Shown piece after piece: positions 1 through 64,000 of a stretch of DNA of 64,000 nt. Made by a program: the position numbers and the translations under genes. Numbering within the stretch: position 1 is the first letter of the stretch; each line of letters begins with the position of its first letter. The notes under the pieces are model-generated. The model was not told the origin of the DNA. It did not search any database and saw only the letters and a program-made list of their open reading frames with translations. Source of the stretch: Cognatundibacterium rivi (GTDB lineage: Bacteria; Pseudomonadota; Gammaproteobacteria; Burkholderiales; Burkholderiaceae_D); the NCBI RefSeq assembly GCF_018139565.1, contig NZ_JAGSPK010000008.1:1-64000 (forward strand). The letters are read 5' to 3'.

Positions 1-1288
1 TACCGTGCTCCACCTTACTGACAGAGTCATCAATCAACTGCTTAATCTCTTTTGCCGCCGAAGCACTACGCTGCGCCAGATTACGCACTTCCGATGCAAC
101 CACCGCGAAACCGCGACCCTGTTCACCCGCACGGGCAGCCTCGACTGCAGCATTCAACGCCAGAATATTCGTCTGAAAGGCAATCCCGTCAATCACCGCG
201 ATAATATCGACAATCTTATTCGAGCTGGCCTTGATTGAACCCATCGTTTCAACGACCTGATCAACGACTTCCCCCCCTTTAATCGCCACACCCGTTGCCG
301 TTACCACCAGTTGATTTGCCTGACGCGCATTGTCCGCATTTTGTTTCACTGTTGACGTCAGCTCTTCCATCGAAGACGCGGTTTCTTCAAGCGAACTGGC
401 CTGAGATTCTGTTCTGGACGATAAGTCCGCATTACCGGAAGCGATTTCAGCCGCCGCTACATTAATCGCGTCAGTACCATTACGCACATCGGCAATCACA
501 TGACTCAGACCGCTACTGACACCGTTAATGGCGGTGATCAAGGTGCCGATTTCATCATTACGATGAACGTCAACGACCTCAGTCAGATCGCCCATCGCCA
601 TTTTCTGAGCGACATTCGTTGCCTGAATCAAGGGTTCTGTAATCGAACGGGTGAGCAGCCAGCCGGTCACGATAGCCAGAGTGGTGGTGAGAAGAATCAG
701 AACGATGAGTAAAGTGCGACTGCGTTCGTAATTGGCCTGAATTTCAGCGGCCATGGCATCGATCTGCGAGCGTTGTAGCGCCTGCATTTCTTCTACTTTT
801 TTAATGAAGGTGGCCGACGCAGGTATAAACACTTTTTCCAGAACTTTGCTTGCTTCTTCTGCATTACCTGCTTTTTTTAATGCACTTATCTGATCCCGTG
901 ACGATAAATAGCCAGCGCGCAATTGCTCAACTTCTTTCAGCATTTTTTTCTCTTGCTCGCTTTGGAATTTTTCTGTAATCCCCTTAAGTAGTGCCGACGA
1001 GTTCTTAGTGGACTCTGCTTGCTCTTCTGCAAAAAAAGCGGCTAAAGAAGGATCGCTGCTTTTCGCGATCGCGGTTGCACGACGTATGCCGGAGTGGATA
1101 TTACGGTACCAGTCGCTGATCATACGTTCGGCAGCAAGCGGCTCATCCAGTAAGGTCTTCGTTGAGGTCGCGACTTTGTGCAATTGTGTTAAGCCAACCA
1201 AGGTAGCGAAAATAGAAAAGACGAGGATAAGGGCGAAGCCCAGGCCTAGTCGTTTTCCGACGGAGAGCTGTTTGAGTAGTGAGTTCAT
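1..1288 (-). CDS. Methyl-accepting chemotaxis protein (5' part, runs off the window)
   Basis: Inner-membrane chemoreceptor that senses ligands in the periplasm and controls CheA kinase. Reading the minus strand from the ATG at 1288 gives at least 429 residues without a stop. There is a short cytoplasmic start and a first membrane segment (about residues 13-33), a helical periplasmic domain of the four-helix-bundle type, a second membrane segment (about 190-212) and a HAMP linker. The methyl-accepting domain follows and includes the conserved hairpin tip with the residues [20 protein letters not shown]. The C-terminus lies beyond base 1. No che genes are visible beside it, so it may be a stand-alone receptor. 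Family assignment is firm; the ligand cannot be told. Confidence 0.93.
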
Positions 1289-1592
1289 TTGTATTCCATT
1301 TTTCTAATGCAAGAGACGCATTGATTGAGGATTCTTTTATTTGAGTACGATGAAAATCGGATATGAAAAAAGCAGCGATATGAGCACTGCAGCGTCATAC
1401 GAGATCAAATTATATGGGGGAACTACTTACGTGAAGGTACTGATTTTTTGTTTCGGCGCAATTCCAGCTTAGATAATTGAAATTTTGTCTCTATTTGTCT
1501 GCGTAGTCTTCGCTGACTTCTTCAATTCAAATCAGTCATAAGATTTATGCGGCCTTGTTTTACAATGAGTTTTTTGAGCACAGATAATTGTT
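1289..1592. other. Intergenic region between chemoreceptor and transposase genes
   Basis: About 300 bp of moderately AT-rich DNA between divergent genes. It must hold the promoter of the minus-strand chemoreceptor and whatever drives the transposase gene. I see no tRNA, no convincing terminator and no copy of the dispersed GGGAGTAT repeat. Confidence 0.4.
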
Positions 1593-2297
1593 ATGGCAAG
1601 GCTTCCCCGTTTAGTAATCCCTCAGACTTTGCATCACGTATTGCAGCGAAGCCATGAAGGGATACTGTTATTCAGGGATAACGAGGATTACACGACTTTC
1701 CTGAATTGGCTTGCGCAGGCGGCAAAGCAGTTTCAAGTTGCGATCCATGCTTATATTTTGATGCCGGATCATTTTCACCTTTTACTGACTCCCTCAGACG
1801 AACAGGGTTTGAGTAAATTTATGCAATGGATAGGGCGCTACTACGTACCTTACTTCAACCGTAAATATCAGCGATCCGGGAGTTTGTGGCAAGGACGATA
1901 TAAAGCGACCGTGTTGGAGGCAGAGCGGCATTTTCTGCAATGCAGTTTGTATGTGGAGGGCAGCCCTCTGCGTAGTGGTTTGGTGACTGATGCGAGTGAG
2001 TACCCGTGGTCAAGTTACCAGCATCATATCGGACAAAGGACAGATCCTCTGGTCTCTGATCATCCTATTTTTTGGGCTCTCGGTAATACGCCATTTCAAC
2101 GTGAAGCAAACTACAAGGAAATGATGAGCCAATCCTTATCTGTCGCTGATATGGCACAGTTGGACAATGCTGTTACAAAAGGATGGTTGCTGGGATCAGC
2201 ATCATTTCAGGCTGAAATCAGCAAGTTGACCGAGCGGCGCGTTGCTCCTGCGAAGCGTGGACGGCCAAGAAAAATGCCAAATGCCCCGATAGACTGA
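1593..2297 (+). CDS. REP-associated tyrosine transposase (RAYT, Y1/HUH family)
   Basis: Single-strand DNA transposase-like protein of 234 residues related to IS200/IS605 TnpA. RAYTs are thought to mobilise or process short palindromic REP sequences and normally occur as single domesticated copies. The HUH motif is seen as H60-F-H62 after a PD pair, and a later segment with Y120 (YVEGSPLRSG) matches the usual position of the nucleophilic tyrosine. A WSSY motif follows, and the C-terminus is basic (KRGRPRK, AT-hook-like). The start is an ATG at 1593. It has no accessory orf and no inverted repeats of a classical insertion sequence. Two copies of a 13-bp box lie just downstream and could be its target. 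Confidence 0.88.
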   Translation: MARLPRLVIPQTLHHVLQRSHEGILLFRDNEDYTTFLNWLAQAAKQFQVAIHAYILMPDHFHLLLTPSDEQGLSKFMQWIGRYYVPYFNRKYQRSGSLWQGRYKATVLEAERHFLQCSLYVEGSPLRSGLVTDASEYPWSSYQHHIGQRTDPLVSDHPIFWALGNTPFQREANYKEMMSQSLSVADMAQLDNAVTKGWLLGSASFQAEISKLTERRVAPAKRGRPRKMPNAPID

Positions 2298-2345
2298 CGT
2301 TACATAAAATCGATGCGAATCCAGGTGAAATTTTAAATTAAATTA

Positions 2346-2406
2346 CTCTGACCCTAATAAAAAATAACTTAATTTAATTCTTATTTTATTTGTCTCTGAC
2401 CCTAAT
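2346..2406. repeat. Paired 13-bp direct repeat downstream of the RAYT gene
   Basis: The sequence CTCTGACCCTAAT occurs at 2346-2358 and again at 2394-2406, 48 bp apart start to start, in very AT-rich DNA just 3' of the transposase gene. From memory, TCTGACCC boxes often accompany this transposase type in proteobacteria, so these may be transposase recognition or scar sequences. They also lie directly upstream of the gltB promoter. Confidence 0.6.
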
Positions 2407-2414
2407 TATTTAGA

Positions 2415-2443
2415 TTGAACTTTCTTTTGCGCTGCACTATTCT
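2415..2443 (+). promoter_or_regulatory. Candidate sigma-70 promoter for gltBD
   Basis: TTGAAC (2415-2420) and TATTCT (2438-2443) are separated by 17 bp, and the gltB ATG lies 38 bp downstream of the -10. Spacing is ideal and each box is close to consensus. A GGAG ribosome-binding site lies shortly before the start codon. Confidence 0.5.
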
Positions 2444-2481
2444 CATCACCAGACTTTCAATCTTTCCATCTGGAGATCGCT

Positions 2482-5400
2482 ATGCATGCCCAAGGTTTAT
2501 ACGACCCATCCAATGAACATGATGCCTGTGGCGTCGGTTTTATTGCACACATTAAAGGCAAGAAAAATCACGCTATCGTCGAACAGGGTTTGCTGATCCT
2601 GAAAAATCTCGATCACCGCGGTGCTGTCGGTGCCGATCCTTTGATGGGTGATGGTGCCGGTATTCTGATTCAGATACCCGATCAGTATTATCGCGAAGAG
2701 ATGGCAAAACAGAACATCCAGTTACCGCCACCGGGCGAGTATGGTGTGGGCATGATTTTTTTGCCGAAAGAGCATGCGTCCCGTCTGGCCTGTGAGCAGG
2801 AAATCGAGCGCGCAGTCAGAGCTGAAGGCCAGGTTGTTCTGGGCTGGCGCGATGTTCCGGTTGATCGCGAGATGCCGATGTCGCCAACGGTGCGCGATAA
2901 AGAACCGGTGATTCGCCAGATTTTCATTGGCCGCGGTGCGGACATCATGGTCACAGATGCGCTGGAGCGTAAGCTGTATGTGATCCGCAAGTCTGCCGTT
3001 CATGCGATCGAAGCCTTGCATCTGCTGCATGGTAAAGAGTATTTCGTACCGTCGATGTCAGCACGTACGATTGTGTACAAAGGTCTGTTGCTGGCAGATC
3101 AGGTTGGCGTCTACTACAAAGACTTGCAGGATGAACGCTGCGTGTCGGCATTGGCTTTGGTGCATCAGCGTTTCTCCACCAATACTTTCCCTGAATGGCC
3201 ACTGGCTCACCCATATCGCATGATTGCGCACAACGGTGAGATTAATACTGTGAAAGGTAACTTCAACTGGATGCGCGCACGCGAAGGTGTGATGAAATCT
3301 GCGGTACTGGGCGATGATTTGCAAAAGCTCTACCCGCTGATTTTTGAAGGTCAATCCGATACTGCCAGCTTTGATAACGCGCTGGAATTGCTGGTCATGG
3401 CAGGTTATCCGATTGCTCAGGCAATGATGATGATGATTCCAGAAGCATGGGAAAATCATACGCTGATGGACGACAATCGCCGCGCATTTTACGAATACCA
3501 CGCTGCGATGATGGAACCATGGGACGGCCCGGCCGCGATGGCGTTCACCGACGGTCGTCAGATCGGCGGTACGCTCGATCGTAATGGTCTGCGCCCTGCG
3601 CGTTACATCGTTACCGATGATGATCTGGTGGTGATGGCCTCGGAATCTGGCGTATTGCCGATTCCTGAATCAAAAATTATTCAGAAGTGGCGCTTACAGC
3701 CGGGAAAAATGTTCCTGATTGATCTGGAAGTGGGTCGTATTATCGATGACAAAGAAATCAAAGATACCTACGCCAACGCGAAACCGTATAAGCAGTGGAT
3801 ACAATCTGTCCGCATTAAACTCAGCAGCCTGAACGCCGAGCTCGACGTCGCGCCGGAAGCGGCGACTTTGCTGGATCGCCAGCAAGCTTTTGGTTATACG
3901 CAAGAAGATATTAAATTCCTCATGGCACCGATGGCGAGCAATGGTGAAGAGGCGATTGGTTCTATGGGGAATGATTCCTCATTGGCCGTGATGTCGAACA
4001 AGCTCAAGCCGCTTTATAACTATTTCAAACAGCTGTTTGCTCAGGTAACGAATCCGCCTATCGATCCTATTCGCGAAGCGATGGTGATGTCGCTGGTATC
4101 GTTTATCGGACCTAAACCAAACTTGCTCGATACCAATAACATCAACCCACCGATGCGTTTAGAGGTTTCGCAGCCGGTATTGGATTTCGCCGACATCGCG
4201 AAATTGCGCAATATCAGCGCAAACACTGGTGGTAAGTTTAAATCGTATGAACTGGATATCTGCTATCCGATCGCTTGGGGTAAAGATGGTATCGAAGCAC
4301 GTCTCGCTTCTATCTGCGCGGAAGTGGTCGATGCGGTGAAATCCGGTCATAACATCATGATCATCACCGATCGAAAAATGAATGCTGATTTTGTGGCGAT
4401 TCCAGCATTGCTGGCAACTTCGACCGTTCATCAGCACCTGGTCAGTAAGGGCTTGCGCACAACGACCGGTCTGGTTGTCGAAACCGGCTCAGCACGCGAA
4501 ACACACCACTTTGCACTGCTTGCGGGATATGGTGCAGAAGCCGTACATCCGTATCTGGCGATGCAGACGCTGGCCGATATGGCGAAAGATTTGTCTGGTG
4601 ATTTGTCGGCAGAAAAAGCGATTTACAACTACACCAAAGCGATTGGTAAAGGCTTGATGAAAGTGATGTCCAAAATGGGCATCTCTACCTATATGTCTTA
4701 CTGCGGTGCGCAGATTTTTGAAGCGATCGGCCTGAATAAATCTCTGGTGGACAAATACTTCAAAGGTACAGCGTCGAATGTCGAAGGTATCGGTGTTTTC
4801 GAGGTTGCAGAAGAAGCGCTGCGCCTGCACAAACTGGCGTTTGGTAAAGATCCGGTATTAGCCAATGCATTGGATGCCGGTGGTGAATATGCATACCGCG
4901 TTCGCGGTGAAGACCATATGTGGACGCCCGATGCAATTGCCAAACTACAGCACTCGACCCGTGCGAATAACTACAATTCGTACAAAGAGTACGCACAGAT
5001 CATCAACGATCAGTCGAAACGCCATATGACTTTACGTGGTCTGTTCGAATTCAAAATCGACCCATCTAAAGCGATTCCTGTGGAGCAGGTTGAGCCCGCA
5101 AAAGAAATCGTGAAGCGTTTCGCGACTGGGGCGATGTCTCTAGGTTCTATCAGTACCGAGGCGCATGCAACACTGGCGGTGGCGATGAACCGTATCGGCG
5201 GTAAATCAAATACCGGCGAGGGCGGTGAAGATCCAGCACGTTATCAGCAAGAACTCAAAGGCATTCCTATCAAGCAAGGGGAAACGCTCGCGTCTGTGAT
5301 CGGCAAAGAACAGATCGAAGTGGATATTCCACTTAATGAAGGCGATTCGCTGCGTTCCAAAATTAAACAGGTCGCGTCTGGTCGTTTCGGTGTGACTGCG

Positions 5401-7170
5401 GAATACCTGACATCGGCTGATCAGATACAGATCAAGATGGCGCAAGGTGCAAAGCCGGGTGAAGGCGGGCAGTTACCTGGCCATAAAGTATCTGAGTACA
5501 TTGCGAAGTTGCGCTTCTCCGTGCCGGGTGTGGGCTTGATTTCTCCACCGCCGCACCATGATATTTACTCCATTGAAGATCTGGCGCAGTTGATTCATGA
5601 TCTGAAAAACGTCAATCCGCATGCATCGATTTCCGTCAAGTTGGTTTCGGAAGTGGGTGTCGGTACGATCGCAGCGGGTGTTTCGAAAGCGAAGGCAGAT
5701 CATTTGGTGATCGCTGGGCATGACGGAGGTACTGGGGCGTCACCGTTGTCCTCGATTAAACATGCAGGTACGCCATGGGAGCTCGGCTTGTCCGAAACCC
5801 AGCAAACACTGGTACTCAATGGCTTGCGTGGACGTGTTCGCGTACAGGCAGATGGCCAGATGAAAACCGGGCGTGACGTTGCTATCGCTGCGATGCTGGG
5901 TGCCGATGAAATCGGATTCGCGACTGCGCCGTTGGTCGTTGAAGGTTGCATCATGATGCGTAAGTGTCACCTCAATACCTGTCCGGTCGGTGTGGCAACA
6001 CAAGATCCGGTATTGCGGGCGAAATTCTCAGGTAAGCCTGAATATGTCGTGAACTATTTCTTCTTTGTTGCTGAAGAATTACGTCAGATCATGGCACAAC
6101 TGGGCGTGCGTACTTACGACGAGCTGATCGGGCGGGTTGATCTGCTGGATAAATCCAAGGCAGTCGCACACTGGAAAGCCAAAGGCCTGGATTTCAGCCG
6201 CATCTTCCATCAGCCAGAACTGGCAGACGGCGCAGCTGTCCGTCATGTTGATGTGCAGGATCATGGTCTCGAAAAAGCACTTGATAACAAACTGATTGCG
6301 CAGGCAAAACATGCGCTGGAAACTGGCGAAAAAGTTTCCTTCATTTCTCCGGTGAAGAATCTGAATCGTACTGTCGGTGCGATGCTGTCCGGTGAAGTGG
6401 CGAAGAAATATGGTCACACGGGCTTGCCTGACGACACCATTCATATTCAGTTGCAAGGAACAGCAGGACAATCCGCAGGTGCATTCCTCGCGCATGGCGT
6501 GACGCTGGATCTGGTCGGTGAAGGTAATGACTATGTCGGTAAAGGTTTATCCGGTGGCCGCATCATCATTCGTCCGAATACCGAATTCCGTGGCTGGGCC
6601 GTTGATAACATCATTTGCGGTAATACCGTGTTGTACGGCGCGATTTCTGGTGAGGCGTTTATTAATGGTGTGGCCGGTGAGCGTTTCGCTGTACGTAATT
6701 CAGGCGCGGTGACGGTGGTGGAAGGAACCGGCGATCATGGTTGTGAATACATGACGGGCGGTACGGTTGTCGTGTTGGGCAACACCGGACGTAACTTTGC
6801 TGCCGGTATGTCTGGTGGTATTGCGTATGTCTACGATCCGGAAGGCACGTTTGAAAGTAAATGCAATATGTCTATGGTGACCCTGGAACCTGTGCTCGCA
6901 GGCGATATTCAGGCGACTTCAATCGATAAATCGATCTGGCACAGTATGTTGCGTGGCGGTGAAGGTGATACAGATGAGGCGATTTTGCGTCAGCTGATTG
7001 AGCGTCATTTCAAACACACTGGTAGTACCCGTGCCCGTAACTTGCTGGATAACTGGGCAAGCAGCCGCGCTAAGTTCGTCAAAGTATTCCCGACCGAGTA
7101 CAAACGCGCGCTGGCTGAAATGTATGCTGCCAAAAGTGCCGAGAATGCAAAAGACAAAGTCGTCGCCTAG
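2482..7170 (+). CDS. gltB: Glutamate synthase (NADPH) large subunit
   Basis: Makes glutamate from glutamine and 2-oxoglutarate together with GltD, closing the GS-GOGAT nitrogen cycle in the cytoplasm. It has 1562 residues, slightly longer than the usual 1470-1520. Cys16, in DACGVGF, is the expected N-terminal nucleophile after removal of a 15-residue propeptide. The type II glutaminase domain is followed by the central domain, the FMN-binding synthase domain and the GXGXG beta-helix domain. Cys1156, Cys1162 and Cys1167 have the spacing of the [3Fe-4S] cluster ligands. gltD follows after a 90-bp gap, so the two form an operon. The reading frame is intact. Confidence 0.97.
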
Positions 7171-7179
7171 TTGAGATGA

Positions 7180-7200
7180 GGTGCCCCTTGCGGGGGTACC
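7180..7200 (+). other. Hairpin in the gltB-gltD spacer
   Basis: An 8-bp stem (GGTGCCCC with GGGGTACC, one G-T pair) closes a 5-nt loop. No U-tract follows, so it is not an intrinsic terminator. It may stabilise the gltB message or tune the GltB:GltD ratio. Confidence 0.4.
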
Positions 7201-7260
7201 TGCTCCTGTGCGATTCACGATAGATAGGGCAACAGCCCGTAACGATATTGAGGTTAAAAA

Positions 7261-8724
7261 ATGGGTAAAGTCACCGGCTTCATGGAATATCAGCGCTTGC
7301 AGGAAGCAAGCGAAGCACCACAATCACGTAAAAAACACTACAAAGAATTTTTAGTTCATCTGGGTGATGCTCAGGCAAAGACGCAAGCGGCACGTTGCAT
7401 GGATTGCGGTATTCCGTTTTGCAATAACGGTTGTCCTGTGAATAACATCATCCCTGACTGGAATGATCTGGTGTATCACGGAAATTACCAACAAGCTCTG
7501 GAAGTACTGCATTCGACCAATAATTTCCCGGAATTTACCGGACGCATCTGCCCGGCGCCTTGCGAAGCGGCGTGTACTTTGGGTATCAATAATGATGCCG
7601 TTGGTATCAAATCTATCGAGCATTTCATCATCGATAAAGGCTGGGAAAATAACTGGGTCGTACCACAGATTTCCAGCGTCAAAACCGGTAAGAAAATTGC
7701 TGTTGTCGGCTCTGGTCCTGCCGGGCTGGCGGCCGCACAACAACTCGCGCGTGTCGGCCACGACGTGACCGTGTTTGAAAAAAATGACCGTGTCGGTGGC
7801 TTGTTGCGCTACGGTATTCCTGACTTCAAAATGGAAAAATCCCATATTGATCGTCGCGTCGAACAAATGAAAGCGGAAGGCGTTACTTTCCGCACCGGTG
7901 TATTCGTCGGAAAAGATTTTCCGGCTACAGTGACCAACTGGTCGAAAGAAACAATTTCGCCGGAACAGCTGCAAAAAGATTTCGATGCGGTGATTATTGC
8001 CGGTGGTGCAGAAACGCCGCGTGATCTGCCGGTACCAGGGCGTGAGCTCAAAGGTGTGCATTTTGCGATGGACTTTTTGCCAGTGCAAAACAAGGTCAAT
8101 GCCGGTGATAAAGTCAAAGATCAGATTCTGGCGACAGGTAAGCATGTGGTGGTCATCGGTGGTGGCGATACAGGCTCGGACTGCGTTGGCACCTCGAATC
8201 GTCATGGCGCCAAATCTGTGGCGCAATTTGAATTAATGCCACAACCGCCGGAGCAGGAAAACAAACCGTTGGTGTGGCCTTACTGGCCAACGAAATTGCG
8301 TACATCCTCCTCACATGAAGAAGGCTGCGAACGTGATTGGGCGGTGGCGACTAAACGCCTTGAAGGCAAAGGTGGCAAAGTTGAAAAACTGATTGCCTGC
8401 CGCGTTGAATGGAAAGACGGCAAAATGCAGGAAGTGGCCGATTCCGAGTTTGAAATGAAAGCCGATCTGGTGTTGCTGGCAATGGGCTTTGTCTCGCCAG
8501 TGCAGCAAGTGCTGGATGCGTTTGGCGTTGATAAAGATGCGCGCGGTAATGCTAAAGCGACCACCGAGGGCGACGCCTGCTACAAAACCAATGTACCGAA
8601 AGTGTATGCCGCAGGCGATATGCGTCGCGGACAGTCATTAGTGGTTTGGGCTATCCGCGAAGGGCGTCAATGCGCGCGTGAAGTCGATGCGTTTCTGATG
8701 GGCGAGTCCGTCCTTCCACGCTGA
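7261..8724 (+). CDS. gltD: Glutamate synthase small subunit
   Basis: FAD-dependent subunit that passes electrons from NADPH through iron-sulfur clusters to GltB. It has 487 residues, typical of the family. The N-terminal part carries the cysteine-rich cluster-binding region (CMDCGIPFC, then CPAPCEAAC). A first dinucleotide-binding fold begins near residue 145 (VVGSGPAGL) for FAD, and a second near residue 295 ([12 protein letters not shown]) for NADPH. A C-terminal AAGD motif is also present. The start is an ATG at 7261; an in-frame ATG at 7282 is possible but would remove part of the N-terminus. It is the last gene of the operon and is followed by a strong terminator. Confidence 0.96.
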
Positions 8725-8731
8725 TAAAAAC

Positions 8732-8773
8732 GACTGATTTCTCTCGAAAACGGAGAAATCAGTCAGTTTTTTT
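8732..8773 (+). terminator. Intrinsic terminator after gltD
   Basis: A perfect 12-bp stem (8732-8743 with 8753-8764) closes a 9-nt loop and is followed by a run of seven T after two bases. It separates gltBD from the Mla operon. Confidence 0.9.
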
Positions 8774-8960
8774 GATGAAGCCAGTCAAATTTTTAAAATT
8801 AATGACTCAAAATTCATTAATTTTTGTATTAATTTATTCTTAATTTTGAATTAAATATCGTTTTTAATTTTATTGTGGAATTTAATTTTTAAATTTATTG
8901 TTATTTAAAATAATAATTAGTTTGTTATTTTTTTGCTTATACTTGTCGATACAACTTCAT
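8774..8960. other. Very AT-rich spacer upstream of the Mla operon
   Basis: About 190 bp dominated by A and T runs, far richer in AT than the surrounding genes. It is full of TTAATTTT-like words and has no coding potential. Such DNA is usually bent, easily melted and a binding site for H-NS/MvaT-type or IHF proteins, so it may regulate mlaF. A TACAAT at 8975-8980 is a possible -10 box for mlaF. Curvature and protein binding are inference. Confidence 0.5.
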
Positions 8961-9009
8961 TTCCAGTTCTGCATTACAATCTAGCCTTTGCAAAACTTAA
9001 TCCCTCGTT

Positions 9010-9813
9010 GTGTCAAATCTCGTTGAAATTCGCGATGTTCATTTCGGATATGGAGAACGGACAATTTTATCCGGACTTCATATGGACTTCCCGCGCGGTA
9101 AAGTGATTGCCGTCATGGGCGGCTCCGGCTCCGGTAAAACCACTATCCTGCGTTTGATAGGCGGGCAAATTCGTCCGCAGCGCGGCAGTGTCAGCGTCAA
9201 TGGCCAGCACGTGCAGGATCTTGCCAGTGATGATTTATATGCGATGCGGCGCAAAATGGGTATGTTGTTTCAGCACGGCGCATTATTCACCGATCTGAGC
9301 GTCTTTGATAATGTCGCTTTCCCTATGCGCGAGCATACGGATCTGAGCGAAACGATGATACGCGACCTGGTGATGCTCAAACTCGAAGCAGTCGGATTAA
9401 GAAATGCGGCATATCTGATGCCGGCAGAAATTTCCGGCGGTATGGCGCGCCGGGTTGCTCTTGCGCGGGCGGTTGCTCTGGACCCTCAACTCATGATGTA
9501 TGACGAGCCGTTTGCAGGTCTTGATCCGATTTCTATGGGCGTAACCGCGAATCTGATCCGGAACTTGAATGATGCCTTAGGGTCTACATCCATACTGGTT
9601 TCACACGATGTGCATGAGTCATTTGCGATTGCAGACTATATTTACTTCCTGTCACAGGGGAAAATCGTGGCTGATGGCACGCCTGAGCAGATGATGGCGT
9701 CGGAAGATCCGTATGTCAGACAGTTTGTACATGCCGAGGCCGATGGCCCCGTACCTTTCCATTACCCCGGCAAAACGCTGCTGGATGATCTGGGTTTGAA
9801 AGGGGCATTATGA
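9010..9813 (+). CDS. mlaF: Phospholipid ABC transporter ATP-binding protein MlaF
   Basis: ATPase of the inner-membrane MlaFEDB complex, which moves phospholipids between inner and outer membranes to keep outer-leaflet asymmetry. It has 267 residues. The Walker A motif is GGSGSGKTT (37-45), the signature is ISGGM (141-145), and Walker B ends in D165-E166. The start is GTG at 9010; no earlier in-frame start is convincing. Its last codon overlaps mlaE by 4 nt (ATGA). It is the first gene of the operon, behind an AT-rich leader. Confidence 0.96.
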   Translation: MSNLVEIRDVHFGYGERTILSGLHMDFPRGKVIAVMGGSGSGKTTILRLIGGQIRPQRGSVSVNGQHVQDLASDDLYAMRRKMGMLFQHGALFTDLSVFDNVAFPMREHTDLSETMIRDLVMLKLEAVGLRNAAYLMPAEISGGMARRVALARAVALDPQLMMYDEPFAGLDPISMGVTANLIRNLNDALGSTSILVSHDVHESFAIADYIYFLSQGKIVADGTPEQMMASEDPYVRQFVHAEADGPVPFHYPGKTLLDDLGLKGAL

Positions 9814-10580
9814 TCATTGAATCTGTCGGCAAGTGGACGCGCGGAATGTCCAGTGATCTGGGTTATGCCACGCGTAGCTTTTTCTCAATTTTGTTCAGCG
9901 GCTTTGGTTTGTGGCGGCGGCCGCGCCTGATTACCGATCAGATTCATTTCATCGGTAATTATTCGCTGGTCATTATTGCCGTATCCGGTTTGTTTGTCGG
10001 ATTTGTGCTCGGTTATCAAGGCTATTACACCTTAAACCGCTTCGGCTCAGGTGAGTCACTTGGTTTGCTGGTGACAATTTCTCTGGTGCGTGAGCTTGGT
10101 CCGGTCGTCGCTGCCTTGTTATTTGCTGGTCGGGCCGGTACTTCTCTGACAGCAGAAATCGGTTTGATGAAGGCGGGTGAGCAACTGGCTGCCATGGAAA
10201 TGATGGCAGTTAATCCGATACAAAGGGTATTAGCGCCACGTTTTATCGCTGGTTTGATTTCCCTGCCGATTCTGACTGCCATTTTCAATGCCATGGGGGT
10301 GATTGGCGGATATGTCGTTGGCGTCCAGCTGATCGGCGTGGATAACGGCGCGTTCTGGTCGCAGATGCAGGCTGGTGTGGAAATCGGTCAGGATATTGGT
10401 AATGGTGTCTTGAAAAGTATCGTCTTTGGTTTTGCTGTGACGTTTGTCGCTTTATTTCAGGGCTATGAAGCGCAGCCAACACCGGAAGGGGTGGCCAGAG
10501 CAACAACCCGTACCGTGGTGATTTCCTCTTTGCTGGTGTTGTGGCTGGATTTCCTGATGACAGCCTGGATGTTTCAATAA
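9810..10580 (+). CDS. mlaE: Phospholipid ABC transporter permease MlaE
   Basis: Membrane subunit of the Mla transporter. It has 256 residues with several hydrophobic segments and the conserved permease core (EIGLMKAGEQLAAMEMMAVNP), which contacts MlaF. It overlaps mlaF by 4 nt. The next gene, mlaD, is 132 bp away instead of being tightly coupled, because a dispersed intergenic repeat lies in the gap. Confidence 0.96.
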   Translation: MIIESVGKWTRGMSSDLGYATRSFFSILFSGFGLWRRPRLITDQIHFIGNYSLVIIAVSGLFVGFVLGYQGYYTLNRFGSGESLGLLVTISLVRELGPVVAALLFAGRAGTSLTAEIGLMKAGEQLAAMEMMAVNPIQRVLAPRFIAGLISLPILTAIFNAMGVIGGYVVGVQLIGVDNGAFWSQMQAGVEIGQDIGNGVLKSIVFGFAVTFVALFQGYEAQPTPEGVARATTRTVVISSLLVLWLDFLMTAWMFQ

Positions 10581-10593
10581 GCGTGGCCTTTCA

Positions 10594-10690
10594 CATACTC
10601 CAGGGGAGTATGTAGATCTGTGCGGCGAAAGTCTTTTTAAATAAACGACAAATTAAGAATAAATGCAGATACTCCCTTAAAAACGGGAGT
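10594..10690 (-). repeat. Dispersed GGGAGTAT repeat, copy 1 (between mlaE and mlaD)
   Basis: The copy begins with a perfect 8-bp palindrome arm pair, CATACTCC (10594-10601) and GGAGTATG (10605-10612). It ends with GATACTCCC (10668-10676), which can pair with GGGAGT at 10685-10690. Read on the minus strand it resembles copies 3 and 5: GGGAGTATC, then a TTATTCT word, then the palindrome. It lies inside the Mla operon 23 bp upstream of mlaD and could change the downstream message level. Confidence 0.75.
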
Positions 10691-10712
10691 TTGAAATAGG
10701 TAAGGATTGATG

Positions 10713-11189
10713 ATGCAAAAAAAATCTCTGGACTTCTGGGTTGGACTTTTTGTTTTACTTGGTGCAGCCGCTTTACTATTTCTGGCATTGAAAGCTGGCA
10801 ATATGAGTTCGCTTTCACTAGAGAAAACGTATGAAGTGGTAACGCGTTTTGACAATATCGGCGGACTTAAACCGCGCGCTGCAGTAAAAAGCGCAGGTGT
10901 TGTCGTTGGGCGGGTTTCGGAAGTCAGATTTGACGACAAAACCTTTCAGGCAACGGTGATACTGCAATTAGAAACACGCTATAAGTTTCCAAAAGATACA
11001 TCTGCCAAGATTCTGACGGCAGGATTGTTGGGTGAGCAATATATTGGCCTGGAAGCCGGTGGTGATACCGCGAATCTGGTTGCCGGTGACAGGATAAAAA
11101 TGACGCAGTCGGCGGTCGTACTGGAAAATCTGATCAGTCAGTTTCTTTTCAGTAAAGCCGCAGACAGCAGTGCGGAAGAGAAAAAATGA
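10713..11189 (+). CDS. mlaD: Phospholipid-binding MCE-domain protein MlaD
   Basis: Periplasmic substrate-binding subunit of the Mla complex, anchored by one N-terminal membrane helix (about residues 9-27). The MCE domain follows; its hexamer forms the lipid channel. It has 158 residues from the chosen start. TTG 10707, ATG 10710 and ATG 10713 are all in frame. ATG 10713 is preferred because AGGA at 10703-10706 then lies 6 nt upstream. The stop codon overlaps the mlaA start by 4 nt. Confidence 0.94.
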   Translation: MQKKSLDFWVGLFVLLGAAALLFLALKAGNMSSLSLEKTYEVVTRFDNIGGLKPRAAVKSAGVVVGRVSEVRFDDKTFQATVILQLETRYKFPKDTSAKILTAGLLGEQYIGLEAGGDTANLVAGDRIKMTQSAVVLENLISQFLFSKAADSSAEEKK

Positions 11190-11956
11190 AAAATACATTT
11201 AAGCAGTTAAACGCGCGCTTTTGTGCCGTACTGGTACTGGGCCTGACTGTGTTGCTGACAGGTTGCAGCACCGTCTCAGTTGATAAAATCAAAGATAAAG
11301 CTGATCGTACTCTGGACGTGATCAGTACAAAAACTAATATCGGCAAAAACCCACGCGACCCGCTGGAAGGGTTTAATCGCGCAATGTTCAATTTCAATGA
11401 TTCTGTTGATCAGGCGGTATTGAAACCGGTTGCGCAAACGTATCGCGATGTGACGCCATCGTTTGTTCAGACCGGTGTCGGTAACTTTTTCAGCAATATC
11501 GGCGATGTCTGGAATGCGGTCAACAATCTGTTGCAAGGTAAGGTTGCTGAAGGTAGCTCCGACGTAATGCGTTTTGCGTTTAACTCAACATTTGGTCTGG
11601 CTGGTTTACTTGATATCGCTTCGCCGGCAGGTCTGCCTAAGCATCGCGAAGATTTTGGTCAGACACTGGGTCGCTGGGGTGTCCGTTCGGGGCCTTATCT
11701 GGTTTTGCCACTATTGGGTTCGTCTACCGTGCGTGATGCGTTGGCAACACCGGTCGATATGAAAGGTAATTTGTGGTCGTATAAAGAGCCTGTTTATATT
11801 CGCAATATCGGTACTGGTGTGCGTCTGGTCGATGCCCGCGCATCTGTGCTGGACGCCGGTTCGCTGATAGAGGAAGCTGCTCTGGATAAATATGTGTTTA
11901 TCCGCGATGCTTATTTGCAGCGTCGCGCCAGTCAGATCGCTCCGGAAGAGGATTAA
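11186..11956 (+). CDS. mlaA: Outer-membrane lipoprotein MlaA (VacJ)
   Basis: Outer-membrane lipoprotein that removes misplaced phospholipids from the outer leaflet and hands them to MlaC. It has 256 residues. The lipoprotein signal ends in LLTGC with Cys27 as the lipidated residue. The MlaA core is recognisable from DPLEGFNRAMFNFND onward. It overlaps mlaD by 4 nt. Having mlaA inside the transport operon is common in Burkholderiales, whereas E. coli encodes it elsewhere. Confidence 0.95.
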   Translation: MKNTFKQLNARFCAVLVLGLTVLLTGCSTVSVDKIKDKADRTLDVISTKTNIGKNPRDPLEGFNRAMFNFNDSVDQAVLKPVAQTYRDVTPSFVQTGVGNFFSNIGDVWNAVNNLLQGKVAEGSSDVMRFAFNSTFGLAGLLDIASPAGLPKHREDFGQTLGRWGVRSGPYLVLPLLGSSTVRDALATPVDMKGNLWSYKEPVYIRNIGTGVRLVDARASVLDAGSLIEEAALDKYVFIRDAYLQRRASQIAPEED

Positions 11957-12078
11957 ATAGTGCAGCTTAATACCGCAGGGATTTGTAAAACAATATAACA
12001 ACAGTCAACCCATCAACACCCCGATGAGTTAACTGGCGACACAGACGTCGCCATCTGATGGATATGAAGGATAAAGAA

Positions 12079-12729
12079 ATGAAAACAATCATGACCCGAT
12101 TTTTATTAACGATGTTTGCCACTCTGGCATTTGCCAACAGCGGTTTTGCCGCCGCTGCTGCACAGGAAGCGCCTGATCAGTTGGTCAAACGCATCAGTCT
12201 TGAAATTATTGATCTGGCGAAAGCGGACAAAGAAATTCAGGCAGGCAATCAAAAGCGTGTTTATGACCTGGTCGACAGCAAAATTTTGCCTTACATCGAT
12301 TTTCAGCGCATGACTTCGCTGGCGGCTGGTAAAAGCTGGAGAGATGCGACTCCGGAACAGCAAAAGCAACTGATTAACGAATTTCGCACCTTGTTGGTAT
12401 TTACTTACTCTGGCGCTATCGCTCAGATTAAAGACCAACGCGTAGAATTCAAGCCGCTTCGTGCAGCACCGGAAGATACGGAAGTCGAAGTCCGTTCGCA
12501 GATCATTCAGACCCGTGGCGAGCCTATCCAGTTAAATTACCGTCTTGAAAAATTGCCGGCAGGCTGGAAAATTTATGACATCAACGTGCTGGGTGCATGG
12601 CTGGTAGAAACTTATAAAGGCAGTTTTTCTGCTGAAATTAGTAAGTCCGGGATTGATGGTCTGATCAAAACTCTGACTGAAAAAAACAAAAAACTCGCGT
12701 CAGCACCGATTAAAGCGGCCTCCAAATAA
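12079..12729 (+). CDS. mlaC: Periplasmic phospholipid chaperone MlaC
   Basis: Soluble periplasmic carrier that ferries phospholipids between MlaA and MlaFEDB (Ttg2D/toluene-tolerance family). It has 216 residues with a cleavable signal peptide (MKTIMTRFLLTMFATLAFA). ATG 12079 is chosen over ATG 12058 because GAAGGA at 12066-12071 sits 7 nt before it and the signal peptide then has normal length. The gap to mlaA is about 120 bp and holds no obvious terminator. Confidence 0.94.
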   Translation: MKTIMTRFLLTMFATLAFANSGFAAAAAQEAPDQLVKRISLEIIDLAKADKEIQAGNQKRVYDLVDSKILPYIDFQRMTSLAAGKSWRDATPEQQKQLINEFRTLLVFTYSGAIAQIKDQRVEFKPLRAAPEDTEVEVRSQIIQTRGEPIQLNYRLEKLPAGWKIYDINVLGAWLVETYKGSFSAEISKSGIDGLIKTLTEKNKKLASAPIKAASK

Positions 12730-12748
12730 GTCTGATAAAGGATTTATT

Positions 12749-13024
12749 GTGTACAAACTAGCTGGCGAACTTTCTCAACAGAATGCCCGTACCGCGCTGG
12801 CAGCGGGGAATGCTGCTATATCGCAAGGGCAGTCTGACTTCGACTTGTCCGGTCTGGAGCGGATAGATTCTGCTGCTGTTGCCGTCATGATTGAATGGCA
12901 ACGGCAGGCGCTGGAAAAAAAACAAACGCTGCAATTTCATGCGTTGCCAGCCAGTCTGATCAGTCTGATCAGACTTTATGGTCTGAGTGAGCAGTTTATT
13001 ACCCCATCCTCCGAGCGACATTGA
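12749..13024 (+). CDS. mlaB: STAS-domain subunit MlaB
   Basis: Small cytoplasmic STAS protein that binds MlaF and is needed for assembly and activity of the Mla transporter. It has 91 residues and starts with GTG at 12749 behind an AAAGGA site. The STAS core DLSGLERIDSAAVAVMIEW is present, including the Ser/Ala stretch on the loop that contacts the ATPase. It is the last gene of the Mla set. Confidence 0.9.
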   Translation: MYKLAGELSQQNARTALAAGNAAISQGQSDFDLSGLERIDSAAVAVMIEWQRQALEKKQTLQFHALPASLISLIRLYGLSEQFITPSSERH

Positions 13025-13087
13025 CGCTCACCCCGGGAATGCGTCGGTTTCCTGCACGCAGTTTCAGCCTCCACGCTGAAAATCCCC

Positions 13088-13093
13088 TATAAT
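13088..13093 (+). promoter_or_regulatory. Candidate -10 box upstream of the ABC-2 exporter genes
   Basis: A perfect TATAAT lies 80 bp before the ATPase start in the mlaB-exporter gap. No good -35 hexamer is seen at 17 bp, so the call is tentative. Confidence 0.3.
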
Positions 13094-13173
13094 CAAGGGT
13101 TCGCCCAGCGGGTGAACTCTTAGATTTTCTCCGTATCCGATTTCTCTTACGCACGTAAGTGCAAGCATGCCCG

Positions 13174-14094
13174 ATGGCCGCCATACAAATTAGTAATATT
13201 CAAAAACGCTACCAGTCTTTGCAAGCGCTGGGTGGCGTATCACTTTCTATCGAAGAGGGTGAGTTTTTCGGCCTGCTCGGGCCAAATGGTGCGGGTAAAA
13301 CGACATTGATTTCTATCATCGCTGGTCTGAACCGCGCCGATGCCGGGAATGTTACGGTGCAAGGGCATGACGTTGTCAGCGATTACAGAAATGCGCGCAG
13401 AAATCTGGGCGTCGTACCGCAAGAATTAGTCTTTGATCCATTTTTTACTGTACGCGAAACCTTGCGTATGCAGTCCGGTTATTTTGGACTCAAGAATAAT
13501 GATAAATGGATAGACGAGGTCATGGAAAATCTCGATCTGACCAATAAGGCCGATACGAATATGCGCGCTTTGTCGGGTGGGATGAAGCGCCGCGTGCTGG
13601 TTGCGCAGGCGCTTGTGCACAAGCCGCCAGTGATTGTGCTTGATGAGCCAACCGCAGGCGTTGACGTTGAATTGCGTCAGACCTTGTGGCAATTCATTGC
13701 GCGTCTGAACCGCGAAGGTCACACAATCGTCTTGACCACACATTACCTTGAAGAAGCGCAGGCTCTTTGTAATCGTATTGCAATGCTGAAATTGGGGAAG
13801 GTTGTTGCCCTCGACAGCACCGCCGCGCTGATTAAGCGTATCTCAGGATCACAACTGCGGGTAACACTGGCCGCATCCGGTAATACGACTTTACCTGTAA
13901 CGTTACGCGACAAGATTATCAGTCATGAAACCCTCGCCGATCCACGTCAGTTTGCTTTACGTGTCACCGACTATGGTCAGGTTGAAGGAATCTTAGGTGA
14001 GCTCCGTATGGGCGGATGTGTGATTGAGGATATGCAATTGCTGCAAGCCGATCTGGAAGATGTCTTCCTGCAAATTATGGAGGGCAAGCAATGA
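13174..14094 (+). CDS. ABC-2 type exporter ATP-binding protein (YadG-like)
   Basis: Cytoplasmic ATPase of a two-component exporter. It has 306 residues from ATG 13174; GTG at 13159 is an alternative start with no better ribosome-binding site. Walker A is GPNGAGKTT (36-44), the signature is LSGGMKRR and Walker B is VIVLDEPTAGVD. The C-terminal region resembles DrrA/YadG proteins. It overlaps the permease gene by 4 nt (ATGA). The substrate is unknown. Its place directly after the Mla operon is typical of Burkholderiales and hints at an envelope role, which is inference. Confidence 0.9.
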   Translation: MAAIQISNIQKRYQSLQALGGVSLSIEEGEFFGLLGPNGAGKTTLISIIAGLNRADAGNVTVQGHDVVSDYRNARRNLGVVPQELVFDPFFTVRETLRMQSGYFGLKNNDKWIDEVMENLDLTNKADTNMRALSGGMKRRVLVAQALVHKPPVIVLDEPTAGVDVELRQTLWQFIARLNREGHTIVLTTHYLEEAQALCNRIAMLKLGKVVALDSTAALIKRISGSQLRVTLAASGNTTLPVTLRDKIISHETLADPRQFALRVTDYGQVEGILGELRMGGCVIEDMQLLQADLEDVFLQIMEGKQ

Positions 14095-14855
14095 GTAATA
14101 TGACCGGTTTTAACACCCTGTTTTACAAAGAAGTATTGCGCTTCTGGAAAGTCGCAACGCAAACGATCACGGCACCTATCATGACCGCGTTGTTGTATTT
14201 GCTGATTTTCGGCCATGTGCTGGATGCGCATGTGCAGGTGTATCCGGGAGTGCGTTACACCGCGTTTCTGGTGCCAGGATTGGTGATGATGAGTGTGTTG
14301 CAAAATGCTTTTGCGAATTCATCTTCTTCACTGATACAGTCGAAGATCACCGGCAATCTGGTGTTTGTGCTGTTGCCGCCTTTATCGCACTGGGAGCTGT
14401 TCGGTGGTTATGTACTCGCGGCGATATTACGCGGCGTCACAGTCGGTGCGGGTGTTTTCGTCGTGACTGTCTGGTTCACTGACCTGCATTTTGAAGCACC
14501 GTTGTGGATTGCTCTGTTTGCTTTACTGGGCGCGGCGATGCTGGGGACGATGGGGCTGATCGCTGGCATCTGGGCAGAGAAATTCGATCAGCTGGCCGCC
14601 TTCCAGAATTTTTTAATCATGCCTGCGACGTTTTTATCGGGTGTGTTTTATTCGATTCATTCCTTACCGCCATTCTGGCAAACCGTGTCGCACTTTAATC
14701 CATTCTTTTACATGATAGATGGCTTCCGGTTTGGCTTCTTTGGTAAATCAGACGTGGCACCGTTGTATAGTTTAGCGATTGTTTCTGTTTTCTTTGTGTT
14801 GCTGTCAGCGATTGCGGTGCAGATGCTGAAGCGTGGTTATAAGTTGCGTGATTGA
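14091..14855 (+). CDS. ABC-2 type exporter permease (YadH-like)
   Basis: Membrane partner of the preceding ATPase. It has 254 residues with about six hydrophobic segments. It shows the ABC-2 family pattern, including the conserved stretch near NFLIMPATFLSGVFYSI and a following FNPFFYMIDGFR. Translationally coupled to the ATPase gene by the ATGA overlap. The exported compound cannot be inferred from sequence. Confidence 0.9.
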   Translation: MSNMTGFNTLFYKEVLRFWKVATQTITAPIMTALLYLLIFGHVLDAHVQVYPGVRYTAFLVPGLVMMSVLQNAFANSSSSLIQSKITGNLVFVLLPPLSHWELFGGYVLAAILRGVTVGAGVFVVTVWFTDLHFEAPLWIALFALLGAAMLGTMGLIAGIWAEKFDQLAAFQNFLIMPATFLSGVFYSIHSLPPFWQTVSHFNPFFYMIDGFRFGFFGKSDVAPLYSLAIVSVFFVLLSAIAVQMLKRGYKLRD

Positions 14856-14915
14856 TTGATGCCAGGCCTCAGTCCTTCAGCGTGTTACTAATTGAGTTTG
14901 AAAGAGATATACGCC

Positions 14916-15152
14916 GTGTTTCCTACCCCTGAACAAATTAAAAACTACATTGCTGCCGGTCTTGAATGCAGCCATCTGGAAGTTGAAGGTGATGGTCAGC
15001 ACTTTAATGCCGTCATCGTTTCCACCGCCTTTGCTGGCAAACGTCCGATACAACGTCACCAGATCGTCTACGCGGTTCTGGGTGATCGTATGCGTGAAGA
15101 AATTCACGCTCTATCGATGAAAACACTGACACCAGAAGAGTACCAGGCATAA
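14916..15152 (+). CDS. ibaG: BolA/IbaG family iron-sulfur protein
   Basis: Small BolA-type protein that usually works with a monothiol glutaredoxin in iron-sulfur cluster handling; in E. coli ibaG also lies beside murA and responds to acid stress. It has 78 residues from GTG 14916, which has AAAGAGA 8 nt upstream. TTG 14892 would add eight residues. The BolA core is seen around [14 protein letters not shown], and the C-terminal [13 protein letters not shown] is typical. Its stop codon overlaps the murA start by one base. Monothiol grxD is present elsewhere in this window. Confidence 0.88.
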
Positions 15153-16402
15153 TGGATAAATTACTGATTACCGGCGGTCATCGCCTGAACGGAGATATCG
15201 TCATCTCCGGCGCAAAAAATGCCGCGTTACCGATTCTGTGCGCAGGGTTGCTGAGTGCCGATGATGTCGTGCTGAGCAATGTTCCGTCGCTGCAGGATGT
15301 CAACACCATGCTGAAATTGCTGCGCCAGATGGGCCTACGCGTCACGCAGGAAAACGGCATTACCACGCTCAATGGACAGGGTATCGATAAACTCGAAGCG
15401 CCTTACGACATGGTGAAAACTATGCGTGCCTCGATTCTGGTACTCGGCCCTTTGCTGGCGCGTTTTGGTGAAGCGAAAGTCTCGTTGCCGGGAGGTTGTG
15501 CAATTGGTTCGCGCCCGGTGGATCAGCATATCAAAGGCCTGCGCGCGATGGGCGCCGAGATCACGATCGAGGCGGGTTATATCCATGCCAAAGCCAAGCG
15601 ACTCAAAGGTGCGCGTATCGTGACCGATATGATTACCGTCACCGGTACCGAAAATCTGCTGATGGCAGCAACGCTGGCGGAAGGTGAGACTGTGCTGGAA
15701 AACGCGGCACGCGAACCGGAGGTCACCGATCTGGCGAATCTGCTGGTGGCAATGGGAGCGAAGATCGAAGGCATAGGCACTGATAGACTGGTGATACAGG
15801 GCTGCGATAGCCTGCATGGCGCGGAACATACCGTGATCGCAGATCGTATTGAAACCGCGACTTTCCTGTGCGCAGTAGCGGCAACCGGTGGCGATATCAC
15901 CTTAAAAAATACCCGCAGCGATATTCTGGATGTGGCTCTCGATAAGTTACGTGAAGCAGGCGTTGTTCTGACAACCGGCCCCGACTGGATACGTGCGCAA
16001 ATGAGCAGCCGTCCGAAAGCGGTCAGTTTCCGTACGACTGAATACCCAGGTTTCCCTACTGATATGCAGGCGCAATTCATGGCGCTCGATTGTGTCGCAT
16101 CCGGCAGCAGTCGTGTCACCGAAACGATTTTTGAAAATCGTTTCATGCATGTGCAGGAGATGAATCGTCTCGGCGCGAAAATTGAAATCGATGGGCATAC
16201 TGCAATCATCAATGGCGTCGATAAACTGGTCGGCGCGCCAGTCATGGCGACCGATTTACGTGCTTCCGCATCGCTGGTGATTGCCGGGATGGCAGCCGAA
16301 GGCGAAACACTGATAGACCGGATTTATCACCTCGACCGTGGTTACGACCGCATGGAAGTGAAACTGTCGGCGGTCGGCGCACAAATACAAAGGCTCAAGT
16401 AA
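15152..16402 (+). CDS. murA: UDP-N-acetylglucosamine 1-carboxyvinyltransferase
   Basis: First committed step of peptidoglycan synthesis: transfers enolpyruvate from PEP to UDP-GlcNAc in the cytoplasm. It has 416 residues, normal length. The catalytic Cys116 lies in GGCAIGSRP, so the enzyme should be fosfomycin-sensitive by that criterion. The N-terminal SGAKNAALP motif and the C-terminal [12 protein letters not shown] motif are present. It overlaps ibaG and hisG by one base at each end (TAATG junctions), so all three should be co-transcribed and coupled. Confidence 0.97.
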
Positions 16403-17055
16403 TGACTGCACAACTCACTCTGGCTTTATCCAAAGGGCGGATTTTTGAAGAAACCCTGCCGCTGCTGGAAGCGGCCGGCATTCGCGTGACTGAAGACCCG
16501 GAAAAATCCCGTAAGCTGATCCTGGCAACGAATGATCCGGGTGTGCGCGTCATCATCGTCCGTGCTTCAGATGTGCCAACGTATGTCCAGTATGGCGCTG
16601 CTGATTTCGGCGTGGCCGGTAAAGACGTGTTGCACGAACATGGTGGCGAAGGTTTGTATCAGCCGATTGATCTGAACATTGCCAAATGCCGCATGTCGGT
16701 GGCGGTCTCGGCCGGATTTGATTATCAAAGCGCTGTACATCAGGGTGCGCGTTTGCGCGTGGCAACCAAGTACACCGAAACTGCGCGCGAGCATTTTGCC
16801 AGCAAGGGTGTGCACGTTGATCTGATCAAACTGTATGGTTCTATGGAGCTCGCGCCGCTGGTTGGTTTGTCGGATGCGATTGTCGATCTGGTCAGCACCG
16901 GCAGCACTCTGCGCGCGAATAATCTGGTTGAAGTCGAACACATCATGGATATTTCTTCGCGTCTGGTGGTGAATCAGGCGGCATTGAAATTGAAGCGTGA
17001 ACGTTTGCAACCGATACTTGAAGCTTTCGAGCGCGCCACCAGTTTAAAAGCATAA
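16402..17055 (+). CDS. hisG: ATP phosphoribosyltransferase, short form
   Basis: First enzyme of histidine synthesis: joins ATP and PRPP. It has 217 residues, which is the short form lacking the C-terminal regulatory domain. Short HisG needs the HisZ regulatory subunit for activity and feedback control, and hisZ is not in this window. The core motifs [16 protein letters not shown] and [14 protein letters not shown] are clear. It overlaps murA by one base and starts the his gene series. Confidence 0.96.
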
Positions 17056-17070
17056 TTAAAGAGAATGAGC

Positions 17071-18393
17071 ATGGCATCCCCCGCATCCCTGATTACCCGG
17101 CTGGACTCCACCGAGGCTGATTTTTCCGCAAAGCTTTCTGCCTTGCTGGCTTTTGAAGCGAGTGAAGACGAAGCGATAGATCGTGCTGCTGCACAAATTT
17201 TAGTCAGCGTGAAAACGCATGGCGATAGTGCCGTCCTGGAAGCGACAAATCGTTTTGATCGCCTCAGTGCCGACAGTGTCGCGGCGCTGGAGTTGTCGCA
17301 GCAAGAGATGCAGGCAGCGCTGAATTCACTCAGCGCTGAACGTCGCCATGCGCTGGAAACGGCGGCGCAGCGGGTGCGTGCGTATCACGAAATACAAAAG
17401 AAAGAATGCGGCTCGGAAGGCTTCAGCTATACCGAAGCCGATGGGACTGTGCTCGGTCAGAAGGTCACGCCACTCGATCGCGTCGGTATTTATGTACCGG
17501 GCGGTAAGGCCGCTTATCCTTCATCGGTGCTGATGAATGCGATTCCGGCCAAGGTCGCCGGTGTGCAGGAAATCATCATGGTGGTGCCGACGCCTGATGG
17601 CGTCAAAAATCCGCTGGTGCTGGCGGCCGCGGCGATTGCCGGTGTCGACAGAGTATTCACCATCGGCGGCGCGCAGGCAGTCGGTGCGCTGGCGTATGGC
17701 ACTGCGACGATTCCGCAAGTCGATAAGATAGTCGGGCCGGGTAATGCTTATGTCGCGGCGGCAAAACGCCGTGTGTTCGGCACAGTCGGTATCGACATGA
17801 TTGCTGGCCCATCAGAAATTCTGGTCTTGTGCGATGGCACGACGAATCCGGACTGGGTTGCGATGGATTTATTTTCGCAGGCAGAACATGACGAGCTTGC
17901 ACAGTCGATTTTATTGTGCCCCGATGCCGCGTATATCGAAGCAGTACAGGCCAGCATCGCCCGCTTGCTGCCGGAAATGCCACGTCACGAAGTCATCCGC
18001 ACTTCGCTGGCGAATCGCGGTGCGCTGATTAAAGTGCGTGATATGGACGAGGCCTGTGCGATTGCCAACAGCATCGCTGCCGAACACCTGGAAATCTCGG
18101 CTGAACAACCACAGCAATGGGCAGATAAAATCCGCCACGCTGGCGCGATGTTCCTCGGTCGTTATTCGTCGGAAGCCTTAGGCGATTACTGCGCGGGCCC
18201 GAATCATGTGTTGCCGACGTCCCGCACGGCGCGCTTTTCATCGCCGCTGGGTGTGTATGATTTCCAGAAGCGTTCTTCCATGATCCATGTCAGTGAGCAA
18301 GGTGCGCAGACGCTGGGTAAAGTGGCTGCCGAACTCGCTTATGGCGAAGGTTTGCAAGCCCACGCGCGTAGTGCTGAATTCCGCCTGAAGTGA
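17071..18393 (+). CDS. hisD: Histidinol dehydrogenase
   Basis: Last two steps of histidine synthesis, oxidising histidinol to histidine with NAD and zinc. It has 440 residues from ATG 17071, which has AGAGA 6 nt upstream; ATG 17065 is two codons earlier and too close to that site. Family motifs include [31 protein letters not shown], and a C-terminal [19 protein letters not shown] with the zinc-binding His. It follows hisG after 15 bp. Confidence 0.96.
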
Positions 18394-18414
18394 TTTTCAA
18401 TATGAATTCCTAGC

Positions 18415-19179
18415 ATGGCAGCCGATTGGCGAAATCAGATATTTTGTGAGGACGCGCTGCAAGGGCTGGCGCGTCTGCCCGATGCCAGCGTTGATCTGTT
18501 GCTGGCCGACCCGCCGTATGGTCTGGGCAAGGATTACGGCAACGATTCCGACAAAATGGAGGCCGCTGCCTATCTTGAATGGATGACGGAATGGGTCGAT
18601 CTGGCCTTACCCAAGCTCAAAGCGAATGGCAGCCTGTATATTTTTCTGACCTGGCGCTATTCGCCGGAAGTGTTTGTGATGCTGAAACAGCGCATGAGCA
18701 TGATGAATGAAATTATCTGGGACCGGCGTGTGCCATCGATGGGCGGAACGGTACGTAAATATTCTTCTGTGCACGACACGATAGGTTTCTTTGTCAAAGC
18801 GCGGGATTACTATTTTGATCTGGATGCAATCCGCATTCCGTATGATGCGGCCACCAAAAAGGCCCGCAGCCGCAAGATTTTTGAAGGCGCCAAATGGCTG
18901 GAGCTGGGCTTTAACCCCAAAGATGTGTGGAGTGTTTCGCGTCTGCATCGTGAGCACGCCGAGCGTGAAGAGCACCCGACACAAAAGCCCTTAGAAATTA
19001 TCGAACGCATGATCAAGGCGTCCTGCCCACCCGGCGGCGTTGTCCTTGATCCATTCATGGGCAGCGGCACCACCGCTGTCGCCGCACAACGTTGCGGGCG
19101 CGATTTCGTTGGTTTTGAACTGAATCCTGATTATTGCGAGATGATACAAAAACGCCTCGCTCAGGCGCATCCCGTATAG
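18415..19179 (+). CDS. Site-specific DNA methyltransferase (beta-type, N6-adenine or N4-cytosine)
   Basis: Transfers a methyl group from S-adenosylmethionine to an amino group in DNA. It has 254 residues. The catalytic motif IV, DPPYG, is at 32-36, and the SAM-binding motif I, DPFMGSGTT, is near the C-terminus at 212-220; this circular order is the beta class (CcrM/YhdJ-like). No restriction endonuclease gene is adjacent, so it is an orphan enzyme. It sits between hisD (21 bp upstream) and hisC on the same strand, an unexpected place for a DNA modification gene. Target sequence unknown. YhdJ-like identity is likely but not certain. Confidence 0.9.
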   Translation: MAADWRNQIFCEDALQGLARLPDASVDLLLADPPYGLGKDYGNDSDKMEAAAYLEWMTEWVDLALPKLKANGSLYIFLTWRYSPEVFVMLKQRMSMMNEIIWDRRVPSMGGTVRKYSSVHDTIGFFVKARDYYFDLDAIRIPYDAATKKARSRKIFEGAKWLELGFNPKDVWSVSRLHREHAEREEHPTQKPLEIIERMIKASCPPGGVVLDPFMGSGTTAVAAQRCGRDFVGFELNPDYCEMIQKRLAQAHPV

Positions 19180-19198
19180 CTCTCCGGCATGCAGTTTT

Positions 19199-19283
19199 GG
19201 GGGAGTATATGAACAACATCTCGTATAACGTAATTAAATAGCGGATGTTTCGGTGTTAATCGAGCATACTGCCTGGAGTATAT
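19199..19283 (+). repeat. Dispersed GGGAGTAT repeat, copy 2 (upstream of hisC)
   Basis: GGGGGAGTATAT at 19199-19210 and ATACTGCCTGGAGTAT at 19266-19281 bracket the copy. The two GAGTAT boxes are 73 bp apart. A CGGTGTTAAT word precedes the second palindrome, as in copies 4 and 5. The terminal GGAG (19275-19278) lies 6 nt before the hisC GTG, so the repeat supplies the hisC ribosome-binding site. Confidence 0.75.
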
Positions 19284-19284
19284 A

Positions 19285-20361
19285 GTGAGTATCACGGATA
19301 TTATCCGCCCGGAAATCAGCAGTTTAGCGGCTTACCACGTGCCTGATGCGGCAGGTTTGCTGAAACTCGATGCGATGGAAAATCCTTATCTGTTGCCAGC
19401 GGAAATGCAGCAGGCGCTGGCGCAGCATCTGGCACAAGTGGCGCTGAATCGCTATCCGGTGCCGTCCTATTCCGGTCTGAAACAACTGATCGCTGACAAG
19501 CTGGGCGTGCCCGCGGATCGCGAGATTGTGCTCGGCAATGGTTCCGATGAATTGATTGCGATGATCTCAGTGGCATGCGCCAGGCCGGGCGCAAAAGTGC
19601 TGGCACCGGTACCCGGATTTGTGATGTATGCGATGTCAGCGAAATTTGCCGGACTGGAATTCATCGGTGTGCCGCTACAGGCCGATCTGACACTGGATAC
19701 GGCAGCAATGCTGGCTGCCATCCGCACGCACCGCCCGGCGATAACGTATCTTGCGTATCCGAATAATCCTACCGGCACTTTGTATGACGCTGACGATATC
19801 GTTGCCATTGCGCACGCCGTTGGCGACAGCGGTGTGGTGGTGGTGGATGAAGCGTATCAGCCTTTTGCCCCGACGAGTTTCATGCCGCGTCTGGCGGAAT
19901 TCGATAATCTGGTGGTCATGCGCACCGTATCGAAATTAGGCCTGGCTGGCATCCGGCTCGGCTACATGGCTGGCAATAATGCGCTGATGCATGAGTTTGA
20001 AAAGGTGCGCCCACCCTATAACATCAATGTGCTGACGCAGGCGGCGGCAGAATTTGTGTTGCAAAGGGTTGAAGTGCTGGATGCACAGGCAGCCGAATTA
20101 CGTGCGCAGCGTAGCCAATTGGCAATGGCATTAAGTGCCTTGCCCGGCGTGCAGGTTTTCCCCTCCGCTGCAAATTTCCTGCTGATCCGTGTGGCGAATG
20201 CTGAACAAGTCTTTGCTAAATTGTTGGATCACAAAATTTTAGTTAAAAATGTAGGTAAAATGCACTCTCTGCTTGAGAACTGTCTGCGTATCACCGTCAG
20301 TACTCCGGAAGAAAATGCACTTTTTATGGCTGCGCTTGCAGCATCTCTGACATCAAAATGA
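19285..20361 (+). CDS. hisC: Histidinol-phosphate aminotransferase
   Basis: PLP enzyme that converts imidazole-acetol phosphate to histidinol phosphate. It has 358 residues and a class I/II aminotransferase fold. The PLP lysine lies in [10 protein letters not shown], and YPNNPTGT and DEAYQPF are the conserved cofactor contacts. The start is GTG at 19285, served by a GGAG that belongs to a dispersed repeat. The stop overlaps the hisB start by 4 nt. The 105-bp gap upstream is the largest in the first half of the his operon. Confidence 0.95.
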
Positions 20362-20975
20362 ATATGCCAACGCAAAATGAATACCAGCCGCGCATTGCGA
20401 CGGTATCCCGCAATACCAACGAAACGCAAATCCGCGTCGCGATTAATCTGGATGGTACCGGTCAGCAAAAGCTCAATACCGGCGTGCCGTTTCTGGATCA
20501 CATGCTCGATCAGATCGCCCGTCACGGATTGATCGATCTTGAGATAGAAGCGGTCGGCGATCTGCACATCGATGCGCACCATACTGTCGAAGACGTCGGT
20601 ATTACGCTGGGTCAGGCATTTGCGCAGGCGGTCGGCGACAAAAAAGGTATCCGCCGCTATGGTCATGCTTATGTGCCGCTCGATGAGGCCTTATCACGCG
20701 TGGTGGTCGATTTTTCCGGTCGTCCCGGACTGGAATATCACATTCCTTTCACCCGCGCGATGATAGGTCAGTTCGACGTTGATCTGACGCGTGAATTTTT
20801 TCAGGGTTTCGTGAATCACGCGCTGGTCACACTGCATATCGATAATTTGCGTGGCGATAATTCGCATCATCAATGCGAAACCGTGTTCAAGGCATTTGGC
20901 CGCGCATTACGGATGGCCGTTGAGCTGGACCCACGTGCTGCAGGTATCATCCCGTCAACCAAGGGTTGTCTTTAA
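20358..20975 (+). CDS. hisB: Imidazoleglycerol-phosphate dehydratase
   Basis: Dehydrates imidazoleglycerol phosphate in the middle of histidine synthesis, using manganese. It has 205 residues and is monofunctional; the histidinol-phosphatase domain found in E. coli HisB is absent, so that activity must come from another gene. The metal-binding motifs [22 protein letters not shown] and [14 protein letters not shown] are present. ATG 20358 overlaps the hisC stop; ATG 20364 is an alternative. Confidence 0.96.
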
Positions 20976-20996
20976 TCTTATGAGCTGTATCCCGGT

Positions 20997-21012
20997 CCCG
21001 GCGTCAGCCGGG
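20997..21012 (+). other. GC-rich hairpin just before hisH
   Basis: CCCGGC and GCCGGG pair around a GTCA loop, ending 8 nt before the hisH ATG. It occupies the ribosome-binding region and could lower hisH translation. Regulatory effect is inference. Confidence 0.4.
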
Positions 21013-21020
21013 CGATCATT

Positions 21021-21659
21021 ATGAATAAAATTGTTGTTGTTGATTACGGTATGGGAAATCTGCGCTCCGTTGCGCAAGCCCTGCGTGCCGTTGCTCCTGA
21101 AGCGAACGTATTGATTTCGGGTGAGGTTGCTGATATTCAGAGTGCTGACCGCATTGTGTTGCCCGGGCAAGGCGCGATGCCTGACTGCATGAGCAGTCTG
21201 CGTGATTCCGGCGTGAAGGAAGCCGTGCTGGCTGCCAGCCGCAGTAAGCCCTTGTTCGGCGTGTGCGTCGGTGAACAAATGTTGTTTGATCTGAGTGAAG
21301 AGGGCAATACGCCTGGCCTCGGATTATTACCGGGCAAAGTTGTCCGTTTTGATCTGGATGGCCAACTGCAAGCAGACGGTTCGCGTTTTAAAGTGCCGCA
21401 GATGGGCTGGAACCGTGTGCAGCAATCCCGTCCTCACGCTTTGTGGCAAGATATACCCGATCAGGAATATTTTTATTTTGTGCACAGTTATTATGCTCAG
21501 CCTGACAATGCGGAGCATATTGTGGGCATGACAGATTATGGTCAGCTTTTCGCTTGTGCGGTTGCCCGCGACAATATTTTTGCGACGCAATTTCACCCTG
21601 AAAAGAGTGCGCATGCCGGTTTGCAGTTGTACAAAAACTTTGTCCACTGGAATCCTTGA
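21021..21659 (+). CDS. hisH: Imidazole glycerol phosphate synthase, glutamine amidotransferase subunit
   Basis: Splits glutamine and channels ammonia to HisF. It has 212 residues, class I amidotransferase fold. The nucleophilic Cys is in [11 protein letters not shown], and the His-Glu pair is in QFHPEKS near the C-terminus. GNLRS near the N-terminus is typical. A 45-bp gap with a GC hairpin separates it from hisB. Confidence 0.96.
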
Positions 21660-21784
21660 GTCCAGCGGAACCAGTGTGATCGCCGTGTTGTGCGGCTGCA
21701 CCGGATAGTCTGATTTTCTGTTGTACTTTCGTTTCTCTTATTGTCTTTTTTGTCTGATACCGACACCTTAATTTCTTTAACATC

Positions 21785-22579
21785 ATGTTGCTCATCCCTG
21801 CTATCGACCTGAAAGATGGTCACTGTGTACGCCTGAAACAAGGTGATATGGAACAAGCCACCGTGTTCTCTGAAGACCCGGCTGAAACTGCCCGTCACTG
21901 GCTGAAACAAGGAGCTCGCCGCTTGCATCTGGTCGATCTGAATGGTGCTTTTGCCGGTAAGCCAAAAAATGAAGGCGCGGTGAAAGCCATTCTGAAAGCT
22001 GTACGTGAATATGCTGAAGAAACTGGCACCGAAGAAATTCCGGTGCAGCTCGGCGGCGGCATTCGCGATCTCGATACCATCGAGCGCTATCTTGATGGCG
22101 GCCTGTCTTACATCATCATCGGCACGGCAGCGGTGCGCAATCCCGGCTTTCTGGCCGATGCCTGCAGCGCGTTTCCAGGTCAGATTATCGTCGGTATTGA
22201 TGCCAAAGACGGTAAGGTGGCAACCGATGGCTGGAGTAAATTATCCGGTCACGAAGTGATCGATCTGGCGAAAAAATTTGAAGATTACGGCGTGGAATCC
22301 ATCATCTATACCGACATCGGTCGCGATGGCATGATGGGCGGCGTCAATATCGAAGCGACGGTCAGACTGGCGCAGGCAGTCAGTATTCCGGTCATTGCTT
22401 CTGGTGGTGTGCATAATCTTGCCGACGTGGAAGCCTTGTGCGCGGTGCAGGACGAAGGCATTGAAGGTGTTATTTGCGGCCGCTCAATTTACGAAGGAAC
22501 GCTGGATCTCGCCTCGGCACAGGATCGCGCTGACGAACTCAGTGGTGAGCCGCTTTTGGATGAAGAAGACGCTGAATGA
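21785..22579 (+). CDS. hisA: ProFAR isomerase (phosphoribosylformimino-AICAR ribotide isomerase)
   Basis: Amadori isomerisation step of histidine synthesis, on a beta/alpha-barrel. It has 264 residues, about 15-20 longer than most family members. The extra length comes from a charged insertion before the first phosphate loop (EETGTEE) and an acidic C-terminal tail (LLDEEDAE). The N-terminal [14 protein letters not shown], the VQLGGGIRD loop and ASGGVHNL are conserved. It overlaps hisF by 4 nt. The 125-bp gap after hisH holds a pyrimidine-rich stretch and no clear signal. Confidence 0.95.
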
Positions 22580-23340
22580 CATTAGCTAAACGCATTATTC
22601 CTTGTCTGGATGTGACCGCAGGTCGCGTCGTCAAAGGCATTAATTTTCAAGAGCTGCGCGATGCCGGTGATCCGGTGGAAATCGCGCGCCGTTACGATGC
22701 TCAGGGCGCCGATGAAATTACTTTCCTCGATATCACCGCATCCTCTGATGGACGTGATCTGATCTTGCCGATTATCGAAGCCGTGGCCTCGCAGGTGTTC
22801 ATTCCCCTGACCGTTGGCGGTGGCGTGCGTACGGTTGCCGATGTGCGGCGCTTGCTGAATGCGGGTGCCGATAAGGTTGGCATCAATACGTCGGCAGTAA
22901 CTAATCCGCAATTGGTGGCAGATGCCGCGCATAAATACGGCTCGCAATGTATTGTGGTCGCGATTGATGCGAAAAATGTTGCGCCCGGAAAGTGGGAAGT
23001 TTTCACCCACGGTGGTCGCAATGCAACCGGCCTGGATGCGGTGGAATGGGCGCAAAACATGGCGCGCCTTGGTGCTGGTGAAATTCTGCTGACCAGCATG
23101 GATAAAGACGGCACCCGTTCCGGTTTTGATCTCGGTCTGACCCGCGCAGTGTCTGACGCGGTGTCCATTCCGGTGATTGCTTCCGGTGGTGTCGGCGGTT
23201 TGCAGGATCTTGCTGACGGTATCAAAGTCGGTGGTGCAGATGCAGTGCTGGCCGCAAGTATTTTCCATTACGGCCATCACACGGTCGGAGAAGCGAAGCA
23301 ATTCATGGCAGCGCAAAATATTCCTATGAGGTTGGTATGA
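22576..23340 (+). CDS. hisF: Imidazole glycerol phosphate synthase, cyclase subunit
   Basis: Synthase half of the HisHF complex; makes imidazoleglycerol phosphate and AICAR using ammonia from HisH. It has 254 residues. The conserved IPCLDV near the start, LTVGGGVRT phosphate loop, VAIDAK and ASGGVGGL are all present. Starts within the hisA stop (ATGA) and ends within the hisI start, so the genes are coupled. Confidence 0.97.
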
Positions 23341-23738
23341 GTGCCGCGACGTGGTTAAACAAAGTGAAGTGGGATGATCAGGGACTGGTGCCCGTGATCG
23401 CACAAGAGGCGAGCAGCAATGATGTATTGATGTTCGCCTGGATGAACCGTGATGCGTTAAGCAAAACAGTTGAAATCGGTGAAGCCGTTTACTGGAGCCG
23501 TTCACGTAAAAAGTTATGGCATAAGGGCGAGGAATCTGGTCACGTGCAGAAAGTAAAAGAAATCCGCCTCGATTGCGATCAGGACGTGGTGCTGATTAAA
23601 GTCGAGCAGGCAGATAGCATTGCTTGTCATACCGGGCGTCATTCTTGTTTCTTTCAGAAATTTGAAGGCAGCCTGAATGAAGGTGACTGGCAGGCAGTGG
23701 ATCCGGTATTGAAAGACCCTGAGAGTATTTATAAATGA
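23337..23738 (+). CDS. hisI: Phosphoribosyl-AMP cyclohydrolase
   Basis: Opens the adenine ring of PR-AMP, a zinc and magnesium enzyme. It has 133 residues and is a single-domain enzyme, not fused to HisE. The motifs [28 protein letters not shown] and CHTGRHSCF are conserved and hold the metal ligands. It overlaps hisF and hisE by 4 nt on each side. Confidence 0.97.
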
Positions 23739-24082
23739 GTACACAAGTACAAGTGCTGGAACGCCTGGCAGAGATTATTGAAAGTCGTAAACTGGCCAAT
23801 GGCGGCGACCCTGATAAATCGTATGTCGCGCGTTTGTTTTCCAAAGGCGACGATGCGATTTTGAAAAAAATCGGCGAAGAAGCGACTGAAACTGTGATGG
23901 CTGCCAAAGATGCGCGTGTCTCAGGTGATGCCAGCAAAGTGTTATACGAATGTGCTGACTTATGGTTTCATTCGCTTGTCATGTTGGCCCAGTATGATTT
24001 GCGCCCTCAGCAAGTATTAGATGAGCTGGCAAGGCGCGAGGGCATCTCCGGTATCGAAGAAAAGGCGGCACGTCAGGAGTAA
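23735..24082 (+). CDS. hisE: Phosphoribosyl-ATP pyrophosphatase
   Basis: Removes pyrophosphate from PR-ATP, second step of histidine synthesis. It has 115 residues with the MazG-like helical fold. [16 protein letters not shown] carries the magnesium-binding acidic residues, and [14 protein letters not shown] is the second conserved helix. It is the last his gene; the HIT gene follows after 56 bp. Confidence 0.96.
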
Positions 24083-24138
24083 GACGTGCAGCTTTGGTTC
24101 TGAGAATTATTTCCCTTGTTTAATTTGATCGGATAAAC

Positions 24139-24510
24139 GTGGATAATTGTATCTTCTGTAAAATTGTTGCCAAGCAAATTCCATCAACGATAGTGTATGA
24201 AGATGAGAGCTTACTGGCGTTTAAGGATATTCATCCTGCTGCACCGGTGCACTTATTGATTATTCCAAAAAAGCACATAGATACCTTGTCTTCCGCACAG
24301 TCAGAGCATACGGAATTGCTGGGGAAAATGCTGGCGCTGGTGCCCAAGCTTGCGACTGAGCATGGTTGTGCACCAACGGTGATGGCAGATGGAAGTTTAT
24401 CGGGTGGCTATAAAACCCTGATTAACACAGGGCCGGATGGCGGGCAGGAAGTGTATCATCTGCACACGCATCTGATCGGTGGTCCGCAGCCTTGGCGCGG
24501 ACAACGCTAA
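24139..24510 (+). CDS. HIT-family purine phosphoramidase (HinT-like)
   Basis: Small nucleotide hydrolase of the histidine-triad family, usually hydrolysing adenosine phosphoramidates. It has 123 residues. The triad His107-x-His109-x-His111 is in YHLHTHLIGG. N-terminal CIFCKIVAKQIPS is the classical start of the family. The start is GTG at 24139. The order hisE-HIT-tatABC is conserved in many betaproteobacteria. Confidence 0.93.
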   Translation: MDNCIFCKIVAKQIPSTIVYEDESLLAFKDIHPAAPVHLLIIPKKHIDTLSSAQSEHTELLGKMLALVPKLATEHGCAPTVMADGSLSGGYKTLINTGPDGGQEVYHLHTHLIGGPQPWRGQR

Positions 24511-24518
24511 TTTTTTTA

Positions 24519-24533
24519 GAGAGCATCGCTCTC
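24519..24533 (+). other. Small hairpin between HIT gene and tatA
   Basis: GAGAGC and GCTCTC pair around ATC, just after a T-run and 14 bp before tatA. The T-run is on the wrong side for a plus-strand terminator, so read-through into tatA is expected. Confidence 0.35.
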
Positions 24534-24546
24534 CTGGGAGTCAAAC

Positions 24547-24768
24547 ATGGGTTCATTCAGTATCTGGCACTGGCTAATCGTTTTAGTCGTGGTTATTTTA
24601 GTTTTCGGCACCAAAAAACTTGGTAACGTTGGTGCTGATCTTGGTAAGGCTGTCAAAGGGTTTAAAGACGGCGTTAAAGGTGAAGAAGAAAAATCATCCG
24701 CTGCGACTCAGCAAGTGGCAGATAAAAGCACGATTGATGTTGACGCTAAAGAAAAATCGAAACAGTGA
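24547..24768 (+). CDS. tatA: Twin-arginine translocase subunit TatA
   Basis: Pore-forming subunit of the Tat system, which exports folded proteins across the inner membrane. It has 73 residues: one N-terminal membrane helix ([17 protein letters not shown]), the FG hinge, then an amphipathic helix ([18 protein letters not shown]) and a charged tail. First of tatA-tatB-tatC. Confidence 0.97.
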
Positions 24769-24801
24769 AGCAAGTGGTGCTGACTTCTGTGAGATACGGC
24801 C

Positions 24802-25293
24802 ATGATTGATCTTGGTATCAGCAAACTGGCATTGATCGGTGTTGTTGCCTTGATCGTCATCGGTCCGGAAAAGTTACCGAAAGTTGCCCGCATGGCGGGC
24901 ACTTTGCTTGGGCGTGCCCAGCGTTACATCAGCGATGTGAAGGCCGAAGTCAGTAAAGAAATTGAACTCGAAGAATTACGTAAAATGCAGAAAGACGTGC
25001 AGGAGGCAGCTCAGAATATAGAGCAATCTGTCAGCGCGTCACTGCAGGACGCAGAGAACGAGCTGCGATCGATTGAGCGTGATGCCCAAGCTGATTTGCC
25101 GACGCCATTTTCCGTTACGCAAGCACAGGTCAGCGAGAAAGCAAAAGATTTCCGTCGCAAGCGTCTTGCGAAAACATCGGCAGTTCCTGGCTGGTACAAA
25201 AGCCGTCATGGCCAGCGCAATCATATCGTGTCCGGTTCTGCCCGGATGGCAAGACACAGGGCAAAAGCCCGTCCACCTGTCAGTTTTTTTTGA
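24802..25293 (+). CDS. tatB: Twin-arginine translocase subunit TatB
   Basis: Works with TatC to recognise twin-arginine signals. It has 163 residues: N-terminal membrane helix (ISKLALIGVVALIVIGPEKLP), amphipathic helix, then a long helical acidic region and a basic tail. The MIDLGISKL start and the GPEKLPKVARMAG segment distinguish it from TatA. It follows tatA after 33 bp. Confidence 0.96.
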   Translation: MIDLGISKLALIGVVALIVIGPEKLPKVARMAGTLLGRAQRYISDVKAEVSKEIELEELRKMQKDVQEAAQNIEQSVSASLQDAENELRSIERDAQADLPTPFSVTQAQVSEKAKDFRRKRLAKTSAVPGWYKSRHGQRNHIVSGSARMARHRAKARPPVSFF

Positions 25294-25338
25294 TTCCTCT
25301 TTTATGTCCCTGCGCTCTTTATTTTGGGTGGTATTCGC

Positions 25339-26100
25339 ATGAGCGATAAGATTGAACACGGCGCTGAGGAAACCTTCATTTCTCATCTGGTTGAGTTGCG
25401 CGACCGTCTGGTGAAAGCGGTTTACGGCCTTGCTGCCGCATGTATTGCCTTAATGCTGTGGCCGGGGCCTGCGGCTATTTATGATTTTCTCGCACAGCCT
25501 ATGCTGGCGTCATTGCCCGCCGGATCGAAAATGATCGCAACCGGTGTGATCTCGCCATTTCTGGTACCGATGAAGGTGACCTTGCTGCTGGCATTTATGC
25601 TGGCGTTACCGTGGATACTGTATCAGGTCTGGGCATTTGTCGCGCCTGGCTTGTACACCCATGAAAAGCGATTGGTAGCACCACTGGTCATTTCCTCATC
25701 GCTGCTGTTTCTGGGCGGTGTCGCGTTTTGTTATTTTCTGGTGTTCGGCCGGGTATTTAAATTCATCAACGAATTTTCGCCAGCGTCGATCAGCATCGCA
25801 CCGGATATCGAAAATTATTTAGATTTTATTATGTCGATGTGCCTTGCCTTCGGCGTGACCTTCGAAGTGCCGGTTGTTGTCGTTGTTTTGGTACGCATGG
25901 GGTTGGTCACGGTTGAGAAACTCAAAGCGATACGACCCTATGTCGTGGTTGGCGCGTTTGTGATTGCGGCTATTGTGACGCCACCGGACATTGTCAGCCA
26001 GTTTTCGCTGGCCTTGCCAATGTGGTTTTTGTATGAGCTGGGTTTGCTTATTGCACCACTGTTTGTTCGCGTAACGCAGTCGCCTGATACAACCGAGTAG
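25339..26100 (+). CDS. tatC: Twin-arginine translocase subunit TatC
   Basis: Polytopic receptor for Tat signal peptides. It has 253 residues and six predicted membrane segments. The conserved N-terminal FISHLVELRDRLV and the first periplasmic region are clear. ATG 25339 is preferred; TTG 25324 would add five residues. Likely client encoded nearby: the Rieske protein PetA, which has a twin-arginine signal. Confidence 0.96.
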   Translation: MSDKIEHGAEETFISHLVELRDRLVKAVYGLAAACIALMLWPGPAAIYDFLAQPMLASLPAGSKMIATGVISPFLVPMKVTLLLAFMLALPWILYQVWAFVAPGLYTHEKRLVAPLVISSSLLFLGGVAFCYFLVFGRVFKFINEFSPASISIAPDIENYLDFIMSMCLAFGVTFEVPVVVVVLVRMGLVTVEKLKAIRPYVVVGAFVIAAIVTPPDIVSQFSLALPMWFLYELGLLIAPLFVRVTQSPDTTE

Positions 26101-26130
26101 ATGCTGCGGGACAGAAAGCGTCCCGCAGAA

Positions 26131-26799
26131 TTATGCTGCGCGCAGCCATTGAACCAATGGCAATGCACTTTGGAAGCCTTGTAACAAGGTGTGCTTGACC
26201 TCGTCACTGTCCATACCTTTCAGCGGACATTCTGTCCACACCATGAAATTTTTGAGTTTGATGTACTCGATGTGCTTCATATCTGCATCAAACCCTTTCG
26301 GTGGACGACTCAGTTTTCCTTCTTCTTGCAGTGCCCCGAAAGCCTGTTTAAGCTTTTTATCTTTCAGTACTTTTTCAAATCCTGCTGCGTCATCAACGAT
26401 GTGCTGACGGATTGCCCGCAACCTGTCAGATGGCGGCATATATTCGCCCACGGCAAAAAATAATCTGCCTGTAGCATCCATTTGAAAATAATAAGCTGGC
26501 CCGCCGCCTTCGCTGGGTTTTTTGCGTCCGCTCGGTAAAATGGACGAAGAAAACGTCGTTTTGTATGGCGATTTATCTTTAGCAAAACGGACGTCGCGAT
26601 TAATCCGGAACAGGGCTTTCTTCGGTTCGCAACCGGCGATTGCGGGGTCGAATTTTTGTATGCCTAGTATGAGCTCCGTCACCATTTGTAAAAACTCAGT
26701 ACGCAAAATATCATAACGTGGCTTGTTCATGACGAACCACGCGCGATTATTGTTTTCTGATAACTCAGATAAAAAAGCTTGCAGATCAATCAGGTGCAT
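26131..26799 (-). CDS. DUF2461/TIGR02453 family protein
   Basis: Conserved protein of unknown function, 222 residues, no signal peptide or membrane segment. The family hallmark FLSELSENNNRAWFVMNKPRY at the N-terminus and the FRINRDVRFAKDKSPYKT motif are both present, plus GPAYYFQMD. It faces tatC tail to tail, and a 21-bp gap separates it from the upstream htrA-like gene on the same strand. Biochemical role is unknown. Confidence 0.88.
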   Translation of the reverse strand: MHLIDLQAFLSELSENNNRAWFVMNKPRYDILRTEFLQMVTELILGIQKFDPAIAGCEPKKALFRINRDVRFAKDKSPYKTTFSSSILPSGRKKPSEGGGPAYYFQMDATGRLFFAVGEYMPPSDRLRAIRQHIVDDAAGFEKVLKDKKLKQAFGALQEEGKLSRPPKGFDADMKHIEYIKLKNFMVWTECPLKGMDSDEVKHTLLQGFQSALPLVQWLRAA

Positions 26800-26820
26800 A
26801 TATATCAGCCTATTCTCAGT

Positions 26821-27987
26821 CTATTCTTCGCGTCGACTTGGCGGACGCTTGCCAACGGTGACTTCTAAAGTGGGTTCCTGTTTATTTCTCACCACGGTAA
26901 TTTTTGCGGTATTCCCGGGCTTCAGTTGTGCAACCAGATTCAGCATTTCAGTCGTATCTCTGACGGGCTTGCCTGCAATGGAGACCAGAATATCACCCGG
27001 CTTCATCCCGGCTTTGTCTGCTGGCCCGCCACGGATCACACCGGCAATAATTGCTCCCGATTTCTGTTTCAGTCCAAAGCTTTCTGCCAGCTCTGGTGTG
27101 ATGTCTTGAGGCTCAACACCAATCCAGCCACGGACCACTTGTCCCTGGCTGATAATTTGCTCCATGACCGCTTTAACCGTCGAGACCGGTGTCGCAAAGC
27201 CAATGCCGACCGAGCCGCCGCTCTGAGAGTAGATTGCTGTATTGATCCCCAGCAGGTTGCCATTGATATCAACCAGTGCGCCGCCAGAATTGCCCGGATT
27301 AATCGCTGCATCGGTTTGTATGAAATTCTGGAATGCATTGTCGGTCAGATTATTGCGACCCAGTGCAGAAATAATCCCCATCGTCACCGTTTGTCCGACA
27401 CCAAAAGGATTGCCAATTGCCAGCACAACGTCGCCGACCTTAGTATCGTCGGGTTGTCCGAGTGTGATGGCAGGAATATTCGGCAGATTAATTTTGATGA
27501 CTGCCAGATCGGTTTCCGGATCGGTACCGACGACTTTTGCTGCAGCAGTGCGACCGTCGGCGAGGGCAACATCAATTTCATCTGCGGACTCTACCACGTG
27601 ATTATTAGTCAGAATATAACCTTCAGCACTGACAATAACACCTGAGCCCAGGCTGGATTGTCGTTCCGTTCCCTGATTCGATTGCTCGCCAAAGAAACGA
27701 CGCAAAAACGGGTCGTTTAATAATGGATTGCGCGCACGTTGGATTTCTTTCGAGGTGTAGATATTGACCACCGAAGGCATGGCTTTCTGCGCCGCACCAC
27801 GATAAGAACTTTGCGCGCCGACACTGTTTGCCGGTGCTTCTTTCAGGCTGAGTGCCGCCCCCATCGGGCCGCCCTGCGTTGCGTTGAATGGCTGATTTAC
27901 CCAGCCTGGTTTTAAGGTGGTTACAATAAACCAAACCGCCAGACCAACTGTTACAGTCTGGGCAAACAATAACCAAAGACGTCGCAT
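26821..27987 (-). CDS. HtrA/DegQ-family serine protease with one PDZ domain
   Basis: Periplasmic quality-control protease or site-1-type stress protease, anchored by an N-terminal membrane segment (about residues 5-24). It has 388 residues. The catalytic triad is His130 (TNNHVVES), Asp160 (TDLAVIK) and Ser234 (GNSGGALVD). A single PDZ domain (about 285-375) follows, so it is closer to DegS/AlgW than to DegP, which has two. Its start codon lies 7 bp from the first possible start of the divergent Nif3-like gene. Whether it cuts an anti-sigma factor or misfolded proteins cannot be told. Confidence 0.93.
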   Translation of the reverse strand: MRRLWLLFAQTVTVGLAVWFIVTTLKPGWVNQPFNATQGGPMGAALSLKEAPANSVGAQSSYRGAAQKAMPSVVNIYTSKEIQRARNPLLNDPFLRRFFGEQSNQGTERQSSLGSGVIVSAEGYILTNNHVVESADEIDVALADGRTAAAKVVGTDPETDLAVIKINLPNIPAITLGQPDDTKVGDVVLAIGNPFGVGQTVTMGIISALGRNNLTDNAFQNFIQTDAAINPGNSGGALVDINGNLLGINTAIYSQSGGSVGIGFATPVSTVKAVMEQIISQGQVVRGWIGVEPQDITPELAESFGLKQKSGAIIAGVIRGGPADKAGMKPGDILVSIAGKPVRDTTEMLNLVAQLKPGNTAKITVVRNKQEPTLEVTVGKRPPSRREE

Positions 27988-27997
27988 AAGGTGAATG

Positions 27998-28765
27998 ATG
28001 AAAGTAAATTCAATAAGTAGGGATGAACTTGCCCAATTTCTAGAGGCAGAATTGCAGCTTGCCCGTGTTCGTGATTATTGCCCAAATGGCGTACAGGTGG
28101 AAGGACGAAATGAAATTAAGCGCATTGTTACCGGGGTGACGGCCAGTCTGGCACTGTTGAATGAAGCCGTTCGTCTTCAGGCTGATGCCGTGTTCGTACA
28201 TCACGGTTATTTCTGGCGCGGTGAGGATATGCGCGTCATCGGGCAGAAACATAAACGCTTAAAACTTTTGCTGCAACATGATATCTCTTTATTTGCCTAT
28301 CACTTACCGCTGGACATGCATCCGCTGATCGGCAATAACGCACGTCTGGCGCATGAACTCGGTTTGCAGGCTGAGGGGAGATTTGGTGATGATGAGCTTG
28401 GTTGGATCGGGCATTCAGTAATGCCGGAGATTGCGACTGTAGGACAATTTGCCTTGCATATTGAAGCTTGTCTCGGGCGCTCGCCATTGTTGATCGGTGA
28501 GCCGGCGGCACCTCTGGGAAAAATTGCATGGTGTACCGGTGCCGCGCAAGGAATGTTGGATGCGGCGATCTCTGCAGGAGCAAGTGTCTATCTGAGCGGT
28601 GAGATTTCTGAGCCCACGGTACATTTAGCGAGGGAGTCAGATGTCGCTTACCTGGCATGTGGTCATCACGCGACCGAACGTTATGGTATTCAGGCCTTGG
28701 GCGGCTTGCTTGCGGAAAAGTTTGGAATCGAACACATATTTGTGGATATTGATAATCCGGTCTGA
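27998..28765 (+). CDS. Nif3-like dinuclear metal-centre hexameric protein (YbgI family)
   Basis: Widespread metal-binding protein of unclear activity, often listed as a GTP cyclohydrolase I type 2 homologue. It has 255 residues from ATG 27998, which has TAAGG 6 nt upstream; ATG 27995 is one codon earlier. The metal ligands are visible in [13 protein letters not shown] near the N-terminus and in [13 protein letters not shown] near the C-terminus. It is divergent from the htrA-like gene with almost no spacer. Confidence 0.9.
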
Positions 28766-28819
28766 TAACCGTTGGGATTGCCGGAGTCGTCGGGCAATCC
28801 CTTTGACGCTGCGTTGTTA

Positions 28820-29239
28820 TTATTTTTTCAGTGAGTCGCGAATTTCTCTGAGCAATAACACATCTTCCGGCGTTACGACCGGTGCTGGGGCGGGCGCAGG
28901 TTCTGCCTTTTTCATTTTATTAAACAGGCGCACCATTTGAAAAATGATAAAGGCCAGAATCAGGAAATTGACCGCAACTGTAATGAAGCTGCCGTAGGCG
29001 AGCACGCCACCAGCTTTTTTTGCCTCAATCAGTGTCATGGCTGTTCCCTGACCATTCAGCGGCAGATAATAGTTGGAAAAATCCAGACCGCCGAAGATGC
29101 GCCCGATGATAGGCATGACAACGTCTCCCACCAGAGAGTCAACGATTTTGCCGAAAGCGCCACCGATAATGACACCGACCGCCAGATCAACCACGTTGCC
29201 CTTGCTTGCGAAAGCTTTAAATTCTTGCATCATGCTCAT
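28820..29239 (-). CDS. mscL: Large-conductance mechanosensitive channel
   Basis: Inner-membrane safety valve that opens under high membrane tension on osmotic downshock. It has 139 residues with two membrane helices. [27 protein letters not shown] is the conserved first amphipathic plus membrane region, and the C-terminal helix [10 protein letters not shown] is typical. Start ATG 29239 is chosen because GGAG lies 7 nt upstream; a longer frame to 29278 has no support. Convergent with the Nif3-like gene. Confidence 0.95.
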
Positions 29240-29560
29240 TATTTTTCTCCGTAAATATATTGATGAATATATTGGCAAATGCTGCCAAGATAGTTAGATT
29301 GTATTTTAAGGCCGAAAGTAGCCTGAATAATCAGGATGCTTTGTCAATTATCTTTTCGCAAATCTTTTGCTTTAATCACAAAGTACAGGAAAAGATCTGA
29401 AGTAAATCAAAAAGTGTGTAAGTTGTTGAAAAAAAGCCTTGAAACGGGCGTTTCGGGTATCTTTTGCTTTAAAAGCATATCCAGCTACTTTATAATTTAA
29501 TGTTGCTAGAAGTTGGATTGAGCTTCATCGGGTTTTGATTTTTGACAGATTGGGGTTGGT
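29240..29560. promoter_or_regulatory. Divergent control region between mscL and petABC
   Basis: Intergenic region of 321 bp, AT-rich. A perfect TATAAT at 29491-29496 lies 64 bp before petA and is the best -10 candidate; the -35 is poor. The 14-mer ATCTTTTGCTTTAA occurs twice, at 29362-29375 and 29459-29472, 97 bp apart, the second directly upstream of the -10. A GAAACG-GG-CGTTTC palindrome is at 29441-29454. These could be activator or repressor sites for the bc1 operon. Confidence 0.5.
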
Positions 29561-30175
29561 ATGAGTAACGAAAAGCAGGTCGATTCTGGCCGTCGCGGTT
29601 TGCTCGTCGCCACTTGCGCGGCGGGTGGTGTGGCAGGTTTGGCAACAGCAGGAGCACTGGTGAGCACTTTCCAGCCATCTGAGCGAGCCAAAGCAGCTGG
29701 TGCTCCGGTGGAAGTTGATATTTCAGCTTTGAAACCGGGTGAGATGACGACAGTCGAGTGGCGCGGTAAGCCAGTCTGGATTCTGAAGCGTACTCCGGAA
29801 ATGCTGGCGAGTCTGGCAAAAACCGAAGATAAGGTGGCGGATCCTACCTCCAAAAAGCCTTACACGATGGAGATGCCTGAGTACTGCGACAAACAAAGCC
29901 GCTCACGTAAAGAACATCCTGAGCTGTTGATCACTGTCGGTATCTGTTCACATCTGGGGTGTTCTCCAAGCTCCAAATTCCAGGCTGGTGCGCAACCGTC
30001 GTTGCCGGATGACTGGCAAGGTGGTTTTCTATGCCCATGCCACGGTTCTACTTTCGATCTGGCTGGTCGTGTTTATAAAAATAAACCAGCCCCTCAAAAT
30101 CTGGATGTGCCGCGTCACATGTTTTTGTCAGATACCAAAATTGTCATCGGTAAAGATGAGAAAGGCGAGGCTTAA
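29561..30175 (+). CDS. petA: Ubiquinol-cytochrome c reductase iron-sulfur subunit (Rieske)
   Basis: Rieske subunit of the cytochrome bc1 complex; passes electrons from ubiquinol to cytochrome c1. It has 204 residues. The N-terminus has a twin-arginine signal-anchor (GRRGLL followed by a hydrophobic stretch). The [2Fe-2S] ligands are in CSHLGC and CPCHGS, with the supporting disulfide cysteines. A GG-rich linker and an FDLAGRVYKNKPAP segment complete the fold. petB follows after 2 bp. Confidence 0.97.
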   Translation: MSNEKQVDSGRRGLLVATCAAGGVAGLATAGALVSTFQPSERAKAAGAPVEVDISALKPGEMTTVEWRGKPVWILKRTPEMLASLAKTEDKVADPTSKKPYTMEMPEYCDKQSRSRKEHPELLITVGICSHLGCSPSSKFQAGAQPSLPDDWQGGFLCPCHGSTFDLAGRVYKNKPAPQNLDVPRHMFLSDTKIVIGKDEKGEA

Positions 30176-30177
30176 TC

Positions 30178-31587
30178 ATGGCATTTGTTGAGAAAAAACT
30201 CCCGGCGGACGCTCCTGTCGTGGATAAAGCCTTGAACTGGGTCGATTCGCGCTTCCCGTTATCGAAGCTGTGGAATGATCAGTGGGGCAAATACTATGCT
30301 CCTAAGAATTTTAACTTCTGGTACATCTTCGGCTCGCTGGCGATGCTGGTGCTGGTGATCCAGATCGTGACTGGTATTTTCCTGGTAATGCACTACAAAC
30401 CAGATGCGAATCTGGCGTTTGCTTCCGTGGAATACATCATGCGCGATGTGCCGTGGGGCTGGCTGGTGCGCTACATGCACTCAACTGGCGCTTCTGCATT
30501 CTTCATCATTGTGTATCTGCACATGACCCGTGCTTTCTTGTACGGATCCTATCGCAAGCCACGTGAGCTGATCTGGTTGTTTGGTTTTGCCATTTTCCTG
30601 TGCCTGATGGCGGAAGCTTTCTTCGGTTACCTGCTGCCATGGGGACAAATGTCTTACTGGGGTGCGCAGGTTATTGTGAATCTGTTTGGTGCGATTCCTT
30701 TCATCGGCCCTGATCTCTCTTTGTGGATCCGTGGTGACTATGTGGTATCAGATGCGACATTGAATCGTTTCTTCTCTTTCCACGTGATCGCGATTCCTTT
30801 GGTGTTACTGGGTCTGGTAGCTGCACATCTGATTGCTTTGCACGAAGTGGGTTCTAACAATCCGGATGGCATTGAAATCAAAGAAAATCTGGGACCTGAT
30901 GGACACCCTGTTGACGGTGTTCCTTCACACCCTTATTACACTTTCCACGATATTTTCGGCGTGACAGTGTTCCTGACGATCTTCAGCGCAGTGGTGTTCT
31001 TTGCGCCTGAAATGGGTGGTTATTTCCTTGAATATAACAACTTCATTCCTGCCGATTCTCTGAAAACGCCGTTGCATATCGCGCCGACCTGGTATTTCAC
31101 ACCGTTTTATTCGATCTTGCGTGCCACAACATCTGAATTCTTATACGTAGTTCAGGCTGGTGTTGCTGCTTATGTCGCATTGATCTGGCTGACAACCAAG
31201 TTGCCGCAGATCGTCAAAATGGCGATTGCCGGTGTCGCATTGCTGGCAATTATCGGCATGCTGCCATTTGGTCTGGATGCGAAATTCTGGGGTGTTGTAT
31301 TGTTTGGTGGTTCCGTTGTGATTCTGGGTTTCCTGCCATGGCTGGATGTATCACCTGTGAAATCGATACGCTACCGTCCTCACTGGCATAAGTATGTGTA
31401 TATCGTGTTTGGTATTGCGTTTGTTGTCCTCGGTTATCTCGGGGTACAGCCACCATCCCCAACTGGCGAGCGTGTCTCTCAGGTTTGTGCTGTGATCTAT
31501 TTCGGCTTCTTCCTGCTGATGCCTTGGTGGAGCGCAATGGGTACATTTAAGCCAGTGCCGAAGCGCGTTACATTTTCGGCACACTGA
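30178..31587 (+). CDS. petB: Cytochrome b of the bc1 complex
   Basis: Integral membrane subunit carrying the two b hemes and both quinone sites. It has 469 residues with eight or more membrane helices, so it is the full-length bacterial form. The conserved quinol-site motif PEW appears here as PTWYFTPFYSILR, close to the PEWYF consensus with a Thr in the second place. Heme-binding His residues lie in the second and fourth helices (RYMHSTGAS, LHMTRA; SFHVIAIP). Second gene of petABC. Confidence 0.95.
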   Translation: MAFVEKKLPADAPVVDKALNWVDSRFPLSKLWNDQWGKYYAPKNFNFWYIFGSLAMLVLVIQIVTGIFLVMHYKPDANLAFASVEYIMRDVPWGWLVRYMHSTGASAFFIIVYLHMTRAFLYGSYRKPRELIWLFGFAIFLCLMAEAFFGYLLPWGQMSYWGAQVIVNLFGAIPFIGPDLSLWIRGDYVVSDATLNRFFSFHVIAIPLVLLGLVAAHLIALHEVGSNNPDGIEIKENLGPDGHPVDGVPSHPYYTFHDIFGVTVFLTIFSAVVFFAPEMGGYFLEYNNFIPADSLKTPLHIAPTWYFTPFYSILRATTSEFLYVVQAGVAAYVALIWLTTKLPQIVKMAIAGVALLAIIGMLPFGLDAKFWGVVLFGGSVVILGFLPWLDVSPVKSIRYRPHWHKYVYIVFGIAFVVLGYLGVQPPSPTGERVSQVCAVIYFGFFLLMPWWSAMGTFKPVPKRVTFSAH

Positions 31588-31612
31588 GCGAACTAAGCGA
31601 GGAAGAATAAGC

Positions 31613-32377
31613 ATGAAATTACTTAAAAAAATAATCGCTGTCCTGGCGTTTGTTCCTGCATTAGCGATGGCTGCTGGTGCAACATTCCCTCTGGATCGTG
31701 CGCCTGACCGTTCCACAGATATGGCGGCATTACAGAATGGTGCGAAGCTGTTCGTGAATTACTGCCTGAACTGTCACTCGGCCTCAGCAATGCGTTATAA
31801 CCGCCTGAAAGATATCGGTTTGACGGATGATCAGATCAAACAAAACTTGCTGTTTACCGGCGAGAAAGTGGGCGATCTGATGAAGAACACGATGTCAGCC
31901 AAGGATGCTAAAACCTGGTTTGGTGCGGTGCCACCGGATTTATCGGTAATTGCCCGCGCCCGTGCTTCGGAAGCTGGTTCCGGTGCAGATTGGTTGTACA
32001 CCTATCTGCGTACTTACTACAAAGACGATTCTCGCCCTACAGGCTGGAATAACATGGTATTCCCGAATGTTGGTATGCCCCACGTCTTGTGGGAGTTGCA
32101 AGGCGTTCGCGATGCTAAATTTGTGGAAGAAAAAGATCCGCATGATGCATCTAAAACCGTACACAAATTTGTTGGCTTCGAAAAAGTAACCGATGGCACA
32201 CTCGATCAGGCTGCTTACGATAATCAGGTTGGCGATCTGGTCGCCTACTTGCAATGGATGGGCGAACCGGCGCAAAATACGCGCAAACGCCTTGGTGTTG
32301 TGGTGCTGATTTTCATGGCATTGCTGGCAACACTTGCATGGCGTTTGAATGCTTCTTACTGGAAAGAAGTAAAATAA
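31613..32377 (+). CDS. petC: Cytochrome c1 of the bc1 complex
   Basis: Membrane-anchored c-type cytochrome that takes electrons from the Rieske centre. It has 254 residues with a cleavable signal peptide (ends AMAAG). The heme site is CLNCH with the family continuation SASAMRYNRL. The axial Met is likely in the NVGMPHVLW stretch. A C-terminal membrane anchor (VVVLIFMALLATLAW) ends in a short positive tail. Last pet gene; sspA follows after 157 bp. Confidence 0.96.
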   Translation: MKLLKKIIAVLAFVPALAMAAGATFPLDRAPDRSTDMAALQNGAKLFVNYCLNCHSASAMRYNRLKDIGLTDDQIKQNLLFTGEKVGDLMKNTMSAKDAKTWFGAVPPDLSVIARARASEAGSGADWLYTYLRTYYKDDSRPTGWNNMVFPNVGMPHVLWELQGVRDAKFVEEKDPHDASKTVHKFVGFEKVTDGTLDQAAYDNQVGDLVAYLQWMGEPAQNTRKRLGVVVLIFMALLATLAWRLNASYWKEVK

Positions 32378-32478
32378 GATATTGTTTCCTGTTTTGCGTC
32401 TGCGATTCATACTATCGTAAGACAGGAATTTCTAAGATCGTCCGTTTCTATCCGTCGTAAACGGACGAGTAATCCTTG

Positions 32479-32509
32479 GGGTGAGGCGCGCAAAATTGGC
32501 TCCTCGCCC
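32479..32509 (+). terminator. Weak hairpin between petC and sspA
   Basis: GGGTGAGG pairs with CCTCGCCC (one G-T pair) around a 15-nt loop. The following bases are only moderately T-rich, so termination is probably partial and pet-sspA read-through is possible. Confidence 0.4.
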
Positions 32510-32534
32510 TGATTGTTTCTAAGGAACTATAAAA

Positions 32535-33146
32535 ATGATGGTTCTCTATTCGGGTACAACCTGCCCATTTTCTCAACGTTGCCGTTTAGTGCTGTTTGAA
32601 AAAGGCATGGATTTTGAAATCCGTGATGTTGATCTGTTTAATAAACCGGAAGATATTTCGACCATGAATCCTTATGGTCAGGTACCGATTCTGGTGGAAC
32701 GTGAACTGATTCTGTATGAATCCAATATCATTAACGAATACATTGATGAACGCTTCCCGCATCCGCAACTGATGCCGGCAGACCCGCTGCAACGCGCACG
32801 CGCACGTCTGATGCTGTTTAACTTTGAAAAAGAATTGTTCGTTCACGTGCATACGCTGGAAAACGACAAGAGCAGCAGTTCCGCTAAAATTCAAGACAAA
32901 GCACGCGCTGAAATTCGTGATCGCCTGACGCAACTGGCACCTTTATTTATCAAAAATAAATACATGCTGGGCGATGAGTTTTCTATGCTTGACGTCGCGA
33001 TTGCACCTTTGTTGTGGCGTCTGGATCACTACGGTATCGAGTTGTCGAAAACCGCTGCGCCTATCATGAAATATGCTGAACGCATTTTCTCCCGTCCAGC
33101 CTACATTGAAGCGTTGACACCTTCCGAGAAAGTGATGCGTCGCTAA
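32535..33146 (+). CDS. sspA: Stringent starvation protein A
   Basis: Glutathione S-transferase-fold protein that binds RNA polymerase and helps survival in stationary phase and acid stress; it normally lacks GST activity. It has 203 residues: N-terminal thioredoxin-like domain (TTCPFSQRCRLVL) and C-terminal helical domain. ATG 32535 is 9 nt after AAGGA. It follows petABC and is followed by a strong terminator, then sspB, as in other betaproteobacteria. Confidence 0.94.
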   Translation: MMVLYSGTTCPFSQRCRLVLFEKGMDFEIRDVDLFNKPEDISTMNPYGQVPILVERELILYESNIINEYIDERFPHPQLMPADPLQRARARLMLFNFEKELFVHVHTLENDKSSSSAKIQDKARAEIRDRLTQLAPLFIKNKYMLGDEFSMLDVAIAPLLWRLDHYGIELSKTAAPIMKYAERIFSRPAYIEALTPSEKVMRR

Positions 33147-33182
33147 GCTCTGATTGATACGTCTTCTGTATCAACGGTATTT

Positions 33183-33225
33183 CAACAAGGCTGACTTATT
33201 CCATCAAGTCAGCCTTGTTGTTTTT
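33183..33225 (+). terminator. Intrinsic terminator after sspA
   Basis: A perfect 14-bp stem (33183-33196 with 33207-33220) and 10-nt loop are followed by TTTTT. sspB must therefore rely on its own promoter or on read-through. Confidence 0.9.
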
Positions 33226-33270
33226 ATCGGCCCCATCTATTCTTAAACTTTGATCTGTTGAGTAAGCATC

Positions 33271-33780
33271 ATGCAAGAAACATCGACGAAACCTTATTTC
33301 ATGCGTGCCATTTACGAATGGTGTACTGATAATGGCTATACACCTTATATGGCAGTGAAAGTGCAGGGCGGTGCGCGGGTGCCTATGGAATTTGTCCGGA
33401 ATGGCGAGATCGTACTGAACATCAGCTTTGGCGCGACCAGTGGCCTGAAAATGGATAACGAAGCCGTGACATTCAAAGCCCGATTCGGCGGCGTTTCCCG
33501 CGAGATTTACGTTCCTGTGGCGAATGTGATGGCCATTTATGCAAGCGAGAATGGTCAGGGAATGGCGTTTGAGCTGGATTTTGCCGAGCTGGAAGAATCG
33601 CAGGAAGCAATGTTATCCGCAGAAGAAAATGAAGCGCCTGAAAGCGAAGCGCCGCCAAGAAAGCTAGGTCTGGCCGCAGTCAGTTCCAAACCGGATGGCG
33701 AAGAAAAAGTGGATTTGTCCACTGAACAAAAAAAATCTGAAAAAAAATCAGAAAAGCCCTCGCTAAAAATAATAAAGTAG
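33271..33780 (+). CDS. sspB: ClpXP adaptor SspB
   Basis: Binds the ssrA tag on incompletely made proteins and delivers them to ClpXP. It has 169 residues. The substrate-binding domain (PYFMRAIYEWCTDNGYTPY start, VPMEFVRNGEIVLNIS) is followed by an acidic linker and a lysine-rich tail ending SLKIIK, which matches the ClpX-docking peptide found at the end of SspB proteins. Confidence 0.95.
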   Translation: MQETSTKPYFMRAIYEWCTDNGYTPYMAVKVQGGARVPMEFVRNGEIVLNISFGATSGLKMDNEAVTFKARFGGVSREIYVPVANVMAIYASENGQGMAFELDFAELEESQEAMLSAEENEAPESEAPPRKLGLAAVSSKPDGEEKVDLSTEQKKSEKKSEKPSLKIIK

Positions 33781-33782
33781 CC

Positions 33783-33788
33783 TATAAT
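33783..33788 (+). promoter_or_regulatory. -10 box of the tRNA-Thr promoter
   Basis: A perfect TATAAT lies 3 bp after the sspB stop and about 50 bp before the tRNA. A GC-rich segment follows, as in stringently controlled stable-RNA promoters. The -35 would fall inside sspB and is weak. Confidence 0.45.
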
Positions 33789-33837
33789 CTTGGTCTTCGG
33801 GAATGCAACGGAAACGAAGCAAACGCGTAAGATTTTC

Positions 33838-33913
33838 GCCGGCTTAGCTCACTTGGTAGAGCAGTTGACTTGTAATCATCAGGTAGCCAGTTCGATTCCG
33901 GCAGCCGGCACCA
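33838..33913 (+). tRNA. tRNA-Thr (anticodon UGU)
   Basis: A 76-nt cloverleaf with acceptor stem GCCGGCT/AGCCGGC, discriminator A and an encoded CCA. The anticodon loop CTTGTAA reads UGU, so it decodes ACA and other threonine codons by wobble. The D-loop (TTAGCTCACTTGGTAGAGCA) and TTCGATT of the T-loop are normal. It stands alone between sspB and the S9 peptidase gene and has its own terminator. Confidence 0.97.
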
Positions 33914-33919
33914 ATTAAA

Positions 33920-33951
33920 AACCCATCGTTAGCAATAACGGTGGGTTTTTT
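33920..33951 (+). terminator. Intrinsic terminator after tRNA-Thr
   Basis: A 12-bp stem with one G-T pair (33920-33931 with 33936-33947), GCAA loop and a T-run. Confidence 0.88.
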
Positions 33952-34030
33952 CTTTTTCGTCGTATTTTCTTATCACGGTATTGTTCTGAATAATTCTCGG
34001 TCTTTCAGCAGAAATGGTGAACTGTGCAAT

Positions 34031-34086
34031 GCTGTATGTGGTCATACAGCGCAAGCGCGTGCTGACGAGCCCGTGTTGGCAGCACG
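34031..34086 (+). other. Two inverted repeats in the leader of the S9 peptidase gene
   Basis: GCTGTATG and CATACAGC (34031-34038, 34043-34050) form a perfect 8-bp palindrome with a 4-nt centre. CGTGCTG and CAGCACG (34058-34064, 34080-34086) form a second stem. They end 24 bp before the start codon. The first could be an operator; the second may be an mRNA hairpin. Confidence 0.4.
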
Positions 34087-34110
34087 GAATAAAAAACACA
34101 GAGGAGTTCC

Positions 34111-36297
34111 ATGAAAAAAATAATCAAAAGCGGTTTGTTGGCATTGCTGTCCGCCAGCACAGCGATGGCTGCAGCAGATGACGGCAAGCTGAGTCTGGAG
34201 ATGCTGTATCACCCGCTGAAGAAAGAGAAATTCGAACCTCGTCCGCTGACCCGTTTGTCGTGGGATCAGCAAAATCGTCTGATCGAGTCGGAAATGAAAG
34301 ACGGTGTCGTCAAGCTTTCGGTTGTGAATACCAATACCTGGGAAAAACAGGTGCTGACGGTCGATGGAAATATTCTGCGCTATTTGAAAGCCGCAGGAAT
34401 CGATGATAAATCGGCGCAGAGTCTGGCGGAAAAGCTGGGGCAGCAGGTACAGCCTGAGGTGAAGTCGTATTTGTTCAGCTACAAAAATGATTTGTGGCTG
34501 CTGGATCTGCAAAATGCACGCGCGCGCGAACTGACGCATACGCCGGATCAGGCCGAAGATGAAGCGATACTTTCGCCGGATGCTAAATCGGTCGCGTATC
34601 TGAAAGGGAATGACCTGTATCTTACCGATATCGCCAGCGCGACAGAGAAACGTCTGACCACCGGTGGCAGCGAGACGAATTTGAATGGCCGTCTCGACTG
34701 GGTCTATATGGAAGAAATATATGGTCGCGGCAAATTGCGGGCATTCTGGTGGGCGCCGGATTCACAGAAACTCGCCTTCCTGAATTTCGATGAAAGCAAA
34801 GTGCCGGTCTACACGCTCAGCGGTGATCATGCGCAGCCATTAAAAACGAATCTGACCCGTTATCCGAAAGCGGGTGACCCGAATCCCACAGTCAAATTAG
34901 GCATCGTTGATAAAGATGGCAAACTGAGCTGGACAGAAAACCCGTATCCCGAAAAAGAAACTCTGATCGTGCAGGTCGGCTGGACGCCGGATGGCAAGTT
35001 GCTGGCCGGTTGGCAGGATCGAGTGCAGACCTGGCTCGATTTGCGTTTGTATGATGCGAACATGCAGCAGAGTAAAGTGATCGTGCGCGAGACCAGCCCG
35101 GCATGGACAGAACGTTTGCCGTTTCCGGTGTTTCTGAAAGACGGCGGCTTTATCTGGGAATCGGATCGCAGCGGGCATCGTCATTTGTATCGTTATGATC
35201 AGCATTATCAGCTGCAAAAAGTGATCACCAGCGGCGACTGGGATGTGCGCAGCGTGTATGGTGTGGACGAAGCACGTCAGCGCATCCTGTTTTCTGCGAA
35301 TCAGCGCAACCCTATCGGTAACGATGTCTACAGCGTGGGTCTGAATGGTGAAGGCTTGCAGCGTCTGACGCAGGAAAAGGGTACGCACAACGTGCGCTGG
35401 AACAAAACTTTTAGCCATTTTCTTGATAGCTGGAGCAGCCTGAAGCAAACGCCGAAGCAGGCTTTGTTTAACGACGAAGGAAAACAACTCCGACTGATCG
35501 ACGACGTTGGCATGCCAGAGAAAATGCGTGGCCTGCGTCTGGCCAAAGTCACTCAGCAGCAGATCCGCGCACGCGATGGATTTTTACTGGAAAGCCTGTT
35601 GTACCTGCCGCCGGATTTTGATCCGGCAAAAAAATATCCGGTGTATCAGCACCTGTATGCGGGGCCGATGGCACCCCAGGTGAATGACCGCTGGTCGAAT
35701 GATTTGTACCATCACTTCCTCGCGCAGCAAGGCTATGTTGTCTGGGTGCTGGATAATCGCAGTGCGAGTAATAAAGGCGTGGCAAGCGCCTGGCCAATTC
35801 ATAAAAAACTGGGGCAACTCGAATTGCAGGATCAGCTTGATGGCCTCGCGTGGTTGCGTGCGCAAGGCTGGGCGGACATGGACAGAATCGCGCTGAACGG
35901 CTGGAGTTTCGGCGGCTATTTCACCTCGTATGCGATGACGCACAGCAAAGCCTGGAAGATCGGTTTTGTCGGTGCTCCGGTAACCGACTGGCGCTTGTAT
36001 GACAGCGTATATACCGAGCGTTACATGGGCTTGCCGCAAGAAAATACGAGCGGTTACGATCGGGGCAGCGTGCTGAAAGCGGCGAAAGATTTGCATGGTG
36101 AAATCCTGATCATGCATGGCACGATGGACGACAATGTGCATCCGCAAAATACCGTGATGCTGATCGACGAGCTGATCAAAGATGGCAAAGATTACAGCTT
36201 GCAACTGTATCCCGGTGCCGGACACGGCCCGCGCGGAGACTGGACGATCTGGTCTTTGCAAAAAGCGAAATGGGAATTTCTGCAAAAGAAACTGTAA
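34111..36297 (+). CDS. S9 family dipeptidyl peptidase (DPP4-like)
   Basis: Exported serine peptidase, probably releasing X-Pro or X-Ala dipeptides from peptides in the periplasm. It has 728 residues with a signal peptide cut near residue 20 (TAMAAADD). An eight-bladed beta-propeller (DPPIV_N, about 80-460) is followed by the alpha/beta-hydrolase domain. The catalytic residues are Ser599 in NGWSFGGYF, Asp673 in GTMDDNVHP and His705 in GAGHGPRG. The double-Glu motif of DPP4 that binds the peptide N-terminus is likely YMEEIYGRG. Monocistronic, with its own terminator. Confidence 0.93.
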   Translation: MKKIIKSGLLALLSASTAMAAADDGKLSLEMLYHPLKKEKFEPRPLTRLSWDQQNRLIESEMKDGVVKLSVVNTNTWEKQVLTVDGNILRYLKAAGIDDKSAQSLAEKLGQQVQPEVKSYLFSYKNDLWLLDLQNARARELTHTPDQAEDEAILSPDAKSVAYLKGNDLYLTDIASATEKRLTTGGSETNLNGRLDWVYMEEIYGRGKLRAFWWAPDSQKLAFLNFDESKVPVYTLSGDHAQPLKTNLTRYPKAGDPNPTVKLGIVDKDGKLSWTENPYPEKETLIVQVGWTPDGKLLAGWQDRVQTWLDLRLYDANMQQSKVIVRETSPAWTERLPFPVFLKDGGFIWESDRSGHRHLYRYDQHYQLQKVITSGDWDVRSVYGVDEARQRILFSANQRNPIGNDVYSVGLNGEGLQRLTQEKGTHNVRWNKTFSHFLDSWSSLKQTPKQALFNDEGKQLRLIDDVGMPEKMRGLRLAKVTQQQIRARDGFLLESLLYLPPDFDPAKKYPVYQHLYAGPMAPQVNDRWSNDLYHHFLAQQGYVVWVLDNRSASNKGVASAWPIHKKLGQLELQDQLDGLAWLRAQGWADMDRIALNGWSFGGYFTSYAMTHSKAWKIGFVGAPVTDWRLYDSVYTERYMGLPQENTSGYDRGSVLKAAKDLHGEILIMHGTMDDNVHPQNTVMLIDELIKDGKDYSLQLYPGAGHGPRGDWTIWSLQKAKWEFLQKKL

Positions 36298-36313
36298 GCC
36301 GGAATGACGATGC

Positions 36314-36343
36314 AAAAAAGGACGCTGCGGCGTCCTTTTTTTT
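36314..36343 (+). terminator. Intrinsic terminator after the S9 peptidase gene
   Basis: AAAAAAGGACGC pairs with GCGTCCTTTTTT around a TGCG loop and ends in eight T. The A-tract makes it work on both strands. Confidence 0.9.
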
Positions 36344-36362
36344 ACGTAGAAATGAAAAAACA

Positions 36363-36435
36363 GGGGAGTATCCGCAAAAAAACGCTTATTCTCAACATAA
36401 AACAAGGGGCTTAAAAAATACTGGGGGGAGTATAT
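36363..36435 (+). repeat. Dispersed GGGAGTAT repeat, copy 3 (after the S9 peptidase gene)
   Basis: GGGGAGTAT (36363-36371), ACGCTTATTCTC (36382-36393) and ATACTGGGGGGAGTATAT (36418-36435). The GAGTAT boxes are 62 bp apart. The 12-mer is identical to that of copy 5 and lies at the same 16-bp offset from the first box. No gene starts just downstream of this copy. Confidence 0.8.
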
Positions 36436-36596
36436 TTAAGCCGTTTTCGGCTAGATTTGCCCCCCGTTTTGGCTCTGTTTATGTTTGCTTGCAGGCCGTT
36501 TGCGCTTTGCGGACATCCAGCGGCACCTGCTTGCTGCTGATCTCCGGTCGATTTCCTGGTGGTCTTAGCCGCTGCCGTGATCAGCTTATAGCGGAT

Positions 36597-36625
36597 AAAA
36601 AAGCCGCCACACGCAGGTGGCGGCT
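36597..36625 (-). terminator. Terminator of the phytase-like lipoprotein gene
   Basis: A 9-bp stem (AGCCGCCAC with GTGGCGGCT) with a 6-nt loop is followed, on the minus strand, by six T. It lies 91 bp after the stop codon. Confidence 0.85.
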
Positions 36626-36715
36626 CGTCTCAGATCAGGTGCCGCGTAACGCTATCGCAACGCCGTTGAAGTCACATCAAAATACGTCACAGTAACGGCG
36701 CTATGCCCGAGTGCA

Positions 36716-38794
36716 TTACTGCGCAGGCACAGCGAAGTCAGCAAGCTTTTTATTAAATTTAAACAGCCACAAACGATTCGGACGTTCGCTGTCGGCACCG
36801 CGAGCCACGCGTACCGAGTTACCGGCAACGCAGCCAGTTGCACCGGCTGTGGTGGTCAATGCGCCATTCGCGTCCACCGTGCATTTGGTGATGTCAGCAC
36901 CTTCGACCGTCTTACCATTCGCATCGGTAATCAGGGTTTTCAGACCGAAGTCATCATCATTCACCAATGCCAGCGTGTAGTCATCGACCAGTGCCAGACC
37001 TTCGGCTTTTTCTGCCAGCCAGCCAGCGCCGTTCAGATCAAACAACACGGTCTTTTTGAGCGTGACCACGTTCGCATAATTCACACCATTGACCGCTGCA
37101 CCTGTCATGCTGCTTTTTTCGAGGTCCGTGCCCATCGCTGCAATATCAGTCGCGTCCGTAGTAATCTGCACCAGCATCAGACGATTGAAGATCTTGCCGT
37201 CAACACCAGCACCCTGCTCAATCACGATGAATTTACCGCCACCGAGCGCGACCAGATCGCCGAGTTTCGCGCCGCCGGTTTTGCCGGATGCATACATCGT
37301 GCTGTCGAGCGGATATGCATACAATTTGGTTTTTTCGGTCGTTGGGTCGAACTCAACCCAGCGGTTGAATTTGGCGTAATCCTTGATGCTTTCATTCGTC
37401 GCAACGGTCGCGCCCGGCACTTTATACGACGCTTTGCCGTCATCCAGCGGGCTTTGAATAAAGCCCTGCAATTTACCTGTGCCTGCATCGAGTGACAGAC
37501 CTTCCATGCCACGATTCGCGCGGCGTTTCAGCAGCACAGCAGGCAGATCGGCAGTACCGGTACCAGGCTGATATTTTTTCAGAATGATGCCGGTATTCAT
37601 ATCGATCTTCAGAATGAACGGACCATATTCATCCGACACCCAGAACACACCGCGTGCCGTGTCGAGCACGACGGATTCGGTATCCAGACCATAATCGCTG
37701 AAGGTGGTTTTGCTGGTGGCATCGTATTTCATCGCATCGTTCAGCGGTACCTCGCCGGAAGAGCCGACTTTGCCAGCGGCGATCGATAAGCCGGACGCAT
37801 TGATGGTGCTGCTGAATTTAATCGGCATCGATGATTTTAATGTCGCGCCGTTTTTACCGACGGAGATAAGACCGATCGATGGCGTGAAACTCGGCGAAGG
37901 GAAAAATTTGGCGTCGCTGGTTCCAGTTGCACCCGTGGTCACAACTGAATTAGGTACTTTCGGGCCGTCGCCATTTGGGCCGCGGTCGGTAATGCCGTAG
38001 AACTCCAGAGAACCATCGGCCGCTTTGCCTTTAAACGTCAGACCAGAACCATACGATGGCAAAAAGCCTTTCGGGAAGTCCGCTTTCACGGCTGCATTCG
38101 TGCCTTCATACGGAACATAAAACGCATCTGCCGCTTTGATCTGATAACGCGTCACATTCGCCACCACCGTGCCGAGTGCATTAGTTTGCGTGACCGCATC
38201 AACGACAGGCTTGTCCATTTTGGACGCGAGCGTGTCTTCAAAATGTTCGCGGACCAATGCGCGACGATCAGCATCCACGCTGCGGCTTTGATAGCTGGCT
38301 GGCAGCTTGCTCAGCAGATTCGTCATCGCCGTATTGAATGTCGCCGCATTCGCGTTAAAATCCAGCGCCTGACCTGCCAGCGCCGTTTTGACTGCAGCGG
38401 ATAAACGTATGCCATTCGATGGATCATTATCTTCATCCAGCAATTGCAAGGCCATCAGGCGATTGACGACTTTATCGTCGTTGCTGTTGCTCTGATTCGC
38501 CAGGCTCAGTGGCGTGATCACTGTGGCACATGGCGCCGAGCCCAGGCTGACGCCGCCGACAGAAAAACTCATATTGTCGCCAGTATTGCAGCTAAAGCCG
38601 CCGTCGGCTTGTGTTGTCCCTTTTGCTGTGCCGCTGGTGTAATCGAGACCTTCCACTGCGGCATCCAGAAACACGCCTGCTTGTGCGACTGGTGCCGGGG
38701 TGGCTGTGGATGTCGTGTCGGAGCCACCGCAGGCGGCCACCAGAGCGCTTGCCGTCAGCGCGGCCAGCAGCGATACATTTTTGTTGTGATTCAC
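36716..38794 (-). CDS. Lipoprotein with esterase-like phytase domain
   Basis: Secreted lipoprotein of 692 residues. The signal peptide ends in LVAAC with Cys22 lipidated, followed by a glycine/serine/threonine linker. About residues 40-215 are not clearly assignable. From about 240 to the end the sequence matches the phytase-like/esterase-like family (GLEFYGITDRGPNGDGP, VWVSDEYGPFI-type segment FWVSDEYGPFI, NRGMEGLSLD, EQGAGVDGK). Such proteins are predicted beta-propeller hydrolases of phosphate or carboxyl esters. True substrate unknown. Single gene with its own terminator. Confidence 0.85.
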   Translation of the reverse strand: MNHNKNVSLLAALTASALVAACGGSDTTSTATPAPVAQAGVFLDAAVEGLDYTSGTAKGTTQADGGFSCNTGDNMSFSVGGVSLGSAPCATVITPLSLANQSNSNDDKVVNRLMALQLLDEDNDPSNGIRLSAAVKTALAGQALDFNANAATFNTAMTNLLSKLPASYQSRSVDADRRALVREHFEDTLASKMDKPVVDAVTQTNALGTVVANVTRYQIKAADAFYVPYEGTNAAVKADFPKGFLPSYGSGLTFKGKAADGSLEFYGITDRGPNGDGPKVPNSVVTTGATGTSDAKFFPSPSFTPSIGLISVGKNGATLKSSMPIKFSSTINASGLSIAAGKVGSSGEVPLNDAMKYDATSKTTFSDYGLDTESVVLDTARGVFWVSDEYGPFILKIDMNTGIILKKYQPGTGTADLPAVLLKRRANRGMEGLSLDAGTGKLQGFIQSPLDDGKASYKVPGATVATNESIKDYAKFNRWVEFDPTTEKTKLYAYPLDSTMYASGKTGGAKLGDLVALGGGKFIVIEQGAGVDGKIFNRLMLVQITTDATDIAAMGTDLEKSSMTGAAVNGVNYANVVTLKKTVLFDLNGAGWLAEKAEGLALVDDYTLALVNDDDFGLKTLITDANGKTVEGADITKCTVDANGALTTTAGATGCVAGNSVRVARGADSERPNRLWLFKFNKKLADFAVPAQ

Positions 38795-39422
38795 GTGTTG
38801 ATCCTGTGCTTGTCGAGGTTAACTGCTTTGCAGCAATCGCTGTTGTTTGACGAGATGCTGGCAAGCACGCCGTTACCGGGTGCAGGGCGATGATGTGATC
38901 GCAAGTAACAAAATGTAGCGGCCAGATATGACCCTGTGATTACAGCGATGGCAGATAACAACAGCACAGAGAAGTGGAACAACTTATGCGGGTGACGAGA
39001 GAGAAGACGCGGCGATACGCGCCATTCTGTGTGGCCGCGGAGACCAGCGTCAGCCAGCTGGCATAGTCAGCTGCGTGGATTTATTGGCTGCCCTTTCAAG
39101 CTGTTCAGCTTTATCAAAAAAGCCAGTAGAACTGGTTAGATGATGGTACTTCGCTAAACAATCTCTACAAAAGGACGTTGGCCTATATTGGATGCAACTA
39201 GCCTGAAACTAGATGTGACGGAGGTGATAAATAGGAGGGGAGAAAGATGCGTTACGCAGACGTTACTCCCCTTGTGGCCTATGGAATTGCCATGGAAACC
39301 TTGTACTGCTAACGCATACAATGCGTTAGCAGACTTAATAGATGAGTACCAGATTGTGATCGGTACTCATCATTTGTTAGAAAAATTAAATTGCAAAGGA
39401 CTCCTCTTTCATTTTAAGGCGC
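38795..39422. other. 628-bp gene-free region with inverted repeats
   Basis: Lies between two minus-strand lipoprotein genes. The right part (39233-39370) holds a run of inverted repeats described separately. The left part holds the promoter region of the phytase-like gene. A plus-strand open frame from a TTG at 39188 to 39439 has no ribosome-binding site and I do not call it a gene. Confidence 0.45.
39236..39370. repeat. Series of three inverted repeats, possible structured RNA or remnant
   Basis: AGGGGAG (39236-39242) pairs with CTCCCCT (39266-39272). CTGCTAACGCAT and ATGCGTTAGCAG (39306-39317, 39321-39332) form a perfect 12-bp stem with a 3-nt loop. ATGAGTACC and GGTACTCAT (39342-39350, 39362-39370) form a perfect 9-bp stem. 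No T-run follows, so these are not terminators. The dense pairing suggests a structured transcript or the end of a former mobile element. Confidence 0.5.
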
Positions 39423-42038
39423 TCACGGTGCAACGTTAATGAATGTGATTGAAGGATTTGTTGTTAAGCCTGCAGCCATAAGGCTGTCTGGCATCACGAC
39501 AAATCGCCTGGCCTTCAATGCGTCCATTTGATAGCTTTTCTTTGGCGTTCCGTTACTATCGTAGAGCCAGAAATTAAAACCATTCTCTGAATCGGATCTT
39601 CCACAAATAACACGGCCATCATTTAAAGTGTTGACAACATTGGGATACATGTTGTTCGTCGATAAATTGCCAATAACCATCATCGTTTTGGGGTTAACTA
39701 CGGAGCAGTTATTTGTTGCATCGGCCGCTGTATATAGTTTTGAACCATCAATATTGGTTGCAATTTTCGCATCACTAATGCTGCCACGAGTAGTCCCTTC
39801 CGTAAATTTTGTTAGCAACAAATTTCCGAAGAAAAGTGTCGTATAGTCGACATCTATTGAGGTTGTTGTTCCAGGATTGATGCCGATATTCTGGGTAAAC
39901 AAGATCCGCCCATCAGAAGAGGCTTCCATCGCCCCAATCTGGGCAAAAGTCGCACTCAGGCTTTGGTTAATTTTAAAATTAAGGTTTTCGCCTACATATG
40001 CGCGACCATGGCCGAGGACTAACACATTCACGTTATTAGGTCTGATGGCGATCAATGGCAGACTAAGTGAAAATTCCTTGGAATCCCAGCCAGAGTAATA
40101 CCCGTTGTCTGTCTCCAAGCTCTTTTGATAGCGCATCGTCATCAGGTTAAACACGTCAACAAGCTTTTGCGAGGAATTGATTGCATACAAAGTCGTCCCG
40201 TCAGGCGATACCGCCATATTGCTTAAGTTGCCATAAATTGAAGTGAGTGTTGCGACTTTGGTTCCGGTGTAAACATTAAAAACATCAATATCTCTGCCCC
40301 CGTTGTTGGCATAGATATATGGACGAGTTTTATCTGCAACTATATTTCGATAATCTGCTGATAATTTGAGCAAAGAAGGAACTGGCGTATTAGATTTCCA
40401 GGCGCCGACTCTGACCATGACTGGTTCGACTCCGGGTGTTGGCGAAGATATTGTAACGATTGCTTCTTGTAGCCCGTCAGCCATTTTTTCTGGATTAGCA
40501 GTGAGCATCAGCTTGTCGGACGGAGTGCTTCCTGAAGTGGTAACACTCAACCAATTGCTTTCCGTCATTGCTTTCCAGTTCAGGGTTCTTCCAAAATTGT
40601 CGCTGACAGCAATTGTGCGACTCAATGCCTTACCCAGAGGTGTGCTACTGAAGCTGACACCATATTCTGATACAAGTAATTTTCTTTGATCAATATTGAT
40701 ATTTGCGGTTACCGGCAATGTAACAGTGTCGCCGTTAATAGTTGCAGAAATGCTGACGGCAGCAGATATTGTTCCTTTTTGTAAATCAAGAGGGTCGGGC
40801 AGAAGTTTGGCACTTGTTCCACTGGCATTCACTTTACCACCGCTAACTTCGCTTTTTAGCCATGGTGGGAGGACGGTGAATTTCCAAGGCCAAGAGTTAG
40901 TACCTGTATTTAGTTGAAAAGTCAGCGACTGTGGACTCCAATCACGGCCATTGGCGCCACCAAAATTGATATAAGTCTGCGCTGACGTTAGGGACGGTGT
41001 TGTTAACGTGAGCGCTACCGGGACGTTGAAATCCTGCATATTTGGCGCTCGCACCGTAAATTGTGCGGAATATTTTCCAGTAGCAAGATTGCCTATGGAT
41101 GGGTTTGGATATAAAGAAACCGACGATGGTGTCTTGCCGGAAAGTGCGGAAGCAATAAGCCAGTCAGCGGAGCTGGTCGCCGTCCAGTTTGTCACCAGGC
41201 TGTCAAACTCCTGGCGTCGTTCGAAACTGATTACCTGAGGCGGAACGGTTTCACCATTGATAGCATTAAAACTGGGTAGGCCGCTTGTGATTGAAAAGAA
41301 TGCAGGTAAGACATTTAGCACGTAGTTAAGTGGGAAGGTTTGTCCATCTGGCGTTGATATCGTCACTTTCCCGTTGTATGTATTGACTGGCAGTCCTTTT
41401 GCAGAGATGGAAATTTCAAATGAGCCCGGGCCCGTACCTTTGATGTTAGATAGTTCTAGCCAAGGAGCGTCACTACTCGCTGACCAGTCGACAGTATTGG
41501 ATGTAACGTTTGCTTGCACTGTGACCGGTTTAGGTGAGCCATAACGAATCGTGATTTGAGTTGCATCTTTCGTTGAAACAGTCAGCGGAGTCGGTGAAAT
41601 ATTAAACTCATACGGCAAAATCAATGGAGGCACAAACTCACTTGTGCAATTGGTATTTTTGCAGATGTGAACTTCAAAATTCCCGCTGTATTTTCCTGGC
41701 GCCAACTTAGATGACGTTATAAAAGTTACTGAGAACTGCGTGTTACTCAATGCCGTCAGATTAACCGCTCCATTAAGTACTTTGTTGGTATCTGCTACCA
41801 AAACATATATGGCGCTGGCACCCGCAAAGATATTTCTGTCGTTGACGTCTGCCTGTATTGATACAGTTCCGGAAGTCCCGCTCTGAACATTCGCGTTAAG
41901 AACCTTTTGTGAAAAGGTAATTGGTGCGGTAGGCGTTACATTATTCGCCGGTGTCGAAGAGGTGGAACTGCTACTACCGCCACCACCACAACCATTTAAT
42001 AGAAGTAGTGCAAAAGTCAATAAAATCTGCCGTAACAA
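39423..42038 (-). CDS. Large lipoprotein with BACON-like repeats and C-terminal beta-propeller
   Basis: Surface or periplasmic lipoprotein of 871 residues. The start TTG 42038 is chosen because GGAG lies 7 nt upstream and gives a compact signal (LLLLNGC, Cys17). GTG 42080 would add 14 residues without a ribosome-binding site. A Gly/Ser/Thr linker follows, then about five repeats of roughly 100 residues in the BACON/Ig-like style (each with SADWL/APWLE/PPWLK/SNWLS near the middle). The C-terminal 300 residues form a YncE-like propeller (NMAVSPDGTTLYAINSS). Role unknown; carbohydrate or mucin binding is only a family-based guess. Confidence 0.78.
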   Translation of the reverse strand: MLRQILLTFALLLLNGCGGGGSSSSTSSTPANNVTPTAPITFSQKVLNANVQSGTSGTVSIQADVNDRNIFAGASAIYVLVADTNKVLNGAVNLTALSNTQFSVTFITSSKLAPGKYSGNFEVHICKNTNCTSEFVPPLILPYEFNISPTPLTVSTKDATQITIRYGSPKPVTVQANVTSNTVDWSASSDAPWLELSNIKGTGPGSFEISISAKGLPVNTYNGKVTISTPDGQTFPLNYVLNVLPAFFSITSGLPSFNAINGETVPPQVISFERRQEFDSLVTNWTATSSADWLIASALSGKTPSSVSLYPNPSIGNLATGKYSAQFTVRAPNMQDFNVPVALTLTTPSLTSAQTYINFGGANGRDWSPQSLTFQLNTGTNSWPWKFTVLPPWLKSEVSGGKVNASGTSAKLLPDPLDLQKGTISAAVSISATINGDTVTLPVTANINIDQRKLLVSEYGVSFSSTPLGKALSRTIAVSDNFGRTLNWKAMTESNWLSVTTSGSTPSDKLMLTANPEKMADGLQEAIVTISSPTPGVEPVMVRVGAWKSNTPVPSLLKLSADYRNIVADKTRPYIYANNGGRDIDVFNVYTGTKVATLTSIYGNLSNMAVSPDGTTLYAINSSQKLVDVFNLMTMRYQKSLETDNGYYSGWDSKEFSLSLPLIAIRPNNVNVLVLGHGRAYVGENLNFKINQSLSATFAQIGAMEASSDGRILFTQNIGINPGTTTSIDVDYTTLFFGNLLLTKFTEGTTRGSISDAKIATNIDGSKLYTAADATNNCSVVNPKTMMVIGNLSTNNMYPNVVNTLNDGRVICGRSDSENGFNFWLYDSNGTPKKSYQMDALKARRFVVMPDSLMAAGLTTNPSITFINVAP

Positions 42039-42267
42039 AATGTATCTCCAAACAATCAAGTTGTTACAATTATATTTCACTTGATTTGTGAATAATAAAT
42101 ATTTGTCCTGTTTATTGTTTTAAATAAAGTTATGTACATTTTTAATCGAGTCAATTTTATGTAACTCAAAGACTAGAAATGTTTGCGTGCTCGCATGAAT
42201 GAACGAACGTGTGAGCCGATAATACTAGGCGTAGTTGGTCATTCTCAGTTTCAGAAAAAGTTTGAAA

Positions 42268-42858
42268 TTACTCTTTTAAACCTTGCCAGCGCGGTGTCAG
42301 CTCGTGCGGTAGGGCGAACATATCGAGTACGCGGCCGACTGTGTGGTCGACCATTTCCTGTATCGATTGCGGACGGTGGTAGAAACCGGGGAGCGGGGGG
42401 AAGATGATGCCGCCCATTTCAGTCACGGCCGTCATATTGCGCAGATGGGCGAGATTGAACGGTGTTTCCCGCACCATTAATATCAGACGACGGCGTTCTT
42501 TCAGCACGACATCGGCAGCGCGCGTGATCAGATTATCTGACATGCCATGCGCCACCGAGGCCAGTGTTTTCATCGAGCACGGTGCAACCACCATGCCGTC
42601 AGATTGAAACGAGCCGCTGGCAATGCTGGCACCGACATCGCGTACATGATGCACGACATCCGCGAAGGCCTCGACATCCTTGCGCTTCATGTCGAGTTCC
42701 TGATGCAGATTCAAGACTCCGGCTTCAGAAATCAGCAGATGCGTTTCGACGTCCGGGTTTGCCTGTAATACCTGCAGCAAGCGCACACCATACACAGCGC
42801 CGGTCGCGCCGGTGATGGCGATGATCAGACGTTGTTTCGGCGGTGCGCTGGTGCTCAT
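42268..42858 (-). CDS. ubiX: Flavin prenyltransferase UbiX
   Basis: Makes prenylated FMN, the cofactor of UbiD decarboxylases in ubiquinone synthesis and aromatic acid metabolism. It has 196 residues from ATG 42858 (a GTG lies one codon earlier). The N-terminal IAITGATGAVYGVRLL FMN site, VVAPCSMKTLASVAHG, and the VRETPFNLAHLRNM motif are all present. It follows grxD after 11 bp on the same strand. No ubiD is in the window. Confidence 0.95.
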   Translation of the reverse strand: MSTSAPPKQRLIIAITGATGAVYGVRLLQVLQANPDVETHLLISEAGVLNLHQELDMKRKDVEAFADVVHHVRDVGASIASGSFQSDGMVVAPCSMKTLASVAHGMSDNLITRAADVVLKERRRLILMVRETPFNLAHLRNMTAVTEMGGIIFPPLPGFYHRPQSIQEMVDHTVGRVLDMFALPHELTPRWQGLKE

Positions 42859-42869
42859 CACGACGGTGC

Positions 42870-43181
42870 TCAGTCTTTCAACAAGGTTTGCAGTTCGCCG
42901 TTTTCAAACATCTCATTCATGATGTCAGAGCCGCCGATGAATTCGCCTTTGATGTACAGCTGCGGTACGGTTGGCCAGTTAGAAAAATCTTTGATGCCCT
43001 GACGCACTTCCGGGTCTTCCAGCACATTCACAGTCACCAGATTCTGCACGCCGCAGGCTTTCAATACCTGCACCGCACGACCGGAAAATCCGCATTGCGG
43101 GAATTGGGCAGTCCCTTTCATGAACAACACGACAGGGTTTTGGGTAACGGTTTCTTTGATCCAGCTTTGAACGTCGCTCAT
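42870..43181 (-). CDS. grxD: Monothiol glutaredoxin (Grx4/GrxD)
   Basis: Carries [2Fe-2S] clusters and usually partners BolA-type proteins such as the IbaG encoded in this window. It has 103 residues. The active site is CGFS (30-33), not the dithiol [13 protein letters not shown] and the [16 protein letters not shown]-type segment ([14 protein letters not shown]) are typical. An AAGGA ribosome-binding site precedes ATG 43181. Repeat copy 4 lies 107 bp upstream. Confidence 0.96.
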
Positions 43182-43287
43182 GGCTTTTCCTTGGTTAATA
43201 ATGTGCCGCCATTATAAAGGAAACTCCGGCAGCGCTCCCGCGCGCCAACAGCGTGACTGCAGGCGCTGTTTTGTACTAGAGGAATAA

Positions 43288-43371
43288 ATATACTCCCCCG
43301 GAGTATATGTTTAACACCCAATGAATATAAGGAGATTAGTATGTTTTTGTAAAAATATGGGGGGAGTATAT
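43288..43371 (-). repeat. Dispersed GGGAGTAT repeat, copy 4 (upstream of grxD)
   Basis: A perfect 9-bp palindrome, ATATACTCC and GGAGTATAT (43288-43296, 43300-43308), is followed by AACACCC (43313-43319) and, 63 bp on, by GGGGGGAGTATAT (43359-43371). On the minus strand it reads GGGTGTTAAACATATACT into the palindrome, almost identical to copy 5. The distal box is inverted compared with the other copies. Confidence 0.78.
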
Positions 43372-43455
43372 GGTTTTAACCGGGATTGACCTAACTCAAG
43401 GATTTCTAATCCGGCTCGCACAATACCGACTGAGCGGGGGGCGTTTGAAGCGGCG

Positions 43456-43959
43456 CTAAGACCCCGCGCCGACAGAACCAACGCCAGCGCTGTGCAGTAA
43501 TAATACTTTTCCGTTGCGACGGACCAGCGTATCCGTGCTGCGCGAGCGTATGTGCATGAGTGTTCCGGCAACGTCCAGCGAACTGCTGACATCCACCGTG
43601 GCAGTTTTGCCATCCGGCGACAGCGCGATGCTGTGTATCGTGTATTGAGAATCCAGTTGCAGCATGCCGCCCATCTTCTCGCCCAGCTTTTCCCAGGTCG
43701 CATACAAGTCATGATAGGCGTCGCAGGCTTGCTGCTTGTTCTGGTTCACCGTTTGTGTGTTTCCGGCTGTGTTGACGCTGCCGGTAGAGTGAAAATCCGG
43801 CGCCAGCAGCGCGCATATCGCCTCAGGCTGACGCTGTAACGTCGCGATTTCAAGATCGCGATAAAAACCGTTGACATGTCCGTCCGACAGCTTGCGCCCA
43901 CCGATGAAATACCACCAGCCGCCAGCCACAATCAGCACAAGGAATAATACTTTTTTCAT
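43456..43959 (-). CDS. Small exported NTF2-like protein of unknown function
   Basis: A protein of 167 residues with an N-terminal membrane anchor or signal (MKKVLFLVLIVAGGWWYFIGG). The rest looks like a single cystatin/NTF2-like alpha+beta domain (FYRDLEIATLQRQPEAICALL, ending in strands such as TATVDVSSSLDV and STDTLVRRNGK), similar in style to SnoaL/DUF4440 proteins. I do not recognise a named family. It stands between grxD and the HEPN-type gene without operon partners. Confidence 0.65.
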   Translation of the reverse strand: MKKVLFLVLIVAGGWWYFIGGRKLSDGHVNGFYRDLEIATLQRQPEAICALLAPDFHSTGSVNTAGNTQTVNQNKQQACDAYHDLYATWEKLGEKMGGMLQLDSQYTIHSIALSPDGKTATVDVSSSLDVAGTLMHIRSRSTDTLVRRNGKVLLLHSAGVGSVGAGS

Positions 43960-44236
43960 TTATGTATGCATCCGGAAATCAGGGTTATAACGCCAACTTC
44001 CGTGGATGGGGCAGCGGCGATGAGCAAGATGGTGCGCCACAACGACGACTCGCTGCACGGATATGTTAAATGCATTCGCAAGGTGCGCTGACAGAAAAAA
44101 TGGTGCATGAAACGTACTCTGCGTTTGCATTAAAATGCTCTAGTATCTTTTGCTGTTGCCGTTAGAAGTCGCAGAAACATAACGCCAGAGCTAGTCGAGA
44201 ACGATGCTGGCCATGATTGCACGATTAAGTGATCAG

Positions 44237-45601
44237 TTAGACGGTTTCGTCAGTAAGGGTGGCTGCAACGAACTCGTTTACGGACTTGGATTCATCCAGT
44301 TTATCTTTAATGAGTGTTGCTGCCGCCATTTCGTTCGCGGTGGTGAACTCGATGGCTTTCGACCTCAAGGTAGGAACGTTTGCAAATTTGGCGCTGACCT
44401 CGGCCTTTGCTGACCAAGCCCCAGAGTTCGCGGCTCTTATCATTGCGACGATCAGTTGCAATGACTGCTCGCTAGTGAGTATTTCCCCGAGAGCACCATC
44501 TAGCGCCTCAACAGAGTTTGAGAAAGAGTTGGCCGTAGCGAAGTCGGAAGATCCAGCCTTCGAGATAAGTATCGGCAGGTAGATGGGGAGGAGGCTTGGT
44601 TTGTCCTTGACGAGTTTTACAACAAACTCAGAGTGGGCTCTTTTCTTAAATAGTGCTTCGACTTCTGGCTTGAACATTTCCAGGAATTCAGACTCTGAAA
44701 TGGCCTCCGCAAGAGATATGAGCGCGGATGTTGGATGAATCAAATTTGTTTCACTGAGAGTACTTGTAATCTCAGATATCTTTTTTGCCAGAATTGCTCG
44801 TACGCGTTCGACGGGAGTACCGCTCAGGCCAGAAATTAACTTTCCATTGGCTGATAGTGCTTGAATGATCACGTCCTCGTAATCGGAGTTATCTGCCTTT
44901 GATGCAATCAACTTGGTTTGCAGTGCGACATTAGCTGGTAGCTTGTCGAGCTTAGATAGACCGATCAAAAAATAGCTCGAATTTTTCTTTATTGAACCAT
45001 CAGGTGATGTGATTGCTGCAGCCATTTTTGTCACGAGCTGAGGCATCGCTTCATCATGAAGGTTAGTCAGCTCGTCTCTGACTACATTTCTGATATCTAC
45101 GATAGACGTGCTTGGAAAGAAATTGCTGTTCTTTAACCTTGTTACGAGTTCATCGACCAACTGAGTGGTGGAGAGTATGGGTTTTGAAAGAAAACGATCA
45201 ATGGTTTCGAAGAAGACAAATCTTGCTTCCTCAGGTGATGGCTTGTGACCTGATGGGTGCGCAGACTTGTTACGTAGGGTTCGGAGGGTTGTTAGAAATG
45301 ATGAGTCGAGACCGGAAATAAAACTTTTGGATGTTAGTTGATCTATAAGGTAGCTTTCGTAAACATCTTGGTCAGATTTCTTCTTTGTGGCTTCGGTAAA
45401 TATTGACTTCGCTGCCGTATTTACGTTTCCCAACTCATCCAGTTTTGCAAGTAAGTCGTCGAATAAAGCGATATAACTAAGAACTAAGGTACCACGGTAG
45501 GCTCCGGCCATATAACAACCCATTGCTTCACGCATGTAGTCGCGGATGTCGGTTCCAGGAATCCTGGATAGTATCTCTTCCATATCAGTAAGATGTGCCA
45601 A
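44237..45601 (-). CDS. HEPN-domain protein with Rx4H motif, function unknown
   Basis: A cytoplasmic protein of 454 residues, no signal peptide or membrane segment. Residues 20-60 (DYMREAMGCYMAGAYRGTLV) look like the first helices of HEPN domains of the abortive-infection/DUF4145 type. R110-NKSA-H115 fits the Rx4-6H motif that marks HEPN RNases. Residues 165-454 are mostly helical and not recognised. Genes on both sides are unrelated and separated by 250-360 bp, so it is a single-gene unit with no visible antitoxin. It could be a defence RNase or a non-catalytic HEPN protein. The family guess is moderate; the function is inference. Confidence 0.6.
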   Translation of the reverse strand: MAHLTDMEEILSRIPGTDIRDYMREAMGCYMAGAYRGTLVLSYIALFDDLLAKLDELGNVNTAAKSIFTEATKKKSDQDVYESYLIDQLTSKSFISGLDSSFLTTLRTLRNKSAHPSGHKPSPEEARFVFFETIDRFLSKPILSTTQLVDELVTRLKNSNFFPSTSIVDIRNVVRDELTNLHDEAMPQLVTKMAAAITSPDGSIKKNSSYFLIGLSKLDKLPANVALQTKLIASKADNSDYEDVIIQALSANGKLISGLSGTPVERVRAILAKKISEITSTLSETNLIHPTSALISLAEAISESEFLEMFKPEVEALFKKRAHSEFVVKLVKDKPSLLPIYLPILISKAGSSDFATANSFSNSVEALDGALGEILTSEQSLQLIVAMIRAANSGAWSAKAEVSAKFANVPTLRSKAIEFTTANEMAAATLIKDKLDESKSVNEFVAATLTDETV

Positions 45602-45964
45602 TGTGATTTCTTTCGTTGTAGGTTTAAACGGTCTGACTTCTATTTAATTTGCAAAAATGTAGCTTAACTTGTAATGTTAAAAAGACAATTTTATTCAAAT
45701 GCCTTGAAAACCTCATGGAGTCTTGTTGTATCTGGTTCTGCTGAACGTAAAATGAGTTTAACCAAACAGACACAAACATCACTTCCTCGACATCATCAAA
45801 ACCGCGTTGATTGAATCAGGTGCAGGAAGGTTTGCGTTATAAGTTCAGGCAGTCACGATTCAGCGATGTGTAATCGCACACAGCATGGCGCAAAAAAACA
45901 CCCCGGTAAAAACCGGGGCGCTTAATTATTTTACTTCGGTGTTTTTTTCGCAGAATTGTTAATC
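45602..45964. other. Intergenic region between the HEPN gene and tex
   Basis: The region of 363 bp holds the promoter of the minus-strand HEPN gene and, near 45.9 kb, the terminator of tex. Nothing else is evident; it is AT-rich next to the HEPN gene. Confidence 0.45.
45892..45918 (-). terminator. Intrinsic terminator after tex
   Basis: On the minus strand CCCCGGT pairs with ACCGGGG around a 4-nt loop and is followed by TG and seven T. Confidence 0.88.
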
Positions 45965-48316
45965 TCAACCACGTAATTTCGCAAACGCTGCTGCCATCGC
46001 GTTGCCTGCGGGGGCGGCTTCTTGTTTGCGTTGTTGCTGGTGCTGGTTCAGGCGTTTGGCGTCGTTGCGGTCGCCGCGTTGTTCCGGTTTGCTGCCGGGT
46101 TGCGGTGCGCTGTCGGTGAGGCGCATGGTGAGGGCGATGCGCTGGCGTTTGACGTCAACTTCCATCACTTTGACTTTCACCACCTGACCGGCTTTGACGA
46201 CGGTGTGCGGGTCTTTGACAAAGGTGTTCGACAGTGCGGAAATGTGTACCAGGCCATCCTGATGCACGCCGATATCGACAAACGCGCCGAACGCGGCGAC
46301 GTTGGTGACGACGCCTTCTAGAATCATATCGGGCTGCAAATCTTTGATGTCTTCCACGCCGTCTTTAAAGGTGGCGGTGGTGAATTCAGGGCGCGGATCG
46401 CGGCCCGGTTTTTCCAGCTCTTTGATGATGTCGGTGATGGTCGGCACACCGAATTTTTCATCGGCGTATTTGGCCGCGTTCAGCGATTTCAATAGCCCGC
46501 TGTCGCCGATGACGCCTTTTACATCTTTCTTGATATCGGCCAGAATTTTTTCGACCAGCGGATACGATTCCGGGTGAACTGCGGATGCATCGAGTGGATT
46601 GCTGCCATTCATCACGCGCAAAAATCCGGCGGCTTGTTCAAATGTTTTGTCACCGAGGCGCGGTACTGCGCGCAGATCGGCGCGTGAACTGAACATGCCT
46701 TTGGCATCGCGGAAATTAACGATGCTTTGCGCGACGCTGGCCGATAAGCCGGACACCCGCGCCAGCAAAGGCGCAGAGGCGGTATTCACATCAACACCAA
46801 CCGCATTCACGCAGTCTTCGACCACCGCATCGAGCGAGCGTGCCAGCTGGGTCTGGCTGACATCATGCTGATACTGACCAACGCCGATGGATTTTGGATC
46901 GATCTTCACCAGCTCGGCCAGCGGGTCTTGCAGACGACGTGCAATCGAGACCGCACCACGGATGGACACATCCAGATCCGGCAATTCTTTCGAGGCGAAT
47001 TCTGAAGCGGAATACACCGATGCACCGGCTTCAGAGACGACGATTTTGGTCAGCTTGAGTTCTGGTTTGAGTTTGATTAAATCCTGCGCCAGTTTGTCGG
47101 TTTCGCGTGAGGCGGTGCCGTTACCAATCGAAATTAATGACACCTGATATTTTTCTGCGAGTTTCGCCAGCGTATGCAGCGAACCATCCCAGTCGTTACG
47201 CGGCTGATGCGGGTAAATCGTCGCGTGTTCCATTACCTTGCCGGTCGCATCGACAATCGCGACTTTCACGCCGGTACGCAAGCCAGGATCGAGGCCCATC
47301 GTGGCCCGTGGCCCGGCTGGTGCTGCCAGCAATAAATCTTTGAGGTTGCGTGCAAACACGTTGATGGCTTCGATTTCTGCACTCTCGCGCAGCTTGCCCA
47401 TCAGCTCGGTTTCCAGATGCATGAAGACTTTGACGCGCCATGCCCAGCGCACGGTATCGGCCAGCCATTTATCGGCTGGGCGATCTTTTTGGCTGACGCC
47501 GAAACGTGCGGCAATGCGGCTTTCACATGGGTTCAGCGGCGCATCCCATTTTGGTTTTTCTTCTTCGCTGTCGAGCCGCAAAGTGACGGTCAGCATTTCT
47601 TCGCGGCGACCACGGAACAAGGCCAGTGCGCGGTGCGATGGAATGGTGCCCAGGGTTTCTGAGTAATCGAAATAATCGGCAAATTTTTCGCCGGCATCTT
47701 CTTTGCCTGCCACGACTTTGGATTCGACGATGCCGTGGTCGTTCAGATATTCGCGCAGCGCTTGCAACAGGCTCGCATCTTCGGCAAAGCGTTCCATCAG
47801 AATCTGACGTGCGCCATCGAGTGCCGCTTTGGTGTCAGGCACGCCTGGGTTGTCGCCGTTGTCGGTGCTGAACGCGGGTTTCAGATAATTGGCGGCTTCG
47901 GTTTCTGGCGTCAGCATCGGGTCGGCCAGCAAGGCATCGGCCAGCGGCAGCAAACCTGCTTCGACGGCGATCTGCGCTTTGGTGCGGCGTTTCGGTTTAT
48001 ACGGCAGATATAAATCTTCGAGCCGGGTTTTGTCTTCGGCGTGGGTAATCGCATCAAGCAAGGCCGGCGTCATCTTGCCTTGTTCATCAATCGAGGCGAT
48101 GATCGCGGCGCGGCGGTCTTCGAGTTCACGCAGATAACGCAGACGTTCTTCGAGCAGACGCAATTGCGTATCATCGAGGCCGCCGGTAACTTCTTTACGG
48201 TAACGGGCGATAAACGGTACGGTCGCGCCTTCATCCAGCAAGGCAACAGCAGCCGCTACCTGTATCGGTTTGGCGGCGAGTTCTACGGCGAGTCTTTGTT
48301 CAATCGAAGGCAGCAT
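45965..48316 (-). CDS. tex: RNA-binding transcription accessory protein Tex
   Basis: Conserved nucleic-acid-binding protein linked to transcription and virulence-gene expression. It has 783 residues. The Tex N-terminal domain ([16 protein letters not shown]) is followed by a YqgF/RNase H-like domain ([18 protein letters not shown]), helix-hairpin-helix motifs, and a C-terminal S1 RNA-binding domain ([26 protein letters not shown]). A basic Gln-rich tail ends the protein. Single gene with its own terminator. Confidence 0.96.
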
Positions 48317-48506
48317 AAATCCAGAATCCAGACATTAAAAAAGCAATGAAGGCGCAGATGATACGCAATTTGCAGCGTTGCGCCAGTCTTGACAGTCTTT
48401 CTGACTGCGGTTAATAGTCGGCCGGGTGGCGCGGTGTAATGACGGCGATCTGTAGAAAATACAGGCCTGCAGCGGTGCAGAAATCCCGCTCAAAAAAGGA
48501 AAAAAT

Positions 48507-48580
48507 GGGGAGTATGTGGCGATTTACGCTTATTCTCTCAATGAAATAAAGGGTGTTTACATATACTGGGGGGAGTATTT
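48507..48580 (+). repeat. Dispersed GGGAGTAT repeat, copy 5 (upstream of the alpha/beta hydrolase)
   Basis: GGGGAGTAT (48507-48515), ACGCTTATTCTC (48526-48537), GGGTGTTTAC (48551-48560) and ATACTGGGGGGAGTAT (48563-48578). The boxes are 63 bp apart. The end of the repeat lies 5 bp before the hydrolase ATG, and its G-run doubles as the ribosome-binding site. Confidence 0.8.
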
Positions 48581-48585
48581 TTAGG

Positions 48586-49686
48586 ATGAAATTCGAGTAT
48601 TGCAGCCTTCGCAGCCGTGGTTATCTCTGCAGGCAGAGCAGACACGCCGCGGCGCGGCTGGCTGCGGCAGTATTGCTGCCGTTCCTGATGTGCTTCGCGC
48701 TGGCGGCACCTGCAATTGCTACTGCTGCTGCCACTGCTGAAACTGCGGGACCTGCATCAGCCGATGCTGTGACTCCGGCAGTAAATGCGAATATGAAATT
48801 ACAGCCCGCCACGTTCACTTTTGCCGACGGTGGCAACGCCCTGTTTTATCAATGGGATAAACAGCCGTGGCAGAGCGATACTGCCGCAATGGCTTCCCCG
48901 GTGAATCTGCTGTTCGTGGTGGCCGGTGCCGGTTGCGGCAGCATGGGGCGATATTTGCCGCAATATTTCACCGGATGGGAAGGCGAATCTGGGCTGACCC
49001 GTATCCGTGTTTTGCTCAAACGCCATATCAGCGCGCAGGCAAACGGTGAAACCTGTAGCGAGGCATTTATCCGCGCCGATCATCTGAGCCAATGGCGCGC
49101 AGATCAACTGGCATTCATACAAGCCCAGTTGCGCCAATTCAAACAACAAGGCATGCAACCACGCCGCGTGATTTTGTTGGGCATTTCCGAGGGTGCTGAA
49201 CTGGTGCCTTTGCTGGCGCGCGATCTGCCGCAAATCACGCATCTGGCCTTGCTGGCGAATGCAGGAAACAGCGCGATTCCGACTTACCGCGCGCTGGCAG
49301 CAATTTATCCGCACATGCAGCAAGGCTGGGATGTTTTATCCCGCGCACTGGCAAGTTCCCCGGCCGACCCTGAGCAGGCGCGCATACACGGGCGCGGCTG
49401 GCGCTACTGGTCGGAAATCGCGATAGATCAGACACGCAATCTGCTCGCAGCGCGCTTGCCGGTTTTTGCAGGGATCGGAGAGGCGGATACTTTAATCCCG
49501 CCGGGCGCGGCCAACGCCTTGAGAAAAGCATTCAGCGACGCTGGGCGCAGCGATTTTCAATTGCGCATTTATCCCGCTGCAGATCATGGTTTGCGTAGCC
49601 CTGATAAAAATTATTTGCCGGATTTTATGTGGCAACTGGATCAGTGGTTGCTGGAGGATTGCGTTCCGGAGCCCAGCTTCCGGTGA
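48586..49686 (+). CDS. Exported alpha/beta hydrolase of unknown substrate
   Basis: Protein of 366 residues with a long N-terminal signal region (hydrophobic core about 27-46) and an Ala-rich linker. The alpha/beta hydrolase core shows the nucleophile elbow GISEG with Ser201, a GEADTLIP motif for the acid and AADHGL for the histidine near the C-terminus. It resembles esterase/dienelactone hydrolase-like proteins but no closer family is evident. ATG 48586 is chosen; GTG 48553 in frame lies inside the repeat and would spoil the signal peptide. Downstream is an independent lipoprotein cluster. Confidence 0.78.
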   Translation: MKFEYCSLRSRGYLCRQSRHAAARLAAAVLLPFLMCFALAAPAIATAAATAETAGPASADAVTPAVNANMKLQPATFTFADGGNALFYQWDKQPWQSDTAAMASPVNLLFVVAGAGCGSMGRYLPQYFTGWEGESGLTRIRVLLKRHISAQANGETCSEAFIRADHLSQWRADQLAFIQAQLRQFKQQGMQPRRVILLGISEGAELVPLLARDLPQITHLALLANAGNSAIPTYRALAAIYPHMQQGWDVLSRALASSPADPEQARIHGRGWRYWSEIAIDQTRNLLAARLPVFAGIGEADTLIPPGAANALRKAFSDAGRSDFQLRIYPAADHGLRSPDKNYLPDFMWQLDQWLLEDCVPEPSFR

Positions 49687-49937
49687 TGAAGTTTGATGAA
49701 AAGCAAAGTTTATTTGCTGCAAAAATAATAATTTCGAAAAAGTGTTGTTTTGTATGTTTTGCTAACAATTTTAAGCATTACAAAAACAAAGGTGCTCTTT
49801 ATAATTTCCCGTTCAACGCCGGTAATACCTTATTTTTCAGGGCAGTATTTATCACTTTGTACGATGTGTACCTGATCGTTACAAAAATGATGTTGCTAGT
49901 CCGGTCGCCTTTTTCAACACTCAAATATATAAGCTAA

Positions 49938-51428
49938 ATGCGCCTCTCTTCCTTCTCGCTCACCCCTCTGGTTGCTGCTCTGGTTCTCACTGGTTGCGTT
50001 ACGACGCAAACCCACGACAGCAAAGTCTCTAACTCACTGGCAGTTGTTAAAACCGGGCAGATCGAGGATGCGATCCGTCAGGTTGAAGAACAGACTAAAG
50101 GTGCCAATCAGAATGATTTATTGCTGAATCTGGAAAAAGGCGAACTGATGCGTATTGGTAAGCGTTATCAGGACAGCTTGAATGCGTTGACGATTGCCGA
50201 CACCAAGGTGAAAGAGTGGGAAGAAAACGCTAAAAGCAATCCACAGAAATTGATGAGCCAGATCGGCGCCACCATCATGGGCGATGCCAGCCGCGATTAC
50301 GAAGGCCAGGATTACGAAAAAGTGATGCTGACTGTGCGTATGGCGATGGATCGTATCAATCTGGGTGATCTGGATACTGCCCGCGTCGATATCAAACGTA
50401 CGCATGAGCGTGAAGCGGTGATTGCTGAATTCCGTTCCAAGGAAACCGAGGCCGCCGAAAAGGAAGCGAAAGAAAAAGGTGTAACAAGCAGTAACAAGGA
50501 AATTAACGGCTATCCGGTTGAAACCCTGAATGACCCGGAAGTGCTGAAGCTGAAAAACGGTTATCAGAATGCATTGAGTCATTACCTTGCCGGTTTTGTG
50601 TATGAAGCGCTGAATGAGCCAGGTCTGGCGGCGCCAGGTTATCGCAAGGCGATCGAATTGCGTCCTGATTTACCGGTGCTGGAAGATGGCTTGAAAGGCC
50701 TCGATCAACGCACCAGTTTCCGCCGCAAAAAAGGCGTGACAGATGTTCTGTTCGTGGTCGAAACCGGCAATGCACCAGCCCGCCAGTCACAGAAATTTGC
50801 GCTGCCATTGCCAACCTCACGCGGTCTGGTGACTGTGTCGCTGACTTTCCCTGTGATCCAGCCGGATAAAGAAGCGGCGGTGATCCGCTCGGTGAATATC
50901 GCGAATCAATCTTTGCCAACCGCATTGATCACTGATTTCAACGTGATGGCGCGTCGTGCATTGAAAGATGAAATGCCAGGTATTTACACCCGCGCTGCGA
51001 TCCGTGCGATTACTAAAGGCGTGGTGCAGGATCAGGTCAATAAAAACTTCGGCGCACTTGCTGGTCTGGCTGCTAATATTGCCGTGGTCGCGACGGAAGG
51101 CCCGGCAGATGATCGTATGTGGCGTAGCCTGCCAGAGCGCGTCTTTATTGCGCGTGCGTTTTTACCACCGGGCGAATATGATGTGAATTTTTCGGGTCGT
51201 CCCGGCGAAAGCACCAAGCTCAATATTGACGGTCGCTACATGGTGGTGCCAGTGCGTTTGTATCCGAACAAAACTTATGTCGGCGATCTGGCAAAATTCG
51301 GTACTGTGACACCGGCAGCGCAGATCGCGGCAGAAACGCCTGCGGTAAAAGCAGCGCCGACAAAGCCAGCGAGAAAAGCGGCGCAGAAGCAGAAACCAGC
51401 TGCGGCTGCAGCGGCAGGTGCGAACTAA
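49938..51428 (+). CDS. COG3014-family outer-membrane lipoprotein with TPR-like region
   Basis: Lipoprotein of 496 residues; the signal ends in VLTGC with Cys20. The N-terminal half is helical with tetratricopeptide-like repeats (HYLAGFVYEALNEPGLAAPGYRKAIELRPDLPVLEDGLK). The C-terminal half is a beta-rich domain. An Ala/Lys/Pro-rich tail ends the protein. It resembles the uncharacterised COG3014 family that is found next to ycfL and lpoB. First of four consecutive plus-strand envelope genes. Confidence 0.82.
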   Translation: MRLSSFSLTPLVAALVLTGCVTTQTHDSKVSNSLAVVKTGQIEDAIRQVEEQTKGANQNDLLLNLEKGELMRIGKRYQDSLNALTIADTKVKEWEENAKSNPQKLMSQIGATIMGDASRDYEGQDYEKVMLTVRMAMDRINLGDLDTARVDIKRTHEREAVIAEFRSKETEAAEKEAKEKGVTSSNKEINGYPVETLNDPEVLKLKNGYQNALSHYLAGFVYEALNEPGLAAPGYRKAIELRPDLPVLEDGLKGLDQRTSFRRKKGVTDVLFVVETGNAPARQSQKFALPLPTSRGLVTVSLTFPVIQPDKEAAVIRSVNIANQSLPTALITDFNVMARRALKDEMPGIYTRAAIRAITKGVVQDQVNKNFGALAGLAANIAVVATEGPADDRMWRSLPERVFIARAFLPPGEYDVNFSGRPGESTKLNIDGRYMVVPVRLYPNKTYVGDLAKFGTVTPAAQIAAETPAVKAAPTKPARKAAQKQKPAAAAAAGAN

Positions 51429-51498
51429 GTAAAACTGGCAAGACGACAAAAACCAGTCGATTTAATTGATGTACAAAGTTATTAAGGAAGAATCATCC

Positions 51499-51894
51499 AT
51501 GATGTCTAAAAAAATTGCCGTTTGTGCGGCTGTCATCGCAGCTTGCTTTGCCGCACCGGTCATGGCCGAAGATGTGCCAAATGCAGTTTCTCCTGGCATT
51601 GCGGCGAAATTAATGGTGCGTGGCACGCTCGAAGGTGTGCAGGTGACTGATCTGCGCGGTCAGCGTCGTAACGATGTGCTGGTTGTGCAGGCCGAAATGT
51701 ATAACACCACAGCGAAAGATGTACGCGTCTATTACCGTTTCCGCTGGACAGATGCAGCCGGTATGCAGGTCGGCGATGGCGAAGTCTGGAAACCATTGAT
51801 GATACTGGGTAAGCAAAGCCAGCTCGTCAAAGGCACAGCCTATGGCCCGCAAGCGACAGATTTCAAAATCGAAATGAGCGCTGAACCACGTTAA
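51499..51894 (+). CDS. ycfL: YcfL family periplasmic protein
   Basis: Small exported protein of 131 residues with a signal peptide ending at VMAE. The DUF1425/YcfL domain is recognisable (VTDLRGQRRNDVLVVQAEMYNT, YYRFRWTDAAGMQVG). ATG 51499 is preferred because AAGGAAG lies 8 nt upstream. In E. coli ycfL is beside lpoB (ycfM), and the same order is found here. It is not lipidated by the sequence shown. Confidence 0.85.
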   Translation: MMSKKIAVCAAVIAACFAAPVMAEDVPNAVSPGIAAKLMVRGTLEGVQVTDLRGQRRNDVLVVQAEMYNTTAKDVRVYYRFRWTDAAGMQVGDGEVWKPLMILGKQSQLVKGTAYGPQATDFKIEMSAEPR

Positions 51895-51939
51895 TCACAG
51901 ATTTGTTTAAAAAAAATTGTACAGAACTACGGAGTTATT

Positions 51940-52554
51940 ATGAAACGCATTTCCTCTTTATCCACCACTTTGTGCCTGATGATTCTGGCCGTGACTTCGC
52001 TGTCTGCCTGCCAGACAAAATTATCGCAGCCAACAGTCAGCCTCGCACGTCAGGTGAATTATGGCGACAACAAAGCGGTAGAAACAGTGACGAATGAATT
52101 CGGTTCGACTGATTTGCAGATGATTGCAGAAAAAATGGTTGGCTCTTTGCTCGAAGATCCGGCACTGGCAAATCGCCCGACACTGACACTGGCTGGTGTG
52201 CGCAATAAAACCAGCGAATACATCGACACTAAATCGATCATGAACAGTATTCAGACTGCGTTGGTGAAAAGTAAAAAAGTAAAATTCACACGTAGCGCTG
52301 ATGAAATGCAGCAAGGCGTGGACGAGTTGCAACGTCAGAATCAAAGCGGTTTGTATAAATCTCAGGGTAAAGCGAAGGTCGGCAACATGACGGCAGCGAA
52401 ATATTCCCTCGAAGGTGAAATCGTTTCTATCGTCAAACAAAATTCCACGACCAAAGATGTGTTCTACAAGATGACATTGAAACTGTATGACATCGAAGAT
52501 GGTTCTATCGAATGGCAGGATGAAAAAGAAATCCGTAAAACATCTAAAAAATAA
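51940..52554 (+). CDS. lpoB: Penicillin-binding protein activator LpoB
   Basis: Outer-membrane lipoprotein that reaches through the peptidoglycan and stimulates PBP1b. It has 204 residues; lipobox SLSAC with Cys24. The LpoB core is seen in NEFGSTDLQMIAEKMV, NRPTLTLAGVRNKTSEYIDT and KYSLEGEIVSIVKQ. It lacks the long Pro-rich linker of E. coli LpoB. It follows ycfL after 45 bp and precedes the CsgG-like gene. Confidence 0.87.
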   Translation: MKRISSLSTTLCLMILAVTSLSACQTKLSQPTVSLARQVNYGDNKAVETVTNEFGSTDLQMIAEKMVGSLLEDPALANRPTLTLAGVRNKTSEYIDTKSIMNSIQTALVKSKKVKFTRSADEMQQGVDELQRQNQSGLYKSQGKAKVGNMTAAKYSLEGEIVSIVKQNSTTKDVFYKMTLKLYDIEDGSIEWQDEKEIRKTSKK

Positions 52555-52607
52555 TCAGCCCTGATCAATCTTTAACCGGTTTTTAACCGGCTCCTGAAGG
52601 ACGTAAG

Positions 52608-53438
52608 ATGTTGAATATGAAAAAAATTCTGGCAGGCGTTTTCTGCTCCGCAGCAGCATGCAGCGCGCTGGCAGCAGAACCGAAAATTGCCGTGACTGAT
52701 CTGACTTACGAAGAAAAAGTCAGCGAGTATTTCCATGTCGTTTCTGCCAGCAGTAAAAGCAGTGTGAAAGGCAGCTACAGCGAACGCGAAACCGATCGCA
52801 GCTACTCACAACGCGGCAAAATTGACGCCAAGAGCGAAAGCAATTACTACGAAGCGGAAGGTTTTTACACCTATATCGACCGTGGTGAATTAAAAACCTA
52901 CACGGCCGATTTGAAAGGCGCGATGATCAAAGGCGGTGGTGTGCATCTGATTCAGGCGCGTCCGTATGTTGGCAAGCCGATGGAAAAAATTTACGACATC
53001 ATCGGTCGCATCAAACAAGGCATGTATCCCGGCGCGGATTATGTATTGTTCGGCACAGTCAGCAATATCCAGTTCCGTCAGGAAAGTAATCAACTGCAAT
53101 ACGGGAATTCGATGACAGCCAGTTTGTCACTTGATCTGGTCGCCGATTTCAGTCTGATCAACACCAAAACCTATGAAGTCAAAGCGGCATTCAGCGCGAG
53201 TGGTTCCGGTGTTGATACCAAGATCATCAGCCGTGCCGGTGATCGCGTTGTCTTCAATCGCGGCAAGGTCATACAGGAAACCTCGCGCAGTCTGGCAGAT
53301 GCGGCCTATAACGAACTGATGGTGCAGTTTGGTTTGCCACGCGGTGCGAATCGTCCGGCGAACTCGAATGTGAATGGTCAGCCCGTGGTACCTGCAGTAC
53401 CTGTGCAAAATACGGAACCAGTGACGGTGTATCGTTAA
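52608..53438 (+). CDS. CsgG-related exported protein
   Basis: Periplasmic or outer-membrane protein of 276 residues with a signal peptide (ALAAEPK). The domain resembles the CsgG/LpoB-like fold: an N-terminal KIAVTDLTYEEKV, a central strand GADYVLFGTVSNIQ and a C-terminal helix with SRSLADAAYNELM. The lipobox Cys of CsgG is absent, so it is not a lipoprotein. RBS AAGGA is 6 nt before ATG 52608. Last of the four-gene cluster; a strong terminator follows. Confidence 0.7.
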   Translation: MLNMKKILAGVFCSAAACSALAAEPKIAVTDLTYEEKVSEYFHVVSASSKSSVKGSYSERETDRSYSQRGKIDAKSESNYYEAEGFYTYIDRGELKTYTADLKGAMIKGGGVHLIQARPYVGKPMEKIYDIIGRIKQGMYPGADYVLFGTVSNIQFRQESNQLQYGNSMTASLSLDLVADFSLINTKTYEVKAAFSASGSGVDTKIISRAGDRVVFNRGKVIQETSRSLADAAYNELMVQFGLPRGANRPANSNVNGQPVVPAVPVQNTEPVTVYR

Positions 53439-53464
53439 TCGCTGATCACTGTCTTCCACTACTG

Positions 53465-53492
53465 AAAAAGCCAGCAGACATGCTGGCTTTTT
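53465..53492. terminator. Bidirectional terminator
   Basis: AAAAAGCCAGCA pairs with TGCTGGCTTTTT around GACA. The A and T runs let it stop the CsgG-like gene on the plus strand and the GNAT gene on the minus strand. Confidence 0.9.
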
Positions 53493-53617
53493 AATTTTTC
53501 ATGCATAGATATTTTGCTGAGATTGCTGCTGCACTTCGCATGACAATGAGCTGGGTATTCCGGATAGCCTGATTTAGCCCTAAACAATTGATGCGTTGAA
53601 CTGCATCAATTGGTTTA

Positions 53618-54031
53618 TCAGCGGTATAGATCGGGACGGTGGATTTCCATGAACGTTTCTGGTTTTGCCGGTGAGTGGAAACCAAATTTTTCATACAGAC
53701 CGCGAGCCGAGCTGCTGACCAATATAAAGCGGCGTATGTTTTGCAGATCGGGATGATCTTGTATCACTTCCAGCAGACGGCGGCTGTATCCCTGGCCGCG
53801 ATAATCCGGCAAGACAAACACATCCATCAGATACGCAAATGTCGCACGGTCTGTGACTACTCGCGCAAAGGCGATTTGTTGACCATCGATAAATCCGCCA
53901 AAGCACAGCGAATGCTCAATTGAACGTTGTACCGTTTCGAGGGAGATTCCTTGTGCCCAGGGGGATAGCGTGGATAAAAAATTGTGTATCAATGCGATGT
54001 TGAGCGCGGCTTTGTCTGTCGTAATCTGCAT
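53618..54031 (-). CDS. GNAT family acetyltransferase
   Basis: Acetyl-CoA-dependent transferase of 137 residues. The acetyl-CoA motif is RGQGYS (78-83) in VLPDYRGQGYSRRLL. Substrate unknown. It starts 17 bp after the prmC stop on the same strand, so it is probably co-transcribed with prmC. Confidence 0.88.
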   Translation of the reverse strand: MQITTDKAALNIALIHNFLSTLSPWAQGISLETVQRSIEHSLCFGGFIDGQQIAFARVVTDRATFAYLMDVFVLPDYRGQGYSRRLLEVIQDHPDLQNIRRFILVSSSARGLYEKFGFHSPAKPETFMEIHRPDLYR

Positions 54032-54048
54032 AAAAAATCCTTTGCCAA

Positions 54049-54876
54049 TCAGCGGCGTTGTCCGCCTGAAACGCGCTCTATACCAGCGAGGTCGCGCCAG
54101 CTTTGTACTTGCGTGTAGCCTGCTGCGATCAACAAGGCACGGACTTCTTCCGCCTGATGATAACCATGTTCCATCAACAGCCAGCCTTGTTGCGCAAGAT
54201 GCGTATGCGCACCTTGGATGATGTGCCGGTAAGCGCTGAGCCCATCGGCATGATCGGTGAGGGCATTGATGGGTTCAAAGCGCAGATCGCCCTGACTCAG
54301 ATGTGGGTCATCTTTGACGATGTAGGGCGGATTGCTGACGATGGTTTGAAATACCCGGCCAGCCAGTGCGCTGTACCAGTCACTGTGCAATAGTTGCAGG
54401 TGATCTGGCGGCAGTATACGTGCGGCATTCTTTTTTGCGATGGCGAGTGCTTCTGTGCTGATGTCGACAGCACAGACATCCAGATCCTGGCGTTCGTGAG
54501 CAAGCGCAATCGCAATCGCTCCGGAACCTGTACCGAGGTCGAGTAAGGTGGAGTTTTGCGGGGCGAATTGCAAACCGAGTTCCACCAGTAATTCTGTATC
54601 TGCGCGCGGAATCAAGACCGCCGGAGAGGTGTAAAAAGGCAGGCCAAAAAATTCACGTTCACCGGTCAGATAGGCGATGGGTTCGCCAGCTAAGCGCCGT
54701 TGCTGCAATTCGACAAACTGCTGCGTTTGCGATGTGCTGAGCGGATAGTCCGAACGTGTAATCAACTGTATGCGACTCAAGCCAGTCACATGCATCAGCA
54801 ACATGCGTGTTTCCAGCTTATCCAGTGGCGACAAGCGCTCATGATCGGCAATGCTGAGCGGCTGGCCTTCTGTCAT
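54049..54876 (-). CDS. prmC: Release factor glutamine methyltransferase
   Basis: Methylates the GGQ glutamine of peptide-chain release factors. It has 275 residues. A SAM-binding motif (LLDLGTGSGAIAIAL) and the catalytic VSNPPYIV are present, with an N-terminal helical domain that binds the release factor. The release factor PrfA is two genes upstream. Its ATG shares one base with the dsbB stop. Confidence 0.95.
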   Translation of the reverse strand: MTEGQPLSIADHERLSPLDKLETRMLLMHVTGLSRIQLITRSDYPLSTSQTQQFVELQQRRLAGEPIAYLTGEREFFGLPFYTSPAVLIPRADTELLVELGLQFAPQNSTLLDLGTGSGAIAIALAHERQDLDVCAVDISTEALAIAKKNAARILPPDHLQLLHSDWYSALAGRVFQTIVSNPPYIVKDDPHLSQGDLRFEPINALTDHADGLSAYRHIIQGAHTHLAQQGWLLMEHGYHQAEEVRALLIAAGYTQVQSWRDLAGIERVSGGQRR

Positions 54877-55385
54877 CAGTGACGCTTTCCGAACATGCCG
54901 GTTTTTTGTTTTTGAAAAAACAGCACGATCAGCGTGAGACTGAAAATAACAAACCAGATCATGGCCCAGGTCGGAATCGTCAGACCGAAGATTGGTGGGT
55001 AAGGTGTTTCACACAAGCCATCCGCACGGAACAGGATAGGAAACCATTCCGACAAGAAGATTTTATTGAGCCCGGTTTCCAGCGGATCGATACCACAGGA
55101 GAGCGTAGGATTTGACAACACATACAGGTGTTTGCCCGCAATGCCAATACCGCCGAATGCGGATAAACCTGCGAGGGCTATGCCGTAACGGCGCGCATCG
55201 GCAGGAAGCAAAGCAGCGATCAGGCTGAACAGGGCGATGGCAAGAAATGCATAACGCTGGAAGACGCATAAGGGGCAAGGCAGCATCAGTTCAACGATCT
55301 GCAGATAGAGCGCAACTGCTATCAGTAACAGGCAGGTGGCAGAGATGCCGAGTAAGACGAATTTAGATGAACGCATGTAGGTCAT
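54876..55385 (-). CDS. dsbB: Disulfide bond formation protein DsbB
   Basis: Reoxidises DsbA and feeds electrons to ubiquinone, in the inner membrane. It has 169 residues and four membrane segments. The first redox pair is CPLC (Cys37, Cys40); a second pair is in CGIDPLETGLNKI and LCETPYP. ATG 55385 and ATG 55376 are both possible and neither has a strong ribosome-binding site. It lies between prfA and prmC and overlaps prmC by one base. Confidence 0.94.
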   Translation of the reverse strand: MTYMRSSKFVLLGISATCLLLIAVALYLQIVELMLPCPLCVFQRYAFLAIALFSLIAALLPADARRYGIALAGLSAFGGIGIAGKHLYVLSNPTLSCGIDPLETGLNKIFLSEWFPILFRADGLCETPYPPIFGLTIPTWAMIWFVIFSLTLIVLFFQKQKTGMFGKRH

Positions 55386-55511
55386 TCGTAAAATGAAAGC
55401 GGATGCCAGCTTACACGCTATTTAAAGCCTCATGTTTATAAGAAACTAAATAGTATGAAATACCGGTGTTACTGATATTGCTGGCGCTGTTGGTACTGTG
55501 GCTTGGATAGA

Positions 55512-56591
55512 TTAATCGTCGCCAAGTTCCGCCAGGAGTTCAGCCTGATGTTCTGCGATCAGGGCATTACTCAGTTCGGTCAGATCGCCATCCATGATGA
55601 AATCGAGTTTATACAAGGTCAGATTGATACGGTGATCGGTCATACGGCCCTGTGGATAGTTGTAAGTGCGTATGCGCTCACTGCGATCACCGGATCCGAT
55701 CAGGCTCTTACGGGTTGCTGCTTCTTTCGCCTGCTTTTCTCTTAATTGACCATCCATGATTCTGGTGGCCAGCACGCGCATTGCCTGTGCCTTGTTCTGA
55801 TGCTGGCTGCGACCATCCTGACATTCGACCACGATGCCGGTAGGAATATGCGTCAGGCGCACAGCGGAATCGGTTTTATTAATATGCTGCCCACCGGCAC
55901 CACTGGCGCGGAAAGTGTCGATACGCAGGTCGGCATTGTTGATGATCACATCGGCGAGTTCATCGGCTTCTGGCATCACAGCGACGGTGCAGGCGGAAGT
56001 ATGGATGCGACCTTGTGTTTCTGTCGCCGGAACCCGCTGCACACGATGTCCGCCGGATTCGAATTTCAGTTTGGAATACGCGCCAAGGCCAGCAATCCGC
56101 ACGATCACTTCTTTGTAGCCGCCAAGCTCAGAAGCCGACTCTGACATCATTTCGACCTGCCAGCGGTTACGTTCAGCGAAGCGGGTGTACATGCGCAACA
56201 AATCGCCAGCAAACAAGGCTGCTTCATCGCCGCCCGTACCGGCACGGATTTCCAGCAGAATATTACGTTCGTCGTTGGGGTCTTTGGGCAGCAGCATTTT
56301 TTGCAAATCGGCTTCTAATGTTTGCATTTTTTCTTTTGCCGCTTCTATCTCATCCTGTGCAAAGGCTTTCATGTCGGGATCGTTGAGCATTTCCTGTGCT
56401 TCGTCCAGATCGGCCTGCGCTTGCTGATAATTTTTGTAGAGAGCGACGAGTGGATCTAATTCTGCATGCTCACGGTTGAGTTTGCGGTAATTGTCCATGT
56501 CATTGGTGGCGCCTTCCTGCATCAGCAGGTGACCAACTTCGTCGAGGCGTTCAGCCAGCTGATCCAGCTTGGAGAGCATTGATGGTTTCAT
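55512..56591 (-). CDS. prfA: Peptide chain release factor 1
   Basis: Recognises UAA and UAG stop codons and releases the peptide. It has 359 residues. The GGQ motif is in [10 protein letters not shown]. The stop-codon-recognition segment PAT appears as PATETQGR in [12 protein letters not shown]. Follows hemA after 107 bp on the minus strand; the hemA-prfA-prmC order is typical of proteobacteria, here with dsbB inserted before prmC. Confidence 0.97.
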
Positions 56592-56698
56592 ACGGGAAGA
56601 ATAGTAGGTGAATCCGGAGGGAACTGCTGTCAGGCTTGAAACGCAGTAACCGAGAAGATGACGCAGAGACGCTGCATCAGAAAGAAAAGCAGAATTCG

Positions 56699-57985
56699 CT
56701 AACGCTTGGTGCGGAATAATTGCGGCAACAGGCTCGCCAGACGTGCCCGTTCATCGCCGCTGGCCTGATGCAATGCTTGTTGCGGGCCATGCAGGAATTT
56801 GGCAGTGATGCCTTTGGAAAGCGCTTCCAGCACAGCGTCGATATCTTCGCCGCGCGCCAGCATTTTACGAGCACGTTCGAGTTCCATCAGGCGGAGTTGT
56901 TCGCTGCTTTCATGCAAGTCCTGAATAACGGGAACCACGGCACGACCATCAATCCAGTGCATAAACGATTGCACCCGGGTTTCGATAATGGCCTCGGCCT
57001 GCGCAACGGCTGCCTGGCGGCTTTCTATGCCGGTCTGCACCACACTGCCGAGATCATCTACGGTGTATAAAAACACGTCATCGAGTTTGCCGACTTCCGG
57101 TTCAATATCGCGTGGCACCGCCAGATCAACCATGAAGACAGGACGATGTTTGCGTGCTTTGACGACACGCTCGACCAGACCCAATCCTATGATCGGCAAT
57201 GACGATGCAGTACACGAGACGATGATGTCGAACTGTGCCAACTGTTGCGGTAAATCGGCAAGACGGATTGCCTTACCATTGAAGCGATGTGCCAGTGCTT
57301 CGCCACGTTCGAGTGTACGGTTGGCAATGGTCAGGGATTTTGGATTTTGCGCCGCAAAATGCGTGGCACAAAGTTCTATCATTTCACCGGCACCGATAAA
57401 CAGCACATGCTGATCAGAAATTTTGTCGAAAATACGTTGCGATAAACGTACCGCAGCGGCTGCCATAGACACGCTGTGTGCACCGATTTCCGTGTTGCTG
57501 CGGACTTCTTTGGCGACCGCAAAAGTGCGTTGAAACATCTGATGCAGATAGGTGCCAAGACCACCGGCCGCTTCTGCCTGACGCACTGCATCTTTCATTT
57601 GCCCCAGAATCTGCGGCTCGCCGAGCACCATGGAATCCAGGCCGGAAGCAACGCGGAACGCATGACGGACAGCATTATCCTGCGGCAGAGTATAGAGGTG
57701 TGGGCGTAAATCAGCGTAAGGCAACTGATGAAAATCAGCCAGAAAATGCGCGGTCGCATCGACCGGATTAGCGGCTGCGCATGCTGCATACAACTCAGTA
57801 CGGTTGCAGGTCGATAAAATCGCTGCTTCATTGCCATACGAATGCGTCGTGTTTGCTGCATTGTTACCAAACCAGGCACGCGCAGCCACCACCGCCTGAC
57901 CAATCTGTTCAGGCGAGAAGGCGACTTTTTCGCGCAGCGAGAGCGGCGCAGTCGTGTGGTTGAGTCCAACAGCAGTCAGTTGCAT
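56699..57985 (-). CDS. hemA: Glutamyl-tRNA reductase
   Basis: First step of the C5 tetrapyrrole pathway: reduces glutamyl-tRNA to glutamate-1-semialdehyde with NADPH. It has 428 residues. The catalytic Cys60 is in [12 protein letters not shown]. The N-terminal [16 protein letters not shown] is conserved, as is the dimerisation tail. The protein starts with ATG 57985, 79 bp after the end of the upstream CHASE2 kinase gene. Confidence 0.96.
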
Positions 57986-58064
57986 GCGATGTGGGGCGTA
58001 AGATCAGACCGTCATTATAACGCGTTGACGGCATTAATTTCTGTCCGTATGGGCTTGATGTAGC

Positions 58065-60473
58065 TCAAATGGTGCTTGATGGCAATCTGATATTGAAAGT
58101 TGTGCCTTCATTCGGTGCGCTGTTGAAATCGATTTGCGCATGATGGCGATCAAGAACTGCTTTCACAAATACCATGCCTAGTCCTATTCCATCATTTTTG
58201 GGCTGTTCGGCACCACCGAAGCGTTGAAAACGTTGAAATAGCTTGCTTTGCTCTGCGCGCGGAATACCGTATCCCTGATCGCTGATACTGCACACGATAT
58301 TTGCCCCAGCCAGGTGCTGTTCATACGCCAGTGTGCAGCTGATGATGGTATCGCGCGGGCTGTATTTGATGGCGTTGGACAGCAGATTTGTCAGAACCCG
58401 CGTGAACAGCGAGCGGTCGGCGCGAATCGGATATTCGCCATCTGGTATCGTACATTTGATGCGTATGTTTTTACTCTTGGCCAGCGACCACATTTCTTCT
58501 GTCGCATCCAGCAGCACCGTCTGTAAATCAAGTTCTTCAAAGCGATAATCCTGCGATTCCGCACGGGCTAGCTGAACGAAATTATCGGCCAGCCCCAGCG
58601 TGATGCGTGAGGCTTTTTCAATCCGCGAAATAAACTCTGCCTGTGGTAATGCGGTTGCTGCATCCTGCTGCATTTCCAACAAAGCTAGTATCGATGCCTG
58701 CGGCGCGCGCATGTCGTGAGAGATGAAATGCAGGGTTTCGTCACGACTGCGCTCGGCGGCGCGGATGGCGGTGATATTGATGATGCTGACTATCCAGCCG
58801 ACCAGTTGTTGGCTGGCGCTGTAACAAGGTGCGCTTTTGATCAGTAAATCCTGCCCCTGCGGATCCCTGACTTCGACGCCTTGCTTCATGCGCGCAGTGT
58901 GTTTGAGGTCCAGCAGATTCCACCAACTGAAACTACCCGTCTGATTTTCGTCAGACTCCATTGGCGCAGACATCCGGGCGAACAAATACGGCAGCAGGGA
59001 ATCGTTCACTTTGGGTAAACCTTGACTGGCAAAATAACTGAGTGCAGGCGGATTCGAGAGTAAGACATTGCCGTCGGTGGTCGTTACCAGCGTCGCATCT
59101 GGCAAGCTGTCCAGACTATCGCTGACGAACTGGCGTAAGTCTCGAACTCTGTCTGCGGCGACACGCACAGCATTGATGCTTTGTTCCAGCGTATCTGTCA
59201 GAACTGGCGCACTCTTTTCCTCTTCATCATCAATAAATTCTGGCAGCAGATGTGGCTCTTTTTCGAGAAGAGTAAATTCTTCGCCCAGAAACTTAATCGC
59301 TGCTTCGAGCCTGCGCCAGCTCCATACAGGGTAGGCAATGATTAAGGCCAGTAATGAAGTTGACGGCGATATCCATTGTCCTGCATAGCGCATGGCAAGG
59401 AAACTGCCAGTGGCCGCGCAAAAGATAAACAGAATAGTTAGTAGCAAGGCTTTTCTTGGTGACAGCAACTGATAAGAGATCAGCGCTGCCAGCAGTAGCA
59501 ACAGATTATATAAAGCGACTTGCCAGGCCGGAGCAAAATCAATGGCACGTTCATCCAGCAGGCTGGCCAGAATATTGGCGTTAATTTCTATTCCAGAGAT
59601 GGTGCCGTTATTGCCGGATACCGGTGTCGGAAATGAATCGGCCATACCCAGTGCAGTTGGACCAATCAGGACATACTTGTTTCTTAAAAACTCTGACGGG
59701 ACTTCGCCGCGTAGCACTGACACATACGGTACGGACTTAAAATGTCCGCTGCTGCCGTAAAACGGAATATGCATCTGGTAATCACGCTGCCACAGGTTGG
59801 CCTGATTATTTTCTTTGCGCAACCGCACGGGCAGTCTTTCTCCGGGCAGATATTTTTCGGTACCGTAAGCCGTGTTTTGCGCCACATCTTTCAAGGCGAG
59901 TGCAAAGTGAGGCCACCATTCGCCTCTTGTCCCTTCGCGCAGAAAGACGCTGCGTGCAACGCCATCTTTGTCGAGTTCGATATGAATATGGCTGATCTGA
60001 CGTGCTGCATTTGCCAGCAGCGGTATGGGGCGCGCAGCGACCAGGCCTTTGCCATTGTTTTGCGATACCAGAGGCAGAACGACCTTGTTGCTTTGAGCGA
60101 TCGCATCTGCCAGCAGTTGATCACCGTTGGTCTGATTGCCAGCTTGTGGCGATTCCGCTTCCGTCAAAAGAATATCCATACCAATAGCGGCCGGTGTTGC
60201 CGCATTGATGTGCTTTAACAGTTCCGCATGCCGTTGCCGTGGCCAGGGCCATTTTCCCAGCTCGCTCAGGCTGTAATCATCAATCGCCACAATCAGAATG
60301 TCATCCCGCGCTTCGCGGCTGTTGAGCTGCATGTAGCGATCGTAGGCAACCATATCCAGCCGTTCCAGGCTCTTTAAGTTAACCAGAGCAACAGTCAGAA
60401 TACAAAGCAGCAGGCTCAGTATCAGCCACTCGCGAAACGCGATGCGCTCCACCTGTATATATCTGGTTGCCAT
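58065..60473 (-). CDS. CHASE2-domain sensor histidine kinase
   Basis: Membrane sensor kinase of 802 residues. A first membrane helix is followed by a CHASE2 periplasmic domain (about 35-300), then several membrane segments (about 310-400) and a cytoplasmic PAS-like region (430-570). The phosphoacceptor His586 is in HFISHDMRAP; the N-box is NLLSNAIKYSP, and G boxes are DQGYGIPRAE and GIGLGMVFVK. It is the last gene of a three-gene operon with an OmpR-type regulator and a LysM/FecR protein; the FecR stop is 11 bp upstream. Confidence 0.94.
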   Translation of the reverse strand: MATRYIQVERIAFREWLILSLLLCILTVALVNLKSLERLDMVAYDRYMQLNSREARDDILIVAIDDYSLSELGKWPWPRQRHAELLKHINAATPAAIGMDILLTEAESPQAGNQTNGDQLLADAIAQSNKVVLPLVSQNNGKGLVAARPIPLLANAARQISHIHIELDKDGVARSVFLREGTRGEWWPHFALALKDVAQNTAYGTEKYLPGERLPVRLRKENNQANLWQRDYQMHIPFYGSSGHFKSVPYVSVLRGEVPSEFLRNKYVLIGPTALGMADSFPTPVSGNNGTISGIEINANILASLLDERAIDFAPAWQVALYNLLLLLAALISYQLLSPRKALLLTILFIFCAATGSFLAMRYAGQWISPSTSLLALIIAYPVWSWRRLEAAIKFLGEEFTLLEKEPHLLPEFIDDEEEKSAPVLTDTLEQSINAVRVAADRVRDLRQFVSDSLDSLPDATLVTTTDGNVLLSNPPALSYFASQGLPKVNDSLLPYLFARMSAPMESDENQTGSFSWWNLLDLKHTARMKQGVEVRDPQGQDLLIKSAPCYSASQQLVGWIVSIINITAIRAAERSRDETLHFISHDMRAPQASILALLEMQQDAATALPQAEFISRIEKASRITLGLADNFVQLARAESQDYRFEELDLQTVLLDATEEMWSLAKSKNIRIKCTIPDGEYPIRADRSLFTRVLTNLLSNAIKYSPRDTIISCTLAYEQHLAGANIVCSISDQGYGIPRAEQSKLFQRFQRFGGAEQPKNDGIGLGMVFVKAVLDRHHAQIDFNSAPNEGTTFNIRLPSSTI

Positions 60474-60483
60474 ACCTTAGCCG

Positions 60484-62178
60484 TTAAAATCCACTACGAA
60501 TGGCGCCGCTGCCACTATTGATTGCCTCGCCATCACTCGTCGTCCAACGCGACTGAATGGTGATTTTCTGCGTGGCGGAAAAGGCACCTATGTAGCCATC
60601 CGCATCCGTTGCCCGCACGCGGATGTAGTATTCACCAGCCGCCGGACGTGGAATTTTTAACTCAGCCTGATCCGATTCCTGTGATAAATACAGTCGCTTA
60701 AATTCCGCATCAAGTGCGATTTGAATCAGGAATTTCTGCCCCGGTTCAGCCGCCCAGTTAAAAGAAATCTGCTTGCTCTGGGAGTCGCTGAAAGAAGCTG
60801 CTGCTTGCGGTGGCAATTTTTGGAATCCCTGTACGTCACCGTAAGGCCCTTGATCAAATTGGCCATTTTTTTGTACTACGGTCGCAATGCGCCAGAAATA
60901 TGCACCTTGTGGCAAGGTGCTGGAAAATTGCACATCCTTGATGTCCGCCTGATCCAGAATCATGTTGTTGAACTCTGCGTCTTTGGCGACTTGCAAATGG
61001 TAAGCGTAGGCGTGCGCCGCTTCTGTCCAGGTGAAATCAACACTGGCCGCCCGTACTTTGTTTTTAGGTTGTATCGAGAATGGTGGCTCTGGTCTTGCTT
61101 TGAGCGTGAAAGCTGTCGTGAGTGGCAAGCCCTCCAGCCCCAGTGCATCAATTGCCGTCAGGCGGACAAAATACTGACCGTCTTCGAGTCCGTCAAATTT
61201 AAAACGATTTTCTTTGTAATGATTTTCTGCCAGAACATCCAATGCTTGCGCATCTCTGGCAATCTGCACCCGGTACGCGCTGGCCGCCGCTGATTTTTGT
61301 GCGATAAACTGCACCGTGGGACGGGTTTGAATGGCATAACCAGCTTCTAAAACTGGCGGTGGCAGTAAATCCACAGCTTTCCCTACACCATTGGCACCGA
61401 CGATGTTTCCTTTGCCGGCGGGCAGGATCAGTTCAGTCGTCTTTTTGTTTTCCGTGCCAACTGCAACACCGCCTTCCAGAACTTCATTTGCGGTACCGTC
61501 AGCATTGATGCCTACGCGGAAATGCGTACCACGCACACCCGCGACCGCTAAAGGTGAGCGCACTTCAAAACGTCCTTTGTTACTTGAAAGACTGGTGACG
61601 CGGGATTCGACTTTCCCCTCAGACAGAGAAATCTCAGTTCTCGGACTGGCGACGTACTTTGTCTTGCGTAACTTACTCAAATTGACCTGGCTATTCGATG
61701 GAATGGACACGCGTGATTCGTCGGGAAATGCCAGCGTTAAAAATCCATTTTTCCCGGTAGTGATGCTGGTTCCTTCTTTCACCACAGCCCCTATGGACAA
61801 GGTTGTTTCGGCACCATCGGCTGTTTTATAAGTCGGGCTGCCCGCCAACGCAACGACTCGGGCTTCACTGGCTTCTTCCGGTAACAGATCTGCCGGGATC
61901 AGGATCGCGGTGCCGATAGGGATCGCTCTGTCATCGGCAATACGATTGCGTTTGCTAAGCACTTCCCAGTTTTGGGATTTATTGGTAAATCGCTTTGCGA
62001 TGCCAGTTAAGGTATCGCCTTGTAATGCGTAATAGGTCATGTCCGGTGGAGTGGCCACGATACTGCCGGGTTCGCCGGTGACTTTTGCCGCCAGCGACAG
62101 CGGGACGAAAGTAAGAAAAACCGCAAGCAGCGTGCAGACTGATAATTGCCGACGGAGTGTGGGTGAGCCTGAACTCAT
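60484..62178 (-). CDS. LysM and FecR domain protein, probable periplasmic signal partner
   Basis: Exported protein of 564 residues with a signal peptide (LRRQLSVCTLLAVFLTFVPLS). A LysM peptidoglycan-binding motif (QGDTLTGIAKRFTNKSQNW) is followed by a FecR domain (about 125-225; SRVSIPSNSQVNLSKL, VAGVRGTHFRVGI) and several fibronectin-like domains with Leu/Tyr-rich repeats (QYFVRLTAIDALG, AYAYHLQVAKDAEF). ATG 62178 is chosen because AGGA sits 7 nt upstream; ATG 62184 is too close. Lies between the regulator and the kinase and probably acts as their periplasmic partner (inference). Confidence 0.9.
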   Translation of the reverse strand: MSSGSPTLRRQLSVCTLLAVFLTFVPLSLAAKVTGEPGSIVATPPDMTYYALQGDTLTGIAKRFTNKSQNWEVLSKRNRIADDRAIPIGTAILIPADLLPEEASEARVVALAGSPTYKTADGAETTLSIGAVVKEGTSITTGKNGFLTLAFPDESRVSIPSNSQVNLSKLRKTKYVASPRTEISLSEGKVESRVTSLSSNKGRFEVRSPLAVAGVRGTHFRVGINADGTANEVLEGGVAVGTENKKTTELILPAGKGNIVGANGVGKAVDLLPPPVLEAGYAIQTRPTVQFIAQKSAAASAYRVQIARDAQALDVLAENHYKENRFKFDGLEDGQYFVRLTAIDALGLEGLPLTTAFTLKARPEPPFSIQPKNKVRAASVDFTWTEAAHAYAYHLQVAKDAEFNNMILDQADIKDVQFSSTLPQGAYFWRIATVVQKNGQFDQGPYGDVQGFQKLPPQAAASFSDSQSKQISFNWAAEPGQKFLIQIALDAEFKRLYLSQESDQAELKIPRPAAGEYYIRVRATDADGYIGAFSATQKITIQSRWTTSDGEAINSGSGAIRSGF

Positions 62179-62248
62179 GCGCATATCCTATGTATCAAAA
62201 TTCTGTGCATTAAATGCAAACCGGGTCAGACTATGCTGACCCGGAAAT

Positions 62249-62941
62249 TTATTCTGCTGTAACTTGTTCTAATCGGTAGCCGTAACTATAAACAGGCGCC
62301 AACCGGTAACCGTTTTCAGGCCTCAATTCCAGTTTGCTGCGCACTCTGGAGATATGGGTGTCCATGGTTCTGGACGGGATATCAACGTCACGTGACCAGA
62401 CTGCTTCAAGTATGTATGCGCGAGATAAGGGGCGCCCCAGATTCCTGAATAACAGCAGCGCCAGATCGAATTCTTTTTGCGTCATTTCTACCGGCTGATC
62501 ATTCACACTGACACGACCTGCACGCGTCTCAAATTTGTAGATACCGAATTGCAGATGTTCTGATGCCGTCTGCGTTGGATACGCCCGGCGCAACAGCGCC
62601 TGCACCCTGGCCACCAGCTCACTGCGGCGGATAGGCTTGATCATGTAGTCATCCGCTCCGGCAGCAAGGCCAGCGACGATGTCGTCTTCACCGGAGCGGC
62701 TGGTCATAAACAAGACCGGCAGTGTCGGTGAGAGCTTTTCCCGCACCCAGTGCAGAATTTCAGTGCCATTCAGATCGGGAACCTGCCAGTCCAGTATCAG
62801 CATGTCGTAGCTTTCCCGACGCAGCTGATGCAGCATATCTTTGCCGCTTAAAAAAGGATGACATGTATGACCAGCCGCATTCAAAATAGTGCAGACCAGC
62901 TCCAGCAGATTATTGTCGTCGTCAAGTACAGCGATTCTCAT
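62249..62941 (-). CDS. OmpR/PhoB-family response regulator
   Basis: Two-domain regulator of 230 residues. Receiver phosphoacceptor Asp51 is in MLILDWQVPD, with D7, D8 near the start and K102 as usual partners. The C-terminal winged helix ends in the OmpR-type pattern (TMDTHISRVRSKLELRPENGYRLAPVYSYGYRL). First gene of the operon with the LysM/FecR protein and CHASE2 kinase, so its cognate kinase is probably the latter. Confidence 0.94.
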   Translation of the reverse strand: MRIAVLDDDNNLLELVCTILNAAGHTCHPFLSGKDMLHQLRRESYDMLILDWQVPDLNGTEILHWVREKLSPTLPVLFMTSRSGEDDIVAGLAAGADDYMIKPIRRSELVARVQALLRRAYPTQTASEHLQFGIYKFETRAGRVSVNDQPVEMTQKEFDLALLLFRNLGRPLSRAYILEAVWSRDVDIPSRTMDTHISRVRSKLELRPENGYRLAPVYSYGYRLEQVTAE

Positions 62942-63198
62942 GGATAGTTATCGTTAATGTCTGGCAGTTGAACGGGGTCTTATCATTATATCGAAAGCAA
63001 GTAAGAAAATTGAAATTTGTTAAAAAATGTAACCCGTAAAAATAACATTTGCAACGAAATTTATTTATTACTGCATCGGTCATTCTTCTCTAAGCATTAC
63101 CTCGTTAAGTGATGTGCAACACCGATCTGATTCATTTAAGGCGAACGCATTACCGGATTGTTCGCCTCAGTTGCTCATTTAGTTGCTGAATCAGCTGT

Positions 63199-63462
63199 TT
63201 AATTACGCAGTTCTAACTCAGGCAAAACGACATTCACGTCCAGCACTTCAAGATTGCCTTGTTTATCAAGAGAGACGGTAATGTCTTCCGGACTGACTTT
63301 GGTGTATTTTGAAATGACTGCGATCAGTTCCTCGCGCAACGCGGGTAGAAAATCGTAACCTTCTCGACCTGTGCGTTCACGGGCGATGATGATCTGTAAG
63401 CGTTCTTTTGCCACATTGGCAGTTTTTGGTTTGCTATTGAATAAAAAAGAAAGCAAGGCCAT
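63199..63462 (-). CDS. minE: Cell division topological specificity factor MinE
   Basis: Sets the MinCD oscillation that places the division site at mid-cell. It has 87 residues. The N-terminal anti-MinCD helix ([12 protein letters not shown]) and the C-terminal dimerisation domain are present. Starts 2 bp after the minD stop codon, so the genes are coupled. Confidence 0.96.
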
Positions 63463-63464
63463 GT

Positions 63465-64000
63465 TTATTTACCTCCGAAAATACGCTGCAGTAAGCCTGG
63501 CTTTTCGTAAGTGATGAAGCGCAATGGAACATCCTGACCGAGGAAGCGGGAGACTACGTCTTCATACGCGTCAGAGACATCGCTGCCCTTCATGTGTATC
63601 GCAGGATTACCTTGATTCGACGCGTGCAATACGGCTTCTGATTCCGGGATCACACCAATCAGAGGAATGCGCAAAATTTCCTGTACATCGGTATACGACA
63701 GCATTTCACCAGCTTCAACACGTTTGGGTGAATAGCGCGTGATCAGTAAATGTTCTTTGACAGGTTCGCCGCCAGCTTGTGCGCGTTTAGACTTCGCCTG
63801 AATGATGCCGAGGATGCGGTCAGAATCGCGTACGGAAGATACTTCCGGATTGGTGACAACGATAGCCTCGTCAGCGAATGTGAGTGCCATGACCGCACCA
63901 CGTTCAATACCGGCCGGCGAGTCGCAAACGATGAACTCAAAATCCATTTTGATCAGATCGTTTAATACGCGCTCCACACCCTCTTCCGTCAGCGCATCTT
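63465..64000 (-). CDS. minD: Septum site-determining ATPase MinD (3' part, runs off the window)
   Basis: C-terminal 178 residues of MinD; the Walker A part lies beyond base 64000. The switch region [14 protein letters not shown] and [16 protein letters not shown] are diagnostic, and the last residues ([10 protein letters not shown]) form the amphipathic membrane-targeting helix. ATPase that recruits MinC to the membrane. minE follows; minC is expected just outside the window. Confidence 0.95.

Follow-up and report, generated by a model that had tools for sequence, protein, structure and literature searches.

Regulators of the CsoR/RcnR family (DUF156, PF02583) sense metals, formaldehyde or sulfur species, and each of them is known to act at one or a few promoters; a His at position Y is usually conserved in the metal and formaldehyde sensors. 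Among dispersed repeats, the Correia elements and dRS3 repeats of Neisseria are short, intergenic, present in many copies and bounded by inverted boxes, while the RIB elements of E. coli, reportedly described by Boccard and Prentki in 1993, are said to be bound by IHF and to lie at the 3' ends of transcription units. The head of REP sequences is given as GT(A/G)G in the cited passage (PMC2817692). The operator of E. coli RcnR appears in the passages available as TACT-G6-N-AGTA, and tandem sites are reported there for both RcnR and FrmR (PMC5146963, PMC3902906), with centers separated by 19 bp (RcnR) or 31 bp (FrmR) (PMC5146963).

The DNA analyzed here (the window) comprises positions 1 to 64,000 of contig NZ_JAGSPK010000008.1 of Cognatundibacterium rivi, in which a first-pass annotation had distinguished five intergenic sites of one common design. 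All five were found again, the palindrome ATACT-N5..8-AGTAT occurs in the window at these five places only, and all 12 occurrences of GGAGTAT fall within them. Each element is composed of a palindrome, ATACT-N6-AGTAT (box 1), and a half-box, ATACTCCCC or GGGGAGTAT (box 2), which may stand in either orientation at the same position; the centers are approximately 62 or 73 bp apart, i.e., six or seven helical turns. Box 1 matches the E. coli RcnR site as published, with the same arms and G/C tract as in this type-1 operator (PMC5146963, PMC3902906), whereas the distance between the centers differs from the 19 and 31 bp given for the tandem operators.

Two copies are of the 73-bp class. Copy 1 (plus strand) has the palindrome ATACTCCAGGGGAGTAT (10595..10611) and the half-box ATACTCCC (10669..10676); it lies past the end (10580) of an ABC-permease (mlaE-like) gene, in the gap that separates this gene from the next one, and the same pair is present in genome G033. 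Its second box lies 74 bp from the start of the palindrome, and the distance of 81 bp previously assigned to it has been corrected. Copy 2 (minus strand) runs from right to left, with box 2 (19199..19208) reading GGGGGAGTAT on the plus strand and box 1 (19266..19281; ATACTGCCTGGAGTAT) ending a few bp ahead of the GTG at 19285, the called start of hisC. The remaining three copies belong to the 62-bp class (approximately 62-63 bp from center to center). Copies 3 and 5 are on the minus strand and share, as read on the plus strand, GGGGAGTAT as box 2 (36363..36371 and 48507..48515) and ATACTGGGGGGAGTAT as box 1 (36418..36433 and 48563..48578); the spacers between them (36372..36417 and 48516..48562) contain the conserved core and both include the 12-mer ACGCTTATTCTC. 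This 12-mer is indeed common to the two copies, as had been noted, and it is one variant of the conserved core. Copy 5 is situated upstream of tex (45965-48316, minus strand). Copy 4 (plus strand) consists of box 1 (43290..43306; ATACTCCCCCGGAGTAT), a spacer that contains the conserved core (43307..43358; ACACCCAATGAATATAAGGAGATTAG) and box 2 (43359..43369; GGGGGGAGTAT). R1, a profile based on 38 members of the 62-bp class, copies 3, 4 and 5 included, gave these three E values of 6e-21 to 9e-17, which are high-scoring by construction, and copies 1 and 2 only 0.007 and 0.035; the single design therefore holds for the boxes and does not extend to the spacer of copies 1 and 2.

The family extends over the whole 3.9-Mb genome (G000), which contains 150 palindromes vs. 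3 for the reversed-pattern control, and 64 exact copies of ATACTGGGGGGAGTAT vs. 0. The genome-wide excess asked for in the first-pass annotation is thus present, as measured against the reversed pattern instead of shuffled intergenic sequence. At least 150 full two-part elements were found in a profile search; nearly all of these 150 profile copies are of the 62-bp class, on which the profile was built, and in 148 of these profile-selected copies the second box lies 45-47 or 54-56 bp from box 1. When copies were selected by the palindrome only, in three other species, 65 of 68 were tightly spaced, nearly all at 46-48 or 55-57 bp. The consensus ahead of box 1 is AAAT in the alignment, to which GGGAGTA-type copies were added by hand, and the spacer core of G000 is almost invariant at GA. 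The spacers are species-specific in G000, G011, G015 and G021, and in G015 the tract between the palindrome arms is mixed, not a G/C tract. The description of the copies as lying between genes holds for 138 of the 150, which are outside crudely called ORFs; the other 12, counted without individual inspection, are inside. Convergent gaps hold 2.07 elements per kb, tandem gaps 1.84 and divergent gaps 0.82 (values biased by the use of element-centered stretches), and in co-directional gaps 63 of 88 copies are closer to the upstream stop than to the downstream start. The orientation of the tail is independent of transcription (45 to 43).

Fifteen of 43 Undibacterium genomes count as enriched by a cut-off chosen after the counts were seen (the weakest is G023, 27 vs. 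11). A divergent gene subfamily of the CsoR/RcnR family (approximately 60 bits to PF02583) is present in 15/15 of the enriched genomes and in 11/28 of the others. In the clade of G001, G012 and G037, which is nested beside G013 and G029, this subfamily is absent and the profile matches number 0, 0 and 1, vs. 88 and 102 in G013 and G029. In a phylogeny-aware test of gene and elements every pair had the same direction (2.9 same, 0 opposite), with a median p of 0.25, the test being too small for significance. In 75 genomes sampled from other genera, one for each genus, no count came near the Undibacterium levels; small excesses occur in G054 (17 vs. 2; the places listed have mixed cores), G073 (21 vs. 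4) and G084 (13 vs. 3).

The candidate ligand is a 104-aa member of this protein family, encoded outside the window (G000:C5, approximately 55.2-55.5 kb). The end of box 1 lies 49-50 bp ahead of the ATG of the gene in all 15 enriched genomes, and in 13 of them box 2 is exactly GATACTCCCCC. This pair, a member of the 73-bp class without the spacer core, places box 1 in the promoter region and box 2 within codons 3-6, and the 104-aa protein very probably regulates itself through it. None of the six non-enriched carriers of the gene that were examined has the enriched arrangement, the distance being 21, 23, 35, 47, 48 or 59 bp or box 2 missing; G042 has box 2 and a distance of 47 bp, 3 bp short of the enriched arrangement, and in G022 box 1 is at 48 bp. 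Four further named records of non-enriched, Undibacterium-like type, unmatched to genome handles, have distances of 35, 37, 93 and 25 bp.

The 104-aa protein scores 57.8 bits against PF02583 (cut-off 22.8; E 1.5e-15). The AlphaFold2 model of the U. aquatile orthologue (mean pLDDT 87.2) has three helices, and each of the 20 best Foldseek matches is a chain of CsoR, InrS, CstR or FrmR (probability 0.99-1.00, none reaching an E value of 0.001), so that a three-helix CsoR/RcnR fold is predicted. Family and predicted fold are those of the CsoR/RcnR system, but the residues expected of its sensors are not all retained. Cys50 occupies position X in 10 of 11 aligned orthologues (the exception is G003), whereas position Y, which we located by spacing and by alignment with 6ahx, is Ser in seven and Ala in four of the 11, with no His. 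The NCBIfam equivalogs are all far below their cut-offs (RicR 33.3/175, FrmR 23.7/133 and RcnR 20.8/138 bits). A second, FrmR-like paralogue of the family (the class of approximately 80 bits) is unlikely to be the ligand, because only 8 of the 15 enriched genomes have it.

An operator pair, a MITE- or REP-like element and a structured RNA had been offered as readings of the repeat. The first is the best supported, since the box equals the RcnR-type site of the literature and such a phased pair also stands at the start of the CsoR/RcnR-family gene of every enriched genome. We consider it rather probable, from the sequence comparisons, that the elements are composite paired sites of a CsoR/RcnR-type protein that acts chromosome-wide as an architectural or insulating protein. 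Each element would comprise two type-1-like sites on one face of the helix, given a separation of about 62 bp, or six turns, in one class and about 73 bp, or seven turns, in the other. The 104-aa protein, as the likely ligand, may bind as one tetramer per site and hold or wrap the intervening DNA. Its occupancy at 150 or more places, mostly at gene 3' ends, would point to an architectural or insulating role and not to that of a local metal-responsive repressor. We infer the binding of the sites by this protein, the joint action of the paired sites and the purpose of binding from computed properties, namely the family, its architecture and spacing, its co-occurrence with the gene, their co-absence in one nested clade and the conservation of the elements above their flanks. 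The number of copies (at least 150) sets the system apart from known CsoR/RcnR regulators with their one or few promoters. As a dispersed gene-end repeat with an architectural protein, here of predicted binding, it resembles the RIB elements with IHF, but the protein implied is of the CsoR/RcnR family; the RIB sequence is, to our knowledge, unrelated to that of the elements. Several observations speak against this reading: 11 genomes carry the gene without enrichment, G042 and G022 come close to the enriched arrangement, the pair at the gene itself is of the 73-bp class and has no spacer core whereas nearly all profile copies are of the 62-bp class, the phylogeny-aware test is too small, most positions turn over in G011, G015 and G021, and the spacer core is not explained by the 104-aa protein.

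The repeat could instead be a selfish or domesticated MITE- or REPIN-like element that spread in several lineages from the operator of the regulator, protein binding being incidental; we regard this as unlikely, although part of the evidence suits it. At least 150 dispersed copies with a common spacer are found in one genome, and the spacers are lineage-specific. In G011, G015 and G021 only 10 of 48 loci have a gene neighbor in common with a G000 element, which is about the estimated chance level, so that most positions turn over; copy L230 of G033, which has a changed flank, is missing at the homologous place in the window. On the other hand, at least 109 of the 150 copies are collinear with G033, by a matching tolerance that missed obvious counterparts, and among 29 pairs compared between G000 and G033 the identity of the elements is 93.5% vs. 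79.9 and 86.1% in the 100-bp flanks, and this combination calls for a function. Orthologous copies (93.5%) are also more alike than nearest paralogues (median 81%), which for the most part gives no indication of very recent copying. Some copies have boxes that are readable as inverted repeats, but clean empty sites with target duplications were not encountered, and no transposase was recognized by eye among the ORFs of four element clusters. Mobile DNA was rejected as the carrier: the exact 16-mer occurs in eight viral contigs, with no second box within 85 bp on either side (by eye), and a search of plasmids with a 1.6-kb stretch surrounding copy 5 gave no match, which says little.

With its dispersed copies, its lineage-specific spacers and its history of gain and loss, the family acts in part as a dispersed repeat. 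The elements share with REP/BIME/REPIN sequences and their RAYT the more than 100 intergenic palindromic copies and the 3'-end bias, but no GTAG/GTGG head, the form given for REP (PMC2817692), precedes box 1 in the alignment. A RAYT/REPIN system was dropped, as Y1_Tnp is present in 42 of the 43 genus genomes, enriched or not, and does not track the elements; the Y1_Tnp gene of the window (1593-2297) has no boxes at its flanks. MITEs such as Correia and dRS3 are similar in being short, intergenic and multi-copy with inverted boxes; the elements differ in that neither terminal target duplication nor transposase was found for them and in that their boxes are helically phased and match a repressor operator. 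The statement that the family was not recognized therefore stands, as no known repeat family fitted.

A conventional large regulon, in which the pairs are ordinary, signal-responsive operators of neighboring genes, appears improbable. The pair at the beginning of the gene for the regulator itself agrees with it, as do the pairs directly upstream of hisC (a pair or part of one in 7 of 14 enriched genomes seen) and of tex (a pair in 7 of 11 seen) in several species. The proximity of most co-directional copies to upstream stops, the low density in divergent gaps and the indifference of tail orientation to the genes argue against it, and the neighbors in the window (lipid transport, histidine synthesis, tex and others) have no obvious common theme by eye. 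It is very improbable that the palindrome or the spacer forms a structured RNA or a transcription terminator, and this reading was rejected, for although the copies prefer gene 3' ends and short inverted repeats followed by T-rich DNA are seen by eye in the spacers of several species (e.g., GTCCA...TGGAC in G015), RNAalifold returned only five invariant arm pairs with 0/5 compensatory changes in 38 copies (arms that are invariant can show no covariation), an Rfam search at gathering thresholds gave a tRNA only and nothing at the elements, and orientation is independent of transcription.

The paired-site reading hints, at the level of sequence, at a metal-sensor-type regulator turned chromosome-wide DNA-binding protein. 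If true, a CsoR/RcnR member with 150 or more conserved site pairs would show a new way in which nucleoid-associated proteins can arise, and a family of dispersed bacterial repeats would be explained by its ligand. Undibacterium offers a natural experiment, in that protein and sites were gained or lost jointly among close species. That the spacer changes genome by genome, over dispersed copies, is a puzzle of concerted evolution. We propose more tentatively, at somewhat less than even chances, that a sensor without its usual His has become a nucleoid-organizing protein on 150-200 helically phased pairs, whose spacer changes in concert in each genome as if a second, fast-evolving factor read it; this would be a chromosome-organization system derived from a metalloregulator, with a species-specific code.

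Replication polarity was set aside as a function. Box 2 and the tail are not strand-polarized, and no flip of box 1 was seen in 28 usable of 29 orthologous pairs (L231 was mismatched to a wrong box 1). Of 118 copies, 84 have the G-tract of box 1 on the leading strand as defined by GC skew (66 of 84 among exact tracts); in a tiny control, 7 of 8 other intergenic runs of at least six are on this strand too, and a strand-composition bias is a possible cause. Separately, an integron-like array was considered, from the ORF listing, at 62-75 kb of contig C5.

The five intergenic sites of the window described in the first-pass annotation as a repeat family built on the palindrome ATACT-N6-AGTAT are present as reported, apart from small corrections. 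In the whole genome of Cognatundibacterium rivi (3,917,442 bases), ATACT-N5..8-AGTAT was found at 150 places, compared with 3 for the backwards-read pattern, and its exact form ATACTGGGGGGAGTAT at 64, compared with 0 for this control. A sequence-only profile (R1), made from 38 copies, which match it by construction, recovered at least 150 copies in this genome, with E-values of 2e-21 to 2e-9 (150 of 1334 candidates scored). With box 1 leftmost, the element has the layout AAAT-ATACT-N6-AGTAT, an A/T-rich stretch, CCC, a spacer core with a nearly invariant GA, and box 2, which is either ATACTCCCC or the mirror form GGGGAGTAT, both at the same position. Box 2 starts 45-47 bp (ATACT type, n=88) or 54-56 bp (AGTAT type, n=60) after box 1 in 148 of the 150 copies, and for both types the site centres are about 62 bp apart. 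Copies 1 and 2 of the window belong to a second class, with a spacing of about 73 bp, i.e., one helical turn longer. When copies of three other species were picked by the palindrome alone, box 2 was located where expected in 65 of 68 loci (29/30 in genome G015, 18/18 in G011 and 18/20 in G021). Of 84 exact copies, 66 have the six-G tract of box 1 on the GC-skew leading strand (the control, other intergenic runs, is tiny: 7/8); box 2 and the tail show no such strand bias.

By crude ORF calls, 138 of the 150 copies are intergenic, with 88 in co-directional, 36 in convergent and 14 in divergent gaps, which corresponds to 1.84, 2.07 and 0.82 copies per kb of gap, respectively, densities biased by the selection of stretches around elements. 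Within co-directional gaps, 63 of the 88 copies are nearer the upstream stop codon, and the orientation of the tail is independent of gene direction (45 vs. 43). One region (locus L071; contig C5, 62401-74635) carries four elements in the same orientation (at 64401, 67275, 69059 and 72546), alternating with small ORFs of unknown function in a cassette-like layout.

Two published reports give the Escherichia coli RcnR site as TACT-G6-N-AGTA, with tandem type-1 sites (PMC5146963, PMC3902906). A search of the 43 Undibacterium genomes with PF02583 yielded two classes of proteins, scoring near 60 and near 80 bits. The 60-bit class occurs in 26 genomes, namely all 15 with palindrome enrichment and 11 of the remaining 28; of the 15, only 8 have the 80-bit class. 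The enrichment cut-off was chosen after the counts (palindrome vs. control) had been seen; enriched genomes span 27 vs. 11 (G023) to 212 vs. 11 (G035), and G004 (18/8), G009 (12/6), G022 (14/7) and G040 (5/2, incomplete genome) were excluded. In C. rivi the 60-bit gene lies outside the window (C5, approximately 55.2-55.5 kb). In all 15 enriched genomes the distance from the end of box 1 to the ATG of this gene is 49 or 50 bp, and in 13 of them codons 3-6 are GATACTCCCCC; the exceptions are G014 and G020, with GATACCCCCCC and GATACCCCACC, respectively, and in G020 box 1 is also imperfect. This 73-bp pair, with box 1 before the ATG and box 2 within the coding sequence, therefore belongs to the same class as window copies 1 and 2, most dispersed copies being one helical turn shorter. 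In six examined non-enriched carriers (the others being G019, G027, G031, G036 and G039), box 1 lies 21, 23, 35, 47, 48 and 59 bp from the ATG, and an exact box 2 was found only in G034 (35 bp) and G042 (47 bp); in four further named records the distances are 35, 37, 93 and 25 bp.

The encoded protein (104 aa) matches PF02583 with 57.8 bits (cut-off 22.8), resembles solved CsoR, InrS and CstR chains in sequence, and scores far under the cut-offs of the named equivalog families. A structure model of the Undibacterium aquatile orthologue (pLDDT 87.2) retrieved only CsoR-family chains at ranks 1-20 (E 0.009 to 0.19). Of 11 aligned orthologues, 10 retain the Cys at position X, and all 11 have Ser or Ala at position Y, where His is usual for the family (PMC5146963). 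No metal-efflux partner was seen by eye among the gene's neighbours in locus L321. Relatives with 56-67% identity occur in Collimonas, Massilia and other Oxalobacteraceae, and only some have a box-1-like palindrome near the gene start.

The simplest account of the sequence data is that the elements are putative paired operators of the 60-bit protein, distributed along the chromosome and maintained by selection. Their bias towards 3' ends suggests an architectural or insulating role for the predicted operator pairs. A known analogy for protein-bound repeats at gene ends is offered by RIB elements, which reportedly bind IHF at transcription-unit 3' ends (Boccard and Prentki 1993, a title cited in PMC12306157). 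In the open-access papers searched, which do not establish absence from print, we found no paper linking the CsoR family with nucleoid-associated proteins, and among the matches listed for Undibacterium or intergenic repeats, dispersed sites, CsoR/RcnR genome-wide binding and CsoR regulons, no title concerned such elements.

In a tree of 35 genomes built from Tex and HisC, the element changed state at least 8 times and the 60-bit gene 5 times, with 2.9 independent pairs in the same direction and 0 in the opposite one (median p 0.25, too few). G001, G012 and G037 form a clade next to G029 and G013, the five grouping together with a support of 100; the PF02583 search found no 60-bit gene in the first three genomes, which have 0, 0 and 1 R1 matches, respectively, vs. 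88 in G013 and 102 in G029. R1, built from C. rivi copies, misses distant spacers (1 match in G026, where the palindrome counts are 68 vs. 5), which makes zero matches in far genomes less telling.

At least 109 of the 150 copies are collinear with G033, in the same order and orientation. For 29 of the 30 best-scoring G033 copies, a choice favouring consensus-like elements, an alignable C. rivi copy was found, with identities of 93.5% for the elements and 79.9% and 86.1% for the 100-bp flanks. The remaining copy (L230; G033, C13:307576) has no counterpart in the homologous gap of the window (53438-53616); it adjoins a stretch of about 1 kb, including a small additional gene, that the window lacks. 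Another G033 copy (L232; C12:245354) has the left flank of one C. rivi copy and the right flank of its neighbour (C10:245755 and 248245), as if recombination between two copies in direct orientation had deleted, or spared, about 2.4 kb holding LysR-like and metallo-hydrolase-like genes. Where the hisC locus was seen, an element lies upstream of the gene in 7 of the 14 enriched genomes and in none of the 16 others; for the position upstream of tex the counts are 7 of 11 and 0 of 19, respectively (G021 also carries one beside tex); some of these cases are partial (at hisC the G018 contig ends before box 2, and in G015 and G035 an arm is degenerate). Of 48 loci in G011, G015 and G021, only 10 have a neighbour gene in common with a C. 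rivi element (rough chance estimate, 8), and thus most sites turn over at this distance.

The spacer is not common to the species: by-eye consensus sequences are AAGCCCTTTATTTATAAGGACATTAAGGC-like cores in C. rivi, GTCCA...TGGACAATAAGG in G015, ...TGCGGAATAAGG in G011 and ...GCTGACGACAGGGC in G021. It is uniform inside a genome and different across species, with species-specific short inverted repeats (loci L237-L262 and L378-L397 of G015, L235-L260 and L408-L417 of G021, L236-L261 and L398-L407 of G011). The origin of the copies, and spacers that agree inside a genome yet diverge across species, call for a dispersal process, such as transposition or gene conversion, or for another factor that is specific to each species.

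Outside the genus, a small excess of the palindrome was observed in other genera of the family or order (G054, 17/2; G073, 21/4; G084, 13/3), with mixed cores among the places listed for G054. Near the left end of the window, a Y1/IS200-like (RAYT-type) transposase gene (1593-2297), flanked by no element boxes, is located directly upstream of gltB. Y1_Tnp genes occur in 42 of the 43 genomes of the genus; G033, G013 and G029 each have one with the gene context of the window's copy.
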